From Neoscytalidium dimidiatum (Eukaryota > Ascomycota > Dothideomycetes > Botryosphaeriales > Botryosphaeriaceae): a stretch of 64,000 bases of DNA. Below are positions 1 through 64,000 of the stretch, piece by piece. Both the position numbers and the translations under genes were made by a program. The DNA lies in assembly GCA_037367355.1 (NCBI GenBank), contig CM074699.1:3100001-3164000 (forward strand), in the 5' to 3' direction. A model generated the notes under the pieces. The model was not told the origin of the DNA, searched no databases, and was given only the letters and a program-made list of their open reading frames with translations. Numbering within the stretch: position 1 is the first letter of the stretch; every line of letters starts with the position of its first letter.

Positions 1-1703
1 CAGCTCCAGATTGACGATAGCGACTTTCGTCAGCTTGTTGGAGTTGTAACCCGCGTATGCAGTGATGCTTTCATCGTCGACCGGCAACTCGAGGACGCGA
101 AGGCCGCCCGCACGCCCGATGAAATCCGCTACGAACACGTTGCCGTAGAAGCTGCCGAGCGTCTGCGGCGGTAGCGTCTGATTATTGATGAATGTCGTCG
201 AGCCCAGCCATGGTGAGAATGGAAACCGGGAACCAAGTTGCATGTTCACCCTAGTCACGCCCTGTCGGGAACGGGTCAGTGGACCATGAAAAAGGCCAAT
301 ACTTCGTTTCGTTCCCCTTTCAAATCCGAGAGCTGCTTACCAGGGTCGCAGTGTACAGCAGCCAGTCAACCGTCCAGAGCGCAGTCCCCAAACTTGCTGT
401 GAGATCAAAGTCTCGGATGCCTGTGCCGTTGCCGAGCGCGCTGCCAACCTCCGCGATGAGAAAAGGTATGTCGGGATAGCTGCTCTTCATATACGCGATG
501 CGGTCCTTAAAGCGGTTGTCCGTGAAGTTGCGAATGGCGGATTTGTTCATCAGTGTTGCTGCACGCCATGTCAGCTCTTACTGAAATAACCTGATCAAAA
601 TTTAAACCTACACCCAAGGTCTCGGCCATCCCTCGATTGATAGCTACTCGAAATTAGCAAATGCCTGGAGGCTTATAGCCTGTCCTGTTCTTACTAATGT
701 TCAGAGATGGATTTTACAATGTCTGGAGAAAGCCCTGCTTCGAAAGCATTTTGCCTGGTTTCTGTCAGCAAACCGTTCCAGCATTGCGGACTCGATCATC
801 GCACTCGTTCCACGGATCCACAACAAAATTCGAGTACCCAAGCGCCTGGAAATTCGGACCCGCGCCGAGAGTCAAGTTGCCCTCGAGTGCATCCGCAAAC
901 TCGGTAAACTCGGCCACGTAGTCCGGCGGTTGATATGACGATGGCCGGTCAGTCTGATTCGGGAAAAACCCGCTGCTGCTGTAAAGATCGGGTTCGTTCC
1001 CAATCTCCAGCGTGTTCAATTTCTCGATGCCGATGGCCGCGACGCAGTCCTTGGCGAATCGGACGGCGTTGCTGAGATTCTTGCGCGCCAGAAACACTTG
1101 GAGATCCCACACGACGGCAGCATCCTTGAACTGCCGGAACCCTTCCGTCCAGGAGCGGCCCACGGTGATGTTGGCGAAAAGGTTCAGGAAGGTAGGGAGA
1201 TCCGGGTTCTCGAAGCGAACTGGCTCCGTTTGGTCGGGGTCGTAGCGGAAGTGATCCCTGCAAGAAAAACGATCGAGCGAATCAGTTTCGTGTCCTGCGC
1301 CAGCTGGGAAGTTTCGATGCGCATTGGCCTTACTGCGTCGTCCCGCCCACCCGCAGGTAGATCGGTGCGCCGGTTTTCTGGGAGAATACGGAGAACATGT
1401 TGGCGGAGAACTCGTTGCGGACGGTGTCGTTTCCTTTCGCGCGTCAAAAAGTTTTGCTAGCTGGCGGGCTGTTTGAAGCAGTGGGAACCAACCGGTGTAG
1501 TCAATGAAATCTCGTCCTTCGATGGCGAAGCTCACGTACGACTGGCCCAAGACTGCGCTAGCTTCTTCAGGGACGCTGCATGAGGGTGAGAGTTGCACGC
1601 CGGAGACGCGCGCCATGACAACTGTGAGAAGGACAAGCCGATTCAAGAGCGCTGCGCTGTTGCGTAGGAGATATTTACGCAAGCTTGAACGTGTGATCGC
1701 CAT
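1..1703 (-). CDS. GH79 family glycoside hydrolase (beta-glucuronidase/heparanase-like), 3' end off the window
   Basis: Probable secreted glycosidase that removes (4-O-methyl-)glucuronic acid from wall or proteoglycan sugars. The ATG is at 1703; an upstream in-frame TTG is not used. A hydrophobic stretch (LLNRLVLLTVVMA) near the start suggests a signal peptide. Exons that join in frame are 1493-1703, 1334-1433, 805-1257 and 695-754, then 341 to about 557, then 261 down past base 1. Splicing restores RVGGTTQD, the general acid region LEIGNEPDLY, and in the 341-557 exon the segment FLIAEVGSALGNGTG with the expected nucleophile Glu. The last exon (VADFIG, ELPVDDESITAYAGYN) matches the C-terminal beta domain of fungal GH79. 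The junction between 560 and 694 does not resolve cleanly by eye and could hide a short extra exon or a lesion. Family assignment is strong; the exact substrate is not known. Confidence 0.8.
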
Positions 1704-3449
1704 CTCAGCCAAAAGAAAAAAAAAAAGTTAGAGTATTTGGATTATTGGTATATTATAAGAAACACAAAGCAACATCCGCGGTAAAGAGGATGTTGATATC
1801 TCCTTAAAAGACGGTGCACAATCCGGATGAGCCTGATAGCAAACGAGCGTAATGGATGAATTGCTCGGGTGAGATCGGCGGGAGACAGCAGAAGGATATA
1901 GTCGCACGGAATCCAGGAGACAAAGTTCAGCTACTTAAACTACTCTGTTGACACCAAGCGAGGCTCCGCACGAGTCACCCGCCCTTCCAATCTGACCATC
2001 CAAGGGCGGGGTAGCGCGGGGAAGAGTCTTGGGAAAATAAGCGAGGGAGGAAGGTGGATATCTTTGCGGCTCCGCGAGCAGATGAGCAGGAAATCTGGAG
2101 GATCCTCGCGCCAAGTGCCGGCCTTAGTCTTCGAGGGTGTGCAGCCTGACTCTTTCAAGAATTTAGTCATTAATTGCGGACTCAGACACTTGGATGATTT
2201 GAGCAGGACACCCCTGACTTACGCGTACTCGACAGAGCTTCTGTTCTCCGGTCACGCGGCCATGGGTTGCGGAACTCTCTCTTCAGAACCACAGGGTGGA
2301 ATATGACGTGGCCAGTGTTGATGGAAAGCTTGTTGGGGAGCCGTCGGGGTTTAGTAACTCTCTGTTAATTTCCCAGCTTTGGAACTCTTAATGCCGATCC
2401 TACAACCTCGTCCACCACAGGTTGCACATACCTTGACTGATATATGGAGATGAGCCCGGTGCGTCCGAGGTACCCGGTACGATGTGCAACAAACAAAATA
2501 TTGCTCGAGCACTTGTCTCACAATCCATGCATGAAAAGCACCCTTGGGCAGCGCTCCCGAACGTTCGTATTCTACCGCTCCTTGTTTTTTGTCTTTCTTC
2601 TTCAACGTCATGTTCCAGCTCGGTACGACTCCTAATTATAGTCCATTGGATTGATTCGAATGCTGCACTCTTCCTCCGCAATTCCTTTTCGTGTCACGTC
2701 TTCACTCACTCTTAGATGTTCATCCTTTGCCAAGCGTCGGTTTCAACCCGGGGTAAACGTGTGGGTCCGAAGCCAATCCTGCCGCTCCATTATCTCCGCG
2801 ACTCCTTGTTCCTGATATATGAAGGACGCGGTATGTGCGATTCTTGTCGAGGGCAAGCTTAAACTTCAAGCATCGACCACCCCTTAGCCCAATGGTTTTC
2901 CCACATACATACCGGTCTCCGCAACAGAATGTATGACGAATCAGCCACATTATTGTCTCTTCTCTCCGTCTCGTTGGTCCTAAGGAGCACATCATAAACA
3001 TTGAGTCGGCTCGATATCTTTTCGACTCTCATCTCTCGAATTTTTTTTCTTCTGATTATTACGAAAAAATGAGAAACCGAAACGCCCCGAGATCTCCGTC
3101 CGCAGGCGAGCTTGTATCAGGTACCCCTTGTCCAACCTCATGCTTATAAACCAGGCCACCAGTTCATGGAATCTGTGCGCCTTAAATTTGTCTTTGAAGC
3201 CTTTTTGATCTACAAAATGCAACTCCTCGTTCCATGAGATCTTCCGTGGAAATGCCTCTCATTTCACCTGAGCTACAGCCAGCAAGACTGCTGTCGATAA
3301 GAGCATATCACACAATAGACAAGAATGGCTTGCAGTAAGTCGACCTAAAGCTAGAAAAGCACCCTTGATCGGGTGTCGCAAAGGATATTACGTGCGCAGA
3401 AGACTAACTCTAATTCCTGCCGCTTGCTTTTTTTTTTTTTTTTCTGTCC
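1704..3449. other. Intergenic, no gene recognised
   Basis: This spacer lies between the 5' end of the GH79 gene and the 3' end of the GH28 gene, so it should contain the GH79 promoter; an AT-rich TATA-like stretch lies at about 1747-1757. Open frames here are short, overlap on both strands and resemble no family I know. A poly-T tract lies at about 3427-3444. Confidence 0.6.
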
Positions 3450-4961
3450 TCATGCTGGATTGTATCCCTTGCTCCAATCAACGCAATTAACGTCTAAAAG
3501 ATCCTCATCCATGTTGCGGCACGTCACAAGGTTAGAACCATTGATCGTCCGAATATCGATGTCTTCTGCAACGATGTTCGAGCACGTATCCGGGCTCGAG
3601 CAGACCAGGTGGGCCACAATAGGCGCAAAGACCCTGTTCGTCCGGCCACGAACGTTACTGAACGTGACGTCCGTGATATTCAGCTTGGACTGCAAAGGCG
3701 TTAGTCTCGTGCTTCGAAAAATGCTCTACGAAATGGGGAACAGTGGTCAAAGCTTACCGGATGCTTGAAGCATTCCTCCTCGTCGTCCTGGCCGTAGCAT
3801 TGCGTGATGGTCAGTCCGTAATCCACGTTGTCGAGCCACATGGTGTCGTATGTCACGTTCCTGACCAAGCCTCTCCCACCACCGCCAACCAGGTTCGCGC
3901 TCTTCTCGCTGAAGGCGTTGGGCCAGACCTTGATGCGGGCGCCTTCAGAGGAGTTGTACATGGCGGCGTTGAAGACATAAATGTCTTCTACGTAGTCCAC
4001 CCGGTCCGGATACTGCCCGAGACTGCCGACCGAGATGCCATGGGTGCCGTTACAGACCATGTTTTGCACGAGGACGTTGGTGCTATTAGGCTTGAAGCTG
4101 ACGCAGTCTGGAGAGAAGCATGTCAGCTCTGTTTGAGAGAAATAGACTTCTCGGCGTGACGGTGGGCAGTACCATCGCCGTTCGTCACGGACGAGTTCTG
4201 AATTGTGATGTGGTCGGAGCGGTAGATGTCCCAGCCTGGCGTGGTGGTCAGCGATGTATAAGCGAGCAGACGTCGGAAAATATCCTACCATCGGTATTCT
4301 TCTCGAAATTCTCGTTGTTGCTGACGCTGTAGATGGAGATGTTGGTGTAGACGACGTTCGTCGAATTGCCGACGAAATTATGCCAGAACGGCGAGTTGTG
4401 TAGGCTGATATCCGAGATGGTTCCTCCATGCATGCCCACCACAGCGAAAAGAACCGGCCGAGGGTCCCGTTTATTCTTGACGTAATTGTCCCACCAGGCT
4501 TGGCCTTGGCCGTCGATAGTGCCTCCGCCGTACACGTTCACATCAGTCCCACCCAGCTTGAAGAAACCTGTGGCATTCTGGAAGCCGAGATCAAAAGTGC
4601 TGTTAAGCCAATGTTCCAGGTCATCCGTAAATTTGATTGTGCCCTGGATGTCGATATCTACGTTTGAGAGGTCCGTCAAATCCAATCGCTCGTCGATGAC
4701 GTATGACTGGCTGACAGGGAAGATGACGTGCCCGCCATCATTGCAGTCATCGAACGCTGCAGTGATATACGCCGAGTCGTCTGTTGTCCAATCGTTATGG
4801 CTTCCGACAATGCATGTTCGATTCCGGGCTGGTGAATCCTGGGCGGTGAGTGGGCGGGCAGATCTGAGACTCTGCAGAAAGGTTTCGGACACGGTCGCTC
4901 CCAACGTCCCGGACAAGCAGCTGGCAACGGTGAGGACGGACAACAGCCCTAAGGAAACCAT
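3450..4961 (-). CDS. GH28 exo-polygalacturonase
   Basis: Secreted pectinase that hydrolyses alpha-1,4-galacturonan, probably from chain ends. Exons 4289-4961, 4173-4235, 3758-4107 and 3450-3689 join in frame to 441 residues; introns of 53, 65 and 68 nt have GT...AG ends. The protein opens with a clear signal peptide ([22 protein letters not shown]). The GH28 catalytic motifs appear in order only after splicing: NTDG, then NGDDCVSF (formed across intron 2), then GTHGISVGS, then ARIKVWP. The Gly-Thr-His-Gly form and the overall layout fit exo-acting members. There are many N-glycosylation sequons. The gene is transcribed from a TATA-containing promoter and sits downstream of the esterase on the same strand. 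No lesions were seen, so this looks like an intact plant-cell-wall-degrading enzyme. Confidence 0.9.
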
Positions 4962-5637
4962 GTTGGCGATGATCGTATCTGAACGGCCAGCTAATCGTCA
5001 CGTAATTGCAGGCCTATTTGGTTTTATAGCTCCCGTCATCCCTGTGTCCTTGCACTGCTCTTCCCTCCATCTCGGGTCGCGATCTTCCCCGCATCCTAGT
5101 TGACTCCGGAGGAAGGCCGTACGCGAGAATGCCAATACCGAAGGAAGGTCAGATTCTGGACGGGAAATTTCCTCTGCAAAGCCAAGGCGCCCCACTTCCC
5201 CAGTTCCCAGTTTCCCCGCTCTTCGCCAGGCTGACCGCTTGCTGAGCAGAAATACGGAGTGCAAGTGTGGGGAATGCGATCTGTGCGCACCCGAACGGCA
5301 AAATTAAAAAGTCTTGGTATGAGACGACGCAGTGAAAGAGATGAAAATGAGGGTGTGGCGATAGGTTAATTGAACGGAAAAGGGAAGAGAGCCGGAAAAA
5401 TGAGCGCGGAAAAGTTAGATAAGCCTTCTTATCGGCACGGCCGACAACCGAGGTATCCGAGCCCATCCGAAGGTTGCGAGTGTTCTACAAGTGTAAATCC
5501 CCGGTCGACTTGGAGCCTGCAACTGCAAGTGCTCTGGTTCTGAGCATACTAGCGACTGGAACAGGAGAAGTTCGCACCGTCGGGACACCCTCTTGGAAAC
5601 TATGTTGGCACGCTGTCCGCAGCTTCACGCTTCACCG
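4962..5637. other. Intergenic, GH28 promoter region
   Basis: The spacer holds the promoter of the GH28 gene and the 3' flank of the esterase. Apart from the TATA-like box it shows no recognised element; small ORFs on both strands overlap each other and look random. Confidence 0.6.
5022..5028 (-). promoter_or_regulatory. TATA box of the GH28 gene
   Basis: On the minus strand this reads TATAAAA and lies about 60 nt upstream of the GH28 start codon at 4961, a usual spacing for a fungal TATA element. Confidence 0.5.
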
Positions 5638-6882
5638 TCACAGCTCACTCTTCCGCTCCACAGTCACACCACGACTTTCGCGGACGTATGCCTCAGGCAC
5701 ATCTTCAACGAGCTCATCAACCCAGGCCAACCCCTTAGAGTTCAAGGATCCAAAGAACCTCTCCAGAAATGAGGTTACAATCCAGGCGATCCGGCGCCCC
5801 TTGATGCCGCCAAGGATGCCCCCGCGGGGCGCACCGCCACGCTGACCCAGGCGATCAAACCAGAGCGGCAAGTCGCTGAAATCGAAATGGCCGGCACCGC
5901 GCACGCCGACGTCGCGCAGCCACCCGCTCTGCGCAGCGCTGAAGTTCGCCCAGGTACCGTCGGGCTCCGAAGGACGCTCCTTCGCGAGTTCGAGGAACGG
6001 CCGGGGCGCGAGATCCGGATACGCGCTGGCAGCAGCAGCAGCAGCAACTCCAGCGTCGCTGCTGCCATTTCCGAGGAGGTCTCCGATGTTGAAGAAGTAC
6101 CACCCATCCAGGTTCGCGCCTGCGAGAAGCGGCAGCGAAGGGTCTTGCGCCATGATGCCGGCCGCGGCGGCGCCACCGATGCTGTGCCCCACGACTCCGA
6201 AGGCCGACACGTTGAGCGGCGCGCCGGAGCGGCGCACGAGAGCCGATAGGCTGGCTGGACGCATCAGCGCCGCGGCGTCGCGGATGCGGGTGGTGTAGAT
6301 GCGCTGCAGGTCGTCGAATGTCCAGTTGTAGAGAGGTGGGAAGGCGCTGCGCACGCCGCTGCTGCGGTCCGGTAATTGGAGGTATGGAGGCTCGCCAGGG
6401 TGGTCAAGGGCGAAGACAGAGTAGCCGTGAGATGCGAGCTCAGACAGGTAGGCCGTATATGCAAAGCAGGGCATGCCAGCGCCGGGTAGGAAGAGGATGG
6501 ATGGAAAGGGAGATGTGCCGGTGGAGAAGTCGAGGTCGGAGAGGGGAGGTCCGTTTTGATGAATATCTATGACAAGGGAGGAGAGGATTGCGGGCACGAT
6601 GCCGAGTGCGCTGCCCCAGATTTCAGCGTTGATGGTGTCCATGTACGGGACACTGTGATTCGGTGCGGATCGCGTGGGAGCGAAGATGGAAACCAGCAGA
6701 GTACTTGCATCATCCGTGCCGTTGTATGCTGGTAAATCATCTGCCGGGGAACTGTAGAAGACATGTTGCATTTGGGTGACGAAGTAAGGTCCAGTAGGTT
6801 GGTGGAGCAGGACGTCTGCGCTTCGCACGAGCTGACTGGTGAAGCTGAGAATGCCACCCATGAAGAAGCACATCAACTTCAT
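5638..6882 (-). CDS. Secreted alpha/beta hydrolase, platelet-activating-factor acetylhydrolase-like
   Basis: Single-exon gene of 414 residues, likely an ester hydrolase of the PAF-acetylhydrolase/lipase-like alpha/beta fold. The N-terminus (MKLMCFFMGGILSFTSQLVRS) is a signal peptide. The oxyanion strand (SILFLPGAG, about residue 130), a YSVFALDHPG strand and the nucleophile elbow GHSIGG (about residue 240) are in the usual order. A likely acid lies in NLDGWYF and the catalytic His in GAGHFDFSD (about 340). An Ala run (AAAAAASAYPDLAP) is a local low-complexity insert. The gene lies upstream of GH28 on the same strand. The physiological substrate cannot be read from sequence; lactonase or cutinase-like activities are alternatives. 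Confidence 0.8.
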   Translation of the reverse strand: MKLMCFFMGGILSFTSQLVRSADVLLHQPTGPYFVTQMQHVFYSSPADDLPAYNGTDDASTLLVSIFAPTRSAPNHSVPYMDTINAEIWGSALGIVPAILSSLVIDIHQNGPPLSDLDFSTGTSPFPSILFLPGAGMPCFAYTAYLSELASHGYSVFALDHPGEPPYLQLPDRSSGVRSAFPPLYNWTFDDLQRIYTTRIRDAAALMRPASLSALVRRSGAPLNVSAFGVVGHSIGGAAAAGIMAQDPSLPLLAGANLDGWYFFNIGDLLGNGSSDAGVAAAAAASAYPDLAPRPFLELAKERPSEPDGTWANFSAAQSGWLRDVGVRGAGHFDFSDLPLWFDRLGQRGGAPRGGILGGIKGRRIAWIVTSFLERFFGSLNSKGLAWVDELVEDVPEAYVRESRGVTVERKSEL

Positions 6883-7799
6883 GTTCGAGAAGAAAGGACT
6901 CCAAATCGCATTTACATCTGCGCCTGTCGTGGGCTAAAACTGCATAGATGGAGAGGGGATGAGGATCAAGTGGCTCGCTTGGTGGGGTAAACAGGTTGAG
7001 GCTGACTGTCCGATTAGATAGGTCACCTTGTGCAACCAGGGTCGGGAGATGGGTACGATTCGGCCCCCAAAGTAGTGTAGGCAGTTGCAGCAGTCGTCCG
7101 GATGTCAGAGTTTAAAAATATTACTTATACATATACCCAGACAACTTATCCTATGGCCTATTCGTCCCTTTGTTTCCCATTCCAACGCTTTCGAGTTCGA
7201 CCTCGCACTTGAATTTACGGAAAGCTAAGGTTAGCGCAGACCAACGATTGTAGATGCTGTCCGAACAGGTTTCTGAAAACTTACAAAACGTACTTATACG
7301 GCTCGATCATTTCGCCAGCTGGAAGTTGAATTCTACATTGGTATTTCTCTCATTTCCTTCAACGACCAATTTTTCCGCCTGTTCTCCGTCCCCAATTGTT
7401 TCACCTCATCTTCCAATGCTCCCACAACACCGTCCTGAAACTGTCCATAATCACTTTCATCTCTTCCATTCGAAAGTCCCGCAGAATGGCTGGACTTTTA
7501 CCGGGCAATCTGGTCCCTCGAAGACTCAATTACCGGGGAGAAGTATCTAAGGGATTTCTACAAATGCTTGAATTCAGAGGCCTTGACCAAGTGTATCGCG
7601 TCTGTCCCAGTCCTGTTTAACAAGCAAACTGGTATGAATCTACGAAGCTTTGCCGTCATATGAGCGCAAGAGACCGCTGACCGGTTAGAAAAAAATTGTC
7701 AAAAACGAAAGTAGCGACATCATTCGAATACTCTATTCCGCTCTTTATTCATTCATGCCAGAGCACTTACGCGAAGACAACAAGGGTGAAGCTAGCTAC
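6883..7799. other. Intergenic, no gene recognised
   Basis: The stretch includes the 5' flank of the esterase and leads into the transferase relic. No coding frame here resembles a known family. It may include the lost N-terminal half of the relic, but I could not trace homology. Confidence 0.5.
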
Positions 7800-8279
7800 T
7801 GACTGCCTGTTTGAAAATGAACTTGAGCAGATGAACGAATGGGTATACGAACTGATCAACAACGGCACCTACCGAGTGGGCTTCGCCCGCAAATAGAAAA
7901 TCTACGAGGCCAATATCCCGAAGATCCACGAGGGCTTGAGTCGTATTGAGAAGCACCTCCAGGACCCAAAGCACCAACCCTACCTCTTCGGGCCTCCCGT
8001 GACGGAGGCTGATATCCGTTTGTATCGACAATGATCCGGTGGAGTCCTGCGTGTTCTAGACTCTTCTCAGGTTGTCCGTCAGATGTGAGATACATTCAAG
8101 ATTCTTTTCCGCGGGTACACGGGTGGTTGCGGAACTTGTACTGGGATGAGAGTGACCGGACTGGTGGAGGAGCGTTTAAGCATACAGCGAACGTTGACCG
8201 CAAGAGGCAAGGGCTGTCAAAAGTTCCTGACATGGATGTCAATAGAATAGGTCCATATCCAGATGTTATGCCCTTGTGA
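7800..8279 (+). pseudogene. Relic of an omega-class glutathione S-transferase (ECM4/glutathionyl-hydroquinone reductase type)
   Basis: The C-terminal half of an ECM4-like glutathione transferase can be read across two frames. The first frame gives MNEWVYELINNGTYRVGFA, stops at a TAG (7894-7896), and continues in the same frame as IYEANIPKIHEGL and PYLFGPPVTEADIRLY. Near 8020-8035 the frame shifts and gives DVRYIQDSFPRVHGWLRNLY, then IGPYPDVMPL up to the stop at 8279. These follow the conserved order of the family. The N-terminal thioredoxin-like domain with the catalytic Cys is missing. The stop sits where a Gln/CAG codon would be expected, so a C-to-T change of the kind made by repeat-induced point mutation is possible. 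Not expected to make an active enzyme. Confidence 0.75.
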
Positions 8280-9132
8280 AATTACGTCTTGCATAGCGTC
8301 TGCCATTTTTTTTTTTTCGAGGATATATCATGCACAGTATCACACCTTCAAGTTAAAGAAGGGAAGCGCTCAAGATGACAAGATGAAGGGTCCCAAGACG
8401 AGTGATAAAGGGCCGTTATTAAGATTTGGGCTACATGTGAGAACTAGCATGCTTAACGGTGAAATTATCTTACGATACGCTATCTCATTTCCTTCTGACA
8501 ATTGCAGCAAATGTACTACGCAACACTGTTGTGATGTCTTTCTAGGACTGTCATTACCACCAACTCCCGTTGAAAACAATCGAAAAATGATTAGTAGCCA
8601 TGCATTTCTCAGCAAGCAAATATCGCTCGCTGTGAATAATGTGGCCTTTCATTATATGGCTCACACATACGTAGCCACACAGTCAAATCAAATGGAGGAA
8701 CGCGTTTTTAGCAGTAAGACAGCCTAAGATGTCTCCTATATCGTGAGACCTTGTAGATTATGCTTACGGCTCTACAGGCTACTCAAAACAAATAATAGCC
8801 TAAATGATCGCCAGGTCTCGGCTATTCAGATCTTATTCTCGGTTGTTAACGGGCCAAAGTCGATCACAAGTCAACATAGCTTTCGGCTATCTCGGTAAAG
8901 ACCATTGCCTATAGTCGGTTTGATCTGGGTCGTGTCCGTACCCGGTTGACAGCCGAAAGAAGTGTTTATCGGTAGAGCAAATGCAGTCATTCTGGTGCTT
9001 GTGATTTTATTGAGGAGTGCCAGCATTGTATATCAAGCTTATTCTTATCGGGAGTTTGCTCGTTTCCACCTACCATAGCAAAGTTTCTTGTACCATCCTT
9101 TCATCTTTAATCGCACCAATAAGACATCAAAT
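8280..9132. other. Intergenic, 5' region of the FAD monooxygenase
   Basis: No gene is recognised. The second half carries several CTCGG and TTCGGCTA-type motifs listed separately. Upstream of that, frames are short and featureless. Confidence 0.6.
8817..8959. promoter_or_regulatory. Cluster of CTCGG/TTCGGCT motifs upstream of the FAD monooxygenase
   Basis: Within 143 nt are CTCGGCTA (8817-8824), CTCGGTT (8838-8844), TTCGGCTA (8882-8889), CTCGGTA (8891-8897) and the inverted copy AGCCGAAAG (8951-8959). CGG/CCG half-sites in direct or inverted pairs are the usual targets of Zn2Cys6 regulators. A similar set precedes the hydrolase gene. The function is inferred. Confidence 0.4.
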
Positions 9133-10971
9133 ATGACTCAAATCTCGACAACCGCAAGCGGCTTGCGCCAAGTTGACGATAGAATAACCCTGAACGAAGC
9201 AACGGGCAGAGATTTTGCTTTTGACGGCTTGGACCATTCATCCATTCCACTCGAGAAAGAAGAATGGCCAGTGATTATCATGGGATCAAGCTTGGTCGGA
9301 TTGATGACAGGTCTCCTACTGGGATATCATGGGTGAGAGATTCTAAAGGCCTTGTTGTGTAACAGGTTCTGACTCGCTTATCATAACGTAGGATCAAGTC
9401 GCTCTCCTTTGATCGACACACTGCGATTTTGGAGCACCCTCGAGCTGCGGGCTTGAATTTCAGGACCATCGAGATCCTTCGACAGATGGGCCTTGAAGAG
9501 CGATGCTACCAGGAGAGCGTCCGCACATACGACATTGATGCGGGATTCCTCGTGCTGGACAAACTCGTCAACGGCAAGGTTATCCAGCGCGTCCAGGAGC
9601 ATGACCCGGAGCGAGATTCCGATGTAACCCCGACGAGTTGGCTCTGGATCACTCAGCCTATGCTGGAGCCCATCCTGCACGAGTATGCACATATGTCAAA
9701 TCTCAACCTAGCACTCGGCAAAGAGATTGTCCACTACGACGAGCAAGAGGATGGGGTTACTGTCGTTGTAAAAGACCTCACTACTGGCGATTTTAAAAAG
9801 TACAAGACGCAATACTTCGTCGCTACCGATGGCAATCGGAGTGCCACGCGTAAGAAAGAGGGCATTGAAATGAAGGGCCGTGGCGTCCTTGGCAACGGTT
9901 TGAGCATCAGATTCAAAGCCGACCTCCAAAAACTTTTGGGTGAGCAGGCCAGACATGGAATCATATATATCCAGACGCCCCGTATCCAGGGTGCCTTCCG
10001 ACAGGAAGACCGAGGAAAAGGAGGGCTCCTCTGGATTCATAAAGTCGACGGCAAGACCGACTTTCCTCCAGGGTCTCTTACCGAGGATGGGGCCAGAAGC
10101 CTGTTGTACGAGTGCGCGGGAATCGAAGATGATGGCAGCTTGGAGTTACAGTCTTTTGCGCACTGGACACTGGCCTCCTGTACGGCTGATAGGTTTACTT
10201 CCAGACATGGCCGAGTTATCCTTGCTGGCGACGCCGCACATATTATGCCACCGACCGGGGGGCTGGGGGGCAATACTGGATGCGGGGTAAGTGAACTCGG
10301 ATTTTACCTAGCCACTGATCTGACCATGACAGGACGCACACAATATAGCTTGGAAACTGGCCTATGTTCTTTCTGGAAGAGCCTCTCCATCCCTGTTGGA
10401 GAGCTATGAAGCAGAGCGAAAGCCAGTCGATGCCTTTGTCGTCGATCAAGCAACTCGCCGGCTCGCGAACCGGGTCCAAGGAAAGATACCGCGCGATGCC
10501 GAAGAGCCATACTACACCGTTGAATTCGGACATCGGTACAATGATGGCGCTATTGTTCCGACCGAAGGCGACTCTCACAGCACGGACTACGAGGATCCTC
10601 ATTCACCCACCGGGACTGCCGGTTCCAGATTCCCTCACGTATGGTTGTCGACCGATGACGGTTCCACTATTTCGAGTCTAGACTTGATCAAACAAAATTT
10701 TGTGTTGATTGCGACCGAGGAAGATTCGCCGTGGGTCGCTGCTGCGAACGCGCTCAGCTTCCATATCGATACCTACTCGTTGCACGAGCGTTCGCAGCCT
10801 TGCTGTGACTCCCCTGGAAAGTTGCGGGAGAAGGCTGCGCTGGGCCGTGGCGAGGCTCTGCTGATCAGGCCCGATGGGTTCATTGCCTGGAGAGCTAGCA
10901 ATGTTCGCTCAGGGCATGAAAAAGTTCTGAAAGATGCTCTCCAGCGTTTGTTGGGCAAAAACCTTGAATAG
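9133..10971 (+). CDS. FAD-dependent aromatic monooxygenase (phenol hydroxylase-like, group A)
   Basis: Predicted NAD(P)H- and FAD-dependent hydroxylase of 577 residues. Exons 9133-9332, 9392-10286 and 10333-10971 join in frame (introns of 59 and 46 nt). The start is the ATG in AATATGA; an in-frame TTG upstream was not used. The N-terminal FAD fold is VIIMGSSLVG, a variant of GxGxxG in which the second Gly is Ser. Then come HPRAAGLNFRT (typical of this family), the DG region FVATDGNRSATR, and the GD motif RVILAGDAAHIMPPTGG followed, across intron 2, by DAHNIAWKLA. The C-terminal part (GEALLIRPDGFIAWR) matches the thioredoxin-like domain of phenol 2-monooxygenases. No transmembrane segment is visible. 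It could tailor an aromatic metabolite; a direct link to the NRPS is not shown. Confidence 0.87.
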
Positions 10972-11961
10972 AAGTTCCTCATTATTTTTTTTCTATTTCC
11001 TTTAGTCTTGTTTATCAATGCTGATCTAGAATAACAACAAATATGCGGCTTAATCTATTTACTACTATTTTGGTAGTTTTTACTACGTGAAACTATCCGG
11101 TGTTAAAGATAGTGCTTGGATGTCTGTCCATCAAAATCTTTCTGCATAATAGCGCCTCTCACGATACTAGGGAAATGCTACTTCTGATTCAGCTCACTTC
11201 GAAAATGCTATATTTACTTCACGGCCGCCCTGACCCCACTCATTTTAACTCATAATCACTTATCCGCTCTTAAACTTCGGATCACCCTCGCGTCAGCCCG
11301 TAATGAATAAGTTCTTCCCTACTTGCTAATGATTACCCTGCTATATTCGCACGTCGAACTTGAGTGTCTAGGTCTGCCGAGATCGTTTGTGTGTGTTTGG
11401 ACTCAATGGTTATCCCTTAGAGGGCTTTGATGAAACGCAAGCTATCTACACAGTGGCTAATAGACGCGATACCACATTCGAACATTTTATTTGCATTATC
11501 TACTGCTACACGTATGTTCGTCTTCAAACAGCGTAACCCGATACTGATGACGTTGGTCTGCCATGAATGAAAGACTACCTCGGTTCCACGAAGAGTCTCC
11601 GAGATAGTCATGCGAGATTTAGGGACCTTTCAGGGGCCGTCAAGGAGTCGAATAGAAGGTGCGTGCATCTTATTACGTGCCACCGTAGGCTAAAACTCCT
11701 TTTCAGACAATGGCAGACGTGCTTAACTGGAATCTCAACCGAGAACGCTTAGCCGAAAATTCTGAGCCGAGCTCTCTCAACCGAGCTTTCCTGAACTCGG
11801 TCAGAAGGGGTTTTTACTGCAAACAGACAGACGCACGGGTATGCCTCAGCAATCCTATGTTTAAACCCCATATTTTACAACGCGAAAAGTTATTGAGATC
11901 TCCGGTACACTTTTTTCGTCTGAGCGCTCAGTGCAACATTCGATCACCCTTGCTACGCACA
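10972..11961. other. Intergenic, 3' flank of the monooxygenase and 5' region of the hydrolase
   Basis: No gene is recognised. An in-frame ATG at 11710 would extend the hydrolase by 84 residues, but that extension shows no family resemblance and overlaps the motif cluster at 11737-11802. Confidence 0.55.
11737..11802. promoter_or_regulatory. Cluster of CCGAG/AGCCGA motifs upstream of the hydrolase
   Basis: In 66 nt are AACCGAGAA (11737-11745), TTAGCCGAAAA (11749-11759), GAGCCGAG (11764-11771), AACCGAG (11779-11785) and ACTCGGTC (11795-11802). They are inverted relatives of the motifs before the FAD monooxygenase. A related TTAGCCGAGAAC is at 18050-18061. This suggests a common regulator; no computation supports the enrichment. 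Confidence 0.4.
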
Positions 11962-14389
11962 ATGGCGCAATCTCTTATTGGCAAATTTGTTGACACAGTT
12001 GGACTTTCCTATACGTTTGGAGAGCTTACTGGATATACAGCTCCGGATGGTGGCTTCGTGTATAACCAGGGGAAAGATATTCGGTTCTCCATTGGCTCAC
12101 TGGAGCTTGGTACCACGAAAGGAAAACCGCTTTTGACAGTTTTGGACCTTGTTGATCTTCCTTCTCTGGAGAATTCAAGGCTTGTGAACATCGCAAGAAT
12201 ACTGTTCAGTCTTACCCCCGGCCTGGGGTTCGAGAAACCCATTCAAATTGATGGACATGTAAGTGTTACACAATCTGTGCGCATGGCCGACGAATTGATT
12301 GCGAAATCTTTACTCAAAGTCACATATGATAGGTACCGGACATCGTTTCGAAGTTCTCTGCGCAAATCAATCTCGACGCCGAAAACCCGGAAGACCTAGA
12401 CGCGGTTCTGCAAGAGTTGGGCGCAGAGCTCGGAATATCCATCAAAAGTGTTCTTCACGTGAGGAATCATCTTCGCCGAGCAATGTCAGGTTTCAAAGTC
12501 TTACGAGATATTCGAATTCCGATTCGGGACGGTAGTTACTTGCTCAGTGACATATATTTGCCTTTTGAAGGTAGCAGTTTTCCGGCTCTCATGAGCAGTA
12601 CAGTTTATGGCAAAAGAGTGGTATACTCAGGACCGAGACTTGACGATTTAGACGAAATCGCAGCCTTTGAAAAGGCGGAGGAGACCTTTTTTACCACGTC
12701 AGACAACTCATACATTCCGATTCCGAATACGGGTGGATATTTCGGGAACTGGACCAAGCAAAGGAATTACGAAACAATCTCGACCTTCAACACATTCTTC
12801 TGGGTGCCTCGGGGGTACGCAATGATAAAGATTGATCCCCGAGGAGTAGGACAGACACTCGGAAGACGGGGTGTGCTTGTTTCGGAGCAGGAGATAGAGG
12901 ATCTCTGCGATGCTGTAGAATGGATTGCGAAGCAATCTTGGTGCACAGGGAATGTGGCCTTGTCCGGGAACTCATACGGTGCCAATTGCCAGTGGCAGGT
13001 TGCGGTCCGCAAACCACAAGGACTCAAGGCCTTCATACCTTTTGGATGTAAGTTTCTCGATTTCAGCCGTGGACCGTGCTGAATTGTGCTTCAATTAGCG
13101 GAAACAAATCTTTACCACGACCTGACATACATTGGTGGAATTCCGACGATCAAGTTTTTCACTTTCTGGACTGAAGGTATCCGCGCGGCATCTCCGAGAT
13201 GGACCGATGAGATAGATCTTGTTGAGACCATTTCACGCCATCCCTTTTATGATGACTTTTGGAAAAGCCACGACGTCAACCTAGAGGAAATCGAAATTCC
13301 GGTCTTTCTTGGCGCAGCACAGATGCTAATCTTCCATTCTCGCTCTCCCTATGAAGCGTGGCGGCGAGTGGCCACTAGAGACAAAGTCATGGAAATTGTC
13401 GATACGGACTATTACAGCTGGCCAAACCATGAGTCTGTACACAAGCTTTTGTTATTTGCTGACCGGCATTTGAAGGTAATGGAGCACAAAGAAGACTTGG
13501 AGCCTGTTGGCATGCAGATGAGGGTGTTTGAAGTCGAAAGCGTTCGGTAAATAGACTAATATGGAATATTGTATAAAAGAGGCTTAGCGCAGTGTGTCGG
13601 TTCGTGTAAATAGTTTCTCTCTCTTTCTCAACCCTCCGAGGGTCAATCCATGAGTTCAAACAGAGGGTTGGCCACGGTAATTGGTATTGGAGAACGGAGG
13701 CGGACTGGGAAATTCCAGGGACAGAGTATTTGGATTGGCATTTGCTCGCGGATGGCACGCTTAGCCGAGAAGAACCGGGAATGGGCGCGGACGTCAAGAC
13801 ATTACCGTATTCGGCCGATATTGAGCAAAACTCGGCAAAGGCGGGCCTCAGCTTTATCTCGAAACCGTTCGAAGCCGACGTTGAGTTGGCAGGCCATTTC
13901 ACCGCCACTCTCAATATATCGTCTACGTCATACGGCGCCGACGTCGTGGTTTCGCTATGGGCACTTGACGAGAATGGCAAAATAGTGAAATTCTGCGTGG
14001 GGCCGAACCAGGAACCTTTCGCTTCCGGGCTTCTACGAGCAAGTCATCGCAAGACCGATGCGAAGAAGAGCTTGCCCTGGCGACCGTGGCATACTCATAA
14101 GGAGGAGGACTATGCTCCTTTGCAAAGCGGAGAGGTGGTGGAAGTCAACGTCGAGATTTGTCCTGCGACCGCACGGATCCGAACGGGATGGCGGCTCAGA
14201 ATTGACGTTCTACCTACCGAGGCACAGCCAGAAAACCCAGGTTTCCAGGCAACCCCGCTCAGGTCTTGGATTCAGGAGTATCATGATGGAGCTATGAATG
14301 CGCTGCATGTTGGCGGTAATTTGCATAACTTTGTTCGTGTTCCTGTGGTTCCCCTGAAGGAGATAGGGCCGCTGAATGTAGTAGTCTGA
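11962..14389 (+). CDS. CocE/NonD family alpha/beta hydrolase (X-Pro dipeptidyl-peptidase S15-like) with extra N-terminal domain
   Basis: Predicted esterase/acylase/peptidase of 727 residues. Exons 11962-12258, 12333-13047, 13099-13546 and 13666-14389 are in frame. Residues 1 to about 110 (VGLSYTFGELTGYTAPDGGF, FSIGSLELG, LLTVLDLVD, NIARILFSL) resemble a domain common in bacterial secreted proteins. From about residue 170 the S15/CocE core follows: IPIRDGSYLLSDIYLP, KIDPRGVGQT, the nucleophile elbow ALSGNSYGAN and, in the last exons, WYWRTEADWEIPGTEY and the jelly-roll domain ending with NLHNFVRVPVVP. The acceptor at 13665/13666 is a frame-guided choice; the donor GTAAAT at 13547 is good. Substrate unknown; candidates are amide or ester bonds in peptides or esters. 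Confidence 0.8.
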
Positions 14390-15002
14390 GACATGTAACG
14401 GCGCACACACCAGCCGTTGATATCAACAGGGCCTGACTTTATACTGTAACTAGTCCAAGTTAAAAGCAAATTATATGAAATAAGAGACTTGGAAACCCCA
14501 AGAATCCGTTCGCTTGACATGGGAAGCCGAAAGGAGTACCGTATATGTTAGGTGTGTACTGAATAACGTCATCTGGAAAATAGTTATGGCCAGGCCGGGC
14601 AATGTAAAGAACGCAAATGCAACTTCAGGCGGCAAAGTGTGTTTTGGTGTTAGCAAGATATGCTGAGAACAGCAGAAAAAGGATCTTCCCCGCGCTGCTC
14701 GGCGCTTTCGGCAGAACTGAATTGATGGGAGAGCCCCTGTTCGCATCCCGCAGCTTTGTTGCACTAGTAACGCTTCACCATTCCCTCTCTGGGTCTAGTG
14801 GGTCCGTCTCGCCGTCTGTGAACGCCGAGCGCGAACAGAGAATTGCGGGGTCCAACTCCACTAAGGAGACTCCTGGCCGTGTAGATTTCCCTTGATGATA
14901 GAAGTATTATGCCTACCCTCTTGAACTAGTGTCCTGCGGCCTGTCTCTTTTCGCGCATGTTCCTGTCCTTTTTCCTCTGCGATCCTTTAGAAATCAGAAC
15001 AT
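14390..15002. other. Intergenic, promoter of the Zn2Cys6 regulator
   Basis: No gene is recognised. A CTTTCGGC sequence about 300 nt before the regulator start resembles the motifs upstream of the FAD monooxygenase, which would fit autoregulation, but a single copy is weak evidence. Confidence 0.5.
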
Positions 15003-17258
15003 ATGGAACCCACAGACTTTGTCTTCAGTCCCCTGCGGAGCGGTTTCTCGCACCCATCTCAAACAACGGTAGCGGAGCTCACAAACCCCCTCGAAGGTCT
15101 TGCAGATGACGCTCTTTTCCTTTCTACATTGGCAACTCTGCAGAACGATTCTGCGGCTGAAAACGATGCCACGTGTGGGGAGAATTCGAACTCATCGTAT
15201 ACAGAGCTGGGGCCGCTCATCTTCAATGCACCACGTGGAGGTGACGAGAGGCCTATCTTGGGGTTATCCGGCGTCAACAAAGGCGTAGGAACGAAACGAA
15301 AGCGTTCCTCGATCGCATGCAGAGCTTGCCACGACCGAAGAGTTCGGTGTGATGCAGCTGTGCGGGGCTTGCCCTGTTCAAACTGTCGCAGCCGTGCCGC
15401 AGAATGTGCCTTCATAGACTCAAAACGAACTCGGTGCGTCTAAGACCTACACTCAACATTGACCTAATATCTGATGGTTCCGTCGACAGAGGTCGTCGTG
15501 GCCGATTTGGAAGGCGAGATGATAATGGCGTCCGCCGAGAACAAGCCAAACCATCTCCCATTCCTACACGGCCCGAAAACCCCCGGCCACTCGAGCATGA
15601 TACCATGCCATCAGAATATTCAACATTATCAGAGACAGAGTCTCCAAGGCCTACACGCCACACCTTTGCATCAACGCAAACTGCAGACATGCATCGAAAT
15701 ATGGGCACCACTGGTGGTCGGATGGTGCACACGGGGGAGCCGTCACTTTTTGCCTGGCTGTCCGATGCAAAGCTGGACCACAAACGTTATCATCGCAAGA
15801 TTGACGAAACAAAGTTGCGGGCTCTTAGCCGTACCATTACGTCTCTTGCATCCAGCGACGATGAAACACCTCTAACGGCCGGCCTCGAGGACGACCTGAT
15901 GGACTCGTTTTGTCAGAACTTCCTGCCCCTTTATCCAATTGTAAACAAGAAGGAACTCCTCGAAGCCTGGAGTTCTGGAACAACTCCATCTGTGCTTAAG
16001 CAATCTATCCTTTTTATTGGAGCCGTCCACGCAGAGGAAAATGTTCTTAACAGAGCAGGAATGGGTTGCAAGAAACAGGCTGTTGGCGTGCTATATTACA
16101 AAGCACGAGACTTGTGCGACAGTGATGACGACTTCACCCAAATCTCCCTTGTCCAGGCAATGTTCATGCTCCAATTCCATTTTGCCCCGACATTGGGCTA
16201 CAGGGACTGTTTCTGGTGGGCTGGCGCAGCTGTAAACTTGGCACAGACCGTCGGTATGCACAGAAGCACGAAAGGTCTGGCAATGAAACCAGAGCAGCGG
16301 CGGTTGTGGAAAAAGATTTGGTGGATTCTTGTTGTACTTTTGTTTCATTCCGACCCTGTGTTTTGACTTTCGCTAACTCGTAAGCAGATACGTGACCGTC
16401 AGCTAGCGTGCGGAATGGGCAAGCCGATGATGATTGACGAACGAGACTGTGACGTGGAAGAGCCGACTCTGGAAGACTTTGTGGATGGAGAGACGCCTCA
16501 AACGGCCAACTTTGTCATCTCGTTGGTTGAGTGGGCAAAAATTGGTATGCTCGCGCTTCGAAATCCTTAATCATGTGTCAACATGTCTCTTCTAACAGTA
16601 TACCAGCCACCGAAGTGATACGCTGCAAGTTTTCACCCGCGGTATTGTCTCGTCAGAGTAACAAAGTTCAGGTCCATCTTACACTGCACAGATGGCATGC
16701 GAACCTTCCCTTGTCAATGCAATACAACTGCAGTTCAAATTGCACACGCTTCAGCTTACTAATCTCCTTAGTATATCATTGGATGATATTATGTTTGCAT
16801 CGCCCTAGTGTGGATGCTGCTGAAGAGTCGCCTGAGCGGCGAGATTTTTCGACTCAGCTGGCGTTCTACGCTGCAGACAAAATCAATGAGCTCGCAGGAG
16901 ATATTTTGGAATTTTTTCAAGTTAATCAATTTCCAATCTATGGGTATGTGTTTTTTCTAATTACGTGTTGATGAAGGTGCTGACCTCTAATTGAAGAGAG
17001 ATGATTATATTGTCTGCCATGGCTTTTCACTCCGTCGAGAGGTCGCAACCTCAGCAAGAGGAAAGTTCAACCATCCGAAAGAGAAACAAAACATATAAAA
17101 TGTGTCTCGAGAAGTTTGAGAGGATGTTTTCCGCAATACCAAGGTACAAGATGTATTTTGGGGAGAGAGCTCATTTATGGGGAACCTTGACGGAGACGCG
17201 CAATGCCTCATCAATGGAGGTGAACCTAACCGACAACTTGTGGCTAAGGGGCTCTTAA
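15003..17258 (+). CDS. Zn2Cys6 fungal-specific transcription factor
   Basis: Nuclear DNA-binding regulator, 663 residues if six exons are joined: 15003-15433, 15490-16330, 16388-16544, 16599-16614, 16659-16943 and 16997-17258. The binuclear zinc cluster lies at about residues 105-140 with the pattern C-x2-C-x6-C-x8-C-x2-C-x6-C, preceded by a basic stretch (TKRKRSS). The middle-homology domain follows (SFCQNFLPLYPIVNKKELL, WWAGAAVNLAQTVGMHRS), then RDRQLACGMGKP across intron 2 and YHWMILCLHRPS. The 44-nt intron at 16615-16658 has a weak donor; without it the gene would have two frameshifts. It is a candidate regulator of the nearby oxidative genes or of the NRPS. Tail-to-tail with the small monooxygenase-like gene. 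Confidence 0.82.
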
Positions 17259-17440
17259 TACCGAACTATACAGCTCAACGTGCTACAATACCAATATCAC
17301 ATGTTCAAGAGTCCTGTGGAACGAATAAGATTTCAGCCTCAATTATCTAGAACTTCTAGACATGTTCTTAGAAGCTCCGCCATCTTTGAAGGGAAATACA
17401 TAGAGCTGGCGGACATGCCTGCTGTAAGTGTTCTCTCTTC

Positions 17441-17792
17441 CTAGACCAACTCTTCAAATTTTCTCAACTGGGATGGTTTTTCCAAGAGATTCTCGAGAGC
17501 TGCCAAGAATTTAATACGGTACGGACTTCTTCGGTGGGCTTGTAAGGCCTTTCACTGTTTAGCTCGACGTCAGGTCATTTGCGGTAACTGAACTCCCACT
17601 TACATCTTCCGACTCAAATTTCTCAAAGATCTTGAATATTCTCTTGTCTATCGTGTCTTGGATTGGTAGAAATTCAAGTGTTCCTTCCTCTTTAATGTAT
17701 ACTGCAGCGGCCTCGATGAGCGTGCGCTGCAGGCTGACGATGGCATCTGCAGAATCCTTGGCGTAAAGGTCAACGATGCAGATGAGGGCCAT
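17441..17792 (-). CDS. Antibiotic biosynthesis monooxygenase (ABM) domain protein
   Basis: Small dimeric alpha/beta-barrel protein of 98 residues, rebuilt from two exons, 17604-17792 and 17441-17548, with a 55-nt intron (GTAAGT donor, acceptor GTGAAAG). The N-terminal strand MALICIVDLYAKD, helix, and strand KRIFKIFEKF are followed across the splice by ALQAHRRSPYRIKFLAALEN and a short C-terminal tail (KFEELV). This length and strand order are typical of ABM/YgiN-like domains, which often are cofactor-free quinone-forming oxygenases or stress-related proteins. Both exons are too short to stand out as long ORFs, but the frame is perfect through the splice. It lies between the regulator and the gene-poor stretch. 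Activity cannot be predicted. Confidence 0.72.
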
Positions 17793-20248
17793 TTCGTGAG
17801 ATGGAAATGCAAATTTGTTTTTTTTTTAAAAAAAAAAACAGAATCAAAGAGAAAGACTTGAGATCCCACGAAGATCTGAACGATTTTGGAGCTGAATTTT
17901 AACTTGTGTAGCTCGGGGAGATCTCTGTATTAATAGAGGAATGATTAAATACTCTTTCGATGGAAACAGACTATTGCACTCTGGTATGTACCGATAGCAC
18001 TATTCTAGCGTACGGTCTGGCTTCCGCGGTAGGCATTAAGGTTCAGCGGTTAGCCGAGAACGGGTAACGCCGCTAAGTATAGGCTATGGATAATTGATCC
18101 GCGACGACTGCCAAGCGCAAAGACTTCGCCGAGTATAGAAAGTAGTAAATTAGCCCTAATATTCATCCTAAAGCTAGCGCTAGTGGCTATTCGTAGCGTA
18201 GACCCGGCACTATTAGTGACTGAGTGCACTGTTTATTCAGTCTTGCTGTTACACCGCCATACCTCTATCACGGACAAACCGAGCCAACACAATTGTCTCC
18301 GCAACAATGGTAGGAAGCGCCGCTATTATATTAATTCAGGAGGTACTAGTGTCGCTTAGAAGCTAAATAAAGATAGAATTATAAGAAATTAGATCAAGCA
18401 TTTTCAAGAGCTGGATCGTCAGAAGCTCAGCGGGGCGAGACAGCGAACCTCAGGCTTCTACAAGTTCTCAGGACAGAAAATTATGTCCTCGGAGCTTGCG
18501 AATAAGTACTAAACATTGCTGGGGGCCGCGACCGTGCCGGTGGACGCCAAACGTTCCCATTCCACACATCCCGGCTTGCCGGTCCCCTACACTTCGGATA
18601 CGTATTGACATGTACTATTGATATTTCAGAACGTCCAGTAGAGTCCAAGTTTGCACTGCGGATTCGTATATGCGTCCGCCTGACCTTTGGGAATGCCAAG
18701 GAAGCCAGATGGGCTTAATATGTGTTAATAGTGCCCCACTCCAGTCCTCTCTAATAGAATCCGGCACCTGATATGACCTCGAGATTTGATTTTCGATTGA
18801 GTCCCTGGTAGTACATATGCGCATGTGGCAAAGAGGCTGAGACTCTTGGAAGAGTAGGACATACATTGTAAGAAGTTCATTGTCCGCGAACAGTCGAGGT
18901 AAGGCTGGGGCTGAGCATATCTTGAAGATCTGGTGTTAACTTATCTGAAGGATCTTTAAATCATGAATTCTGAAGATTATCTGCATCTTGATCCTCTCAA
19001 AGAGGCGACTTGCTGCACTGCATTCGGATATTCAGGGATTCCGATACAACTGACCATTGCGCGGTCTCGAACCTCTTAGATACTCCACCCAGACTTGAGA
19101 ATCATCACTCCATAACAAGACCTTAGTCCGGCTTATCTGGCGGTGTATCTGTTCTGACACATGGGCGAACACTTTTGCAAATGTAAGATTCATCGCCGAC
19201 ACCCAGAACGCATATCTGACTTGAGTAAACTGTACAACGGCTGCCAGTTATCGTGCAAAACTCCTCAGAAGCCACTTTATGATGATTCCACACTAAAGCT
19301 AGACATAGTGGCAATATGGGCGTAGCTCTCTACGTTCACGTACCGTAATATCACTATACTAGAAAATCCTACCTTCCCAGGGACTTGCCTGCCCGGAAAA
19401 AACTCATCAGCGAAAGCACTGACAAGCTTGCGCAAGTCGGATACCTCTTTTCATATCTACAAGACACCGCCTCCTCCTTCGAACGCCGCTACATTGGCAT
19501 CAAAAGCTCCAAGATCCGCCGTACGCCCATGGAAGATATCGTAATCTAACTATGTGAAGCTACAGTTATCGTTGTAATCGATCCCAGCTGTAGGCGGAGG
19601 TTGATGATATACGACACAGGAAGTAAGATCGCGTTATGCATCAAGAAAAGTTACAAACAAAGAGTGAAGAGGGGCTCCCGACAGTAACTTTTGGTGAACG
19701 TTACTTTTGCTTCGTGAGCTATGACTCATGTCTGAGCTCGATGGCTTGGCTCGCGCGATGCGAGCCTGAGTGATGGCAACATCGCACTCTCGAAAGCGGG
19801 GTAAAATATTGTTGGATTGGATGTGTTGAAGAAATGAGACTGCTGACTACCTTCGTCATTCCGATCAATGCTTCGTGAGTTTTGGAACATGTGAAGACGC
19901 GGGGTTTTATAATGCTTACTTGACCAGTTCGAGTTGCGCTTCGAATCGGTGCTCCTTGTCCAGCTGCTCGAATGATCTAATAATGTCTTGTTTATTTTGG
20001 CCCCCAAAAGGGTTCGGTATGTTTAGGAATTAACCTCCAGAATATATTCAAATTGGCATTAGTTGAGCCGAAAATGTAGCATTGGCCCGCCCATATTTCA
20101 AAATCATAGTATACATGCAGTAGCAGATTTCTTGGAGACTTGGTTCCGCCACGACTATATAATGTGCGAAAGGCCATCAAAGATCAATCGAGATTTTCAA
20201 CCGCCACCTCCAGCACCTCACATCTGAGCATAAAATTGACGTGGCAAA
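17793..20248. other. Gene-poor region, possibly decayed mobile DNA
   Basis: About 2.5 kb with no convincing gene. The part from 17950 to 18480 has frequent TAG/TAA/CTA codons in all frames, as in mutated transposon relics, but no terminal repeats or transposase motif were recognised. Around 19385-19555 one frame gives a protein-like tail (DKLAQVGYLFSYLQDTASSF) with no start and no family I recognise; it may be the end of a lost gene. Confidence 0.45.
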
Positions 20249-21974
20249 ATGGGAAGCGAGACACAGTACTCGCTCCCGGGATCCGTGTCGCCAAAGGATA
20301 TCACCTGGGTTCTCTTCTCGGTTACAGTGGGATTCGTAAGTCGCCTCTTCGCCAACATTTTTCAAAAAAAATCGATAGTTTTTCTTACTAGCTTGACAAA
20401 TCGACCGCAGATCGTCTTGCGCATCGTCACCTCTGTTTTTTACAACACCTACTTTATCCACTCGCCAAATACCCAGGACCTGCCTACGCAGCCGCGACCA
20501 GCCTCTCCTACTGGGCCGTTTCTATCACGGGCGACCTGCTTCCATGGATCCGGAGTGTTCACGCACGGCATCCCACTTTTCCCGCCATGCGCATCGGCCC
20601 CAACAAGCTCAGTTTCATCGATCCGCAGGTATGACGCGACATCCACGGTGCCGGCTCCAGCACGGCTGCTGGCAAGCCCAATCCTAAGGATCGCATGCAC
20701 TACATTGAGGAAAATTACGGTCTAATCGCTATCCACGACGACGAGCGCCACGCACGCGTGTGGCGCATCTTCGCTCCCGCCTTCTCAGACCGTGCGCTGC
20801 GTAGGCAGGAACCCATGGTTGTTGGGAACGCAGATATGTTGATCACCGCAATCATGCGGGATTCGTAATTCTCCTCCTCTTCGAGCGGCAAGGACGACAG
20901 TCCTCGACCAATCGACATGTGCAAGCTCTGGACGTGCGCCACTTTTGACATCATGGGCAAGCTAACGCTTGGCGACTCGAGCCACTCGGCATGCTCGAGG
21001 CGAGTGGGTTCACGCCATGGGTGAAGGCCGTATTCGCGTGGAACAGGGCCATCGATATGTCGCGCATGATGCTCGAATACCCGATCCTCGGCTGGCTGGC
21101 GAAGCACCTCACCCCGCCCAGCCTCATCGAGTTGGAGCGTGTGCACCTCGTGCACAGCGCGGATATGGTTGATCGTCGGCTGGAGGTGGGTAGTGAAGAC
21201 CCAGATATCTGGAACCTGGTCCTCGGTACGGCGGAGAAGTAGAACGGAGGTCTGGAGAAGAGGGACATGTACATCAATGCGGGCGTGTTTATGGTGGTGG
21301 GGACCGAGACTACGGCGACATTGCTGAGTGGCTTAACTTGGATGCTGTGTAGGAATGAGGAAAAAATGAGGAAGCTGTGTGAAGAGGTGAGGAGCAGATT
21401 CGGAAGTGGGGAAGACATGAGGGCCGAGGCGTTGGCAAGGCTGCCATACTTGAATGCATGTTTGGAGGAGGGATTGAGGCTATACCCACCATTGCCAATA
21501 GGACCACCGAGAGAGGTTTGTGATGGTGGCAACTTTATTTGCGGAGAGTGGATTCCGGGAAAAGTGAGTCTTTCATTCGAGCTGTCGATGTGGATACCAG
21601 ACTGTTAGCTGCAGACTCGAGTATCGGTAGCTCAATCTACCGCGTACCGCTCCCCACTTAATTCAAAAGACCCGGAATCTTTCATTCCTGAGCGTAAATT
21701 GCTAGAAACCAGCTACCATGATGACAAGAAGGAGGCCTTGCAGCCCTTTTCGCTTGGGCCGCGGAATCGTATTGGCAAGAAGTAAGTTGCGACTTCTACC
21801 TCTTCATGCAGAGTTCTAATTGTTGCGTACTACGAGATGCGGATACTCATGGCGAAAGTTCTTCTAGTCTTTGACATCAACCTGTGTCCGCAGAGTAATG
21901 ATTGGATAAATCAGAAGAGTTATACCCTGTGGGAGAAACGCCCTCTTTGGATAACTGTGGTTCCTGTGCAGTAA
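20249..21974 (+). pseudogene. Decayed cytochrome P450
   Basis: P450 landmarks can be followed across several frames: an N-terminal anchor (PKDITWVLFSVTVGF), an intron, then PLAKYPGPAY, MRIGPNKLSFIDPQ, WRIFAPAFSDRALR, TFDIMGKLTLGD, the I-helix VVGTETTATLLSG, the ExxR helix ACLEEGLRLYPP and the haem loop FSLGPRNRIGK. Lesions: a lost base near 20453 (between YF and PLAKYPGP), TGA at 20632-20634 where Trp is expected, TAA at 20866-20868, a frame change near 20975-20985, TAG at 21240-21242, and CGT (Arg) at 21768-21770 replacing the haem-ligand Cys. The last segment ends at 21974. It cannot bind haem normally and is almost surely dead. Confidence 0.88.
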
Positions 21975-23257
21975 ATTAAAGGACAAACGTAGTTGAATTA
22001 GTCAACAATTACTACGCCATCAGACTCTTTATAGCAAGTACTTAGTCCTTAGATATTCCCAAAATCCCCAACATCGATATATGCGGTGAAGCGAGAGCCC
22101 TCACACCGCGTGTTTCACTGCTCTGACCCTTCTTAACGGCGATTTCGCAGGAAGGGCTGGAGGAACTTTAATGGGAGGGTGAAATTTAGGAAGCGTATCG
22201 TCGGGGAAGTCAAGCTTGCGGTCATGTTTGCGCTATCATTTGCGTTTGCCGGGAATGCGGTAATCAGCTACGAAGGATGATAATCCACTATATTTGCGGG
22301 AGCCAAATAGTCGAAAAGGCCAAATATGGCGGTGTAGGTGTTGACGTCCGCAAATTGAATAGGTCACTCGTCGATTTGGCGCTAAATTCAAATAGCAGAA
22401 CGCGCGTCCTCCTAACTGGCTGGGGTATGGCTTCGGATCTGCGTCTCCTCTCTGCTTAGGCAATGATCGCCTGAGTGGCGTAAAAGGAGAGAGAGGTGAT
22501 TCCAGCAGAAGCCCATAAGAAGACGTGGCCTCGATTTAAAGAAAGTTGTGCCAGTAAGAACGCGGGGGAGCACGTGATGGCTCAACAGAAGAGGGAAACA
22601 ACAGCCGTGCAGATTGTGTGAATAGTGCAGCTGGAAATCGCCCAGGGCATAGAGCAATGCGACATGTTGGAATAATTTATAAAGCTTCTTGATAACAAGG
22701 CCTTGCCGAGGAAAAAAAAATTGTGCGGCCGACATCGACCCAAAAAGGCTAAGGAAATAATTCCAAAGAGTTCGATTGCCGGGTTTGGAGTTGTCTCAGC
22801 TGGAAGCGTTAGATTTCGGGGAAAACTAGCTGAATATGGCCATCTCAGCTGCGCCCCAGCAGCGGCGCCCGGCCGCCACGCCCGATCATCATCTCACTAT
22901 AATCCTCCGAGCTGAAAGGCAGAGTCAATGCCCAGCCGGAGTCTCCGCCAAGATGACCTTTTATGTATTTCCGTCCGCGAGCTCGATCTGTGAAGGCCGT
23001 TCGAGACTACTTTGCCACGTCTTACAGGGCTCGAGGCGCCGCCACACTTGCTCGACGGCTGATCTAGCACCAGTGCTCTAGCAATTTTCATCCTGAACAC
23101 TTCATATGGCGCATATGGTGGCGCTTCGAGACTGTTGAGAGACCGATCTTCTAAGAAATGGGATGATAATACAAATACTTTTCAAAGCCAGATACTTCCT
23201 TTCTACAGCGCCAAACACACTCCAAACGCTGAGAACCTTCTGATAACAGTGAAAAGA
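21975..23257. other. Intergenic, no gene recognised
   Basis: Nothing recognisable. The 3' flank of the dead P450 and the promoter of the GLEYA-like gene lie here; short frames on both strands show no family features. Confidence 0.5.
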
Positions 23258-24728
23258 ATGCGTACCTCTCCTCTATTTCTCCTCCCACTCGCAGTCTCGG
23301 CATTGCCCCCGGCTAAGAAGGACTTGACATCCGTCGCTAAGAGCGTTTTCTGCGTACTTCACAACGATGTCATTACTGCTCTGAAGGCGCAAACAACGGC
23401 TACTAGCTACTGCAGTAGTTATCTCTCGATCAGCACCAAGACCTTGTACGCCATAGCCTTCTGAAATCAGCAGGCTGCGTTTGCTTACAATGGCGAAGTT
23501 CCACGACTTCTACAGTCACTCCTACAAGCGTCCACGTAACGACCACCGCGACCGTCACCGGAGATCCGTATACTACCACCTCGATAGCCACAGAAACCAC
23601 GGTATGACATACCTACCATCTTCTATAATTTAACAATGTAATTGACTGTCAATGTACAGACCACCGATCTTCATGTTCCCGAGACCGTCACTGAGGTGAG
23701 CACTTCCAAATCGAACGGTGAAAGTAGTGACTAAACTCCCGACAGACGGACACGACGACAGTGACTCTCACCACATCTACTGTCACTCTCTCTTGCTTGA
23801 ACACTGCGTACACGGCTACTGCAGCCGGGGGAAATCAGAAGCGAGGCGCCGTGCAGAAGCCAACCTGCTTGCCGTCGAGCTGGGCGGCTTCCGCCATCTC
23901 CAGCGCCTGCTCCTGCTTGAGTATTCCTACCCCGTCAACTACCACCACCCACACAGTCACTCTGGTGCCCGGGACTGTGACCGATACCACGACCCAGACT
24001 CTGATCCCAACTTTGACGAGGTAAGCGACGGATGTCAGTGCGTATATACATTGGAGGAGACTACTAACTTCAAAAGCACCGTCACGACCACAGAGATTTC
24101 AACGAACACCGTTACAGATTACACGACTACTACGACCACCACCACCGCAACAGTATATGCCACGGCAACGACAGTTTCTGCAAGTGGCCTCACGTTCCGC
24201 AAATACACACACGATTATGATGCAGACTCGGATGACAGCGGTTTTACCCCTTCATACTTCAAGACAGCCTCTGTCGACTTTAGCGGCTCTCTTCAGAACG
24301 TGGACTTCTCGACGCCGAATTGGCCGTCCGGCTCAACATATCTTACACTCGACGGTCACTATTTTGACTCATCCCAAGCCGCCGTTCTCATGCAAGGTTT
24401 CTTCGTCGCGCAGGCCACGGGCACGTACACCATCTCGACATCAGCCAGCTACATTGACAACTATGGCTATCTTTGGACTGGAGATGCTGCTTACACCTGG
24501 TCAGACGGCACCACAGCATACGAAGCCACTAGGACAGGCGCTGGCTACTATGGAGGGAGTACTTCCATCACGATGAACGCTGGCGATGCTCTCCCTATGA
24601 CTTGGCTCTGGGCGAATGGCGGCGGAGTCGGTCAGTCTCACTTCGTCATCACTCCCCCAAGCGGAGCATCGACCACCGACACCACGGGCTACTTTGCGCC
24701 AGCGTGCAGTTCTTCTGTCTTTGTATAG
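23258..24728 (+). CDS. Secreted Thr-rich protein with a GLEYA/PA14-like adhesin domain
   Basis: Predicted surface or secreted glycoprotein of 417 residues. Exons 23258-23445, 23499-23601, 23660-23695, 23746-24020 and 24077-24728 join in frame. The N-terminus MRTSPLFLLPLAVSALPPAK is a signal peptide ending at a likely Kex-type or Ala site. Residues of about 60-200 form a Thr/Ser/Val-rich stalk (TTT, VTLTTSTVTL), probably O-glycosylated, with a Cys-containing segment (CLPSSWAASAISSACSCL). The C-terminal beta-domain includes ALLMQGFF-like (AVLMQGFFVAQATGTYTIS) and DNYGYLWTGDAAYTW, the GLEYA signature region that binds sugars in fungal adhesins. No GPI signal or transmembrane end is visible; it ends in CSSSVFV. 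Role in adhesion is inferred. Confidence 0.75.
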
Positions 24729-25324
24729 AGCACTTCTGTCATCACCAATGAAGCCTTTCAAGGACCCCCGGCCATATACGTCGGTCAAGTAGAACACGCA
24801 ATGAGTAGGTTCTATGAAGAAAAAGTATATTTGAAAATATATAAGCTACTCAGTCCTTACGTATGAGTTGTCTTCCTTAAATTGAATCTAAATGCGCGTT
24901 GTCTCATTGGACCTGTGAAAGGTGCGTAAGCTTTATACGCGTCACAGATGGATCGGCGTTTGGACGAATGGACGCCTTCGTTTACGTCGATCACTTGCTA
25001 TATGGCTCGGTCAAAGCTATGACTTTCTGCAGTACGGCAGGTAATGCGAACCAATCACAGCCCCGGTTTTGCTTTTGCGACATCACTAGTGCACGGATAT
25101 GATTGTTTGTGGGCTCGCAACGGCTACTCGACCGAGGATGACTGCGCGGCTAAGAACACAACACAGGAACATCGTCGTCACGGCTTGCCGTACGTATTTA
25201 TTACGGGGAATTCAAGGTGAAAGGGGAACGGCACATAGTCGTTTGGAAATCTTAAACATATAACACTACGCTAGAATAGCTTGTCGATTCTTTGCCCAGA
25301 GCTTCTTTCTTTGATCCTTCAGCC
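24729..25324. other. Intergenic, promoter of the intradiol dioxygenase
   Basis: No gene is recognised. The sequence CATATAACAC about 65 nt before the next start codon may serve as a TATA-like element. Confidence 0.5.
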
Positions 25325-26398
25325 ATGAAAATCTTCGCAATCACATCCGCTGCACTTTTCATCGCAGCTCAAGTTACTGCCCATCCCGGTGGCCACGTAA
25401 TTCCGAAGGCTGAACTAGCCCGCCGCTCCAACCTTTCGAAGCGCTGTGCAAGCGCTGCAGCCACTGGTCTGAACGAGAGGAGATATAGCAAACGCTCGAA
25501 GGCCAAGCGCGATGTCGAGGCACGCTCCGGAAACACTACTTATCAGATCACGACTGAGGCTCCGTATTACGACGTCATCCAAAATGACACCTGCGTCCTG
25601 ACCCCAGAGGTCACTGAGGGCCCTTACGTTTGGCCGAGGTGAGGAAAGCGAAGGCTGTCAATCGCCCGTGTTCTCGCTGACTCCTTTAGATCCCAAACAC
25701 TTCGCCAAGATATGACTGAAAATCAGGTTCGCGTTCCACTGTGGCTGGATATTGGCGTTATCGACATGGCTACTTGCGAACCGCTGCCCAACGCTTTGAT
25801 TTCATTCTGGCACTGCAACGCCACCGGCAGCTACTCGAGCTTCACCGGCCCAACACCGGGTTCCCAATCCTCCTTGAGCAGCTGAATATCACCAACTTCA
25901 CCATTGGCGAGACGGACTTGCACACTGATGCTACAACCTGGTTGCGCGGAATGTGGCCGACGAACGATCAAGGGATGATGGAGATGAAGACTATATTTCC
26001 CGGTTTCTACGTAGAGCGCGCCATTCACATTCATGTCCAAGGTCTGTGACATCATGATCATGGATAAAAGTAGTATATGGCTAATCTTTCCTTGCGCCGC
26101 AGTCTACACTGACTGGACTTTGCATTCCAACGGCACGGTCTCCTCCGGCAACATAGTCTCGACGGGTCAACTTTACTTCGAGGAAGAGCTGGAGCAACAG
26201 ATCATGGCTCTTGAGCCCTATGCCAGCCATACTCAAATCAATCGCACCACCAATACCGATGACTCCGTGTTTGACCAGGATACGGAGGGAGGATACAATC
26301 CGGTGGTCAGTGTCGTGGCAATGGATGGCGAGAATGTTGAGAACGGAATGGTTGGGTATATTACTATTGGTGTAGATACTACTGCCATTGAGAACTAA
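25325..26398 (+). CDS. Secreted intradiol ring-cleavage dioxygenase-like protein, one apparent frameshift
   Basis: Extracellular member of the Fe(III) intradiol dioxygenase family (protocatechuate/catechol dioxygenase fold). Exons: 25325-25638, 25690-26041 and 26103-26398. A signal peptide (MKIFAITSAALFIAAQVTAH) is followed by a Lys/Arg-rich propeptide, then TEGPYVWPR with a ligand Tyr, VPLWLDIGVIDM, PLPNALISFWHC, DLHTDATTWLRGMW and FPGFYVERAIHIHVQ with the His-x-His ligands. The reading frame changes inside exon 2, near 25840-25850: the upstream frame reaches a stop at about 25884, while the conserved sequence continues as PNTGFPILLEQLNITNF in the next frame. No intron can explain this. Either one base is missing in the sequence or the gene is recently broken; all catalytic residues are present. 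Confidence 0.75.
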
Positions 26399-27085
26399 GG
26401 CAGTAAGGAGACTTTTGGAAGTTATTCGTGATACGCTAAAGTTTGCTACGTGAAAAACGGATATTCCCCGTTTACTCGGTCATTTACGGATTACATATTG
26501 TGATATTTCTCCTTAGTGGGAGGCATGTTCCAAAATATTTGAATTAAGACATCGCCGCGTTGTGTGATTGTCCGATTGATTTGAGCTTACGATCGTATCC
26601 GAATCTGGTAACAGATTGCAGCGCAGCAGAGCAGCAACTCACATCACCCCTTTCTATACATGCAGTAGTTACTTAGGAACCTCCTTCACCACCTTAAGTA
26701 CTAAAGAGTAGAACGGATTTGTTTGCCAGTGAACTATTAGATAAACCTTTGCCGGAGTTAGTACTACTGAATGATAGAAGCAAAACATGTGGTATATGTA
26801 GCTATTCATAATTAATTATCTAAATAGTTATATAATATATAAGCAATGACTTCTTAGTACAACATTATAACTATGAAACTTAGTAATATCGGCATGAGTA
26901 CAATGATAGAATATAACTACTAAGTTATTATCAAAGTCAAGGATGGGGCGGCTTGACTTTCCCCCTTAGTAGGCTCGACATTTATCTTAATTTAGTGCTT
27001 CATACGCTGCTTCTTCGGCTGCGCCGTAATACATCATCTGGTCTCTCCATATCCTACCTCGCCGAAGCCAAGACGGTATCTCAAC
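26399..27085. other. AT-rich intergenic region
   Basis: No gene is recognised. Bases from about 26690 to 26940 are strongly AT-rich with many TA steps, unlike neighbouring coding DNA, and separate the dioxygenase from the thioesterase. Confidence 0.55.
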
Positions 27086-27556
27086 ATGAGCGCAAACCAA
27101 CCGGATCTCGGCACCATCGGCACGGCGATCCTGGTCGTCTCCTCGGCAGACCTCGCATCCACAGCTGTTGCCGAGAACGCCGACTCGGGCAGCGTCGAGC
27201 TCCCCGCCGTTCTCTCGACGCCGCGCATGATCGCGCTCTTGGAGCTTGCGGCGGCCAAGGTCCTACAGCCGTTCCTCGCGCCTAACCAGGTCTCCGTCGG
27301 CGCGCACATCGAGGTCACGCATAGTGCACCCACGCCGCTAGGTGCCACCGTCACAGCCAAGGCGACGTTCAGGGGCGTCGAGGGCAAGCTGTTCGTCTTT
27401 GACGTTGTGGCTCAGGATGCGGCGGGAGAGACGGGAAGGGGCACGCACAAACGCGCAGTCGTGGAAGTGGACAGGTTGAAGAGGGGGGTGGAGATTAGAG
27501 CGGAGAAGATCAAGAAGGCCGAGGACGGGGGCCAGGAAGTTTTGGACTGGAGATGA
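27086..27556 (+). CDS. Hotdog-fold thioesterase (fluoroacetyl-CoA thioesterase FlK-like)
   Basis: Intronless gene of 156 residues, cytosolic by appearance. The core VLSTPRMIALLELAAAKVLQ, SVGAHIEVTHSAPTPLGATV and AQDAAGETGRGTHKRAVVEV matches the FlK-like thioesterase family: the helix with a Thr/Pro entry, the Glu-x-x-His strand and the final G-x-H-x-R motif. Such proteins hydrolyse small acyl-CoA or acyl-carrier thioesters. It is convergent with the P450 (127 nt between stops). In a biosynthetic setting it might act as a discrete editing thioesterase, but a housekeeping detoxifying role is as likely. Confidence 0.78.
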   Translation: MSANQPDLGTIGTAILVVSSADLASTAVAENADSGSVELPAVLSTPRMIALLELAAAKVLQPFLAPNQVSVGAHIEVTHSAPTPLGATVTAKATFRGVEGKLFVFDVVAQDAAGETGRGTHKRAVVEVDRLKRGVEIRAEKIKKAEDGGQEVLDWR

Positions 27557-27683
27557 TTTGACATGGCTATGAAGGTCAATTTTACCCCTGGGTAGAAGAG
27601 AAGATGTCCACCAATTAAAACATGAAGAATCGAAACCAAGCTGTGACGGTCTGCCTGGTTTACTCGGTATCAAACTTTTTGCG

Positions 27684-29494
27684 TCAATCTTTCCTATGCG
27701 AAAACCGCAAAAATGGCCCGTTCTTGCTAGAGGTAACGTGCTCCCTCAGCTCGAACTCTTTCTCTTCCGGCCCAACTCTCTCTAGATCGAACGTCGCAAG
27801 TACGGTAGCGACAACAAGCTGGATCTCGTACAGCGCCAGGCCCTTACCAACGCAGCTCCGAGGCCCGATGGAGAAGGGGTTCAGCGCGGCCTGCGCGCCC
27901 GGAGCCATGTCGCTCAGCCAGCGGTCGGGGATGTACTCGAACGGGCGCGGGTAGAGATGAGGGTCGTGATGTAGGGTGTAGATGGCAGTGCCCACATTGT
28001 AGCCCTCCGGAATGAAGAGGCCATCTACCTCGATGCCGCTTCCTTGGACCTCGCGCCACAGCACGCTACCCACGGGCGGGGACAGCCGCATTGCCTCGTC
28101 GATGCATGCACGGAGGTAGCGGCACGAAGTGAGCAAGCTGCCTGGGCGAACGTCGTCACCGCTAGCGAATTTCGAGCGGACTTCCTTGTAGGCTTTGGCC
28201 AGTGCGTCTGGGTTATTGCTGAGGTAGAAGAATGTTGATGCCATTGCGGTGGATGAGGTGTCCGTGCCTACCCCACAGTCAATATCAGCGCCATGCAACG
28301 ACAGAAGGGAGCACCGCCGGATTGGACCATGTCCTACAGTGAGCTCAGGGGATAAATCACTCACCAGCAACGACTAGCGTCGTGCTTTCGGCCGCAATCT
28401 GATTTGCGCTCAATGTTGACTGTGTCTCCGGATCTTTCATATTGGCAAGCAAGGAGAACAGATCGTCCGTGTCTGTGGGCTTCTTTTTTCTATCCCGAAG
28501 TAGTGTGCCGACAAACTTGAGAAACGAGTTTCGCGCTAGGATGGACCTTGGGAAAAGCCTTCGGTCAAGTCGAGCAAACCGGAGTTCCAAGGCCTGCATT
28601 AACACGCTCACACGGACATTTGACTCGTGGATATCATTAACCACGTGCCGGAACGTCTCATCAGTCAACGCGTTGTAGTTCAACCCAAAGATCAGCGAGG
28701 CCATAATATCGAACGTCAGATAGTTGCCTATCACCCTGATGTCAGACTCGACTTATAAAGAATGATGGTGAGATGTCCTACACCAATCTGCCATATTGCG
28801 AATAGAGGACCATTGACCATCTTCTTTCGTCGGTCCGATCTGGTTGCACATTGTCTTGATAAGCTCGACGAGCTTTGGCTCGAACCGTCTAAGGGAGGCA
28901 TCTGAGAGGCCTTGGGCGAGGATTCTTCTTCTCCGGCCGTGTTCTTTCTTGTCTTTCAATGTAAGAGTGTTCGGTGCTTTGTGAATTAGTGCGTCGTACG
29001 TGACTGCTTTTTTCATCGGAGCTCCATGGCCATAGACGGCTAAGAGATATCAGTACTTGCTCACTTAGAGGGTAATATTGATATACTTTTGAGAGCCGTC
29101 ACACTGTTGATCATGATACGATCTGGCGCATATCGGACAACTGGGCGTTTAGCGTTGTCAGTAGTTGCGTTTACGATTGCAGAGCTAGGGAAACTTATCA
29201 TAATGTTCATGGCATTTCCACATGTCTACATGGATGTCTCCGGTCCAGGCATGGTAGGCGGCGTAGAAATTTGTCACCTTTGCCAGGAAAGGCCCAGGAT
29301 AGCGTGCAAATGGGTGAAACACAAGCCGATAGATTGAAATTATCAAAACCTATATTAAATCGTCAATACAATCATATCTAGATTGTAGAAGAGTTGCATA
29401 CATAAGCAAGGGCAGAGCCGAGAAATGAAATGGCAACGAATTTTGCCCAGGCCATGCCGGCCTCTGGCAGGGATAGCAAGACTTCCGGACTCAT
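27684..29494 (-). CDS. Cytochrome P450 monooxygenase
   Basis: Membrane-anchored class II P450 of about 500 residues. Exon 1 is 29402-29494, an N-terminal anchor starting MSPEVLL with a hydrophobic helix ([13 protein letters not shown]). Then come 29350-29401 (intron), [14 protein letters not shown], exons 29087-29140 ([13 protein letters not shown]), 28784-29039 ([19 protein letters not shown]), 28365-28735 and 27684-28267. The I-helix GTDTSSTAM, Exx[13 protein letters not shown] and haem loop [11 protein letters not shown] with its Cys are intact. One junction, between the exon ending near 29195 and the one starting at 29140, is out of phase by one base with a TAG at 29185-29187, so a lesion, an odd donor or a sequence error lies there. 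It lies downstream of the NRPS on the same strand and could oxidise the peptide. Confidence 0.8.
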
Positions 29495-30238
29495 GCCTCA
29501 GAAGCTTCAACCTGCTGGTCACTTTTTTCTGGGCTGGATAGATGGATGGTTCACATAGATAAAAAGAACTCCAACAATAGAGCAAATCATCGAACGAGAA
29601 TCGTGTGTAGCAGATGCGTAGTAATACGAGGTGGCTTACTATCCGATGTTACTCTCCGTGCGGACAAGGGCATGCGCGAGTAATGTAAGCCAGACCAAAG
29701 TAAACAGCCTGCGCACTATATACATCTATCGGATCAGAAACACTCTGTTACAGAAACCATTTCAGAGCCAATCTGACTCTTAATTTTTACCTGTTTAAGT
29801 CTACCAAGATTAGCCTTAGACCATTTCTCCCGTAGATCTAATTGCTCCAGATTCCTCTCGCTCTCCTCCATTGCCTCTTCATAGAGCCATTAATTTCTTG
29901 ATATACTGCAGTTCATGAAGATTGTACATCATCGAATCACGAAAATATGGAAGACCCAGATGGTGAGAAAATCTCAAGCAGATATTTCACAGCAATTCTA
30001 CCGAAGGTTAACGACTCTGTCGTGGCTTTTATGCAGCCTTGTTCGCACGCAATACATTTACTCGGCCGGTGCAACATGGGTCTCAAGAAAATTGGTGGAA
30101 TTGCTTCAGCCTCGAGAAATCATACAGAGATTCTCCGATAATAAGAATTCTTTTCTTAAAAAAAAAATAAAATACTACTAAAGGCAGCTCAGAAAACATT
30201 CACACATGGAGAAAGCGACGCAGGTACCCTATCAGTAC
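29495..30238. other. Intergenic, promoter of the P450 and 3' flank of the 2OG dioxygenase
   Basis: No gene is recognised. One frame at 29947-30141 is open but has no family resemblance. A poly-A tract lies at about 30159-30168. Confidence 0.5.
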
Positions 30239-31356
30239 CTAGTACAAAACGTTGGTTCTACGGTTCTGGAACTCAAGCGCCGTTATATTATCATACGCCG
30301 CAGGCCGCTTTTCGCTGACAAAATGGTCCATCGCCCCCACGGACGCGTTGCGATCAGCCTTGAGGAAGAAGGCGATAGAGCGTCTGGACGGGAGAACCTC
30401 GTCATGGCGATCTTTCAAGTGTGGCGGCGACGTGACTTGGTGGAGGGTCGCCTTCAGTACGCCATTGGTCAGCCTCTCGAGCGTGTCGCCGATGTTGATG
30501 ATGAACTCGGTGTCCGAGGTCTTCTTCACGGGGACGAAGACGGTTCCGGGCTTGCTCTTGTCGTGGATTTCAAGCCCGCCGTGGTTGTCCTGAATGAGCA
30601 GCGTGACGACACCAAAGTCCGTGTGCGGCCAGATACGGCGGGTGTTGCCAGCCTCGAGCTTGGAGACGGGGACGGAGGGATAGTGGTTCATGCGGAGCTC
30701 GCTCGCGTCCTTCTGGAACTTTCCCACGAGGTAGCCCTTGGGACAGTTCGTCGCGATCTCGAGAGCTTCCATCAGCTCTAGCGAGATTTCCCGGCCTTTT
30801 TGGAAGTAGGTCTCTATCCAAGCCCGGAAGCCAGGGATAACTTCTTCCGATGGCCACCGGTTAGGGTACTCCTCGTCCATTGGAGGTCCTACATCGAGAT
30901 GTTCCTAGGCAGTTGATATTAGCTTCGATATCCGCAAAAGTATTCCGTGAGCGAATGCACATACCCTTGCGTCTTCTAACTCTCCGTGCTCGACTTTCCG
31001 CAGGTTGGTGACACCATTCTGATTCAATGTCCCTGTCTTCTCGCCGTTCACTCTGGTCCAGCCACGCTGCGGGTTTGGAGTGGGCGGGTTGGCGACCTTG
31101 TTCTTCTCTTCCTCTGGAAGAGAGAAAAATTTGCGGTTCTACGAAAGTCAGGTGTTGACGTTAAGAGGGGCTCGAGGAATTTCCGTACCCATTCGAAGAG
31201 CTGATCAAAGTCTTCTTTCGTAAAACCGTGATTGATAATCTTCACGAAGCCCTCCTTGGACCAGCCGTCAAAAAGGCCCCGGGCGAATTCTTTCCGCTCG
31301 GCGTCGGTCCCATTGTGGAACTTGGCAAAGTCCAGGGTCCGGATTTCGATGGCCAT
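30239..31356 (-). CDS. 2-oxoglutarate/Fe(II)-dependent dioxygenase (isopenicillin N synthase-like)
   Basis: Non-haem iron oxygenase of 335 residues that would couple 2-oxoglutarate decarboxylation to hydroxylation, desaturation or ring closure. Exons 31189-31356, 30965-31138 and 30239-30904 join in frame; introns of 50 and 60 nt. The start is the ATG of MAIEIRTLDF; an in-frame upstream extension lacks homology. The DIOX_N region contains GFVKIINHGF and RGWTRVNGEKTG. The 2OG-Fe core has WPHTDFGVVTLL (His-x-Asp), a distal His in KATLHQVTSP and the RRSIAFF Arg-x-Ser that holds 2-oxoglutarate. It is the first gene after the NRPS and is read in the same direction (1.3 kb apart), so it is the best candidate tailoring enzyme, for example beta-hydroxylation of a residue. 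Confidence 0.88.
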
Positions 31357-32640
31357 GGTATATTCAGTAGTCTCCACAAGTCCAGTAGAAAGCAGACGTG
31401 CCAAATGCGAGGGCCCGAACAAGCGTTTGCAACGGAAACTTTAAGAAGTCAACGAGTACACCTTGTTAACGAAAAAGGTGCATCGGCAACGTTATCTGCC
31501 TCAGAGGTTATCAGATACGCATCGTCGCTGACAGTAAGTAGATGGCTCCGGTGGGATTGAATCGCAAGCCACAAAATGGGGAAATCGCGAGGATAGTAAG
31601 CCTGGTATCCGTCGCGTCAGGACAATGTCAGGAGACCTTCTCGAGAATCCTGATAAGACAGATCAGTCAGATCCGTAATTGATTTCCATGTCTGGGAACG
31701 ATTCACAGAGATTGCGAGTTCCTTGCACGTGGCGGGCATTGCGGTGATGGGTTCGACAGGCTGTCAATTGTATTAGTAAGTGCAACGCGTGGAATTTTCC
31801 CGCTTGCCGCTCCTCCGAGCTAAAGTTGATACTTGGCCCAGAGGCCCTTCAAATGTATGACAAGCACAATTATCCACCCAGCGGCACTTGCCGCCTGATC
31901 CTACCCGCAACCATTAAGGTTTGAACATGAGGCTTAATTCTGCTTATGGACTACTATTGCTACTGTCGTGATTAACATTAACCCCTATTCTCTCTCCGAA
32001 TCACGACATTCCACAGTCGCTTTCCAGCGAGAAGCGTTCGATGCCATATTTTTCTTTGTAGCCCTACATATGTTCCTGCATCGGCGAAGGTGGCCGCTGT
32101 TGAAATTGAAAACCATCGGCAGATGAACAGCCAAGATGGGGAAGTGGAAAAGAGTCAGCGTGGCATGTCCTATTTGTAGATACACTCCGCATGGTCCGTT
32201 TAGAAGGGAAGTCTGTGGGATTTATGTCGTAGAGAAAAAGAGCCATCGTAGAGTCTGGAATTTTCGAGAACAGCCATGCCATGCGCTCACCAACAAGGAC
32301 AAAATTTCCTTAGGTAGCTAAATCATGACAACTGGATAGAAGCGTCAACTGCGTTCTATAACAATTATCTTCTATTCTACAACGCGTATCTAACCGGTCC
32401 ATAACAAAATAAACTCTACGGGTCTACACGAGATAGTACAGTAGGCAGAACAGATATCACAAAAGGTGAACAAACAAATCAGCCAAACAACTCAAACCCA
32501 GCTCAAGCGAGCCAGACAAAAAAAAAAGGTTGACCACAGATTCAAGCCCCACGCGCCAAACTCCCAAAATCACCCTACCCAAAGAAGAAAAAATCTCAAT
32601 CTAAAGAACCACCTACCCCGTCAAACCATCCCCTCCTCTC
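31357..32640. other. Intergenic between NRPS stop and the 2OG dioxygenase
   Basis: About 1.3 kb with the NRPS 3' flank (AT-rich, with A-rich tracts near 32520 and 32590) and the dioxygenase promoter. No gene or known element was recognised. Confidence 0.5.
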
Positions 32641-34114
32641 TCAAAACCTCGCCGTCTCAGACCTCCGAATAACGCTCGCGCTCCTCTCCCTCGCGGCCCT
32701 CGGCTGCTGTCCTACCGCCACCGCCGTCGTCCCCTCCACGAACCCGACCTCAACGAGGTACTCCACATTCCTGCGCACCGCGCGCTTCAACGCCTCCTCC
32801 TCGTCGCAGCCCTCGACCCAGTCGCGCGGCGTCTCGGCGGAGCCGAGGCGGCCCAAGAAGTGCTGCACGGGGTACAGGGGATGGCGCTCGCCGACCTCGT
32901 CCATGTCCTCCTGCGCGCGCAGCAGCCACTCGCTCCACGGGACCTCCTGCCACCGGCCGACGCCGGCCGCCTCGCCGTCGGCGCCCAGCGCGGCCATGAC
33001 CGTTTCCCAGAAGGCCGGGACGGTCAGGCCGGTGGCGACGTCGACGAAAGGGGCGGCCGCCGGCAGGAAGAGCTGCGCGACGACGGCGTGGGCGACGCTG
33101 TGCGCGTCGGCGGCGTAGAGCCAGTGCGTGCGCGGCTCCGACGGGAAGCAGCGCAGGCGCGCGGCCGCCGCGGCGACGCGCCAGACGAAGTCGTCGAGGT
33201 TGCTGACGCCCGTGTCGGCGGCGCCGATGACCAGGCCTGGCTTGACGGTCGAGATGCGGTTCTGGCGCTGGATGGGGAGCTCGTTGCGGCTGTGGTGGTG
33301 GTTGTTGTTGTTCTGTGGCGGGTGCCGTGGCGAGCCCGGCGACGAGTGCAGAGACGAGAGTGGGGACCATGGGGAGCGGGGGGTTTGAGGACGGTTGTGC
33401 TGTTGCTGCCGCTGCTGGTGCGAGTCCAGCTCCTTCGCGACGCTGTGGATCAGTGCCTCGGACAGGAACTTCGTCTGGACGTACCCCGTCCCGTGCGTGC
33501 TCAGCATCTTCGCGGCGGCAGGGACGTCTCCCAGCGTGTCAACTCCCTTGACCCCCCCACCGACGTACACGAACTTGGGATGGGCGGGCGATGACGCCGC
33601 CGCGTCTAGCAGGTCCCTCGTTGCGCCGACGTTGGCGGCCTTCAGTTTGTCGAAGTCGGCGTTCCAGTTAACCACGGCGCCGTTGTGCACGATTGCGTCC
33701 ACGCCTGTCCGCAGCACCTCCCACTGTTTGTCGCTCAGCCCGAGCTTGGGATGGGACAGGTCGCCGACCCAAATGGTCAACTTGGCCGCGTCGCCGACGC
33801 TCCACCAACCCGCGATGTGGGCGGTCTTGCGCACGCGCTCGAGGCCGTGGCGTGGGCTCGCTGCTCGGACCAGTGCGATGACGTGCGCGATGCGGTCGTC
33901 GTGCAGCAGCTTCTCGAGGATGTGCGTGCCCAGGAAGCCGGTCGCTCCGGTCAACAGGACCGCAGCACCCCCTACTGGCAGGGTGCTCGTCGGGTGTACG
34001 AGCAGCTCCCTCGGCAGTGGCGAGACTGATAGGGCGCTGAGCTCCTTTAAGAGGTCTACCTTGGGCTCTTCTTGTTCTTGGAGGGCAGAGCCGGAGCGGG
34101 CGCGACGGACGAAC
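32641..34114 (-). other. NRPS terminal thioester reductase (R) domain
   Basis: Short-chain-dehydrogenase-like release domain. The NAD(P) motif LLTGATGFLG (33916-33960) is followed by a WVGDLS strand, NGAVVNWNADF and TGYVQTKFLSE, whose Tyr-x-x-x-Lys (33466-33486) is the catalytic pair. The strand that normally carries a catalytic Ser/Thr reads VYVGGGVKG (33546-33575). A Gln/Asn/His/Pro/Ser-rich insert of about 45 residues (33285-33430) splits the fold just after the active-site helix. Expected role: two- or four-electron reductive release of the peptidyl thioester. Confidence 0.85.
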
Positions 34115-37100
34115 TCAGCGAGGCCGCTGACGGTCGTGTTCTTGCTGCTGAGCTGCGCGAGTCCGAGGGTGACATCGAACTCCTTGCGGATGAGCTTGCC
34201 CAGCGTGATGATGCGGATCGAGTCACCGCCGAGGTGGTAGAAGTTGTCGTCGATGCCGATCTTTTCCTCAGGCATATTCAACACCTGCGCCCACAGCTTC
34301 CGTACTGCCGTCTGCAGCTTGGTGACCGGGGCGCGGAAGGCCGATCGAGTGCTACCGCCGCCGACGCCGTAGGCAGAAAGCTCATCAGCGGCCATGTTGG
34401 CCGCCATCTCGCGCAATGTCTTGCGGTCCAGTTTGCCGGAGCTAGTCTCGGGAATGCGCCGCATGGGGACGAAGTACTGCGGCGTCATGTGTGCCGGCAA
34501 TGTCGCTGCGACGCCATTTGCCAGATCCGCGAGTTTGCTCCGCAATTCGTCGTTCATCGGGAGGAGCGGGCTGATATCAGCGACACTGCGGATGCTGGCC
34601 CGCTTGTTGCTCTTGGTGCTCCTGATGCTGGCGATGCTGCTCACGCTCGACCTCTTCGCGTGCATGCTGGCCCTCTTGTCCCTACCATCCTTCTCTTGCT
34701 GTGCTATGGTCTCGAAGCTGACGAACGCGATCAGCGCTTCGCCGCCCTGAGACTTGATCAGATCGACGACCACCTGTGCGACATCGACCTCGGCGACATT
34801 CTTGACGCTGAACTCGATCTCGCCAAGCTCGATGCGCTGACCGTGTAGCTTGACCTGCGTGTCCTTGCGGCCGACATACTCGATGGCTCCATCGGCGACG
34901 CGGTACCGCACTAAGTCGCCAGTCTTGTAGAAGCGGGGCTTCTGGCCGGCGGCGCGCAACGGCAGCCATTCTACATCGTCGATGAAGGAGGCGCGTGTGC
35001 GGTCAGCATCGTTCATGTAGCCGCGGGCAAGCGCAGGCCCTTGGACCAGAAGTTCGCCGACGCAGCCGATAGGGGTGAGAGCATGGTGGTCGTCGGGCTC
35101 GACGATCCAGCACGTGGCGTTGGCACCGCGGCCAATAATTGTCGGAGATTCGTCAGCGCTGTCGAAGACGTAGGTGGAGCAGTAGATGGTGGCCTCCGCG
35201 GGGCCGTAGCCGTTGATGAGGCGCACACGGTCGGTCCAGGTGAGTAGGTTGTCCTTGGCCAGCGGCTCGCCGCCGAGAATAAGTGTTTGGAGTGTGGGCA
35301 CCTCGTCCGGGGCGAAGGTGCGGGCGAACGATGGGGTCAGCATGGCCGTGTTGACACGGGCCTCGTTGATGAAGCCTGCGATGTTGCGCAGACGCGCGTC
35401 GTCTGAGGGCACGCAGACGCAGCCTCCGAAGACTAGTGTCGAAAATATTTCGCCCAGGCTGACGTCGAAGACGTAGTTGGAGAACTGGAGCACGCGGGAT
35501 GAAGGATTGAGGCCGTAAGCCCGACCATGGCCCATAATACTTGAACAGAGAGCCGCGTGTTCGACCGTGACACCCTTTGGTTTGCCAGTGCTGCCGGAAG
35601 TGAAGATGGTGTAAGCGGCGTTGGAAGGTGCGGGCTTGGAGCGCTGCTTCATGCCGTGGTTTGCCGTTTTGGGGAACCAGGCCATGAGCGATGCCGACAG
35701 TGGAAGCACGTGCTCCGCCATGCCGGCGCAGCCCGCAGCGGCAGAAGGCGAGACGATCATGAATTGTGCCTTCGTCTCCTTGAAAATCTCCTGCCTGCGG
35801 GCTGTCGGGTGCGAGGGGTCGAGCGGGATGAAAGCTCCACCCGCCTTCATGATTCCCAGCATGGCCACGATGGTCCACATGGACTTCTCGAAGCAGATGG
35901 GCACGGGCGTCTCGGGCCGCACGCCGAGCTGGAAAAGGTGGTTGGCTAGCTGTGACGACAGCTGGTCCAGGTCGGCGTACGTGATGCTGCCTTCCCACGA
36001 GCAGATGGCCTCCCGCTTAGGGTCACAGGCCGCATGCAGCGCGATGAGATCGTGCGCGCAGGCGCTGGTGGTCTCGGGCAGCTCCTGCGTATTCCAGTCC
36101 CAGATTTGCTCAATATCACGCGGGCCGCACAGGCTTATGTCAGCCAGGCGTAGCTCGTTGCCGCCGGCGGCTAGCTGCCCGACGACATGCTCGAACTGGT
36201 TCATCATGGTCTGTATCTGCGCCTCCGACAGCACGCGCGAATCGTAAGTGGCGTGTAGGCGAATCTGGTCCTTGTCTTCCAGCGAGCACTGGAAGACGAG
36301 CGGATAGACGTGGTAGTTGTCGTTCTCGGCCGTCATATCGACCAGCTTGAGCCCCATGTCGCGCGAAAAGTCGTTGGAGAAGCCGGGCTGGATGATGAGC
36401 AGGTTCTGGAAGTCGCAGGCTGCACGGCACCCCTCGCCGAAGCGTGAGATGACCTGCAGGCCGGTGTGTTCGAAAGGTATCATGTCGTTAGACTGGCGCT
36501 GCACGGCAGCCAGGTACTGCACCGCCGTCTGCTTGCGGTCGATGCGTATGCGCACAGGGAGCGTGCCGATGGTCAGGCCCAGGATTCTGTCGATGCCGGG
36601 CACCGGGGCGTTGCGGCCGGAGACGGTGCTGCCGAATACGACGTCGTCGCTCTCAAGATACTTGGCGAGGACGAATGCGTAGGCCGCCCTTAACAGAGTC
36701 GGCGTGGTGACGTCGCTGGCGTTGCGGGCCTCCGGGACCGCCATCCAGTGGCTCTTCGTACGGTCGGAGCGGACGTCTGGTAGGTCGGCGGGAGTCTTGG
36801 GAAACTTGGCGGTGTTGTGCGCGCCATCGAGCTGGGCCGTCCAAAAGGCGCGAGCCTCGTCTTCGCCCGAGGCCAGGGTGTAGTTGACATAGTTGGCGTA
36901 AGGGACGGGTTCGGGCAGATCTTCCTGGTAGTACGCGCGCTGGAGGACTTCGACCATGCGCGAGAGGGCCCAGCCGTCGTACATGGAGTGGTGAATGTCC
37001 CACACGAAGTAGGTGCAGATCTGGTCGCGGACCAGCGTGAAGAGCGAGAGCGGTGTGCCGTACCCCATGGTGAGGGCCGGCTTCTTGAGGAACTTGCCCA

Positions 37101-40100
37101 GCGACTCTTCGGATTGCTCTCGCCAAGCGACATCCTCGTCGAGGACAACTTGTCGGGGTCCTTGGCCGGAGGAAAGAACGATGCGCGTGCGCAAGTTTGC
37201 GCAGACGGACGTGGTAGTCGCTAGGGCGGCCTTGAAGCGCGCCATGTCCAGTCCGCGGGGAAGCTGCATAACGAAGCGTGCCATGTACGATCCGGGTTGC
37301 TTCTCCGCCAGCGCGATGAGGCCTTCTTGGAGCGGCGTGCAGGGGAAAGCATCGAGGATTCTGTCTGCGTCGACACGGCATTGCTTGGCTGCTTCGGACA
37401 CCACGGCATCGCGCGTGCCAGCCGGAAGAAGGGCAAAGGGCTCCGTTTCAAAGGTTGATTCGGCCGTCAGCTCGCTCTGCGCTACGGCTGCCATGCGGCC
37501 GAGCCGTGGGTCTGCAAATATTTGGGCCACGCTGAGGCCGAGACCCTGCTCGCGGGCCACGGTCACCAGCTGGATGGCGGTGATGGAGTCGCCTCCGATT
37601 TGGAGGAAGCTGTCGTTCCTGCCGATCGATTCGGGGGCCAACTTGAGCACCTGGGCCCAGAGATCGCGCAGCCGCAGCTCAGTGGCCGTGGTCGGCGCGA
37701 CCTTCTCTTGATCGTCTAGCGAAAACGCGGCCAGCTCATCACGGGACATGCCAGCGACGAGCCCGGCTAGCCTGTTCCTGTCAAGCTTGGTCGAGGTGAT
37801 GAACGGCATGTACTGGAGCGGCAGGAAGAGGGTCGGAACCATATACGGAGGCAAAGCCGCTTTGAGGTCATCAACGAGAGAGACAAGCGCCGCCTTCAGC
37901 GGCTCGTCTGCTGGGGCAAAGATGTCCGAGACGTCGTCGGCGGCGGTGCGGTTCTCCTCGGAGAAGCAGAGGTAGGCAACCAGGGTCGGGTTGCTACCAC
38001 CTTCCATCTTGACAACATCGACGCCCACCTGCTCCACGCCGGCCAGACTCTTCCTGATATTGTGCTCGATCTCGCCCAGCTCGATGCGGAACCCCCTGAT
38101 CTTGACCTGCGTGTCGATGCGGCCGACGAACTCAAGCGTGCCGTCCGGATTCCAGTAGCCCAGGTCTCCGGTCTTGTAGAAGCGGCTGCTGTGCGCATCC
38201 TCGCCGGCCCCCAACCTCGGGGCCCACTCCGGGATATCGTCGATGTACGTCGCCCTCGTCTTCTCCTCGTCCCCGAAATACTCCCTCGAAATCGTGGGGC
38301 CCTGGACGTAGATCTCGCCCACGCACCCCACGGGCGCGAGGCGCTTGTGGTCGCCGGGCTCCACCACCCACAAGTTGCATGCCAACGGCCTGCCGACCGT
38401 GAGCGGCGAGCTGCCCTCGACCTGCGTCCACTCGTGCAGCGAGCTGCAGACGCACGTCTCGGACGGGCCCCACCCGTTCACCAGCCGCACCTTGCCGACC
38501 CACTTCTCCAGGTTGTCGTAGCCGACCGCCTCGCCCGCGACCAGCACCGTCGTCACGCCGGGGATGTCCGCCGGGCTCAGCAGGCGCACGAACGACGGCG
38601 TGAAGAACACCCAGTTGACGCCGGCCCGCCGAATGAAGCCGGGCACGTCGTTCATGCGGTCGCGCTCCGACGGCACGCACAGGCAGGCGCCCGAGATGAG
38701 CGGGCCCACGATCTCGCCGATCGACATGTCGAACACGTGCGAGGCGAACTGCAGCATGCGCACGCCGGCCGAGAGGCCCAGCCAGCGCGCCATCTCGAGC
38801 TGCCCGGTGCACGCGTTGCGGTGCTCCATGACGATGCCCTTGGGCTTGCCCGTGCTGCCTGACGTGAAGAGCACGTACACGGCGTGCTGCGGACCGGCCG
38901 TGGAGGGCAGCGGGCCCGTTGTCGATTCGGCCTGCTGCTTGGACGACAGCTCCGCGTCCAGCGCCTTGCCCACGGTGATGACTTTTTCGGCACCGAGGCC
39001 GCCGCACTTGGCTGCAACAGCTTCGCCCGCCAACATGAAGCGAGTCCCCGTCTGCTCTACGATTTCCCGCCGCCTGGCGTCTGGGTGGCCCGGGTCCAGC
39101 GGAACCCAAGCGCCGCCGGCCTTGTTGACGGCGAGCATGGCGACGTACGTCCAGGCGCTCTTTTCGAAGCAGATGGGAACGAGACAGTCGGGTCCGATAT
39201 CGGTGGTGGCGAGCAGGTGGCGCGCCAGCCTGTCTGACGCCGCGGCCAGCTGCGCGTAAGTGAAGTCGCCGTCCCATGCGTGGATGGCAGGGGCGTGCGG
39301 CCGCTCGCTCGCTTGCTTGTCGACGAGGGCGTGGAAGGTTGTGTGCTGGACGGGCGGGACGGGGCCATTGAAGGACGCGGCGCGCTGTAGGTCGAAGGGG
39401 CCCGCGAGGCTGATATCGGCGATCGTCTTCTCGTTGTTGGCATTCCCTTTGGGTGAGGCGAGGAGCAGCTGTCGGACCACGTGCTCAAACTGGTGCGCCA
39501 GCGCTTCGAGCTGCCCCTCAGACAGCACCGCGGGGTCGTACACGAGGTGCAGGCCGACGCGCTCCTCGGAGATGTGGCCCTGCACCACGAGAGGGTAGGT
39601 GAAGTAGTTTGCTGTCTCAGGCGCAAAGGCTGCGTCTGTGCTCGGAATGAGTATGCTTCCCTCTCCAGCGCTATCAAGTTCCAAGACCTGCGCCGGCTGG
39701 ATCACCAGCAGACTCGAGAAGTCGCAGGCCTCCTTGGCGTCCGGCCCGAGCTTGGCGATGTTCTGCAGACCAAGCTGCTCATATGGCACCATGTCCGACG
39801 CCTGCGCTTGGATATCTTCCAAGAATTTGGACACGGGCGTGTGGTGGTCCAGACGCACGCGCACAGGAACAGTGGCGATGACGGGGCCGGCCATGTTCTC
39901 GACGCCTGGGACGGCGGCCTGCCGTCCGGAGATGCTGGCACCGAAGCACACATCGTCGCTGTCGCTGTAGCGGGCCAGCACGAGCGACCAGGCAGCCCTC
40001 AGGATCGTGGCTTTGGTCACGGAGGAGCCGATGGTACGCGGGAAGGTGATGTCGCGGCTGACTGAAGCGCTAGTGCTGGTTTGATTGTTCTTCCGTGTGC

Positions 40101-43100
40101 GAGGGAACGCCGCACGCTTGGCGGCGCGCAGCTGGTCCTTCCAGTAGGTGCTGGCGGCGTCGATATCGAGGTGCGTCGTGTAGTTGATGAAGCCCCCGTA
40201 CGGGACGACGGCTGGTACCTCAGTTTCCTCGTAGATGCGCTGGAGCCGCTCGAGCATTAGACGCAGGCTCCACCCATCATAAACCGCGTGGTGCATCGTC
40301 CACACAAAGTAGTTGGCGCCGTCGCGGGGGTCCTGCACGAGGGCATATCGACACAGCGGCGAGCCATACTGCATCTCGGCCTTTTGCTCCATTTCCATGT
40401 ACTCGTGGATAGTCTGCCCACTGACCGGTTGCCAGAAGACGTCGTCCTGTAGCACGGCTTGGATAGAGGCGCCACTGAAGAGCACGATTCGCGTGCGGAG
40501 GTTGTCACAGAGACGGACTGTCTCCTCCCAAGCTCGCTGGAAGCGGGCCACGTCAACGTGGCTCGGTATCTCATACACGTAATTGGCGATGTGCGAGCCC
40601 GGTTGCTTAACCGCGAGGGCCATCATGCCTTCCTGGAGCTTGGTGCACGGGTACGCATCCTGAATGACTTGATCATTCGAAAGATTGCATTGATCCCGGA
40701 TATGGCTCTGAATAGCCTCGATATCCATATGTGCGAGCAGACTCCATGGCTCCAGGGCCTGTGCCACTTCCTCTTCTTGATCAACCAGGCCCGCTGCCTG
40801 GGCGACGGCCATCAGACGCGGGTCGTCGAAGATGTTGGAAACAGCCAGGGAAATGCCGTGGTCACGTGCCAGAGTCACTAGTTGAATGGCTGCAATCGAG
40901 TCGCCGCCGAGTTGCAAGAAGCTGTCATCCCGCCCAATCGTGTCAGGGGAGACATGTAGAATGTCCGCCCAGATAGCTTGCAAGCGTCTTTCCATGTCAG
41001 AAGCGGGCTCGCGCTTCTTGGTCTGCGCGAGCGAATACATGGCGAGGGCCTGGGCAGGCAGTGAGGCGGCTAAGTTGCGTAGCCTGTTGCGGTCAAGTTT
41101 CGACGATGTGACTAAGGGCATGTATCGGGTCGGAACGAAGATGGTCGGGATCATGTAGCGCGGCAGGATGACATTCAGCTGGCCGACGGCCGCCGTAACC
41201 TTGCTCTCCAGGTCGCCCGTCAGCGGCAAGAACATGTCGGCGTCGCTGACGTCTTCTTGGGGACGGGTGTCGGTTGACAGGCAGACGAAGGCGATGAGTG
41301 TCGAGCCAGCACTAGTCTCGAACACGTCCACAACGACCTGCTGGACGCCCTCGAGCGTGGCGCGAACGTGGTGCTCGACATCGCCTAGTTCTACGCGCAG
41401 CCCGCGAATCTTGACTTGGGTATCTTTGCGGCTCACGAACTCGATAGTTCCATCGGCATTGTGAAAGCACAAGTCACCAGATTTGTAGAACCTATCCCAG
41501 CCCCGCGAGGAGCGCTTCGGCGCCCACTCGGGCAGCGCAGTCACTGTTGCCGCTGCCGTGCGCTCCGGATCGGACAGGTATTCGCGCAGCATCGTAGGGC
41601 CCTGGATGACGACCTCGCCAACACATCCAGCAGGGACCAAGCGCTGGGGATTGTCGGGCTCAACGATCCAGACCTTTCCGCCAACCGGGCGGCCGATGGT
41701 GAGCGGTGACTCGGTTGGCGACGCCCACTCGTGCAGAGTGCTCACGACGCAGGTTTCGGTAGGGCCCCAGCCGTTGATGAGGCGGACCTTCCCGAACCAG
41801 GTGTCGAGGATGTCCTGCCCGACCGCCTCTCCACCCAAGAGGAGAAGCTCGACCCCGGGCACGTCTTCAGGCTTCAGGGTGCGCGTGAAGGCTGGTGTGA
41901 GGAAGAGCCAGTTGATGTCCATATCACGGACGAACTCCTTGAGCCCGTTGATACGCATGTGCTCCGAGGGGACGCACACACAGGCGCCTGAGATCAAAGA
42001 CGCTACGATCTCGCCGATGCAGAAATCGAAAACGTAGGAGGCGAACTGGAGGATCCGCACGTCGGGTGTAAGGCCGAGCCTCTTGCTAATGGCCGTCTGG
42101 CTCGTGCACACGGAGGCGTGCTCCATGACAATGCCCTTCGGCGCGCCGGTGCTGCCCGACGTGAAGAGAACGTAAGCAGCGCTGCGTGGGGAGACGTCGC
42201 AGGCCGGCGGGTGGGAGCTGGTGTCTGGATTGGCGGCTGCCAGCTGCTCATCAAGGGCTGCGGACACTTGGACGACCGTCTCTACCAGGCTGCTGCATCG
42301 GTCAAAGTTCGCAGGCGATGCGAGCGCGAGCCTGGCACGTGTTTGCTGCACCACCTGGCGCTGGCGGCTTTCGGGATGCGAGGGGTCCAGCGGAACCCAG
42401 GCGCCGCCAGCCTTGCAGATGGCCAGGATGGCCACGAAAAACCAGGCCGACTTTTCAAAGCACACGGGGACGAGCTGGTCTACCTGGATATCAAAGTTAC
42501 TGAGCAAATGGTGCGCTAGGCGGTTTGCGGCGGCGTCGAGTGCACCGTATGTGAAGACGCGGTCCCAGGCACGGATCGCCGGCGCCTCGGGCCGCAGGGT
42601 CGCCTGCCGCTGCACAAGAAGGTGGATGCAGGATTCAATGATTTCCGGCTCATCCTCGCTATTCCAGACCCGTAGCTGCTCCAGCTCGTGCGGGCTGACG
42701 AGGTCCAGATTGGCAATTGGACGCGAGGGCCCCTCGGTCAGTTGGTTGACTACGTGGCTGAACTGAGAGACTAGCCTGTCGATCTGCGTGCTCTGCAGGA
42801 TGGACGAGTCGTACGTGGCCGTCACCTGCATGTCGTCTCCATCGGATAGGTGGCACTGGAACACCAGGGCGTACGTGAAGAATGTCTTCTCGGCGCTGTC
42901 GTCTTGGTTCAGCTGGTGTAGGAACGGCTCTGCCCCGTCAGATGCCGCCGACGGTGCCGCTGTCTGCGGAGGGTGTATGGCTAGTAGCGTCTGGAAGTCG
43001 CACGCCTCGCGCGCATCGCTGCTGAGTTTGGCGATGTTCTGCAGGCCGAATTGCTCATAGGGAATGAGCTGGTTGGACTGGGCCTGCACGTCCTTAGGAA

Positions 43101-46100
43101 GCTCGAGGAAGCTCGACACCGGCGTCGAGCCATCCCCGAGACGCACGCGGACGGGCATCGTGGCGATAGCCGGCCCGATGATGCCTTCGATGTCTGGGAC
43201 TGGTGCGTTCCGTCCGGAGACCGTAGCGCCAAAGACTACATCGTCCACGCCGGCATTGCGCGCCACAACGACCGCCCAGGCGGCCCTCATGAGTGAAGCC
43301 TTGGTGATACCCCTACCCAGCTGCTTCGCCGGGAATTTGATGGAGCGGCGGATGGCCTCGTCGGTGTGTGGCTTCTTAGTCAGGCTGGTCAGGCGCGGGA
43401 AATTGGTCTTCTTGCACCCGGCGAGCTCCGACAGCCAGTACTCCTCCGTCTCCTCGCGCGGGATGCTCAATGTGTATGCAACGAAATCAGCGTAGGAAGC
43501 AGAGCCATCGGACGGAGGCGTGCCGTGGTAGTACGCGCGCATAAGCGTATCCCTGATCAAAGACATGCTCCACCCGTCGTATACGGCGTGGTGGATGGAC
43601 CAGACGAAGAAGATCTCATCGCCTTCGGTGACTAGACCGTAACGGGAGAGGGGGCTGCCATAGTGCATGGACAGGGTCTTCTCATGGGCGAGATACTCCT
43701 CGAGAGAGTCTGCCGTGTGCCATGTGATGTCCTCATTGACTACGACTTGGACACACCGCTCATTAATAGATAGCAGCCGGGTACGTAGGATCTTGACGGC
43801 TGCAACCACCGATTCCCATGCGCTCTTGAAGCGGCCAACGTCAGCCGCAGCGTCGAGGCGAAAGACGTTCTGAGCAACGTATGTCCCTGCTTCCTTTTCT
43901 GTAAGGGTAATCATGCCTTCTTGTAGCGCAGTGGACGGGTAAGCATCCTCGACCGAGAATGGTGACGCTATGTTACACTGCTCGGCAACAGCTTCTTGGA
44001 CGCGCTGCGGGGAGATGTCGTCGGGAAGGAGGCCAAACGGCCTCTTCCTCTCCGCAGCCGCGGCAACGGCGGCCTCTTCCTCCTCCTTTTCGGACGCCTG
44101 CAACGCCTCGCATTCGCGTGCCATGTCCTCAAGCCGCGGGCTCGAGAAAATGGTAGCAACAGTTAGCGTATGTATGTCCTCGGCGCGGGCATTGGTGACC
44201 AGTCGGATGGCTGACACCGAGTCGCCGCCGACCTGGAGGAAGCTGTCGTCAAGCCCGATTTCCTCCACGGGGATGCCGATGGTCGTGGCCCACAGTCGCT
44301 GAAGTTTGATCTCCATTTCAGTCTGCGGAGGGCGCTTGGCACCCTCGCCGACAGTGGACAGCAGGTACTGCTTGAGCTGCTCGTGCGTCAGGGCCAGGGC
44401 TGCATTCTTGAGGCGGCGCGCGTCCGTCTTGCCCGACGTGGCCATGGGCATCTGGCGCACGGGAAAGAATATGGTCGGTACCATGTACTCTGGCAGCATC
44501 TTGGCGAGGTTACGGCCGAGCTCCTGGACCTTCTCGGTGGTGGCTTCATCCATGGGCAGAAGCAAGTCGTCATCCCCGCCGGTAGTTGCAGCCGCGGGGT
44601 CGAAGCAGATGAAGGCTGCCAAATTAGCGGCGCTCGCAGCAGTCGCGCCCTTGAGCAGATTGACCGACACCTGTACACCATCGCCGCCCAGGTTCCTCTT
44701 GATCTGGTACTCAATCTCGCCGGGCTCGAGGCGCTGGCCACGCAATTTGATCTGAGCATCTCGGCGGCCCATATATTCAATCGTGCCTTCTGCCGTGTAC
44801 CTGACCAAATCACCCGTCCTGTACACACGGGGCGACAGCTTGGAGCGGTCCTTCAGCCAGGCCGGCTCGACGAACGCACCGGCCGTCTTTGCCTTGTCAT
44901 TGAGGTACTCGCGTGCGAGCGACGGGCCCTGGATCAGGAGCTCACCCGCACAGCCGACGGGCGCGAGCCGGTTGTAGTCGTCGGCGTCGGCAATCCACGC
45001 AACGGCGCCCTCGGCGCGCCCGATAATGGTGGCCTGGTCAGGTGCGGTGAAGCTGTGGAAGACGACGGCGATGCAGGACTCGGTCGGGCCATATGCATTG
45101 ATGACTTCGACCGCGGGCAGCCAGGTGTCGAGATTCTCCTTGCGCACCGCCTCACCGCCGAGCACCAGCACTCGCAAGTCGGGCACCTCCTCGGGCCTCA
45201 TCGTCGTGGCGAAAGTGGGCGTGAAGATGGCAAAGTTGGTCTTGGTGTCGTTCATGAATTGCGCCAGCCCGTTCATGCGGATGCTGTCCGACGGCACCAC
45301 CAAGCACCCACCTTGGGTAAGGGTGCCAAAGATCTCGAGCAAGCAGGCGTCGAAAACGAAGGCTGAGAAGTTGAGGGCGCGGGTGGAGGAAGTGATGCGA
45401 ACCGCCGGGGCTTGCGCTGCCAGGCCGGAACAGATGGACTTATGTTCCATGACCACTCCCTTAGGCTTGCCGGTGCTGCCGGAGGTGAAGTAGGCGTAGG
45501 CGACGTCGGTTGGCAGAACGGGTTTGGCTCCTTTCACCTGCGCAGGAGGCTCTGCGGCGAGCGACTCCACGAAGGAAGGCGAGACAACAACCACCTTCGC
45601 ATCTTTAACCAGTCCCATAAGAGCAGGAGCTGCATCAGAAGAAGCCAGAATGACCTTTGCGCCAACCTCTTCGATAATCTCCACGCGACGCTCAATAGGA
45701 TGGGTTGGGTCAAGCGGCACGAATCCTGCACTGGCCTTCATCACTGCGATCATCGAAACGATAGCCCACCCAGACTTTTCGAAGCAAACTGGAATGAATG
45801 TTCCAGGGGAGCCGGCGCTCAGGTTGACGATGTGACACGCGAGGTCTGCGGCTGCCTTATCGAGCTGGGCGTAGGTGAGCTGGAGGTCCCAGGCGCATAG
45901 CGCCTCGGCATCAGGGTGGGCGACAGCCTGGCGTTCGATAATCTTGTGCAAGCAGTCGTCCACCTGTGCGGGCAGCCTGGCGCCATTGAGCCGCTCAATC
46001 AGCTCCTCGTCCTCGGGGCCCGCCATCTCCACGGAGCGTAGCGGCCAGCCCTTGGTGGGTTCCCTGGGTGCCAGCAGGTGCTCGAAAGCGTGCCTGAAGT

Positions 46101-49100
46101 GCGTGGCGACCTTTTGCATGAGGGGTGTGGCCACTATGTTGGCGTCGTAGTGAGAGTCTACGACTATTTTGTCGTCGTGCAGGAAGCATTCCATGGCAAT
46201 GGGGTAGGAGCGGAATCCCTCGTCCGTTGCGGGCACATTTACCACCTCCAGGCCCATCGAGTTCTGCGCCCGGTTCCGCTCGCTGGCGGCCTGGACCACC
46301 AGCAAGGTCTGGAACGAGCACGCGTTGCGAGCATCAGGCCCCAACTCGCGAATACGCTGCAGGCCGAGCTGTTCGTGCGGGATGGCGTCAATAGATTGCT
46401 GCTGGATGCCCTGGATGAAGTCGTCAAGGTCCTGCCCTAAGTCGATACGTAGATGCAGCGGGACCGTGGCGAAGGTCGGGCCCATTACACGCTCGACATT
46501 GTTGAGGGGAGCGTTCCTGCCGGATACCGTGACACCGAACACGACGTCGTCTGCGTCGGCGTGGCGGGCGAGAGTCAGGGCCCAGGCGGCGCGGAGCAGC
46601 GTATTGACGGTGACGTCGTGGGCGGCCGTCGCGCCATGTGGCAGGGGCAGTGTCTGGCGGATGCGGTTCCAGTCCTCTTCCTTCTTGGCTCCACCGTCTG
46701 CTGGCGATCGCCGGGGGAACGACGCTTGCTCCGCGCCCGCCGTGTGCTGTCGCCAAAACTCCGCCGATGCGTCGGCGTCTGACTCAGCAACGTACCGCAT
46801 GAAGCATGAGAAAGGCACTGCGGCGGGCTCCTCAGCGCCCAAGTAGGCTGCCTGTACAATCTCAAGAACCAAGCTGGCGCTCCAACCGTCATAGATAGCG
46901 TGGTGCAGCGTCCAGACCATGTATCTATTTTCTCCTCCTTCGTCGATGATGGCATACCGCGCAAGGGGCATGCTGTAGTCCATGAAAGCGTCCTTGCACT
47001 GATCCAGGTAGCGGTCGAGGTCGTTGCCGTCCTGCCACACGATATTGTCGTCGATGACGGCCTGCACCGTCATGCCGGGTAGCATGACGATGCGCGTGGA
47101 TAGGATATCGTGCGCCTGGTGCGTCTTCTCCCATGCCGCCTTGAGTTTGTCAACGTCGATGTGAGGCGGTAGGCGGAACACATTGCGGGCGATATAAGTG
47201 CCGTGTTGCTTGAGAGACAAACTCATAACGCCCTCTTGCAGCGCCGTCGCCGGGTAGGCGTCACGCACCAAACTGGGCTCAACGCCGCACCGCTCGGCCA
47301 CCTGCTTCTTAATCTCCTCAGGATCCATAGACGGCAACATGCTGAATGGCGGTGGTCGGGAATCATTTTCGCCCTCGTGTGTCATTGATGCCGCCGCCTC
47401 GGCCATGCTTTCCAGACGCGGGTTCTCAAAGATGGCGGCGACGGTCAGCCGCAGCCCTTGATCCTGGGCGGCGCCGACGAGCCTCATTGCGGCAATCGAA
47501 TCTCCACCGAGGCGGAAGAAGCTATCATCGAGGCCAATCGTCTCAGCGTCAAGCCGCAGGACTTGTGCCCAAAGCGCGTGGAGCTGCCTTTGGATGGGCG
47601 TCTCGGTGGCCCGCTTGGCGCCGCTATCGAGAGCGTGTTGGCGAAGCTGATCGCGCGGCAGGTTCGTGGCATACTGGAGCATGCTCTTGCGGTCGGCCTT
47701 TCCAGACGTTGTCAGGGGCAGGAAAATCAGCGGAAAGAACAGCGACGGGATCATGTACGCGGGCAGCGCGCCCTCGAGGCGGGCAACAAGGCTGGCCAGG
47801 CGCTGCTTATCCTCACTCTCGAGCGGTCGGAAGGCCCCAGCAGCGTTATCGACGGCGTGGGCGTCATCCGCAGTGGAGAAAAAGGCCGCGAGAGCGTCCT
47901 TATCACCACTTCGGCGGATGATGCCAACGACGACGTGCTTTAGGCCGCTGGCGCGTAGGTGCTGCTCGATATCCCCAAGTTCGACGCGCTGACCGTTAAT
48001 CTTGACCTGTGTGTCTTTGCGCCCAAGGAATTCGAGATTGCCGTCATTTCCGTACCGCACAAGGTCACCAGTCTTGTACATGCGCGTGCCAGCGGCGGGA
48101 TCATCACAGGCCCAGACGGGGGCGGCGATGAATGAGGCCTGGGTTTTGGCCTCATCGTGCAGGTAGCCGGCCGCCAGACAGGGGCCCTGGGCTACCAACT
48201 CGCCGACGCAGCCAACAGGTGCCAACACGCTGCTGTCGTCGGGTTCAACAACCCAGGCGCGATAGCCGCGAGGTTTACCAATCAGAGTGACATCGTCGGG
48301 CGAGCTGAGCGTGTAGCTGGTCATGAAGACGCACGTTTCGGTGGGGCCGTACCCGTCGATGACCTGCCTGCCGGCCGAGATCCACGGCCCGACGGCGGCG
48401 GGCGTGAGCGCATCGCCGCCGATGATGATGGTCTTCATGGTGGGGATGCTGGCCGGATCAAGCAGCTGGGCCATAACGGGCGTCATGAAAGCCGAGCCGA
48501 CGCGTGCCTCGTTGATGAACGAGCTTAGCGCCGCCGGATCCATGCGCTGTTCTTCGGACGGAACGCAGACGCACCCGCCGTGCATCAGTGTCGTGAAGAT
48601 CTCGAAGATAGACGCGTCAAAGACGTGCGCGGCAAACTGCAACACGCGCTTCTGCGCGCCAAACGGCTCCCAGTGGTTGCGGCTCGCGGTGCACACGGAT
48701 CCGTGCTGCAACACCACACCCTTGGGCTTGCCCGTGCTGCCAGACGTGAAAATAACGTACGCAACGTCCTCAGCAGTGACCGTGTGCTCACAGTGATCAT
48801 CCTCCTCTTTGCTCTCCTCCTTCTCCCCCCTTTCCAACACCTCTTCTGCCTCCAGAGAGACCTCAACCAATACCTCCGCCATCCCTCCCGACTTCTCCAC
48901 GCCCAGGCGACTACCAAGCAGGATTTTAGCGCCGAGCTGTTCAACAACAGCCTCCCGTCGATCCCTGGGGTGCTTCGGATCGAGCGGCACGAAAGCGGCG
49001 CCAGCCTTCAGCACCCCCAGGACGGCAACAACGTACCACACGGAGCTCTCGAAGCACAGCGGCACCAAATCGCCCCTGCCCACACCAAACCTCCTGAGAC

Positions 49101-52100
49101 GGCGCGCCAGCCGAGCCGCCTTGCGGTCCAGCTCCTCGTGCGTGAAGCTGATGCCGCTCGCGCAGACGGCCTCGGCATCGGGGCTCGCGGCCGCCGCGGC
49201 AGCGATCTCGCCGTGCAGCGTAGCGTGCGTCAGCAGCGGGGCAGGGCTCGGGTTCCAGGCGCGGGTGAGCGCCTCGTCGTGCGCGCCGAACAGCCGCACC
49301 TCGGCCACAGGAGTCTGCGGCGGGCAGCGGGCCAGCTGGCCGGCGACGGTGGCCAGGTGGTGGCACAAAGCCTCGGCATGGGTGCGGGAGAGGGCCTGCG
49401 GGTCGAAGGTGGCGCGTAGGGTGATGTCGTCGGCGTGTAGCAGGCACTCGAGCACGAGAGGGTAGACGTGGTAGCCCTGGTGGGCTGACACGAGGTTGTC
49501 GACGACCTCGACGCCGAGCCCGTTGGCGTAGCGGTGGTCCGGCTGCACGACGAGAAGGTTTCTGAATTCGCAGGCGTCGCGTGCCACGGCCGAGATGTTT
49601 TGCACGCCGTAGTGCTCGTGCGGGATCAGCGCGTTGGCCTGGCGCTGTGTCGCGTCCAGCAGCTCTGCTATCGTCCGATTAGAGCTGGCAGCAGTGTTGA
49701 TGCGGATAGGCAGCGTAGCAAGCGTCGGCCCCAGCATCTTGTCAATCCCAGGCACCGGCGCATTGCGGCCGGACACGGTGGTGCCAAAGACAACGTCCTG
49801 CGTCTCGGTCCAGCGCGCCAGGACCAGCGCCCACGCCGCGCGCAGCACCGTTGTCGCAGTGACGTCTGCATCTGCACGGCCGACGACGGGCATGTCGAGC
49901 TTGAAGACGTCGTGGTGAACCTCGTTCCTCTTTGCCGCGCGCCCGTGAGCAGCGCGCGGGAAATCGACCGCCGTGGCGCCCTGGAGCTCCTCTCTAAAGA
50001 AGGCGGCCGAGTCCTCTGGGTCGGACGACTGGACATACTCGATATAGCCGCGGAACGAGCTGGGAGCATCGATGCTCGCCTCGTCGCCCGCGTACGCCTT
50101 CTCCAACATGGCAAATATTTGCGGCAGGCACCAGCCATCGTAAATGGAGTGGTGGGCCATCCAAATGAAGTAAGTCGTCCCTTCGCCATCCGTCACAATG
50201 GCATAGCGTGACAGCTTGGAGTTGTACTTCATCAGCGCCGTCTTCTCCATCTCGGCGACGAAGGCCGCCACATCGCTCCTTCCATCTTCTCCGCCCTCCC
50301 CTCGCAGCTCCTCCCACACGACGGGCTCGTCGAGAATCACCTGCACGGCAACGCCGTCGCACAGGATCAGCCTGGCGCGGAGGAGCTCGCATCTCTTGAC
50401 CGTCTGCTCCCATGCGCGCTTGAACCGCTCGACGTCGACCGCCGGCGGCAGCTTGAAGACGTTGCGCGCCGTGTACGAGCCGGGCTGCTTCTCGGCCAGC
50501 GCCATGAAGCCTTCCTGCAGCGCGGTGCACGGGAAGGCATCTTGCACGGCATCGGCCGCAACGCCGCACTCCTCCTCGACGCGCCTGGCGAGCGTCTCAC
50601 GGACGGCAGCGGGCAGCAAACCGAACGGCTCCGCCGCCTGCGCCACTTCTTCGCCGCCTTCTCCAGCTGCGGCGGCGGCGGCGACAGCCATGCCGGAAAG
50701 CCGGGGCTCGTCGAAGATGTCGCGCACCGTGAGCGAGATGCCAGCCTCCCGCGCAAGCGTGACGAGCCTGATGGCGGCGATCGAATCGCCGCCCAGCCGC
50801 AAGAAGCTGTCATCTCGCCCGATGCCCTCGAGCGGCAGGCCCAGCACCTTGCTCCAGATGCCTTGCAGCTCTATCTCCATCGGCGTCGCGGGAGCGCGCT
50901 TGCGCGTGTCCTGCAGCGCGTACGCGGCCAGCTGCTCATCGGAGACGGCGCTGGCCACGGCCGCGAGGCTGATGCGGTCGAGCTTCAGCGCGGTGACGAA
51001 GGGCATGAAGGCCAGCGGCACGAAGATGGTCGGCACCATGTAGGACGGCAGGGAGACGGCCAGGTCGCCGATAAGAGCCTGCACGCGCTCCTGGAGGTCG
51101 GGCGTCATGGGCAGCAGCATCTCGCGCAGCATCTCATCCGCGTCCTCGCCACCACGCGCTGCGATGGTGCGTGTGGCATCTGAGAAGCAGAGGTACGCGG
51201 CGAGGGCGGGTGAGCCGCCGGGACGCTTGAAGATGTCCACGGCGACCTGCTCGATGCCGCCGGGGAAGCTCTTGCGCACGTGGTGCTCGACTTCGCTGAG
51301 CTCGACGCGGAAGCCGCGGATCTTGACCTGCGTGTCCTTGCGGCTGACGAATTCGACGCTCCCATCAGGTTTGTAATAGGCGAGATCTCCCGACTTGAAG
51401 AAGCGGCCATAGCGGCGGGGGGATGTCGTGTCGAGGCCAGTGCTGTCATTGCTGGTGTTGTCGTTGTTGTCGTCGTCGTCGTCGTCGGCCAGAGCCCAGG
51501 CGGGGAGGTCGGTAACGACGGCGGCAGCGGTGCGGGCCGGGCCGCCGAGATAGCCGCGTGTGATGGTCGGTCCTTGGATCACGGCTTCGCCGACGCAGCC
51601 CACGGGCGCAAGGCGGGCGGGATGGTCAGGGTCGACGATCCACAAGCGGCAGCCGATGGCCGAGCCGATGTCGAGCGGCGACGGGTTGGCTTCCTGCGCC
51701 GTCCACTCCTTCAGCGTGCTCACCACGCAAGTCTCCGAAGGGCCCCAGCCGTTCAGCAGCCGGACGCGGCCCACCCACGTGCGCAGATGATCGAGACCGA
51801 CGGCCTCGCCGGCAAGGAAGAGCAGCTCGAGCGAGGGCACATGGTCCGGATGCAGGAGACGCGCGTACGATGGCGTCAGGAAAGCCCAGTTGATGCGCTG
51901 TTCTCGGATAAAGGAGACGATATCGTCGGTCCGCACGTCATCGGACGGCACGCAGATGCACGCGCCCGACAGCAGCGGCAGCAGAATCTCGCCGATACAC
52001 ATGTCGAAGACGTAGGACGCAAACTGCAGGAACCGCACAGAGGGGCCGATGCGTATGCGCTTGCAGATGGCGGTTTGACTGGTGCTGACACCGCCGTGTT

Positions 52101-55100
52101 CCATCACCATCCCCTTGGGCACGCCCGTGGTGCCAGAGGTGAACAGGACGTACACAGCGTGCGCGGGCGTCACGGCTGTCTCAGGGCGGCCGACGGCGCC
52201 CAACTTCTCCTTCAGGCCTGCATCCAGTGCTGGCGACACCTCGACGACGTGCGGCGCGAGCAGGGCAGCGCGCGCCGCGTTTGCTGGCGATGACAGTACC
52301 ACCTGCGCACCCGTCTGGGCGACGATGGCGCGGTGTCTGCCCTCCGGGTGCGAGGGGTCCAGCGGCACCCACGCTCCGCCAGCCTTGTTGATGGCCAGCA
52401 TCGACACAATCACCCAGGCCGACTTCTCAAAGAGAATGGGCACCAGCGTATCCGGGACAATCTGGTGCGCCGCCAGCAGGTGGTGCGCCAGGCGATTGGC
52501 AGCATCGTCGAGCTCAGCGTATGTAAACTGGCCGTCCCATGCCGAGATGGCGGGGGCTTGCGGGCGGATGGCGGCCTGGCGCTCGATCAGCGTGTGGACG
52601 CACTCGTCGACAATCTCAGGCAAGTCGCGGGCGTTCCATTCCGTCATCTGGCGCACATCGCGGGCGCTGCACACATCCACCTCGGCGACTGTCAGGCTGT
52701 CTGTCTGCGGGCCCACGAGCTGCTGGACCACGCGCTCGAATTGGAAGCCCAGCGCCTCGGCCTCTTGCTCGCTGAACAGCCCCGTGTCGAAAGCGATGCT
52801 GACATCAAGCTCATCACTCTCGCCCAGATGGCACTGGAACACCAGCGGGTAGTTGAAGAAGCCGCTGCTGTCCGAGGTGGACAGCTCGGCTCGTGGCTGG
52901 AAGTCAAGGATTGTTGCGTCGCGGTCCTGGGCCGTCAGCCGCGGCGGGTGCACCGCCATTAGACTCTGAAAGTCACAGGCACCGCGAGCGTCCTCGCTGA
53001 CCTTGGCAATATTCTGCAAGCCTAGCTGTTCGTATGGAATCGCGGCGTTGGCTTGCTGCTGCACGTCGGCCATGAAAGCGGCCACCGTCTTCTGGCCGTC
53101 CAGACGAACCCGCACCGGGATCGTCGCGATGGCAGGCCCGATGATTGACTCCATGGACGCAACCGGGGCGTTCCTTCCAGACACCGTGGCACCAAAGACG
53201 ACGTCGTTTGTGTCGGCGTACCGCGCGACGACCAGCGCCCAGGCAGCCCGGACGACTGACGCCTTGGTGACGGCCAGCTGCGACTGTGGCTGGACGTGGA
53301 AGATCTTGCGCCAGACCTCGCCCTCGCCCGACTTGTGCCGGTGCTGGGGTGTGCGGGGGAAGAGCGTGGCCGTGGCACCATCCAGCTCCGTCCGCCAATA
53401 CTGTGCCATAGCCTCGGCGTCCTGGCCTGACACGTAGCGGATAAAGTCTGCGAACCTGCCTGCTTCTCCTTCTTCTCCTGCTTCTCCACCGCTTTCATAC
53501 GCATTATGGAACTTCTCCAACATGAGGCGCAAGCTCCACCCATCGTATACTGCGTGCTGCATCGTCCAGATAAAGTACGCTGTCTGGTCAGCTTCGTTTT
53601 GGATCAGCGCGTACCGCACCAGCGGGCTGCCAAGGTGCATGTGGGCGCTCTTGTCGGCTGCGAGGTAAGCGGCAAGGTCGGTGCCGTGGGTCCAGACCGC
53701 GGCTTCGTTCACGACAACCTGGATGAAGTCCTTGTCGTCGGCAAGACGGATGATGCGGGTGCGCAGAACGTCGGTGGAAGCCTCAACGGCGCGCCAGGCC
53801 TTCTCGAAGCGCGCGAGATCGACTCCGGCGGGCAGCTGGAAGACCAACTGCATGATGTACGAGCCGGCCTGCTTCTCAGTAAGGGCGACCAGACCCTCCT
53901 GCAGCGGTGTGCATGGGTAACTGTCCTGTATCAAGTCCGGGTCGATGCCGCACTGGACTGCAACCTCCTTGCGCAGCACGTCCATCGAGACCGAGTCCTT
54001 GAGCAGGGCGAACGGCTCGAGCACATCCGGCGCGTCCTCCTCCTCTTCTTCCAATTCTTCAACCAGTGCCGCCATCTGTGACAGGCGCGGGCTATCGAAC
54101 ACGGTGCTAACGCTCAGCGCGATGCCCTCAGCACGCGCGGCGGTAATGAGGCGCATGGCGGTGATGGAGTCGCCACCAAGCTGCAAGAAACTGTCATCCG
54201 CACCGATGCTTTCCGGCTCCACCCTCAAAACACCGGCCCACAGCGCCTGCAACCTGGACTCCATGGGCGTCGCGGGCGCGCGTTTCTCCGACGAGGCCAG
54301 CGAGTGGGCGGCGAACTGCTCCTTCGTCAACCCGCGGACGTACTCGCGCAGCAGCTTACGGTCCGTCTTGCCGCTGCCAACGATCGGGATGCGCTTGAAC
54401 GGGACGAACAGCGTCGGCACCATGTACCGCGGCAGCGCCTCCGCCAGCGCGCCAACGAGGTGCGTCAGCGCGGCCGAGATGGGCTTGGTCATGGGCAGCG
54501 GTGCAGTCTCGTCGTCGACCTCGATGCCGTCGAGCAGCCCGCTGTCCTCGGCGAGCGCCACGAACGCGGCGAGTAGGTTGTCCTGCGGGTCGTCGCTCAT
54601 GGACACCACGTCCGCGACGGCGAGCTGCGCGTCCGGCAGGCTGCTCCGGATCTGGTGCTCGACCTCGCCCAGCTCGATGCGCAGGCCGCGCAGCTTGACC
54701 TGGGTGTCCTTGCGGCCCAGGCACTCGAACGTGCCGTCCGGCCGCGCCCTCACCAGATCGCCCGTCTTGTACACCCTGCGCCCAAAGCCGGCAGGCTGCT
54801 CGGGCAGCCAGCGCGGCGCGTCGATGAAGGACGCGGCCGTCCTCTCGGGATCCCCGAGGTAATGTCGAGCCATAAGAGGCCCCTGGACTAGCAGCTCGCC
54901 CACGCAGCCAAAGGGCACGAGCTTGTTGTGGTTGGCGGGATCGGCGACCCAGAAGAGCGAACCGACGGTGGAGCCGATGATGGTTGGGGAGTCGGCGACG
55001 TCCTGGACGGTGTAGGTGGAGCAGACGATGGTGGTCTCGCAGGGCCCGTACACCAGAATTAAGTTGGTCCGTCCAAACCACGTCTCGACGTTGTCCTTGC

Positions 55101-58100
55101 CCACGGGCTCGCCGCCGAACGTCATGGTCCGCATGCATGGCACCAAGTCGGGCGTCAGCAGGCGGCCGACCGAGGGCGTAAGTAGCGTCCAGTTTGCGCG
55201 CATAGCGTTGACGGCGCCGGCGAGGTCGTTCATACGGTCGTGCTCGCTAGGCACGCAGACACAGGCGCCCTGCGAAAGGGCAACTATGGTCTCCATGACG
55301 CTGATATCCATGACGTAGCTGCTGAATTGCAGCACACGCGAGTCCTGGTTCAGGTTCATCGACGAGCCGAACAGCGGTGCGGCGGTCGTCACGGCGCGGT
55401 GCTCCATGACAACGCCCTTGGGCACGCCTGTCGAGCCAGACGTGAAGAGAACGTAGACGGTGTTTTCGGGATTGACGTCAGATAGAACAGCGGAGGCTGC
55501 AGGCATCGAGGCGACAGAGTCTTGCGTCAGCTCGACGACCGTCTCGACCAAGCCCTCGCTGATGTCGCGTGTCGAGGGCGCAACAATCAGGACTTCAGCA
55601 CCCGTGAGTTTACAAATGGTCTGGCGCCGCGCAAAGGGGTGACCGGGATCCAACGGGACGAACGCGCCACCAGCCTTCATAATGCCGAGCATCGCTACGA
55701 GCACCCATTTGGATTTATCCATACAGAACGGCACTAGAGATTCAGGGCCGATGCCGAGGGACTTAAGATGCGCAGCGAGGGCGTCAGACAGCTTGTCGAG
55801 CTCGGCGTAGGTGAAAGAGCCGTCCCACGCGCACACGGCCTCGGCGTCAGGGTGGCTCCTGACGCGCTGGGCAATCATATTGTGCACCAGGTCGGGAGTA
55901 GCCTGCGGAAGAGTGGTGTTGAGAGCGTAGATGCGCTCGAGGTCGTGTGGGCTGCACATATCGACGTCGGCAAGGGGGCAGTCGGCGGAGCTGACCAGCT
56001 GCTTGACGACGAGGCCAAATTGGTGCAGAGCCGTCTCGACTTGCTCTGGAGAGATGATGTTGGCGTCGAAACGCGCGTCGACGTCAATCACGTCGTCGAA
56101 AGGCGTACACTCGAGGATGAAGGGGTACGAGTAGAAACCGTCGTTCATGGCCTCCGTGGCGTTCTCCATGCCCAGCAGATCCGCCCGCGCAACCCCCTTC
56201 TGGATTACCATGAGGGTGCGGAAATTCGTAGCCTCCCTCGCGTCGGCGCTCAGCTGGGCAATGTTCTGCAGACCCTTCTGCTCGTACGCAATCATGTCGG
56301 CTGCCTGCTGCTGCACCTCCTCCAGGTACTCTAACTTCGACTGCGTAGGCTCGACGCGCACGCGGACCGGCACTGTTGCAATTACCGGACCGATCATGGC
56401 ATCAATGCCGCCCAGCGGCGCATTCCTACCGGACAGCGTTGAGCCAAAGATGACGTCCTCCGAGTCCGTGTACCGTGCTAGCACGACGGCCCACGCGGCA
56501 CGCAGGATAGTTGGCATAGTGATGTCGGAGCCGGCAGCGCGCCTGCAGGGGACGCGCAGGTGCAACGCGGCATCTGCGCGTTTGGGCGTTTGCTTACTCG
56601 GGAGGCGGGGGAATGGTGTGAGCTTTGCGCCCGCCGTCTGAGCGGTCCAGTACGCGTCAGAGCCGTCGCCGTTGGCCTCGTCGAGGTACTTGACGAAGAT
56701 GGAAAAGGGGAGAACTTTGGCGAGGGCCTGCCCGTTGTAGGCTTTTTGCACGTCTTGCATGATGAGCGGTAGGCAGAAGCCATCGTACAGGGCGTGGTGC
56801 AACGTCAGCACGAGGCACCTTCCATGTCTCTCGTCGTTGGCGACGGCGAAGCGGATCAGTGGCGCGCCGTATGTCATGAGCGCGCGCGGGTCCTGATCCA
56901 GGTATGGCTGCAGCTTGCCCACGGTGTCCCAGTGGAAGTCGTCCTCGAGCACGACCTGCACGGACGCGCGGTGGGTGAACTGGACTAGGCGCGTGCGGAG
57001 AATCTCGCGGGCAAGGACGACCGTCTGGAACGCCTTACGCAGCCGGTTGATGTCAATGGAGGCGGGTACCTTAAGCACGTTTCTGGCAATGTAGGCTCCG
57101 GCCTGCTTGATCGAGATGGCCATAAGGCCTTCTTGTAGCGCTGTGCATGGGTACGCGTCTTGGACCTTGGAAAATTCGACGCCGCACTGGGCACGCACTG
57201 CCTCGGAGAGCTGATCGCGAGAGAGGTCGCTAGGGAGCAGCGAAAACGGTTCTAGCACCTGCACGTTCTGATCCTCGCGGATGGTTGCGAGAGCGAGTTG
57301 AGAGAGGCGGGGGTCCTTAAAGATCCTCGCGACGGTCAGGGTGAGGCCTCGCTGGCGCGCGGCAGACACGAGACGCATTGCCGCGATAGAGTCGCCGCCC
57401 AGCCGCAAGAAGCTGTCCTCGGCGCCGATGGACTCGGCATCGATGTCAAGCACTGCAGCCCAGAGGTCGCGGAGCTCGAGCTCCATCTCCGTGGTCGGCA
57501 TGCGCTTTTCCGAGCCGGCTAAGGAGTAGCTGGCCACCTCTGCAGGAGACATGTTCTCTGCAATCTCGACCAGCTTCTTACGGTCGCTCTTGCCCGAGAC
57601 GGCGAGGGGGAGCCGGCGCAGCGGGATGTAGAGGCTCGGAATCATATACTGCGGCAAGGCGATTGCGAGCGTGCTCATGAGGTCTGCGATTGCCGTTTCC
57701 AGCTCCGCGTCCATCGGCATCAGCCACGACGCATCATCCCCATCTGCGCTCTTGCTGGAATCATCACCACCAAAGTAGAGGAAGGCGGCGAGCTGGGCCC
57801 GTTGGGCGCCCTGGACCGGCTTCACGATGTCCACGACAACCTGCTTGGCGCCTTGCATTTTCTCCTGCACGTGATGCTCGATCTCGCCAAGCTCCATGCG
57901 CTGCCCGTTGAGCTTGACCTGCGAATTCTCCTTGCGGCCCATATACTCGATGCTCCCGTCAGGCAGATAGCGCACAAGGTCGCCTGTGCGGTACACGCGC
58001 TTGCGCAGACCAGAGACATCGACACGGTCGGTGAGGAAAGGCGGGTTTTCGATGAAGGCGGCGGCCGTCTTCTGGGCATCGTGCAAGTAGCCGCGGGCGA

Positions 58101-61100
58101 GCAGCGGGCCTTGAGCAAACAGCTCGCCCACGCAGCCCACCGGGCTGAGTCGTGATTCGTCCGTCGGGTCGACGATCCAGCACTTGCAGCTGACCGGCCG
58201 ACCGATGGTGGCGGGAGGCGCGTCCGGGGAAGTGATCTCGCGTGCGACGGTGGTGACGGTGCATTCGGTAGGACCGTACGAGTTGATGAGCCGGACCTTA
58301 CCTAGCCACTGCGCGATGTTCTCCGGCTTGACTGCCTCTCCGCCGAGCACCAGTGTCTTCAGAGACGCAGCGTCCTCAGCACGCACCAGGCGCGAGAATG
58401 ACGGCGTGAACAGGGCCCAGTTGGCCTGCATTTCGTTGATAGCTGCCGTGATATTGTTCATCCTAGCCTCCTCCGAGGGCACGCAAACGCAGCCGCCGGC
58501 CATGAGCGTGGTGAGGATTTCGACGATGCTGGCGTCGAAGACGTGCGTGGAAAACTGCAGCGCCCGCGTCTCTTTCGACACGCCCAGGGCTTTGCCGTGG
58601 CCAGCGGCGCTGGAGCACAGCGTCTCGTGGTCGATCACAACACCCTTTGGTTTACCCGTACTGCCTGAAGTGAACAAACAGTACGCAGCGTTGTTTGGCT
58701 CCGCTCTTCCGACCAACGGCCCGGCAGGCTCCGGTAGCGATGAGACGTATGCTTCTGACAGCTCTACCACACTGGCCACAGTCCCAGGGGCAAATTTTGC
58801 CGCAGTTGAGGGGGTTGTAATCATGACCCTGGCGTCCAGCTGTTCGATGATGTCGAGCAGGCGGTTCGTTGGGTGCGACGGCTCCAGTGGCACGAACGCA
58901 CCGCCAGCCATCATAACGGCCAGCTGCGCAATCACGTACCAAGCCGACTTTTCAAAACAGCATGGCACAAAAGTCTCAGGGCCCACTCCAAGCTCAACGA
59001 GGTGGATAGCCAGCTTCGTGACTGCACGGTCCATTTCCTGATAGGTGAAGTCACCATTCCACGCGACGATGGCCATGTCGTCAGGGTGCACGGTTGCGCG
59101 CTGGAGAATGAGGTCGTGGGCGCAGGCCGTCACCACCTCGGGCATCTTGCTGTTCCACTCCTGGATGCGGAGCATGTCGTCCTCGGTCAACATATCGATG
59201 TCAGCCAGCCTCTGGACAGCCCCGCTGGTGAGCTGCTCCATGACGCGCTGGAACTGAGCGCAGATTGCCTGCATCAGCGGAGCGGGCACGACGTTGGCAT
59301 CGTGCAGCGCGTGCGTCTCAACGGCGTTGCCGGCGAAGCGGCACTCGATGATGAGCGGGTAGGTGTGGAATCCGGCGCCGTGGACTTTTTCCATGTTCAT
59401 TCCAAGCGGAGGCTCGGCGTCTTGTCCCACCGGCTGCACCACGAGGAGGCTCTGGATCGAGGACACGTTCTCCGCGCCGGCGCCCAGCCGGGCTATGTTC
59501 TGGAGACCGAACTGCTCGTAAGGAATCATGTCGGTGCCCTGGCTCTGCAGGCTGCTCAGGAACTCCGGAATGCTTTGCTGCGGGTCCAGGCGGACGCGCA
59601 GCGGGACGGTGGCGATAGTGGGGCCGACCATCTGGTCGACGGAGCGCACGTTTGCGCTGCGGCCGCTGACTGTAATTCCGTAGATGAGATCGTCGGTGTT
59701 GGCGTGCTTGGCCAGTACAATTCCCCATGCAGCGCGGAGAAGCGTGGAGAGCGTGATTCCGGGGTGTGCTTGCGTAGCCACTTCGATGTTATGAATGACC
59801 TCGCCATCCACGCGAGGTTTGTCCGCAAGGGGCGGCGCTGGAAAATTAGTTCTGCTGGACTCGGCCAGCTGGCTGCGCCAGAAGTCCTCTGCTTCCGGCG
59901 TTGCCTGGCTCTGGGTGTATCGGATGAACTCGGCGAAAGCGGCGGGCATTTCCAGCTCGTGGCCGCGGTAGGCTTCCTCAACCTGCTGCAGGATCAATGG
60001 AAGACACTGGCCATCGTAGAGGACGTGATGGGCAGTCCAGACGAAGAACCGCCGGCCGTCGCTCTCTTCGGCGATGGCGTACCGCGACAGGCGGCCACCG
60101 ATGGCCATGGGGATCTCGGCATCTTGCTGCATGTAGGCGTCAACGTCTGTCGTGGACTTCCACTCTATTTCCTCGCCATCAAGAACAACCTGCACAATGC
60201 CGGCAGCCTTGGTGTCGACCAGCCGGGTCCGCAACATGGCGTGAGTGCGGAGCACCGTGGCCCAAGCAGACTTGAATCTTTCCAGGTCCACAGTGGCAGG
60301 CAGGAGGTACGCGATGCGGCCAGTGTATGACTTGGGCTGCTTGTACGAAAGAGCCATCAAACCGACCTGCAGCGGAGTGCACGGGTACACATCAGAAATA
60401 TTTTGCGCATCAACGCCGCACAGTTCAGAAACCTCTCTCCGCAGGCTGTCGACGTCAACGTCGTCCGGCAGCAAAGAGAAGGCCTCCAGGACTTGTAGCT
60501 GCTCTGGGTCATCCACAACCGCGCGGGCAGCCATTTCCGCCAGAGTAGGGGCCCTGAAAATGGTGGCTACGTCCAAGCGCATGCCCTTCTGCATAGCCGC
60601 CGTGACGAGCTTCATAGCAGCAATGGAGTCGCCGCCCAGGCGGAAGAAACTGTTGCTGCGGCCGATCAGCCTCGCGTCGATCCGCAGCACCTCGGCCCAG
60701 AGCCTTTGCAGCAACTTCTCCATGGGCGTTGCCGGCACCTCTTCGCTCTTAGCTGTATCGAGCGAGAAGCTGAGACGCTGCTCGGCGGATAGGGACGCGC
60801 CCATCTGCACGAGGGCGCGGCGATTCACCTTGCCGGACGTCGTCTGCTCGGGGCTGCCTTGTACGACGAGGTAAAGAGATGGCACCATGTAAGACGGCAG
60901 AACCTTCGCCAGCGACGCGTCCAGATCCGATATCAGAGCGCGCAGGTCCGGCGACAGGGCCTCGGCGAAGCGGGCCGGGCCGGGCTGGAAGTGCGGTCCA
61001 CCAGTGAACCAGAGGAAAAGGGTGAGGGCGTCAGCCTGGCCATCATCTGCCTTGAGCACCTCGACCAGCGAGGCCGCCGTGTCCGGGAGCGCCTCGTGAG

Positions 61101-64000
61101 CCCGGGATTCGATTTCGGAGAGCTCGACGCGCTGGCCGTGCAGCTTCACCTGCGTGTCCCTGCGACCTACGAAATCGTAAGTACCGTCCCCATTCTGCCT
61201 TACCAAGTCCCCTGTGCGGTACACCCTCCTCTTGCCTCCTCCGGGGAGCCAGTCCACGTCCTCCAGCCAGTTCGCGGCGGCCTTGGCGTCGACGTTGAGG
61301 TAGCCGCGCGCGAGCATGGGCCCTTCGATCAACAGCTCGCCGACGCATCCCAGCGGTACGAGGCGCCTAAAGTCAGCAGGGTCGACGATCCAAAAAGCAC
61401 TGCAGAGGGGTTTCCCCAGGTTAGTGGTCTTCTTGCCGGACTTACCCAGCGCCGGGTTCCAGGCGCAGACGGAGGCCTCGGCGGGGCCATATAGGCCATG
61501 CAGCGCCACCGAGTCCTTCCAGCGGTCGGCGGTGCGCGGGGCAATGGCCTCGCCGCCCAGCGCGAGCAGCTTGAGGCCCGGCACGCTGCGCGGGTCCAGC
61601 ATGTCGGCAACGGTGGGCGTCAGGAAGGCCCAGGTGGCGCCGAGGGTGTTGATGGCGCCTGCGAGGTCGTTGACGCGCTGCGCGTCCGACGGTATGCACA
61701 GTGTGCCGCCGCGCGCCAGCGCCGTCAACGGGTCAAGCACGCCCATGTCGAACGTGTACGCCGAGAACTGCAGCACCCGCGTGCCAGGGCCGATTGAGAG
61801 CTCCTTGGGGTATGCCCCCGCCACCGTGGCCGTACCGCCGTGCTCCATGACCATACCCTTGGGCTTGCCCGTGCTACCGGACGTAAAGATAACGAAGCTA
61901 GCGTTGTGAGGCTGTACCGACGATGTCACGGGCTCCGTTGGGACTGGCAGCGCGGCGAGGATGTCCTCGTCGACGCAGAGGACGGTGACAGCCAAGTCTT
62001 GGAGCTTCTCGGCTGTAGAGGGAGCCGCGAGGACGAGCGTAGCTTCCGTGTCCTCAAGAACGCTCTGCAGCCGCGCCTTGGGCGCGCCGGGGTCCAGCGG
62101 CACAAATGCTCCGCCCGCCTGCAGGACCGCAATCATGGCAACCACGGCCCAAGTGGACTTGGGAAAACAGATGGGCACCATCACTTCAGGGCCGACGCCG
62201 AGGCGCTGCAACCGCTGCGCCAGCCGCGATGCGTGGGCCCCGAGCTGCGCGTACGTGAGATCGCCGTCCCACGATGCAATGGCAGGCGCGTCTGGGCGCG
62301 CCTCAATCTGCTCTTCGATAAGCCAGTGCACGCATGACTGCTCCCGCCGGGGAACATGGCACTCGGCTGCCAGCTGGGCCAGATCCCTGTCGCCGACGGT
62401 CACAGCAGCTGATGGCGTAGCGTCGGGGCTGCTCGTAATGAAATCCAGGACCTTAGTGAAGGAACTCGCCAGGCTGTCGGCCTGCGCCTCAGACATGACA
62501 GAAGTTTGATATGCCAGCTGGAAGGCCAGCCCTTTGGCCGTGGAGTCGATAGTGAGGGTAATATCGTACTACAGGAAAAACAGTCAGCATAGAACGGATT
62601 TGCACGCGGGCCTAGCAATTTACCTCGGTGGAGGCGTAGTTGACCATCTGCTTGAAGCTTATGGCGGAATCGCCGTCCGTCTCGCCAATGGCCGTGTAGT
62701 CAATAGACATGAGCGTGTTGAAGAGCGGTAGCCCGTCCAGGCCCAGGGCATTCTGGATCTCGGCAAGGGAGCTGTGCTGGTTCACAAAACTGCGGCCAAG
62801 CGTGTTTTGCAGATCTTGGAGCAAGCTGCTGAAGCTCGCATAGCCGCCAAAGTCTATGCGGCAGACCAGCATGTGGATCAGGCAGCCGACCATGGATTGC
62901 AGATTAGCGAGTGGCGCGTCACGGCCTGATGAGAGGAAACCAAAACAGACGTCGTCGGACTGGGTGTAGGCGCGGAGTACAGTTCCCCAGACCGCTTGCA
63001 TGAGGGTCGCAAACGTAACGCCCTGCGCCTTGCAAAAGCCTTGGAGGTTCTTCATCGAACCAATGGCGATAGAAACGGATTTGAGCTCCACCGGTTTTGA
63101 GACATGGTCCACTATGGACGGGAAGTGGCATGGGCTGACACCCTGGAGATGGTCGGCCCAGTACTGCAGCGCAGGTTTCTTCGCATGCCGTTGGAGATAG
63201 GAGATGTAGTCGCTGAACAGAGGGGCGGGTCCCGGCGGAAGCAGCCCGCTGTACGCGAGTCTGAGGTCCCTGAAGATGACGCCCGCAGACATGCCGTCTA
63301 CCACGGCGTGGCTGATCTCCAACTTGCAAAACACGCGACCGTCGGCCGTCCTACAAGCAGTCAAGCGGTGGGCGGGCTGAGCATCCACGAACTCAGCAGG
63401 TTCCAACGCGTTCAGGACCGGGGTGGCTGCCGTGCCATTTCTGAAGGGGCCTATCCGCGCAATCTCCGGCTCGATGCTTCGGAGCACGACCTGATCGAAC
63501 ATGGCGCCCTCGCGCGAGCTCGTAACAAAGACGGTCCGCAGAGCTGCATGGCGGCTGACAACGGTCCGCCAAGCGTCCTCGAGCTTCTCCAAGTCCACCT
63601 TGGCGGGTCCGTAGCTTTCTACCTCGAACACGCGCTCGATGCGGTAGCTCTCGGGAAACCGGATCCGAGCGAGCAGGATGCCTTCCTGGACTGCAGAGCA
63701 CGGGTAGGCGGTTTCGATTGCCGCGCCTTCCAGCGCTGCCAGCTTATTCCCGGTGAAGTCGTCCAGTTCGTAGTATGTGTCGAGCGAGAGGAGTGCGAAG
63801 TCTGTGAGGGAGTAGATTGGAGCTGAGGATACCAGAGAGGAAAGACCGCCCTGAAGCAGCTCCTGACAGCGATCCACCCAGTTCATAACGTCCTCGCGGC
63901 GCTGGAGATTCCGCGGGTGATCAAACTCGAGCGTTACATGGTTGCGCATGTCAACCCTGACGGTTATTTCAAAAAGTGCCTTTGATTCGCGTGATCTCTT
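32641..64000 (-). CDS. Giant non-ribosomal peptide synthetase, at least ten modules, reductase-terminated (5' end off the window)
   Basis: Cytosolic assembly-line enzyme that builds a peptide from amino acids held on phosphopantetheine carriers. The visible part, 10,434 residues, has two exons: 62624 to beyond 64000, and 32641-62568. They are joined in frame by a 55-nt intron. At the right edge the frame is still open and reads the tail of an epimerisation-type domain, so more modules lie upstream. Nine complete C-A-T modules follow, then a terminal NAD(P)-binding reductase domain; there is no thioesterase, methyltransferase or internal epimerase, as module spacing is a steady 3.2-3.4 kb. Each carrier has GGDS with its Ser. 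The peptide should be released by reduction. It is followed on the same strand by a 2OG dioxygenase and a P450. The N-terminal loading domain, decisive for lipo- or acyl-peptides, is not visible. Confidence 0.95.
34115..37484 (-). other. NRPS visible module 9 (C-A-T), last module
   Basis: The C domain has IHHSMYDG. The A domain has FTSGSTGKPKG, GYGPAEATI and SGKLDR, and pocket D-V-G-M-I-G-G-I-Y-K. A basic Ser-rich insert with repeated KRAS/KRSS motifs lies at about 34571-34690. The carrier motif HLGGDSIRIITLG differs from the others, as expected for a carrier that meets a release domain rather than a C domain. Confidence 0.8.
37485..40794 (-). other. NRPS visible module 8 (C-A-T), paralogue of modules 4 and 7
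   Basis: The C domain has MHHAVYDG. The A domain has GGAWVPLDP, FDMSIGE, GWGPSETCVC and STKLDR. Pocket D-M-G-F-L-A-G-V-C-K, the one of the three closest in my memory to peptaibol Aib-type pockets. Carrier QIGGDSITAIQL. Confidence 0.8.
40795..44114 (-). other. NRPS visible module 7 (C-A-T), paralogue of modules 4 and 8
   Basis: The C domain has IHHAVYDG and is close to that of module 4 in the regions GATVSGRNAPV and IIGPAIAT. The A domain has GGAWVPLDP, FDFCIGE, GWGPTETCVV and SSKLDR. Pocket D-F-G-F-L-G-G-V-V-K. Carrier QLGGDSIAAIQL. Confidence 0.8.
44115..47394 (-). other. NRPS visible module 6 (C-A-T)
   Basis: The C domain has LHHAIYDG. The A domain has FTSGSTGKPKG, AYGPTESCI and SGKTDAR. 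Pocket D-A-L-I-V-G-A-I-A-K, compatible with a bulky aliphatic residue. Carrier QVGGDSVSAIRL. An acidic/Ala-rich linker follows the carrier. Confidence 0.8.
47395..50679 (-). other. NRPS visible module 5 (C-A-T)
   Basis: The C domain has AHHSIYDG. The A domain has an acidic insert (KEESKEEDDH) just before FTSGSTGKPKG, then GYGPTETCV and SGKADR. Pocket D-A-F-F-I-G-G-V-F-K. Carrier RLGGDSIAAMRL. Substrate not assigned. Confidence 0.8.
50680..54064 (-). other. NRPS visible module 4 (C-A-T), paralogue of modules 7 and 8
   Basis: The C domain has QHAVYDG, with the first His replaced by Gln and the catalytic His kept. The A domain differs from modules 1-3: GGAWVPLDP, FDMCIGE, GWGPSETCVV, and ALKLDR in place of SGK-DR (the Lys remains). 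Pocket D-M-G-F-F-A-G-V-V-K. An Asp/Asn run encoded by a GTC-type microsatellite (51455-51487) sits before the TGDL-equivalent. Carrier RLGGDSIAAIRL. Confidence 0.8.
51455..51487. repeat. Trinucleotide (GTC/GTT) microsatellite inside NRPS module 4
   Basis: Eleven consecutive GTN-type triplets encode an Asp/Asn run on the minus strand in a surface loop of the fourth adenylation domain. Length variation here would change only loop length, as the unit is three bases. Confidence 0.7.
54065..57284 (-). other. NRPS visible module 3 (C-A-T)
   Basis: The C domain has LHHALYDG. The A domain has FTSGSTGVPKG, VYGPCETT and SGKTDR; the A4 motif starts with Met-Asp rather than Phe-Asp. The pocket reads D-I-M-L-T-G-V-I-V-K. 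Carrier QLGGDSITAMRL. An acidic linker (Glu-rich run near 54035-54060) joins it to module 4. Confidence 0.8.
57285..60524 (-). other. NRPS visible module 2 (C-A-T)
   Basis: The C domain has a canonical AHHVLYDG. The A domain carries FTSGSTGKPKG, SYGPTEC and SGKSDR. The pocket reads D-A-V-L-V-G-S-V-T-K, which is rather hydrophobic with a Ser and a Thr. Carrier motif RLGGDSIAAMRL. An aliphatic or small polar substrate would fit; this is inference. Confidence 0.8.
60525..63740 (-). other. NRPS visible module 1 (C-A-T)
   Basis: The C domain starts near AYPCSAVQEG and carries SHAVVDG instead of HHxxxDG, keeping the catalytic second His. The A domain has FTSGSTGKPKG, TGDLV and SGKVNR. Its binding-pocket positions read by eye are D-M-L-F-A-G-L-V-C-K (GrsA numbering). 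The carrier motif is RLGGDSIAAMKL. The substrate cannot be assigned. Confidence 0.8.
62569..62623 (-). other. Intron of the NRPS gene (55 nt)
   Basis: On the minus strand the donor is GAG|GTAAAT, a branch-like GCTGAC lies near the end and the acceptor is CCTGTAG. Splicing joins NYASTE to YDITLTIDSTAKG in phase 0 inside the first visible condensation domain, linking the two long frames. No other intron is needed in the rest of the visible gene. Confidence 0.9.
63741..64000 (-). other. C-terminal end of an epimerisation-like domain in the NRPS
   Basis: The open frame at the window edge contains ALFEITVRVD, then LEFDHPRNLQRREDVMNW and RCQELL, then LTDFALLSL. This order is the one seen where a fungal epimerisation domain ends and the next condensation domain begins. 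Known family behaviour would make the residue of the upstream module D-configured and the first visible C domain a D-to-L type. A condensation-like domain is the alternative; only its last 60-odd residues are visible. Confidence 0.65.

What the first reader, a model, noticed from the sequence alone, without database searches (positions are those of the whole stretch)
32641..64000. Giant reductase-terminated NRPS with at least ten modules
Nine complete C-A-T modules plus the tail of an epimerisation-like domain are visible and the frame is open at the window edge, so the full synthetase exceeds 10,434 residues. Such length with a terminal R domain is known for peptaibol and other long fungal peptides, but this architecture (E-type tail, nine uninterrupted C-A-T units, R) does not match a cluster I can name. 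The product should be a linear peptide alcohol or aldehyde of at least ten residues.
Basis: partly seen in the sequence, partly recalled or inferred. Interest (0 to 1): 0.88.

Follow-up and report, generated by a model that had tools for sequence, protein, structure and literature searches.

The report
Leucinostatin-type fungal lipopeptide synthetase gene
A very large fungal gene, with helper genes beside it, looks built to make a fatty, helix-forming peptide of the leucinostatin kind; it is an unusual relative of a known pathway rather than something wholly new.

Summary
The synthetase is real and uninterrupted. With DNA beyond the window edge it is one gene of 10,807 residues: ATG at 65119, one 55-bp intron, stop at 32641. 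It has nine C-A-T modules, not ten or more, behind a leading carrier without an activating domain, and ends in a reductase (R) domain. Leucinostatin synthetase LcsA is PCP-(C-A-PCP)x10-NAD, so the layout has a name. A domains 4, 7 and 8 fall in one supported clade; in LcsA, Aib is placed at 4, 7 and 8. Beyond the edge lie homologues of TqaL and TqaM and a HAD hydrolase in the role of TqaF (the Aib-making trio), a reducing PKS, an acyl-AMP ligase, ABC, ABC1 and lactamase-fold genes. The host is a Dothideomycete, perhaps near Macrophomina, for which a leucinostatin-like cluster is in print (PMC7530617). Oddities: the R domain has glycine where 23 of 23 alignable relatives have serine, and a fatty-acid-synthase alpha subunit without a pantetheinyl-transferase domain lies in the cluster. 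Substrates and product are inferred. New member of a known kind.

The parts
32641..64000 (-). NRPS gene, 10,807 aa, as far as it lies in the window; it begins with ATG at 65119 in continued numbering (G000:C5 = 3100000 + n); exon 1 65119-62624, intron 62623-62569, exon 2 62568-32641
63800..64000 (-). end of a remnant in the position of a C/E-type domain, without an HHxxxDG half; the remnant runs to about 64564, before it the leading carrier T0 (64759-64565) and the A-domain stump (65119-64790), both past the window edge
   Evidence: 23-27% in the best 14 of 71 matches; no Pfam match for the remnant; PF00550 for T0
60520..63799 (-). module 1, C-A-T; A1 in a clade with 'GLYGPAE' A domains, Pro-type by analogy with LcsA A1
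57283..60519 (-). module 2, C-A-T
54061..57282 (-). module 3, C-A-T
50677..54060 (-). module 4, C-A-T, Aib-type A domain; C motif QHAVYDG
47392..50676 (-). module 5, C-A-T
44113..47391 (-). module 6, C-A-T
40792..44112 (-). module 7, C-A-T, Aib-type A domain; no counterpart in the six-module Podospora/Cercophora proteins
37480..40791 (-). module 8, C-A-T, Aib-type A domain; no counterpart in the six-module Podospora/Cercophora proteins
34114..37479 (-). module 9, C-A-T; A domain sister to the last A domain of P0101 (97/89)
32644..34113 (-). R domain (NAD_binding_4), predicted fold like PhqB and MxaA R domains; Gly at aa 10502 where 23 of 23 alignable relatives have Ser; Tyr10528 and Lys10532 kept
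33256..33426 (-). low-complexity insert of about 55 aa in the R domain after the YxxxK helix
27687..28752 (-). cytochrome P450 pieces, possible tailoring enzyme
30242..31440 (-). 2OG-Fe(II) oxygenase pieces (DIOX_N + 2OG-FeII_Oxy), possible tailoring enzyme

Best explanation
This is the core synthetase of a leucinostatin-type lipopeptide (peptaibiotic) cluster in a Dothideomycete. An acyl chain from the nearby reducing PKS is activated by the acyl-AMP ligase, passed (perhaps by the thioesterase-like protein) to the leading carrier T0, and joined by C1 to a Pro-type residue. Eight more modules add residues, with Aib at 4, 7 and 8; the Aib is made locally from valine by the TqaL homologue, the HAD hydrolase (TqaF role) and the TqaM homologue. 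The R domain then releases a linear N-acyl nonapeptide, by reduction if it is still active. Shown: gene structure, module count and order, the clade of A4, A7 and A8, the families of the neighbouring genes. Inferred: substrates, starter, release chemistry, product, and that the neighbouring genes act with the NRPS.
For: Architecture psiA-T-(C-A-T)9-R against LcsA PCP-(C-A-PCP)10-NAD (PMC4946873 passages). In an A-domain tree of 46 rows W4, W7 and W8 fall in one clade (100/100) with relatives' domains bearing codes such as DLGYLAGCFK, and W9 is sister to the last A domain of the Purpureocillium takamizusanense NRPS P0101 (97/89). LcsA A4, A7, A8 are reported as one clade incorporating Aib, and A1 as predicted proline. 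W6 and W7 match P0101 modules in order by both C and A domain, W8 by C domain, W9 by both. The TqaL homologue matches structure 7EEH at 468 bits, the TqaM homologue 9m09 at 295 bits; no other PF10014 match was found in the 43.8 Mb genome. Domain types of lcsA, lcsC, lcsD, lcsH, lcsO and lcsR are present, lcsE and lcsT less surely. [quoted passage not shown] the FAS alpha of this cluster is 83% identical to an M. phaseolina protein.
Against: Nine modules, not ten. No class IV aminotransferase (lcsP type) near: 5 matches found in the genome, the one on this contig 1.4 Mb away. One PKS in the region, against two in lcs. The R domain lacks a serine its relatives keep. W2, W3, W5, W6 do not form one clade here, whereas LcsA A2, A3, A5, A6 do. 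The clade of W4, W7, W8 also holds A domains with other codes, e.g. P0028 A1 (DMSIIGAAAK). The A domain of the P0101 module matching W8 by its C domain is degenerate and nearer to W7 (30%) than to W8 (28%). The thioesterase match is below the Pfam cut-off, the SDR nearly without match. LcsA and its neighbours were not in any sequence set compared; correspondence of neighbours is by domain type. TqaF rests on family (best PDB matches are haloacid dehalogenase / L-azetidine-2-carboxylate hydrolase), and the best PDB match of the TqaM homologue is an unnamed class II aldolase-fold protein, 9n43, at 324 bits.
Confidence: 0.82

Rival explanations
1. A true peptaibol synthetase of the Tex1 kind: acetylated, Aib-rich peptide released as an amino alcohol.
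For: Aib-type A domains and homologues of the Aib-making trio; terminal R domain alignable with those of Trichoderma NRPSs.
Against: Tex1 begins with KS-AT-ACP (PMC11610996 passage); here the start is a bare carrier behind an A-domain stump, and a reducing PKS and acyl ligase lie in the region. The nearest relatives by identity are from Sordariales (order of Podospora appendiculata).
Confidence: 0.08
2. An aspercryptin-like pathway (comparison from recall) in which a dedicated fatty acid synthase makes the lipid part or a lipid amino acid.
For: A FAS alpha subunit with ACP serine, KS and KR residues kept lies between the NRPS and the tqaL homologue; its nearest relatives include an M. phaseolina protein at 83%.
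Against: No FAS beta found in the region; the two beta subunits found are on another contig. The subunit has no PPT domain. A PKS and acyl ligase are also present.
Confidence: 0.06
3. A decaying synthetase: the assembly line is full length but no longer releases product because the R domain has lost a catalytic serine and gained a low-complexity insert.
For: Gly at the position where 23 of 23 aligned relatives have Ser (27 of 50 matched stretches set aside for gaps); insert of about 55 aa, most of it with pLDDT below 50.
Against: No stop or frameshift in 10,807 codons; ten carrier serines, nine C-domain second histidines and the R-domain Tyr and Lys are kept. That this serine is the triad serine is inferred from alignment with the PhqB R domain; the modelled triad of the Trichoderma virens domain has Ser and Tyr 34 residues apart, here the spacing is 26.
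Confidence: 0.15

Closest known systems
Leucinostatin synthetase LcsA and lcs cluster, Purpureocillium lilacinum (PMC4946873, passages read)
   Same: Leading PCP, repeated C-A-PCP, terminal reductase; A domains 4, 7, 8 in one clade; Pro-type A1; reducing PKS, acyl ligase, ABC transporter, ABC1 and lactamase-fold genes; thioesterase-like and SDR-like genes less surely
   Different: Nine modules instead of ten; one PKS instead of two; no class IV aminotransferase found nearby; FAS alpha subunit and Aib trio in the region (not among the domain types in the lcs gene table seen); R-domain serine replaced
Leucinostatin-like cluster of Macrophomina phaseolina (PMC7530617, passage read)
   Same: Class Dothideomycetes; FAS alpha of the region is 83% identical to an M. 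phaseolina protein
   Different: One passage seen in print; no sequence of that cluster's NRPS was compared, and whether the FAS alpha is in that cluster was not tested
Uncharacterised NRPSs of Cercophora scortea (P0003) and Podospora appendiculata (P0004)
   Same: Modules 1-6 collinear; A2, A3, A4, A5 sister to W2-W5 (100/99 or 100/100), A1 and A6 in the same 100/100 clades as W1 and W6; same type of last carrier and R domain
   Different: Six modules; nothing corresponding to the extra three before the R domain; database gene models lack the N-terminus
Tex1-type peptaibol synthetases (PMC11610996, PMC2835699, passages read)
   Same: Terminal R domain; Aib in the product
   Different: Tex1 has a KS-AT-ACP loading module and 18 modules
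TqaL/TqaF/TqaM Aib pathway of Penicillium (PMC11880133, PMC12192607, passages read)
   Same: Homologues of TqaL and TqaM by sequence, HAD hydrolase in the TqaF role
   Different: Here beside a giant NRPS; TqaF not compared with a TqaF sequence

Membership tests
Leucinostatin-type (lcs) cluster | NRPS of PCP-(C-A-PCP)n-R layout | tested here: met
   n = 9, LcsA has 10
Leucinostatin-type (lcs) cluster | Ten modules | tested here: not met
   nine A, nine C, ten T
Leucinostatin-type (lcs) cluster | A domains 4, 7 and 8 of one Aib-type clade, Pro-type A1 | tested here: met
   the Aib and Pro meaning is by analogy with LcsA and recall
Leucinostatin-type (lcs) cluster | Reducing PKS and acyl ligase for the starter | tested here: met
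   by domain type; one PKS of two
Leucinostatin-type (lcs) cluster | Thioesterase (lcsE) and SDR next to the NRPS (lcsT) | tested here: inconclusive
   matches below cut-off
Leucinostatin-type (lcs) cluster | Class IV aminotransferase (lcsP) | tested here: not met
   of 5 matches found in the genome the only one on this contig is 1.4 Mb away
Leucinostatin-type (lcs) cluster | Product is a leucinostatin | not testable with these tools
   needs chemistry
Peptaibol synthetase (Tex1 type) | KS-AT-ACP loading module in the NRPS | tested here: not met
   N-terminus is A tail + T
Aib-making trio | TqaL and TqaM homologues | tested here: met
Aib-making trio | TqaF homologue | tested here: inconclusive
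   HAD hydrolase of the right family; no TqaF sequence compared
Reductive-release R domain | Rossmann motif and Tyr-Lys | tested here: met
Reductive-release R domain | Serine of the Ser-Tyr-Lys triad | tested here: inconclusive
   Gly where 23 of 23 aligned relatives have Ser; equation with the triad Ser is inferred
Aspercryptin-type FAS-linked NRPS | FAS alpha and beta pair in the cluster (recalled) | tested here: not met
   alpha only; beta subunits found elsewhere

The most novel reading that the evidence does not exclude
The synthetase releases its peptide by a route that does not need the usual Ser-Tyr-Lys triad: a Tyr-Lys pair alone giving an aldehyde, hydrolysis, or hand-over to another enzyme. 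And the orphan FAS alpha subunit, which has no pantetheinyl-transferase domain, works with a housekeeping beta subunit to feed this one lipopeptide: a mixed fatty acid synthase dedicated to an NRPS.
Probability: 0.2. Interest if true: 0.6.

Novelty: new member of a known kind. Interest (0 to 1): 0.42.

Why it matters
It gives sequence-level detail for leucinostatin-type biosynthesis outside the Sordariomycetes, where one survey called such a cluster unexpected. Six modules (Podospora, Cercophora), nine (here) and ten (LcsA), collinear where they could be compared apart from extra units before the R domain, are a natural series for asking how giant synthetases gain or lose modules. The single tqaL homologue found in the genome makes the Aib prediction easy to test.

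Tried and rejected
Considered and rejected: (1) more modules upstream: only an A-domain stump; 12 of 13 minus-strand frames of 60 aa or more ending by 67250 gave no A-domain match. A whole-genome search for AMP-binding domains scored only 14 of 111 candidates and so says nothing here. (2) An aspercryptin-like FAS pathway as the main reading, suggested by the FAS alpha: weakened by the Aib trio and the PKS and the lack of a beta subunit. (3) A pseudogene: no stops or frameshifts; kept only as a rival for the R domain. (4) Code strings in the literature: five searched, 0 papers, so the Aib meaning of the codes is recalled and by analogy with LcsA. (5) Botryosphaeria lipopeptide NRPS: 12 of 30 papers listed, mostly bacterial; PMC8336260 has no word beginning 'peptaib'. 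(6) PMC6367777 has no 'leucinostatin'. Search results were seen as listings; of the papers cited, passages only were read. Rows dropped: 27 of 50 matched stretches with a gap at one of four columns; the A-domain tree used the window protein and 7 of the 18 relatives extracted (46 rows). The host was inferred from FAS sequences only.

Full report
The observation. Stop-to-stop frames show an uninterrupted minus-strand frame of 9,975 codons from 62568 down to the stop at 32641. Upstream, a GT..AG intron of 55 bp in phase 0 (62623-62569) joins it to a second frame that leaves the window. The next 36 kb of the same contig (G000:C5, fetched) show that this frame begins with ATG at 65119; the predicted protein has 10,807 residues. 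It has nine A, nine C and ten carrier domains and a terminal reductase domain. W1-W9 below are the nine modules.

The start. Residues 1-110 are the tail of an A domain without its catalytic core, followed by a carrier (PF00550, E 1.9e-12) and a remnant in the position of a C/E-type domain. Of seven matches of this tail in a set of 235 homologues, six lie at or near the N-terminus of other giant NRPSs, such as P0243 (Trichoderma barbatum), P0241 (T. chlorosporum) and P0038 (Paramyrothecium roridum). Of the 13 minus-strand frames of 60 aa or more between the gene start and 67250, 12 were run against Pfam and none matched an A domain. The stump is thus shared with relatives and the gene start is sound. 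LcsA of leucinostatin is described as PCP-(C-A-PCP)x10-NAD (PMC4946873, passages).

Relatives. The homologue search scored 429 candidates and listed 120. The top two by score are from JGI data, without an organism name, at 40% identity; the highest identities are Podospora appendiculata P0004 (57%) and Cercophora scortea P0003 (56%), proteins of about 6,600-6,800 residues with six modules. W1-W6 match their modules 1-6 in order at 45-62% identity for C and A domains; P0004 lacks C1. In an A-domain tree of 46 rows W2, W3, W4 and W5 are sister to the corresponding pair (100/99 or 100/100); W6 is in a 100/100 clade with A6 of both and P0101 A1; W1 is in a 100/100 clade with A1 of both and with P0038 A2 and P0028 A3 and A5, these five being joined first (88/84). 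W4, W7 and W8 fall in one 100/100 clade of 16 rows, and W9 is sister to the last A domain of P0101 from Purpureocillium takamizusanense (97/89). Against P0101, W6 and W7 match in order by C and A domain, W8 by C domain only (47%; the A domain there is degenerate, 28-30%), W9 by both; P0101 has one module more before its last A domain, and its gene model is cut within a W5-like A domain. The C domain of W9 is about equally near to both candidate C domains of P0101 (44% and 41%).

Specificity. Ten-residue codes were read by motif. W4 DMGFFAGVVK, W7 DFGFLGGVVK and W8 DMGFLAGVCK resemble relatives' codes DLGYLAGCFK and DLGFLAGVFK, which I recall as Aib/Iva codes of peptaibol synthetases; five strings searched in the held library gave 0 papers. 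The published LcsA model puts Aib at A4, A7 and A8 and finds these three in one clade, the same three positions as here. The clade also holds domains with other codes, so it is not proof. W1 belongs with GLYGPAE-type domains; LcsA A1 was predicted as proline. W2, W3, W5 and W6 do not form one clade here, unlike LcsA A2, A3, A5 and A6.

The neighbourhood. Past the window edge, in continued numbering (G000:C5 = 3100000 + n; loci L009-L012, L022, L023): a possible SDR next to the NRPS (66.2-67.3 kb, minus strand, nearly without match), a FAS alpha subunit (70784-75798, minus), a TqaL homologue (77308-78543, minus; 468 bits to structure 7EEH), ABC transporter pieces (80931-84084, plus), an ABC1-domain gene (84647-86749, plus), a TqaM homologue (86967-87780, minus; 295 bits to TqaM 9m09, 324 bits to the unnamed 9n43), a HAD hydrolase (88638-89405, plus; 176 bits to a haloacid dehalogenase / L-azetidine-2-carboxylate hydrolase), a lactamase-fold gene (95037-96404, plus), an acyl-AMP ligase (97054-99219, minus), a thioesterase-like gene (101444-102429, minus, below cut-off) and a highly reducing PKS with KS-AT-DH-MT-ER-KR-ACP in exon pieces (103073-111230, minus). 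TqaL, TqaF and TqaM make Aib from valine (PMC12192607 and PMC11880133, passages). PF10014 has a single match in the genome. The lcs gene table lists reducing PKSs, acyl ligase, thioesterase, ABC_tran, ABC1, Lactamase_B and an SDR next to lcsA; the correspondence here is by domain type, not by sequence comparison. Not found here: a class IV aminotransferase and a second PKS. On the left, P450 and 2OG-Fe oxygenase pieces lie within 5 kb of the NRPS stop. That all these genes form one cluster is inferred from position.

The host. The FAS alpha gene is 83% identical to a Macrophomina phaseolina protein and 88% to an unnamed one, then identity drops to 57%. The housekeeping FAS alpha, compared with the 120 listed proteins, is nearest to Delitschia confertaspora (86%), with Lentithecium and other genera at about 85%; these two and Macrophomina are Dothideomycetes by the taxonomy, the other genera by recall. 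The 120 were chosen by likeness to the cluster's FAS alpha, so nearer housekeeping relatives may be missing. The host is therefore a Dothideomycete; nearness to Macrophomina rests on one cluster gene, which could have been transferred. [quoted passage not shown] The kind of system is thus already in print for this class.

The R domain. AlphaFold2 gives mean pLDDT 75.7, mostly 80-96 in the Rossmann core; the best PDB match is the PhqB reductase domain 6nki (TM 0.86 by target length), then MxaA. Of 50 stretches matched among the relatives, 27 had a gap at one of four columns and were set aside; the 23 others have Ser-Gly-Tyr-Lys, the window protein Gly-Gly-Tyr-Lys. In the 16-row alignment the column is nearly invariant Ser. 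A Ser-Tyr-Lys triad was modelled for the Trichoderma virens synthetase, Tyr as proton donor and Ser as stabiliser (PMC2835699, passages). I equate the two serines from the alignment with PhqB, where a serine faces the glycine; the spacing to Tyr differs (26 here, 34 in that model), so this is an inference. The domain also has a low-complexity insert of about 55 residues. Whether release is still reductive cannot be decided from sequence.

The FAS alpha subunit. ACP serine, KS Cys-His-His and KR Tyr-Lys are present; the last glycine of the KR Rossmann stretch is alanine, as in the two nearest relatives. The PPT domain of the housekeeping copy is absent here and in the four nearest database proteins, at least two of which may be fragments; the M. 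phaseolina protein ends like ours. The genome search found three alpha and two beta subunits, both beta on another contig. Its role is unknown.

Verdict. The finding is genuine but a relative of a known pathway: a nine-module, leucinostatin-type lipopeptide synthetase with a local Aib supply. Gene structure, order and family are shown; substrates and product are inferred.

Noticed in passing
L010:784-5798 (70784-75798 in numbering continued past the window): FAS alpha subunit with active-site residues kept but no phosphopantetheinyl-transferase domain and no beta partner found nearby; the M. phaseolina homologue (83%) ends the same way.
   Followed up: partly
window 33256-33426: Low-complexity Q/N/H/P-rich insert in the R domain just after the YxxxK helix.
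   Followed up: partly
P0101 (Purpureocillium takamizusanense), residues about 3200-3560: The A domain of the module that matches W8 by its C domain has a degenerate A3 motif, so this relative may have lost one activity.
   Followed up: no
G000:C2:2549000-2564000: A second, divergent FAS alpha/beta pair besides the housekeeping one, alpha about 43-54% identical to the proteins compared.
   Followed up: no
window 3704-4997: Glycosyl hydrolase family 28 pieces.
   Followed up: no
window 9387-14386: FAD-dependent aromatic-ring hydroxylase pieces and an S15 / X-Pro dipeptidyl-peptidase-type hydrolase side by side.
   Followed up: no
window 15353-16363 and 23700-24725: Fungal transcription factor domain; GLEYA domain.
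   Followed up: no
window 32000-33000: G+C rises from about 50% left of the NRPS to about 59-66% within it.
   Followed up: no
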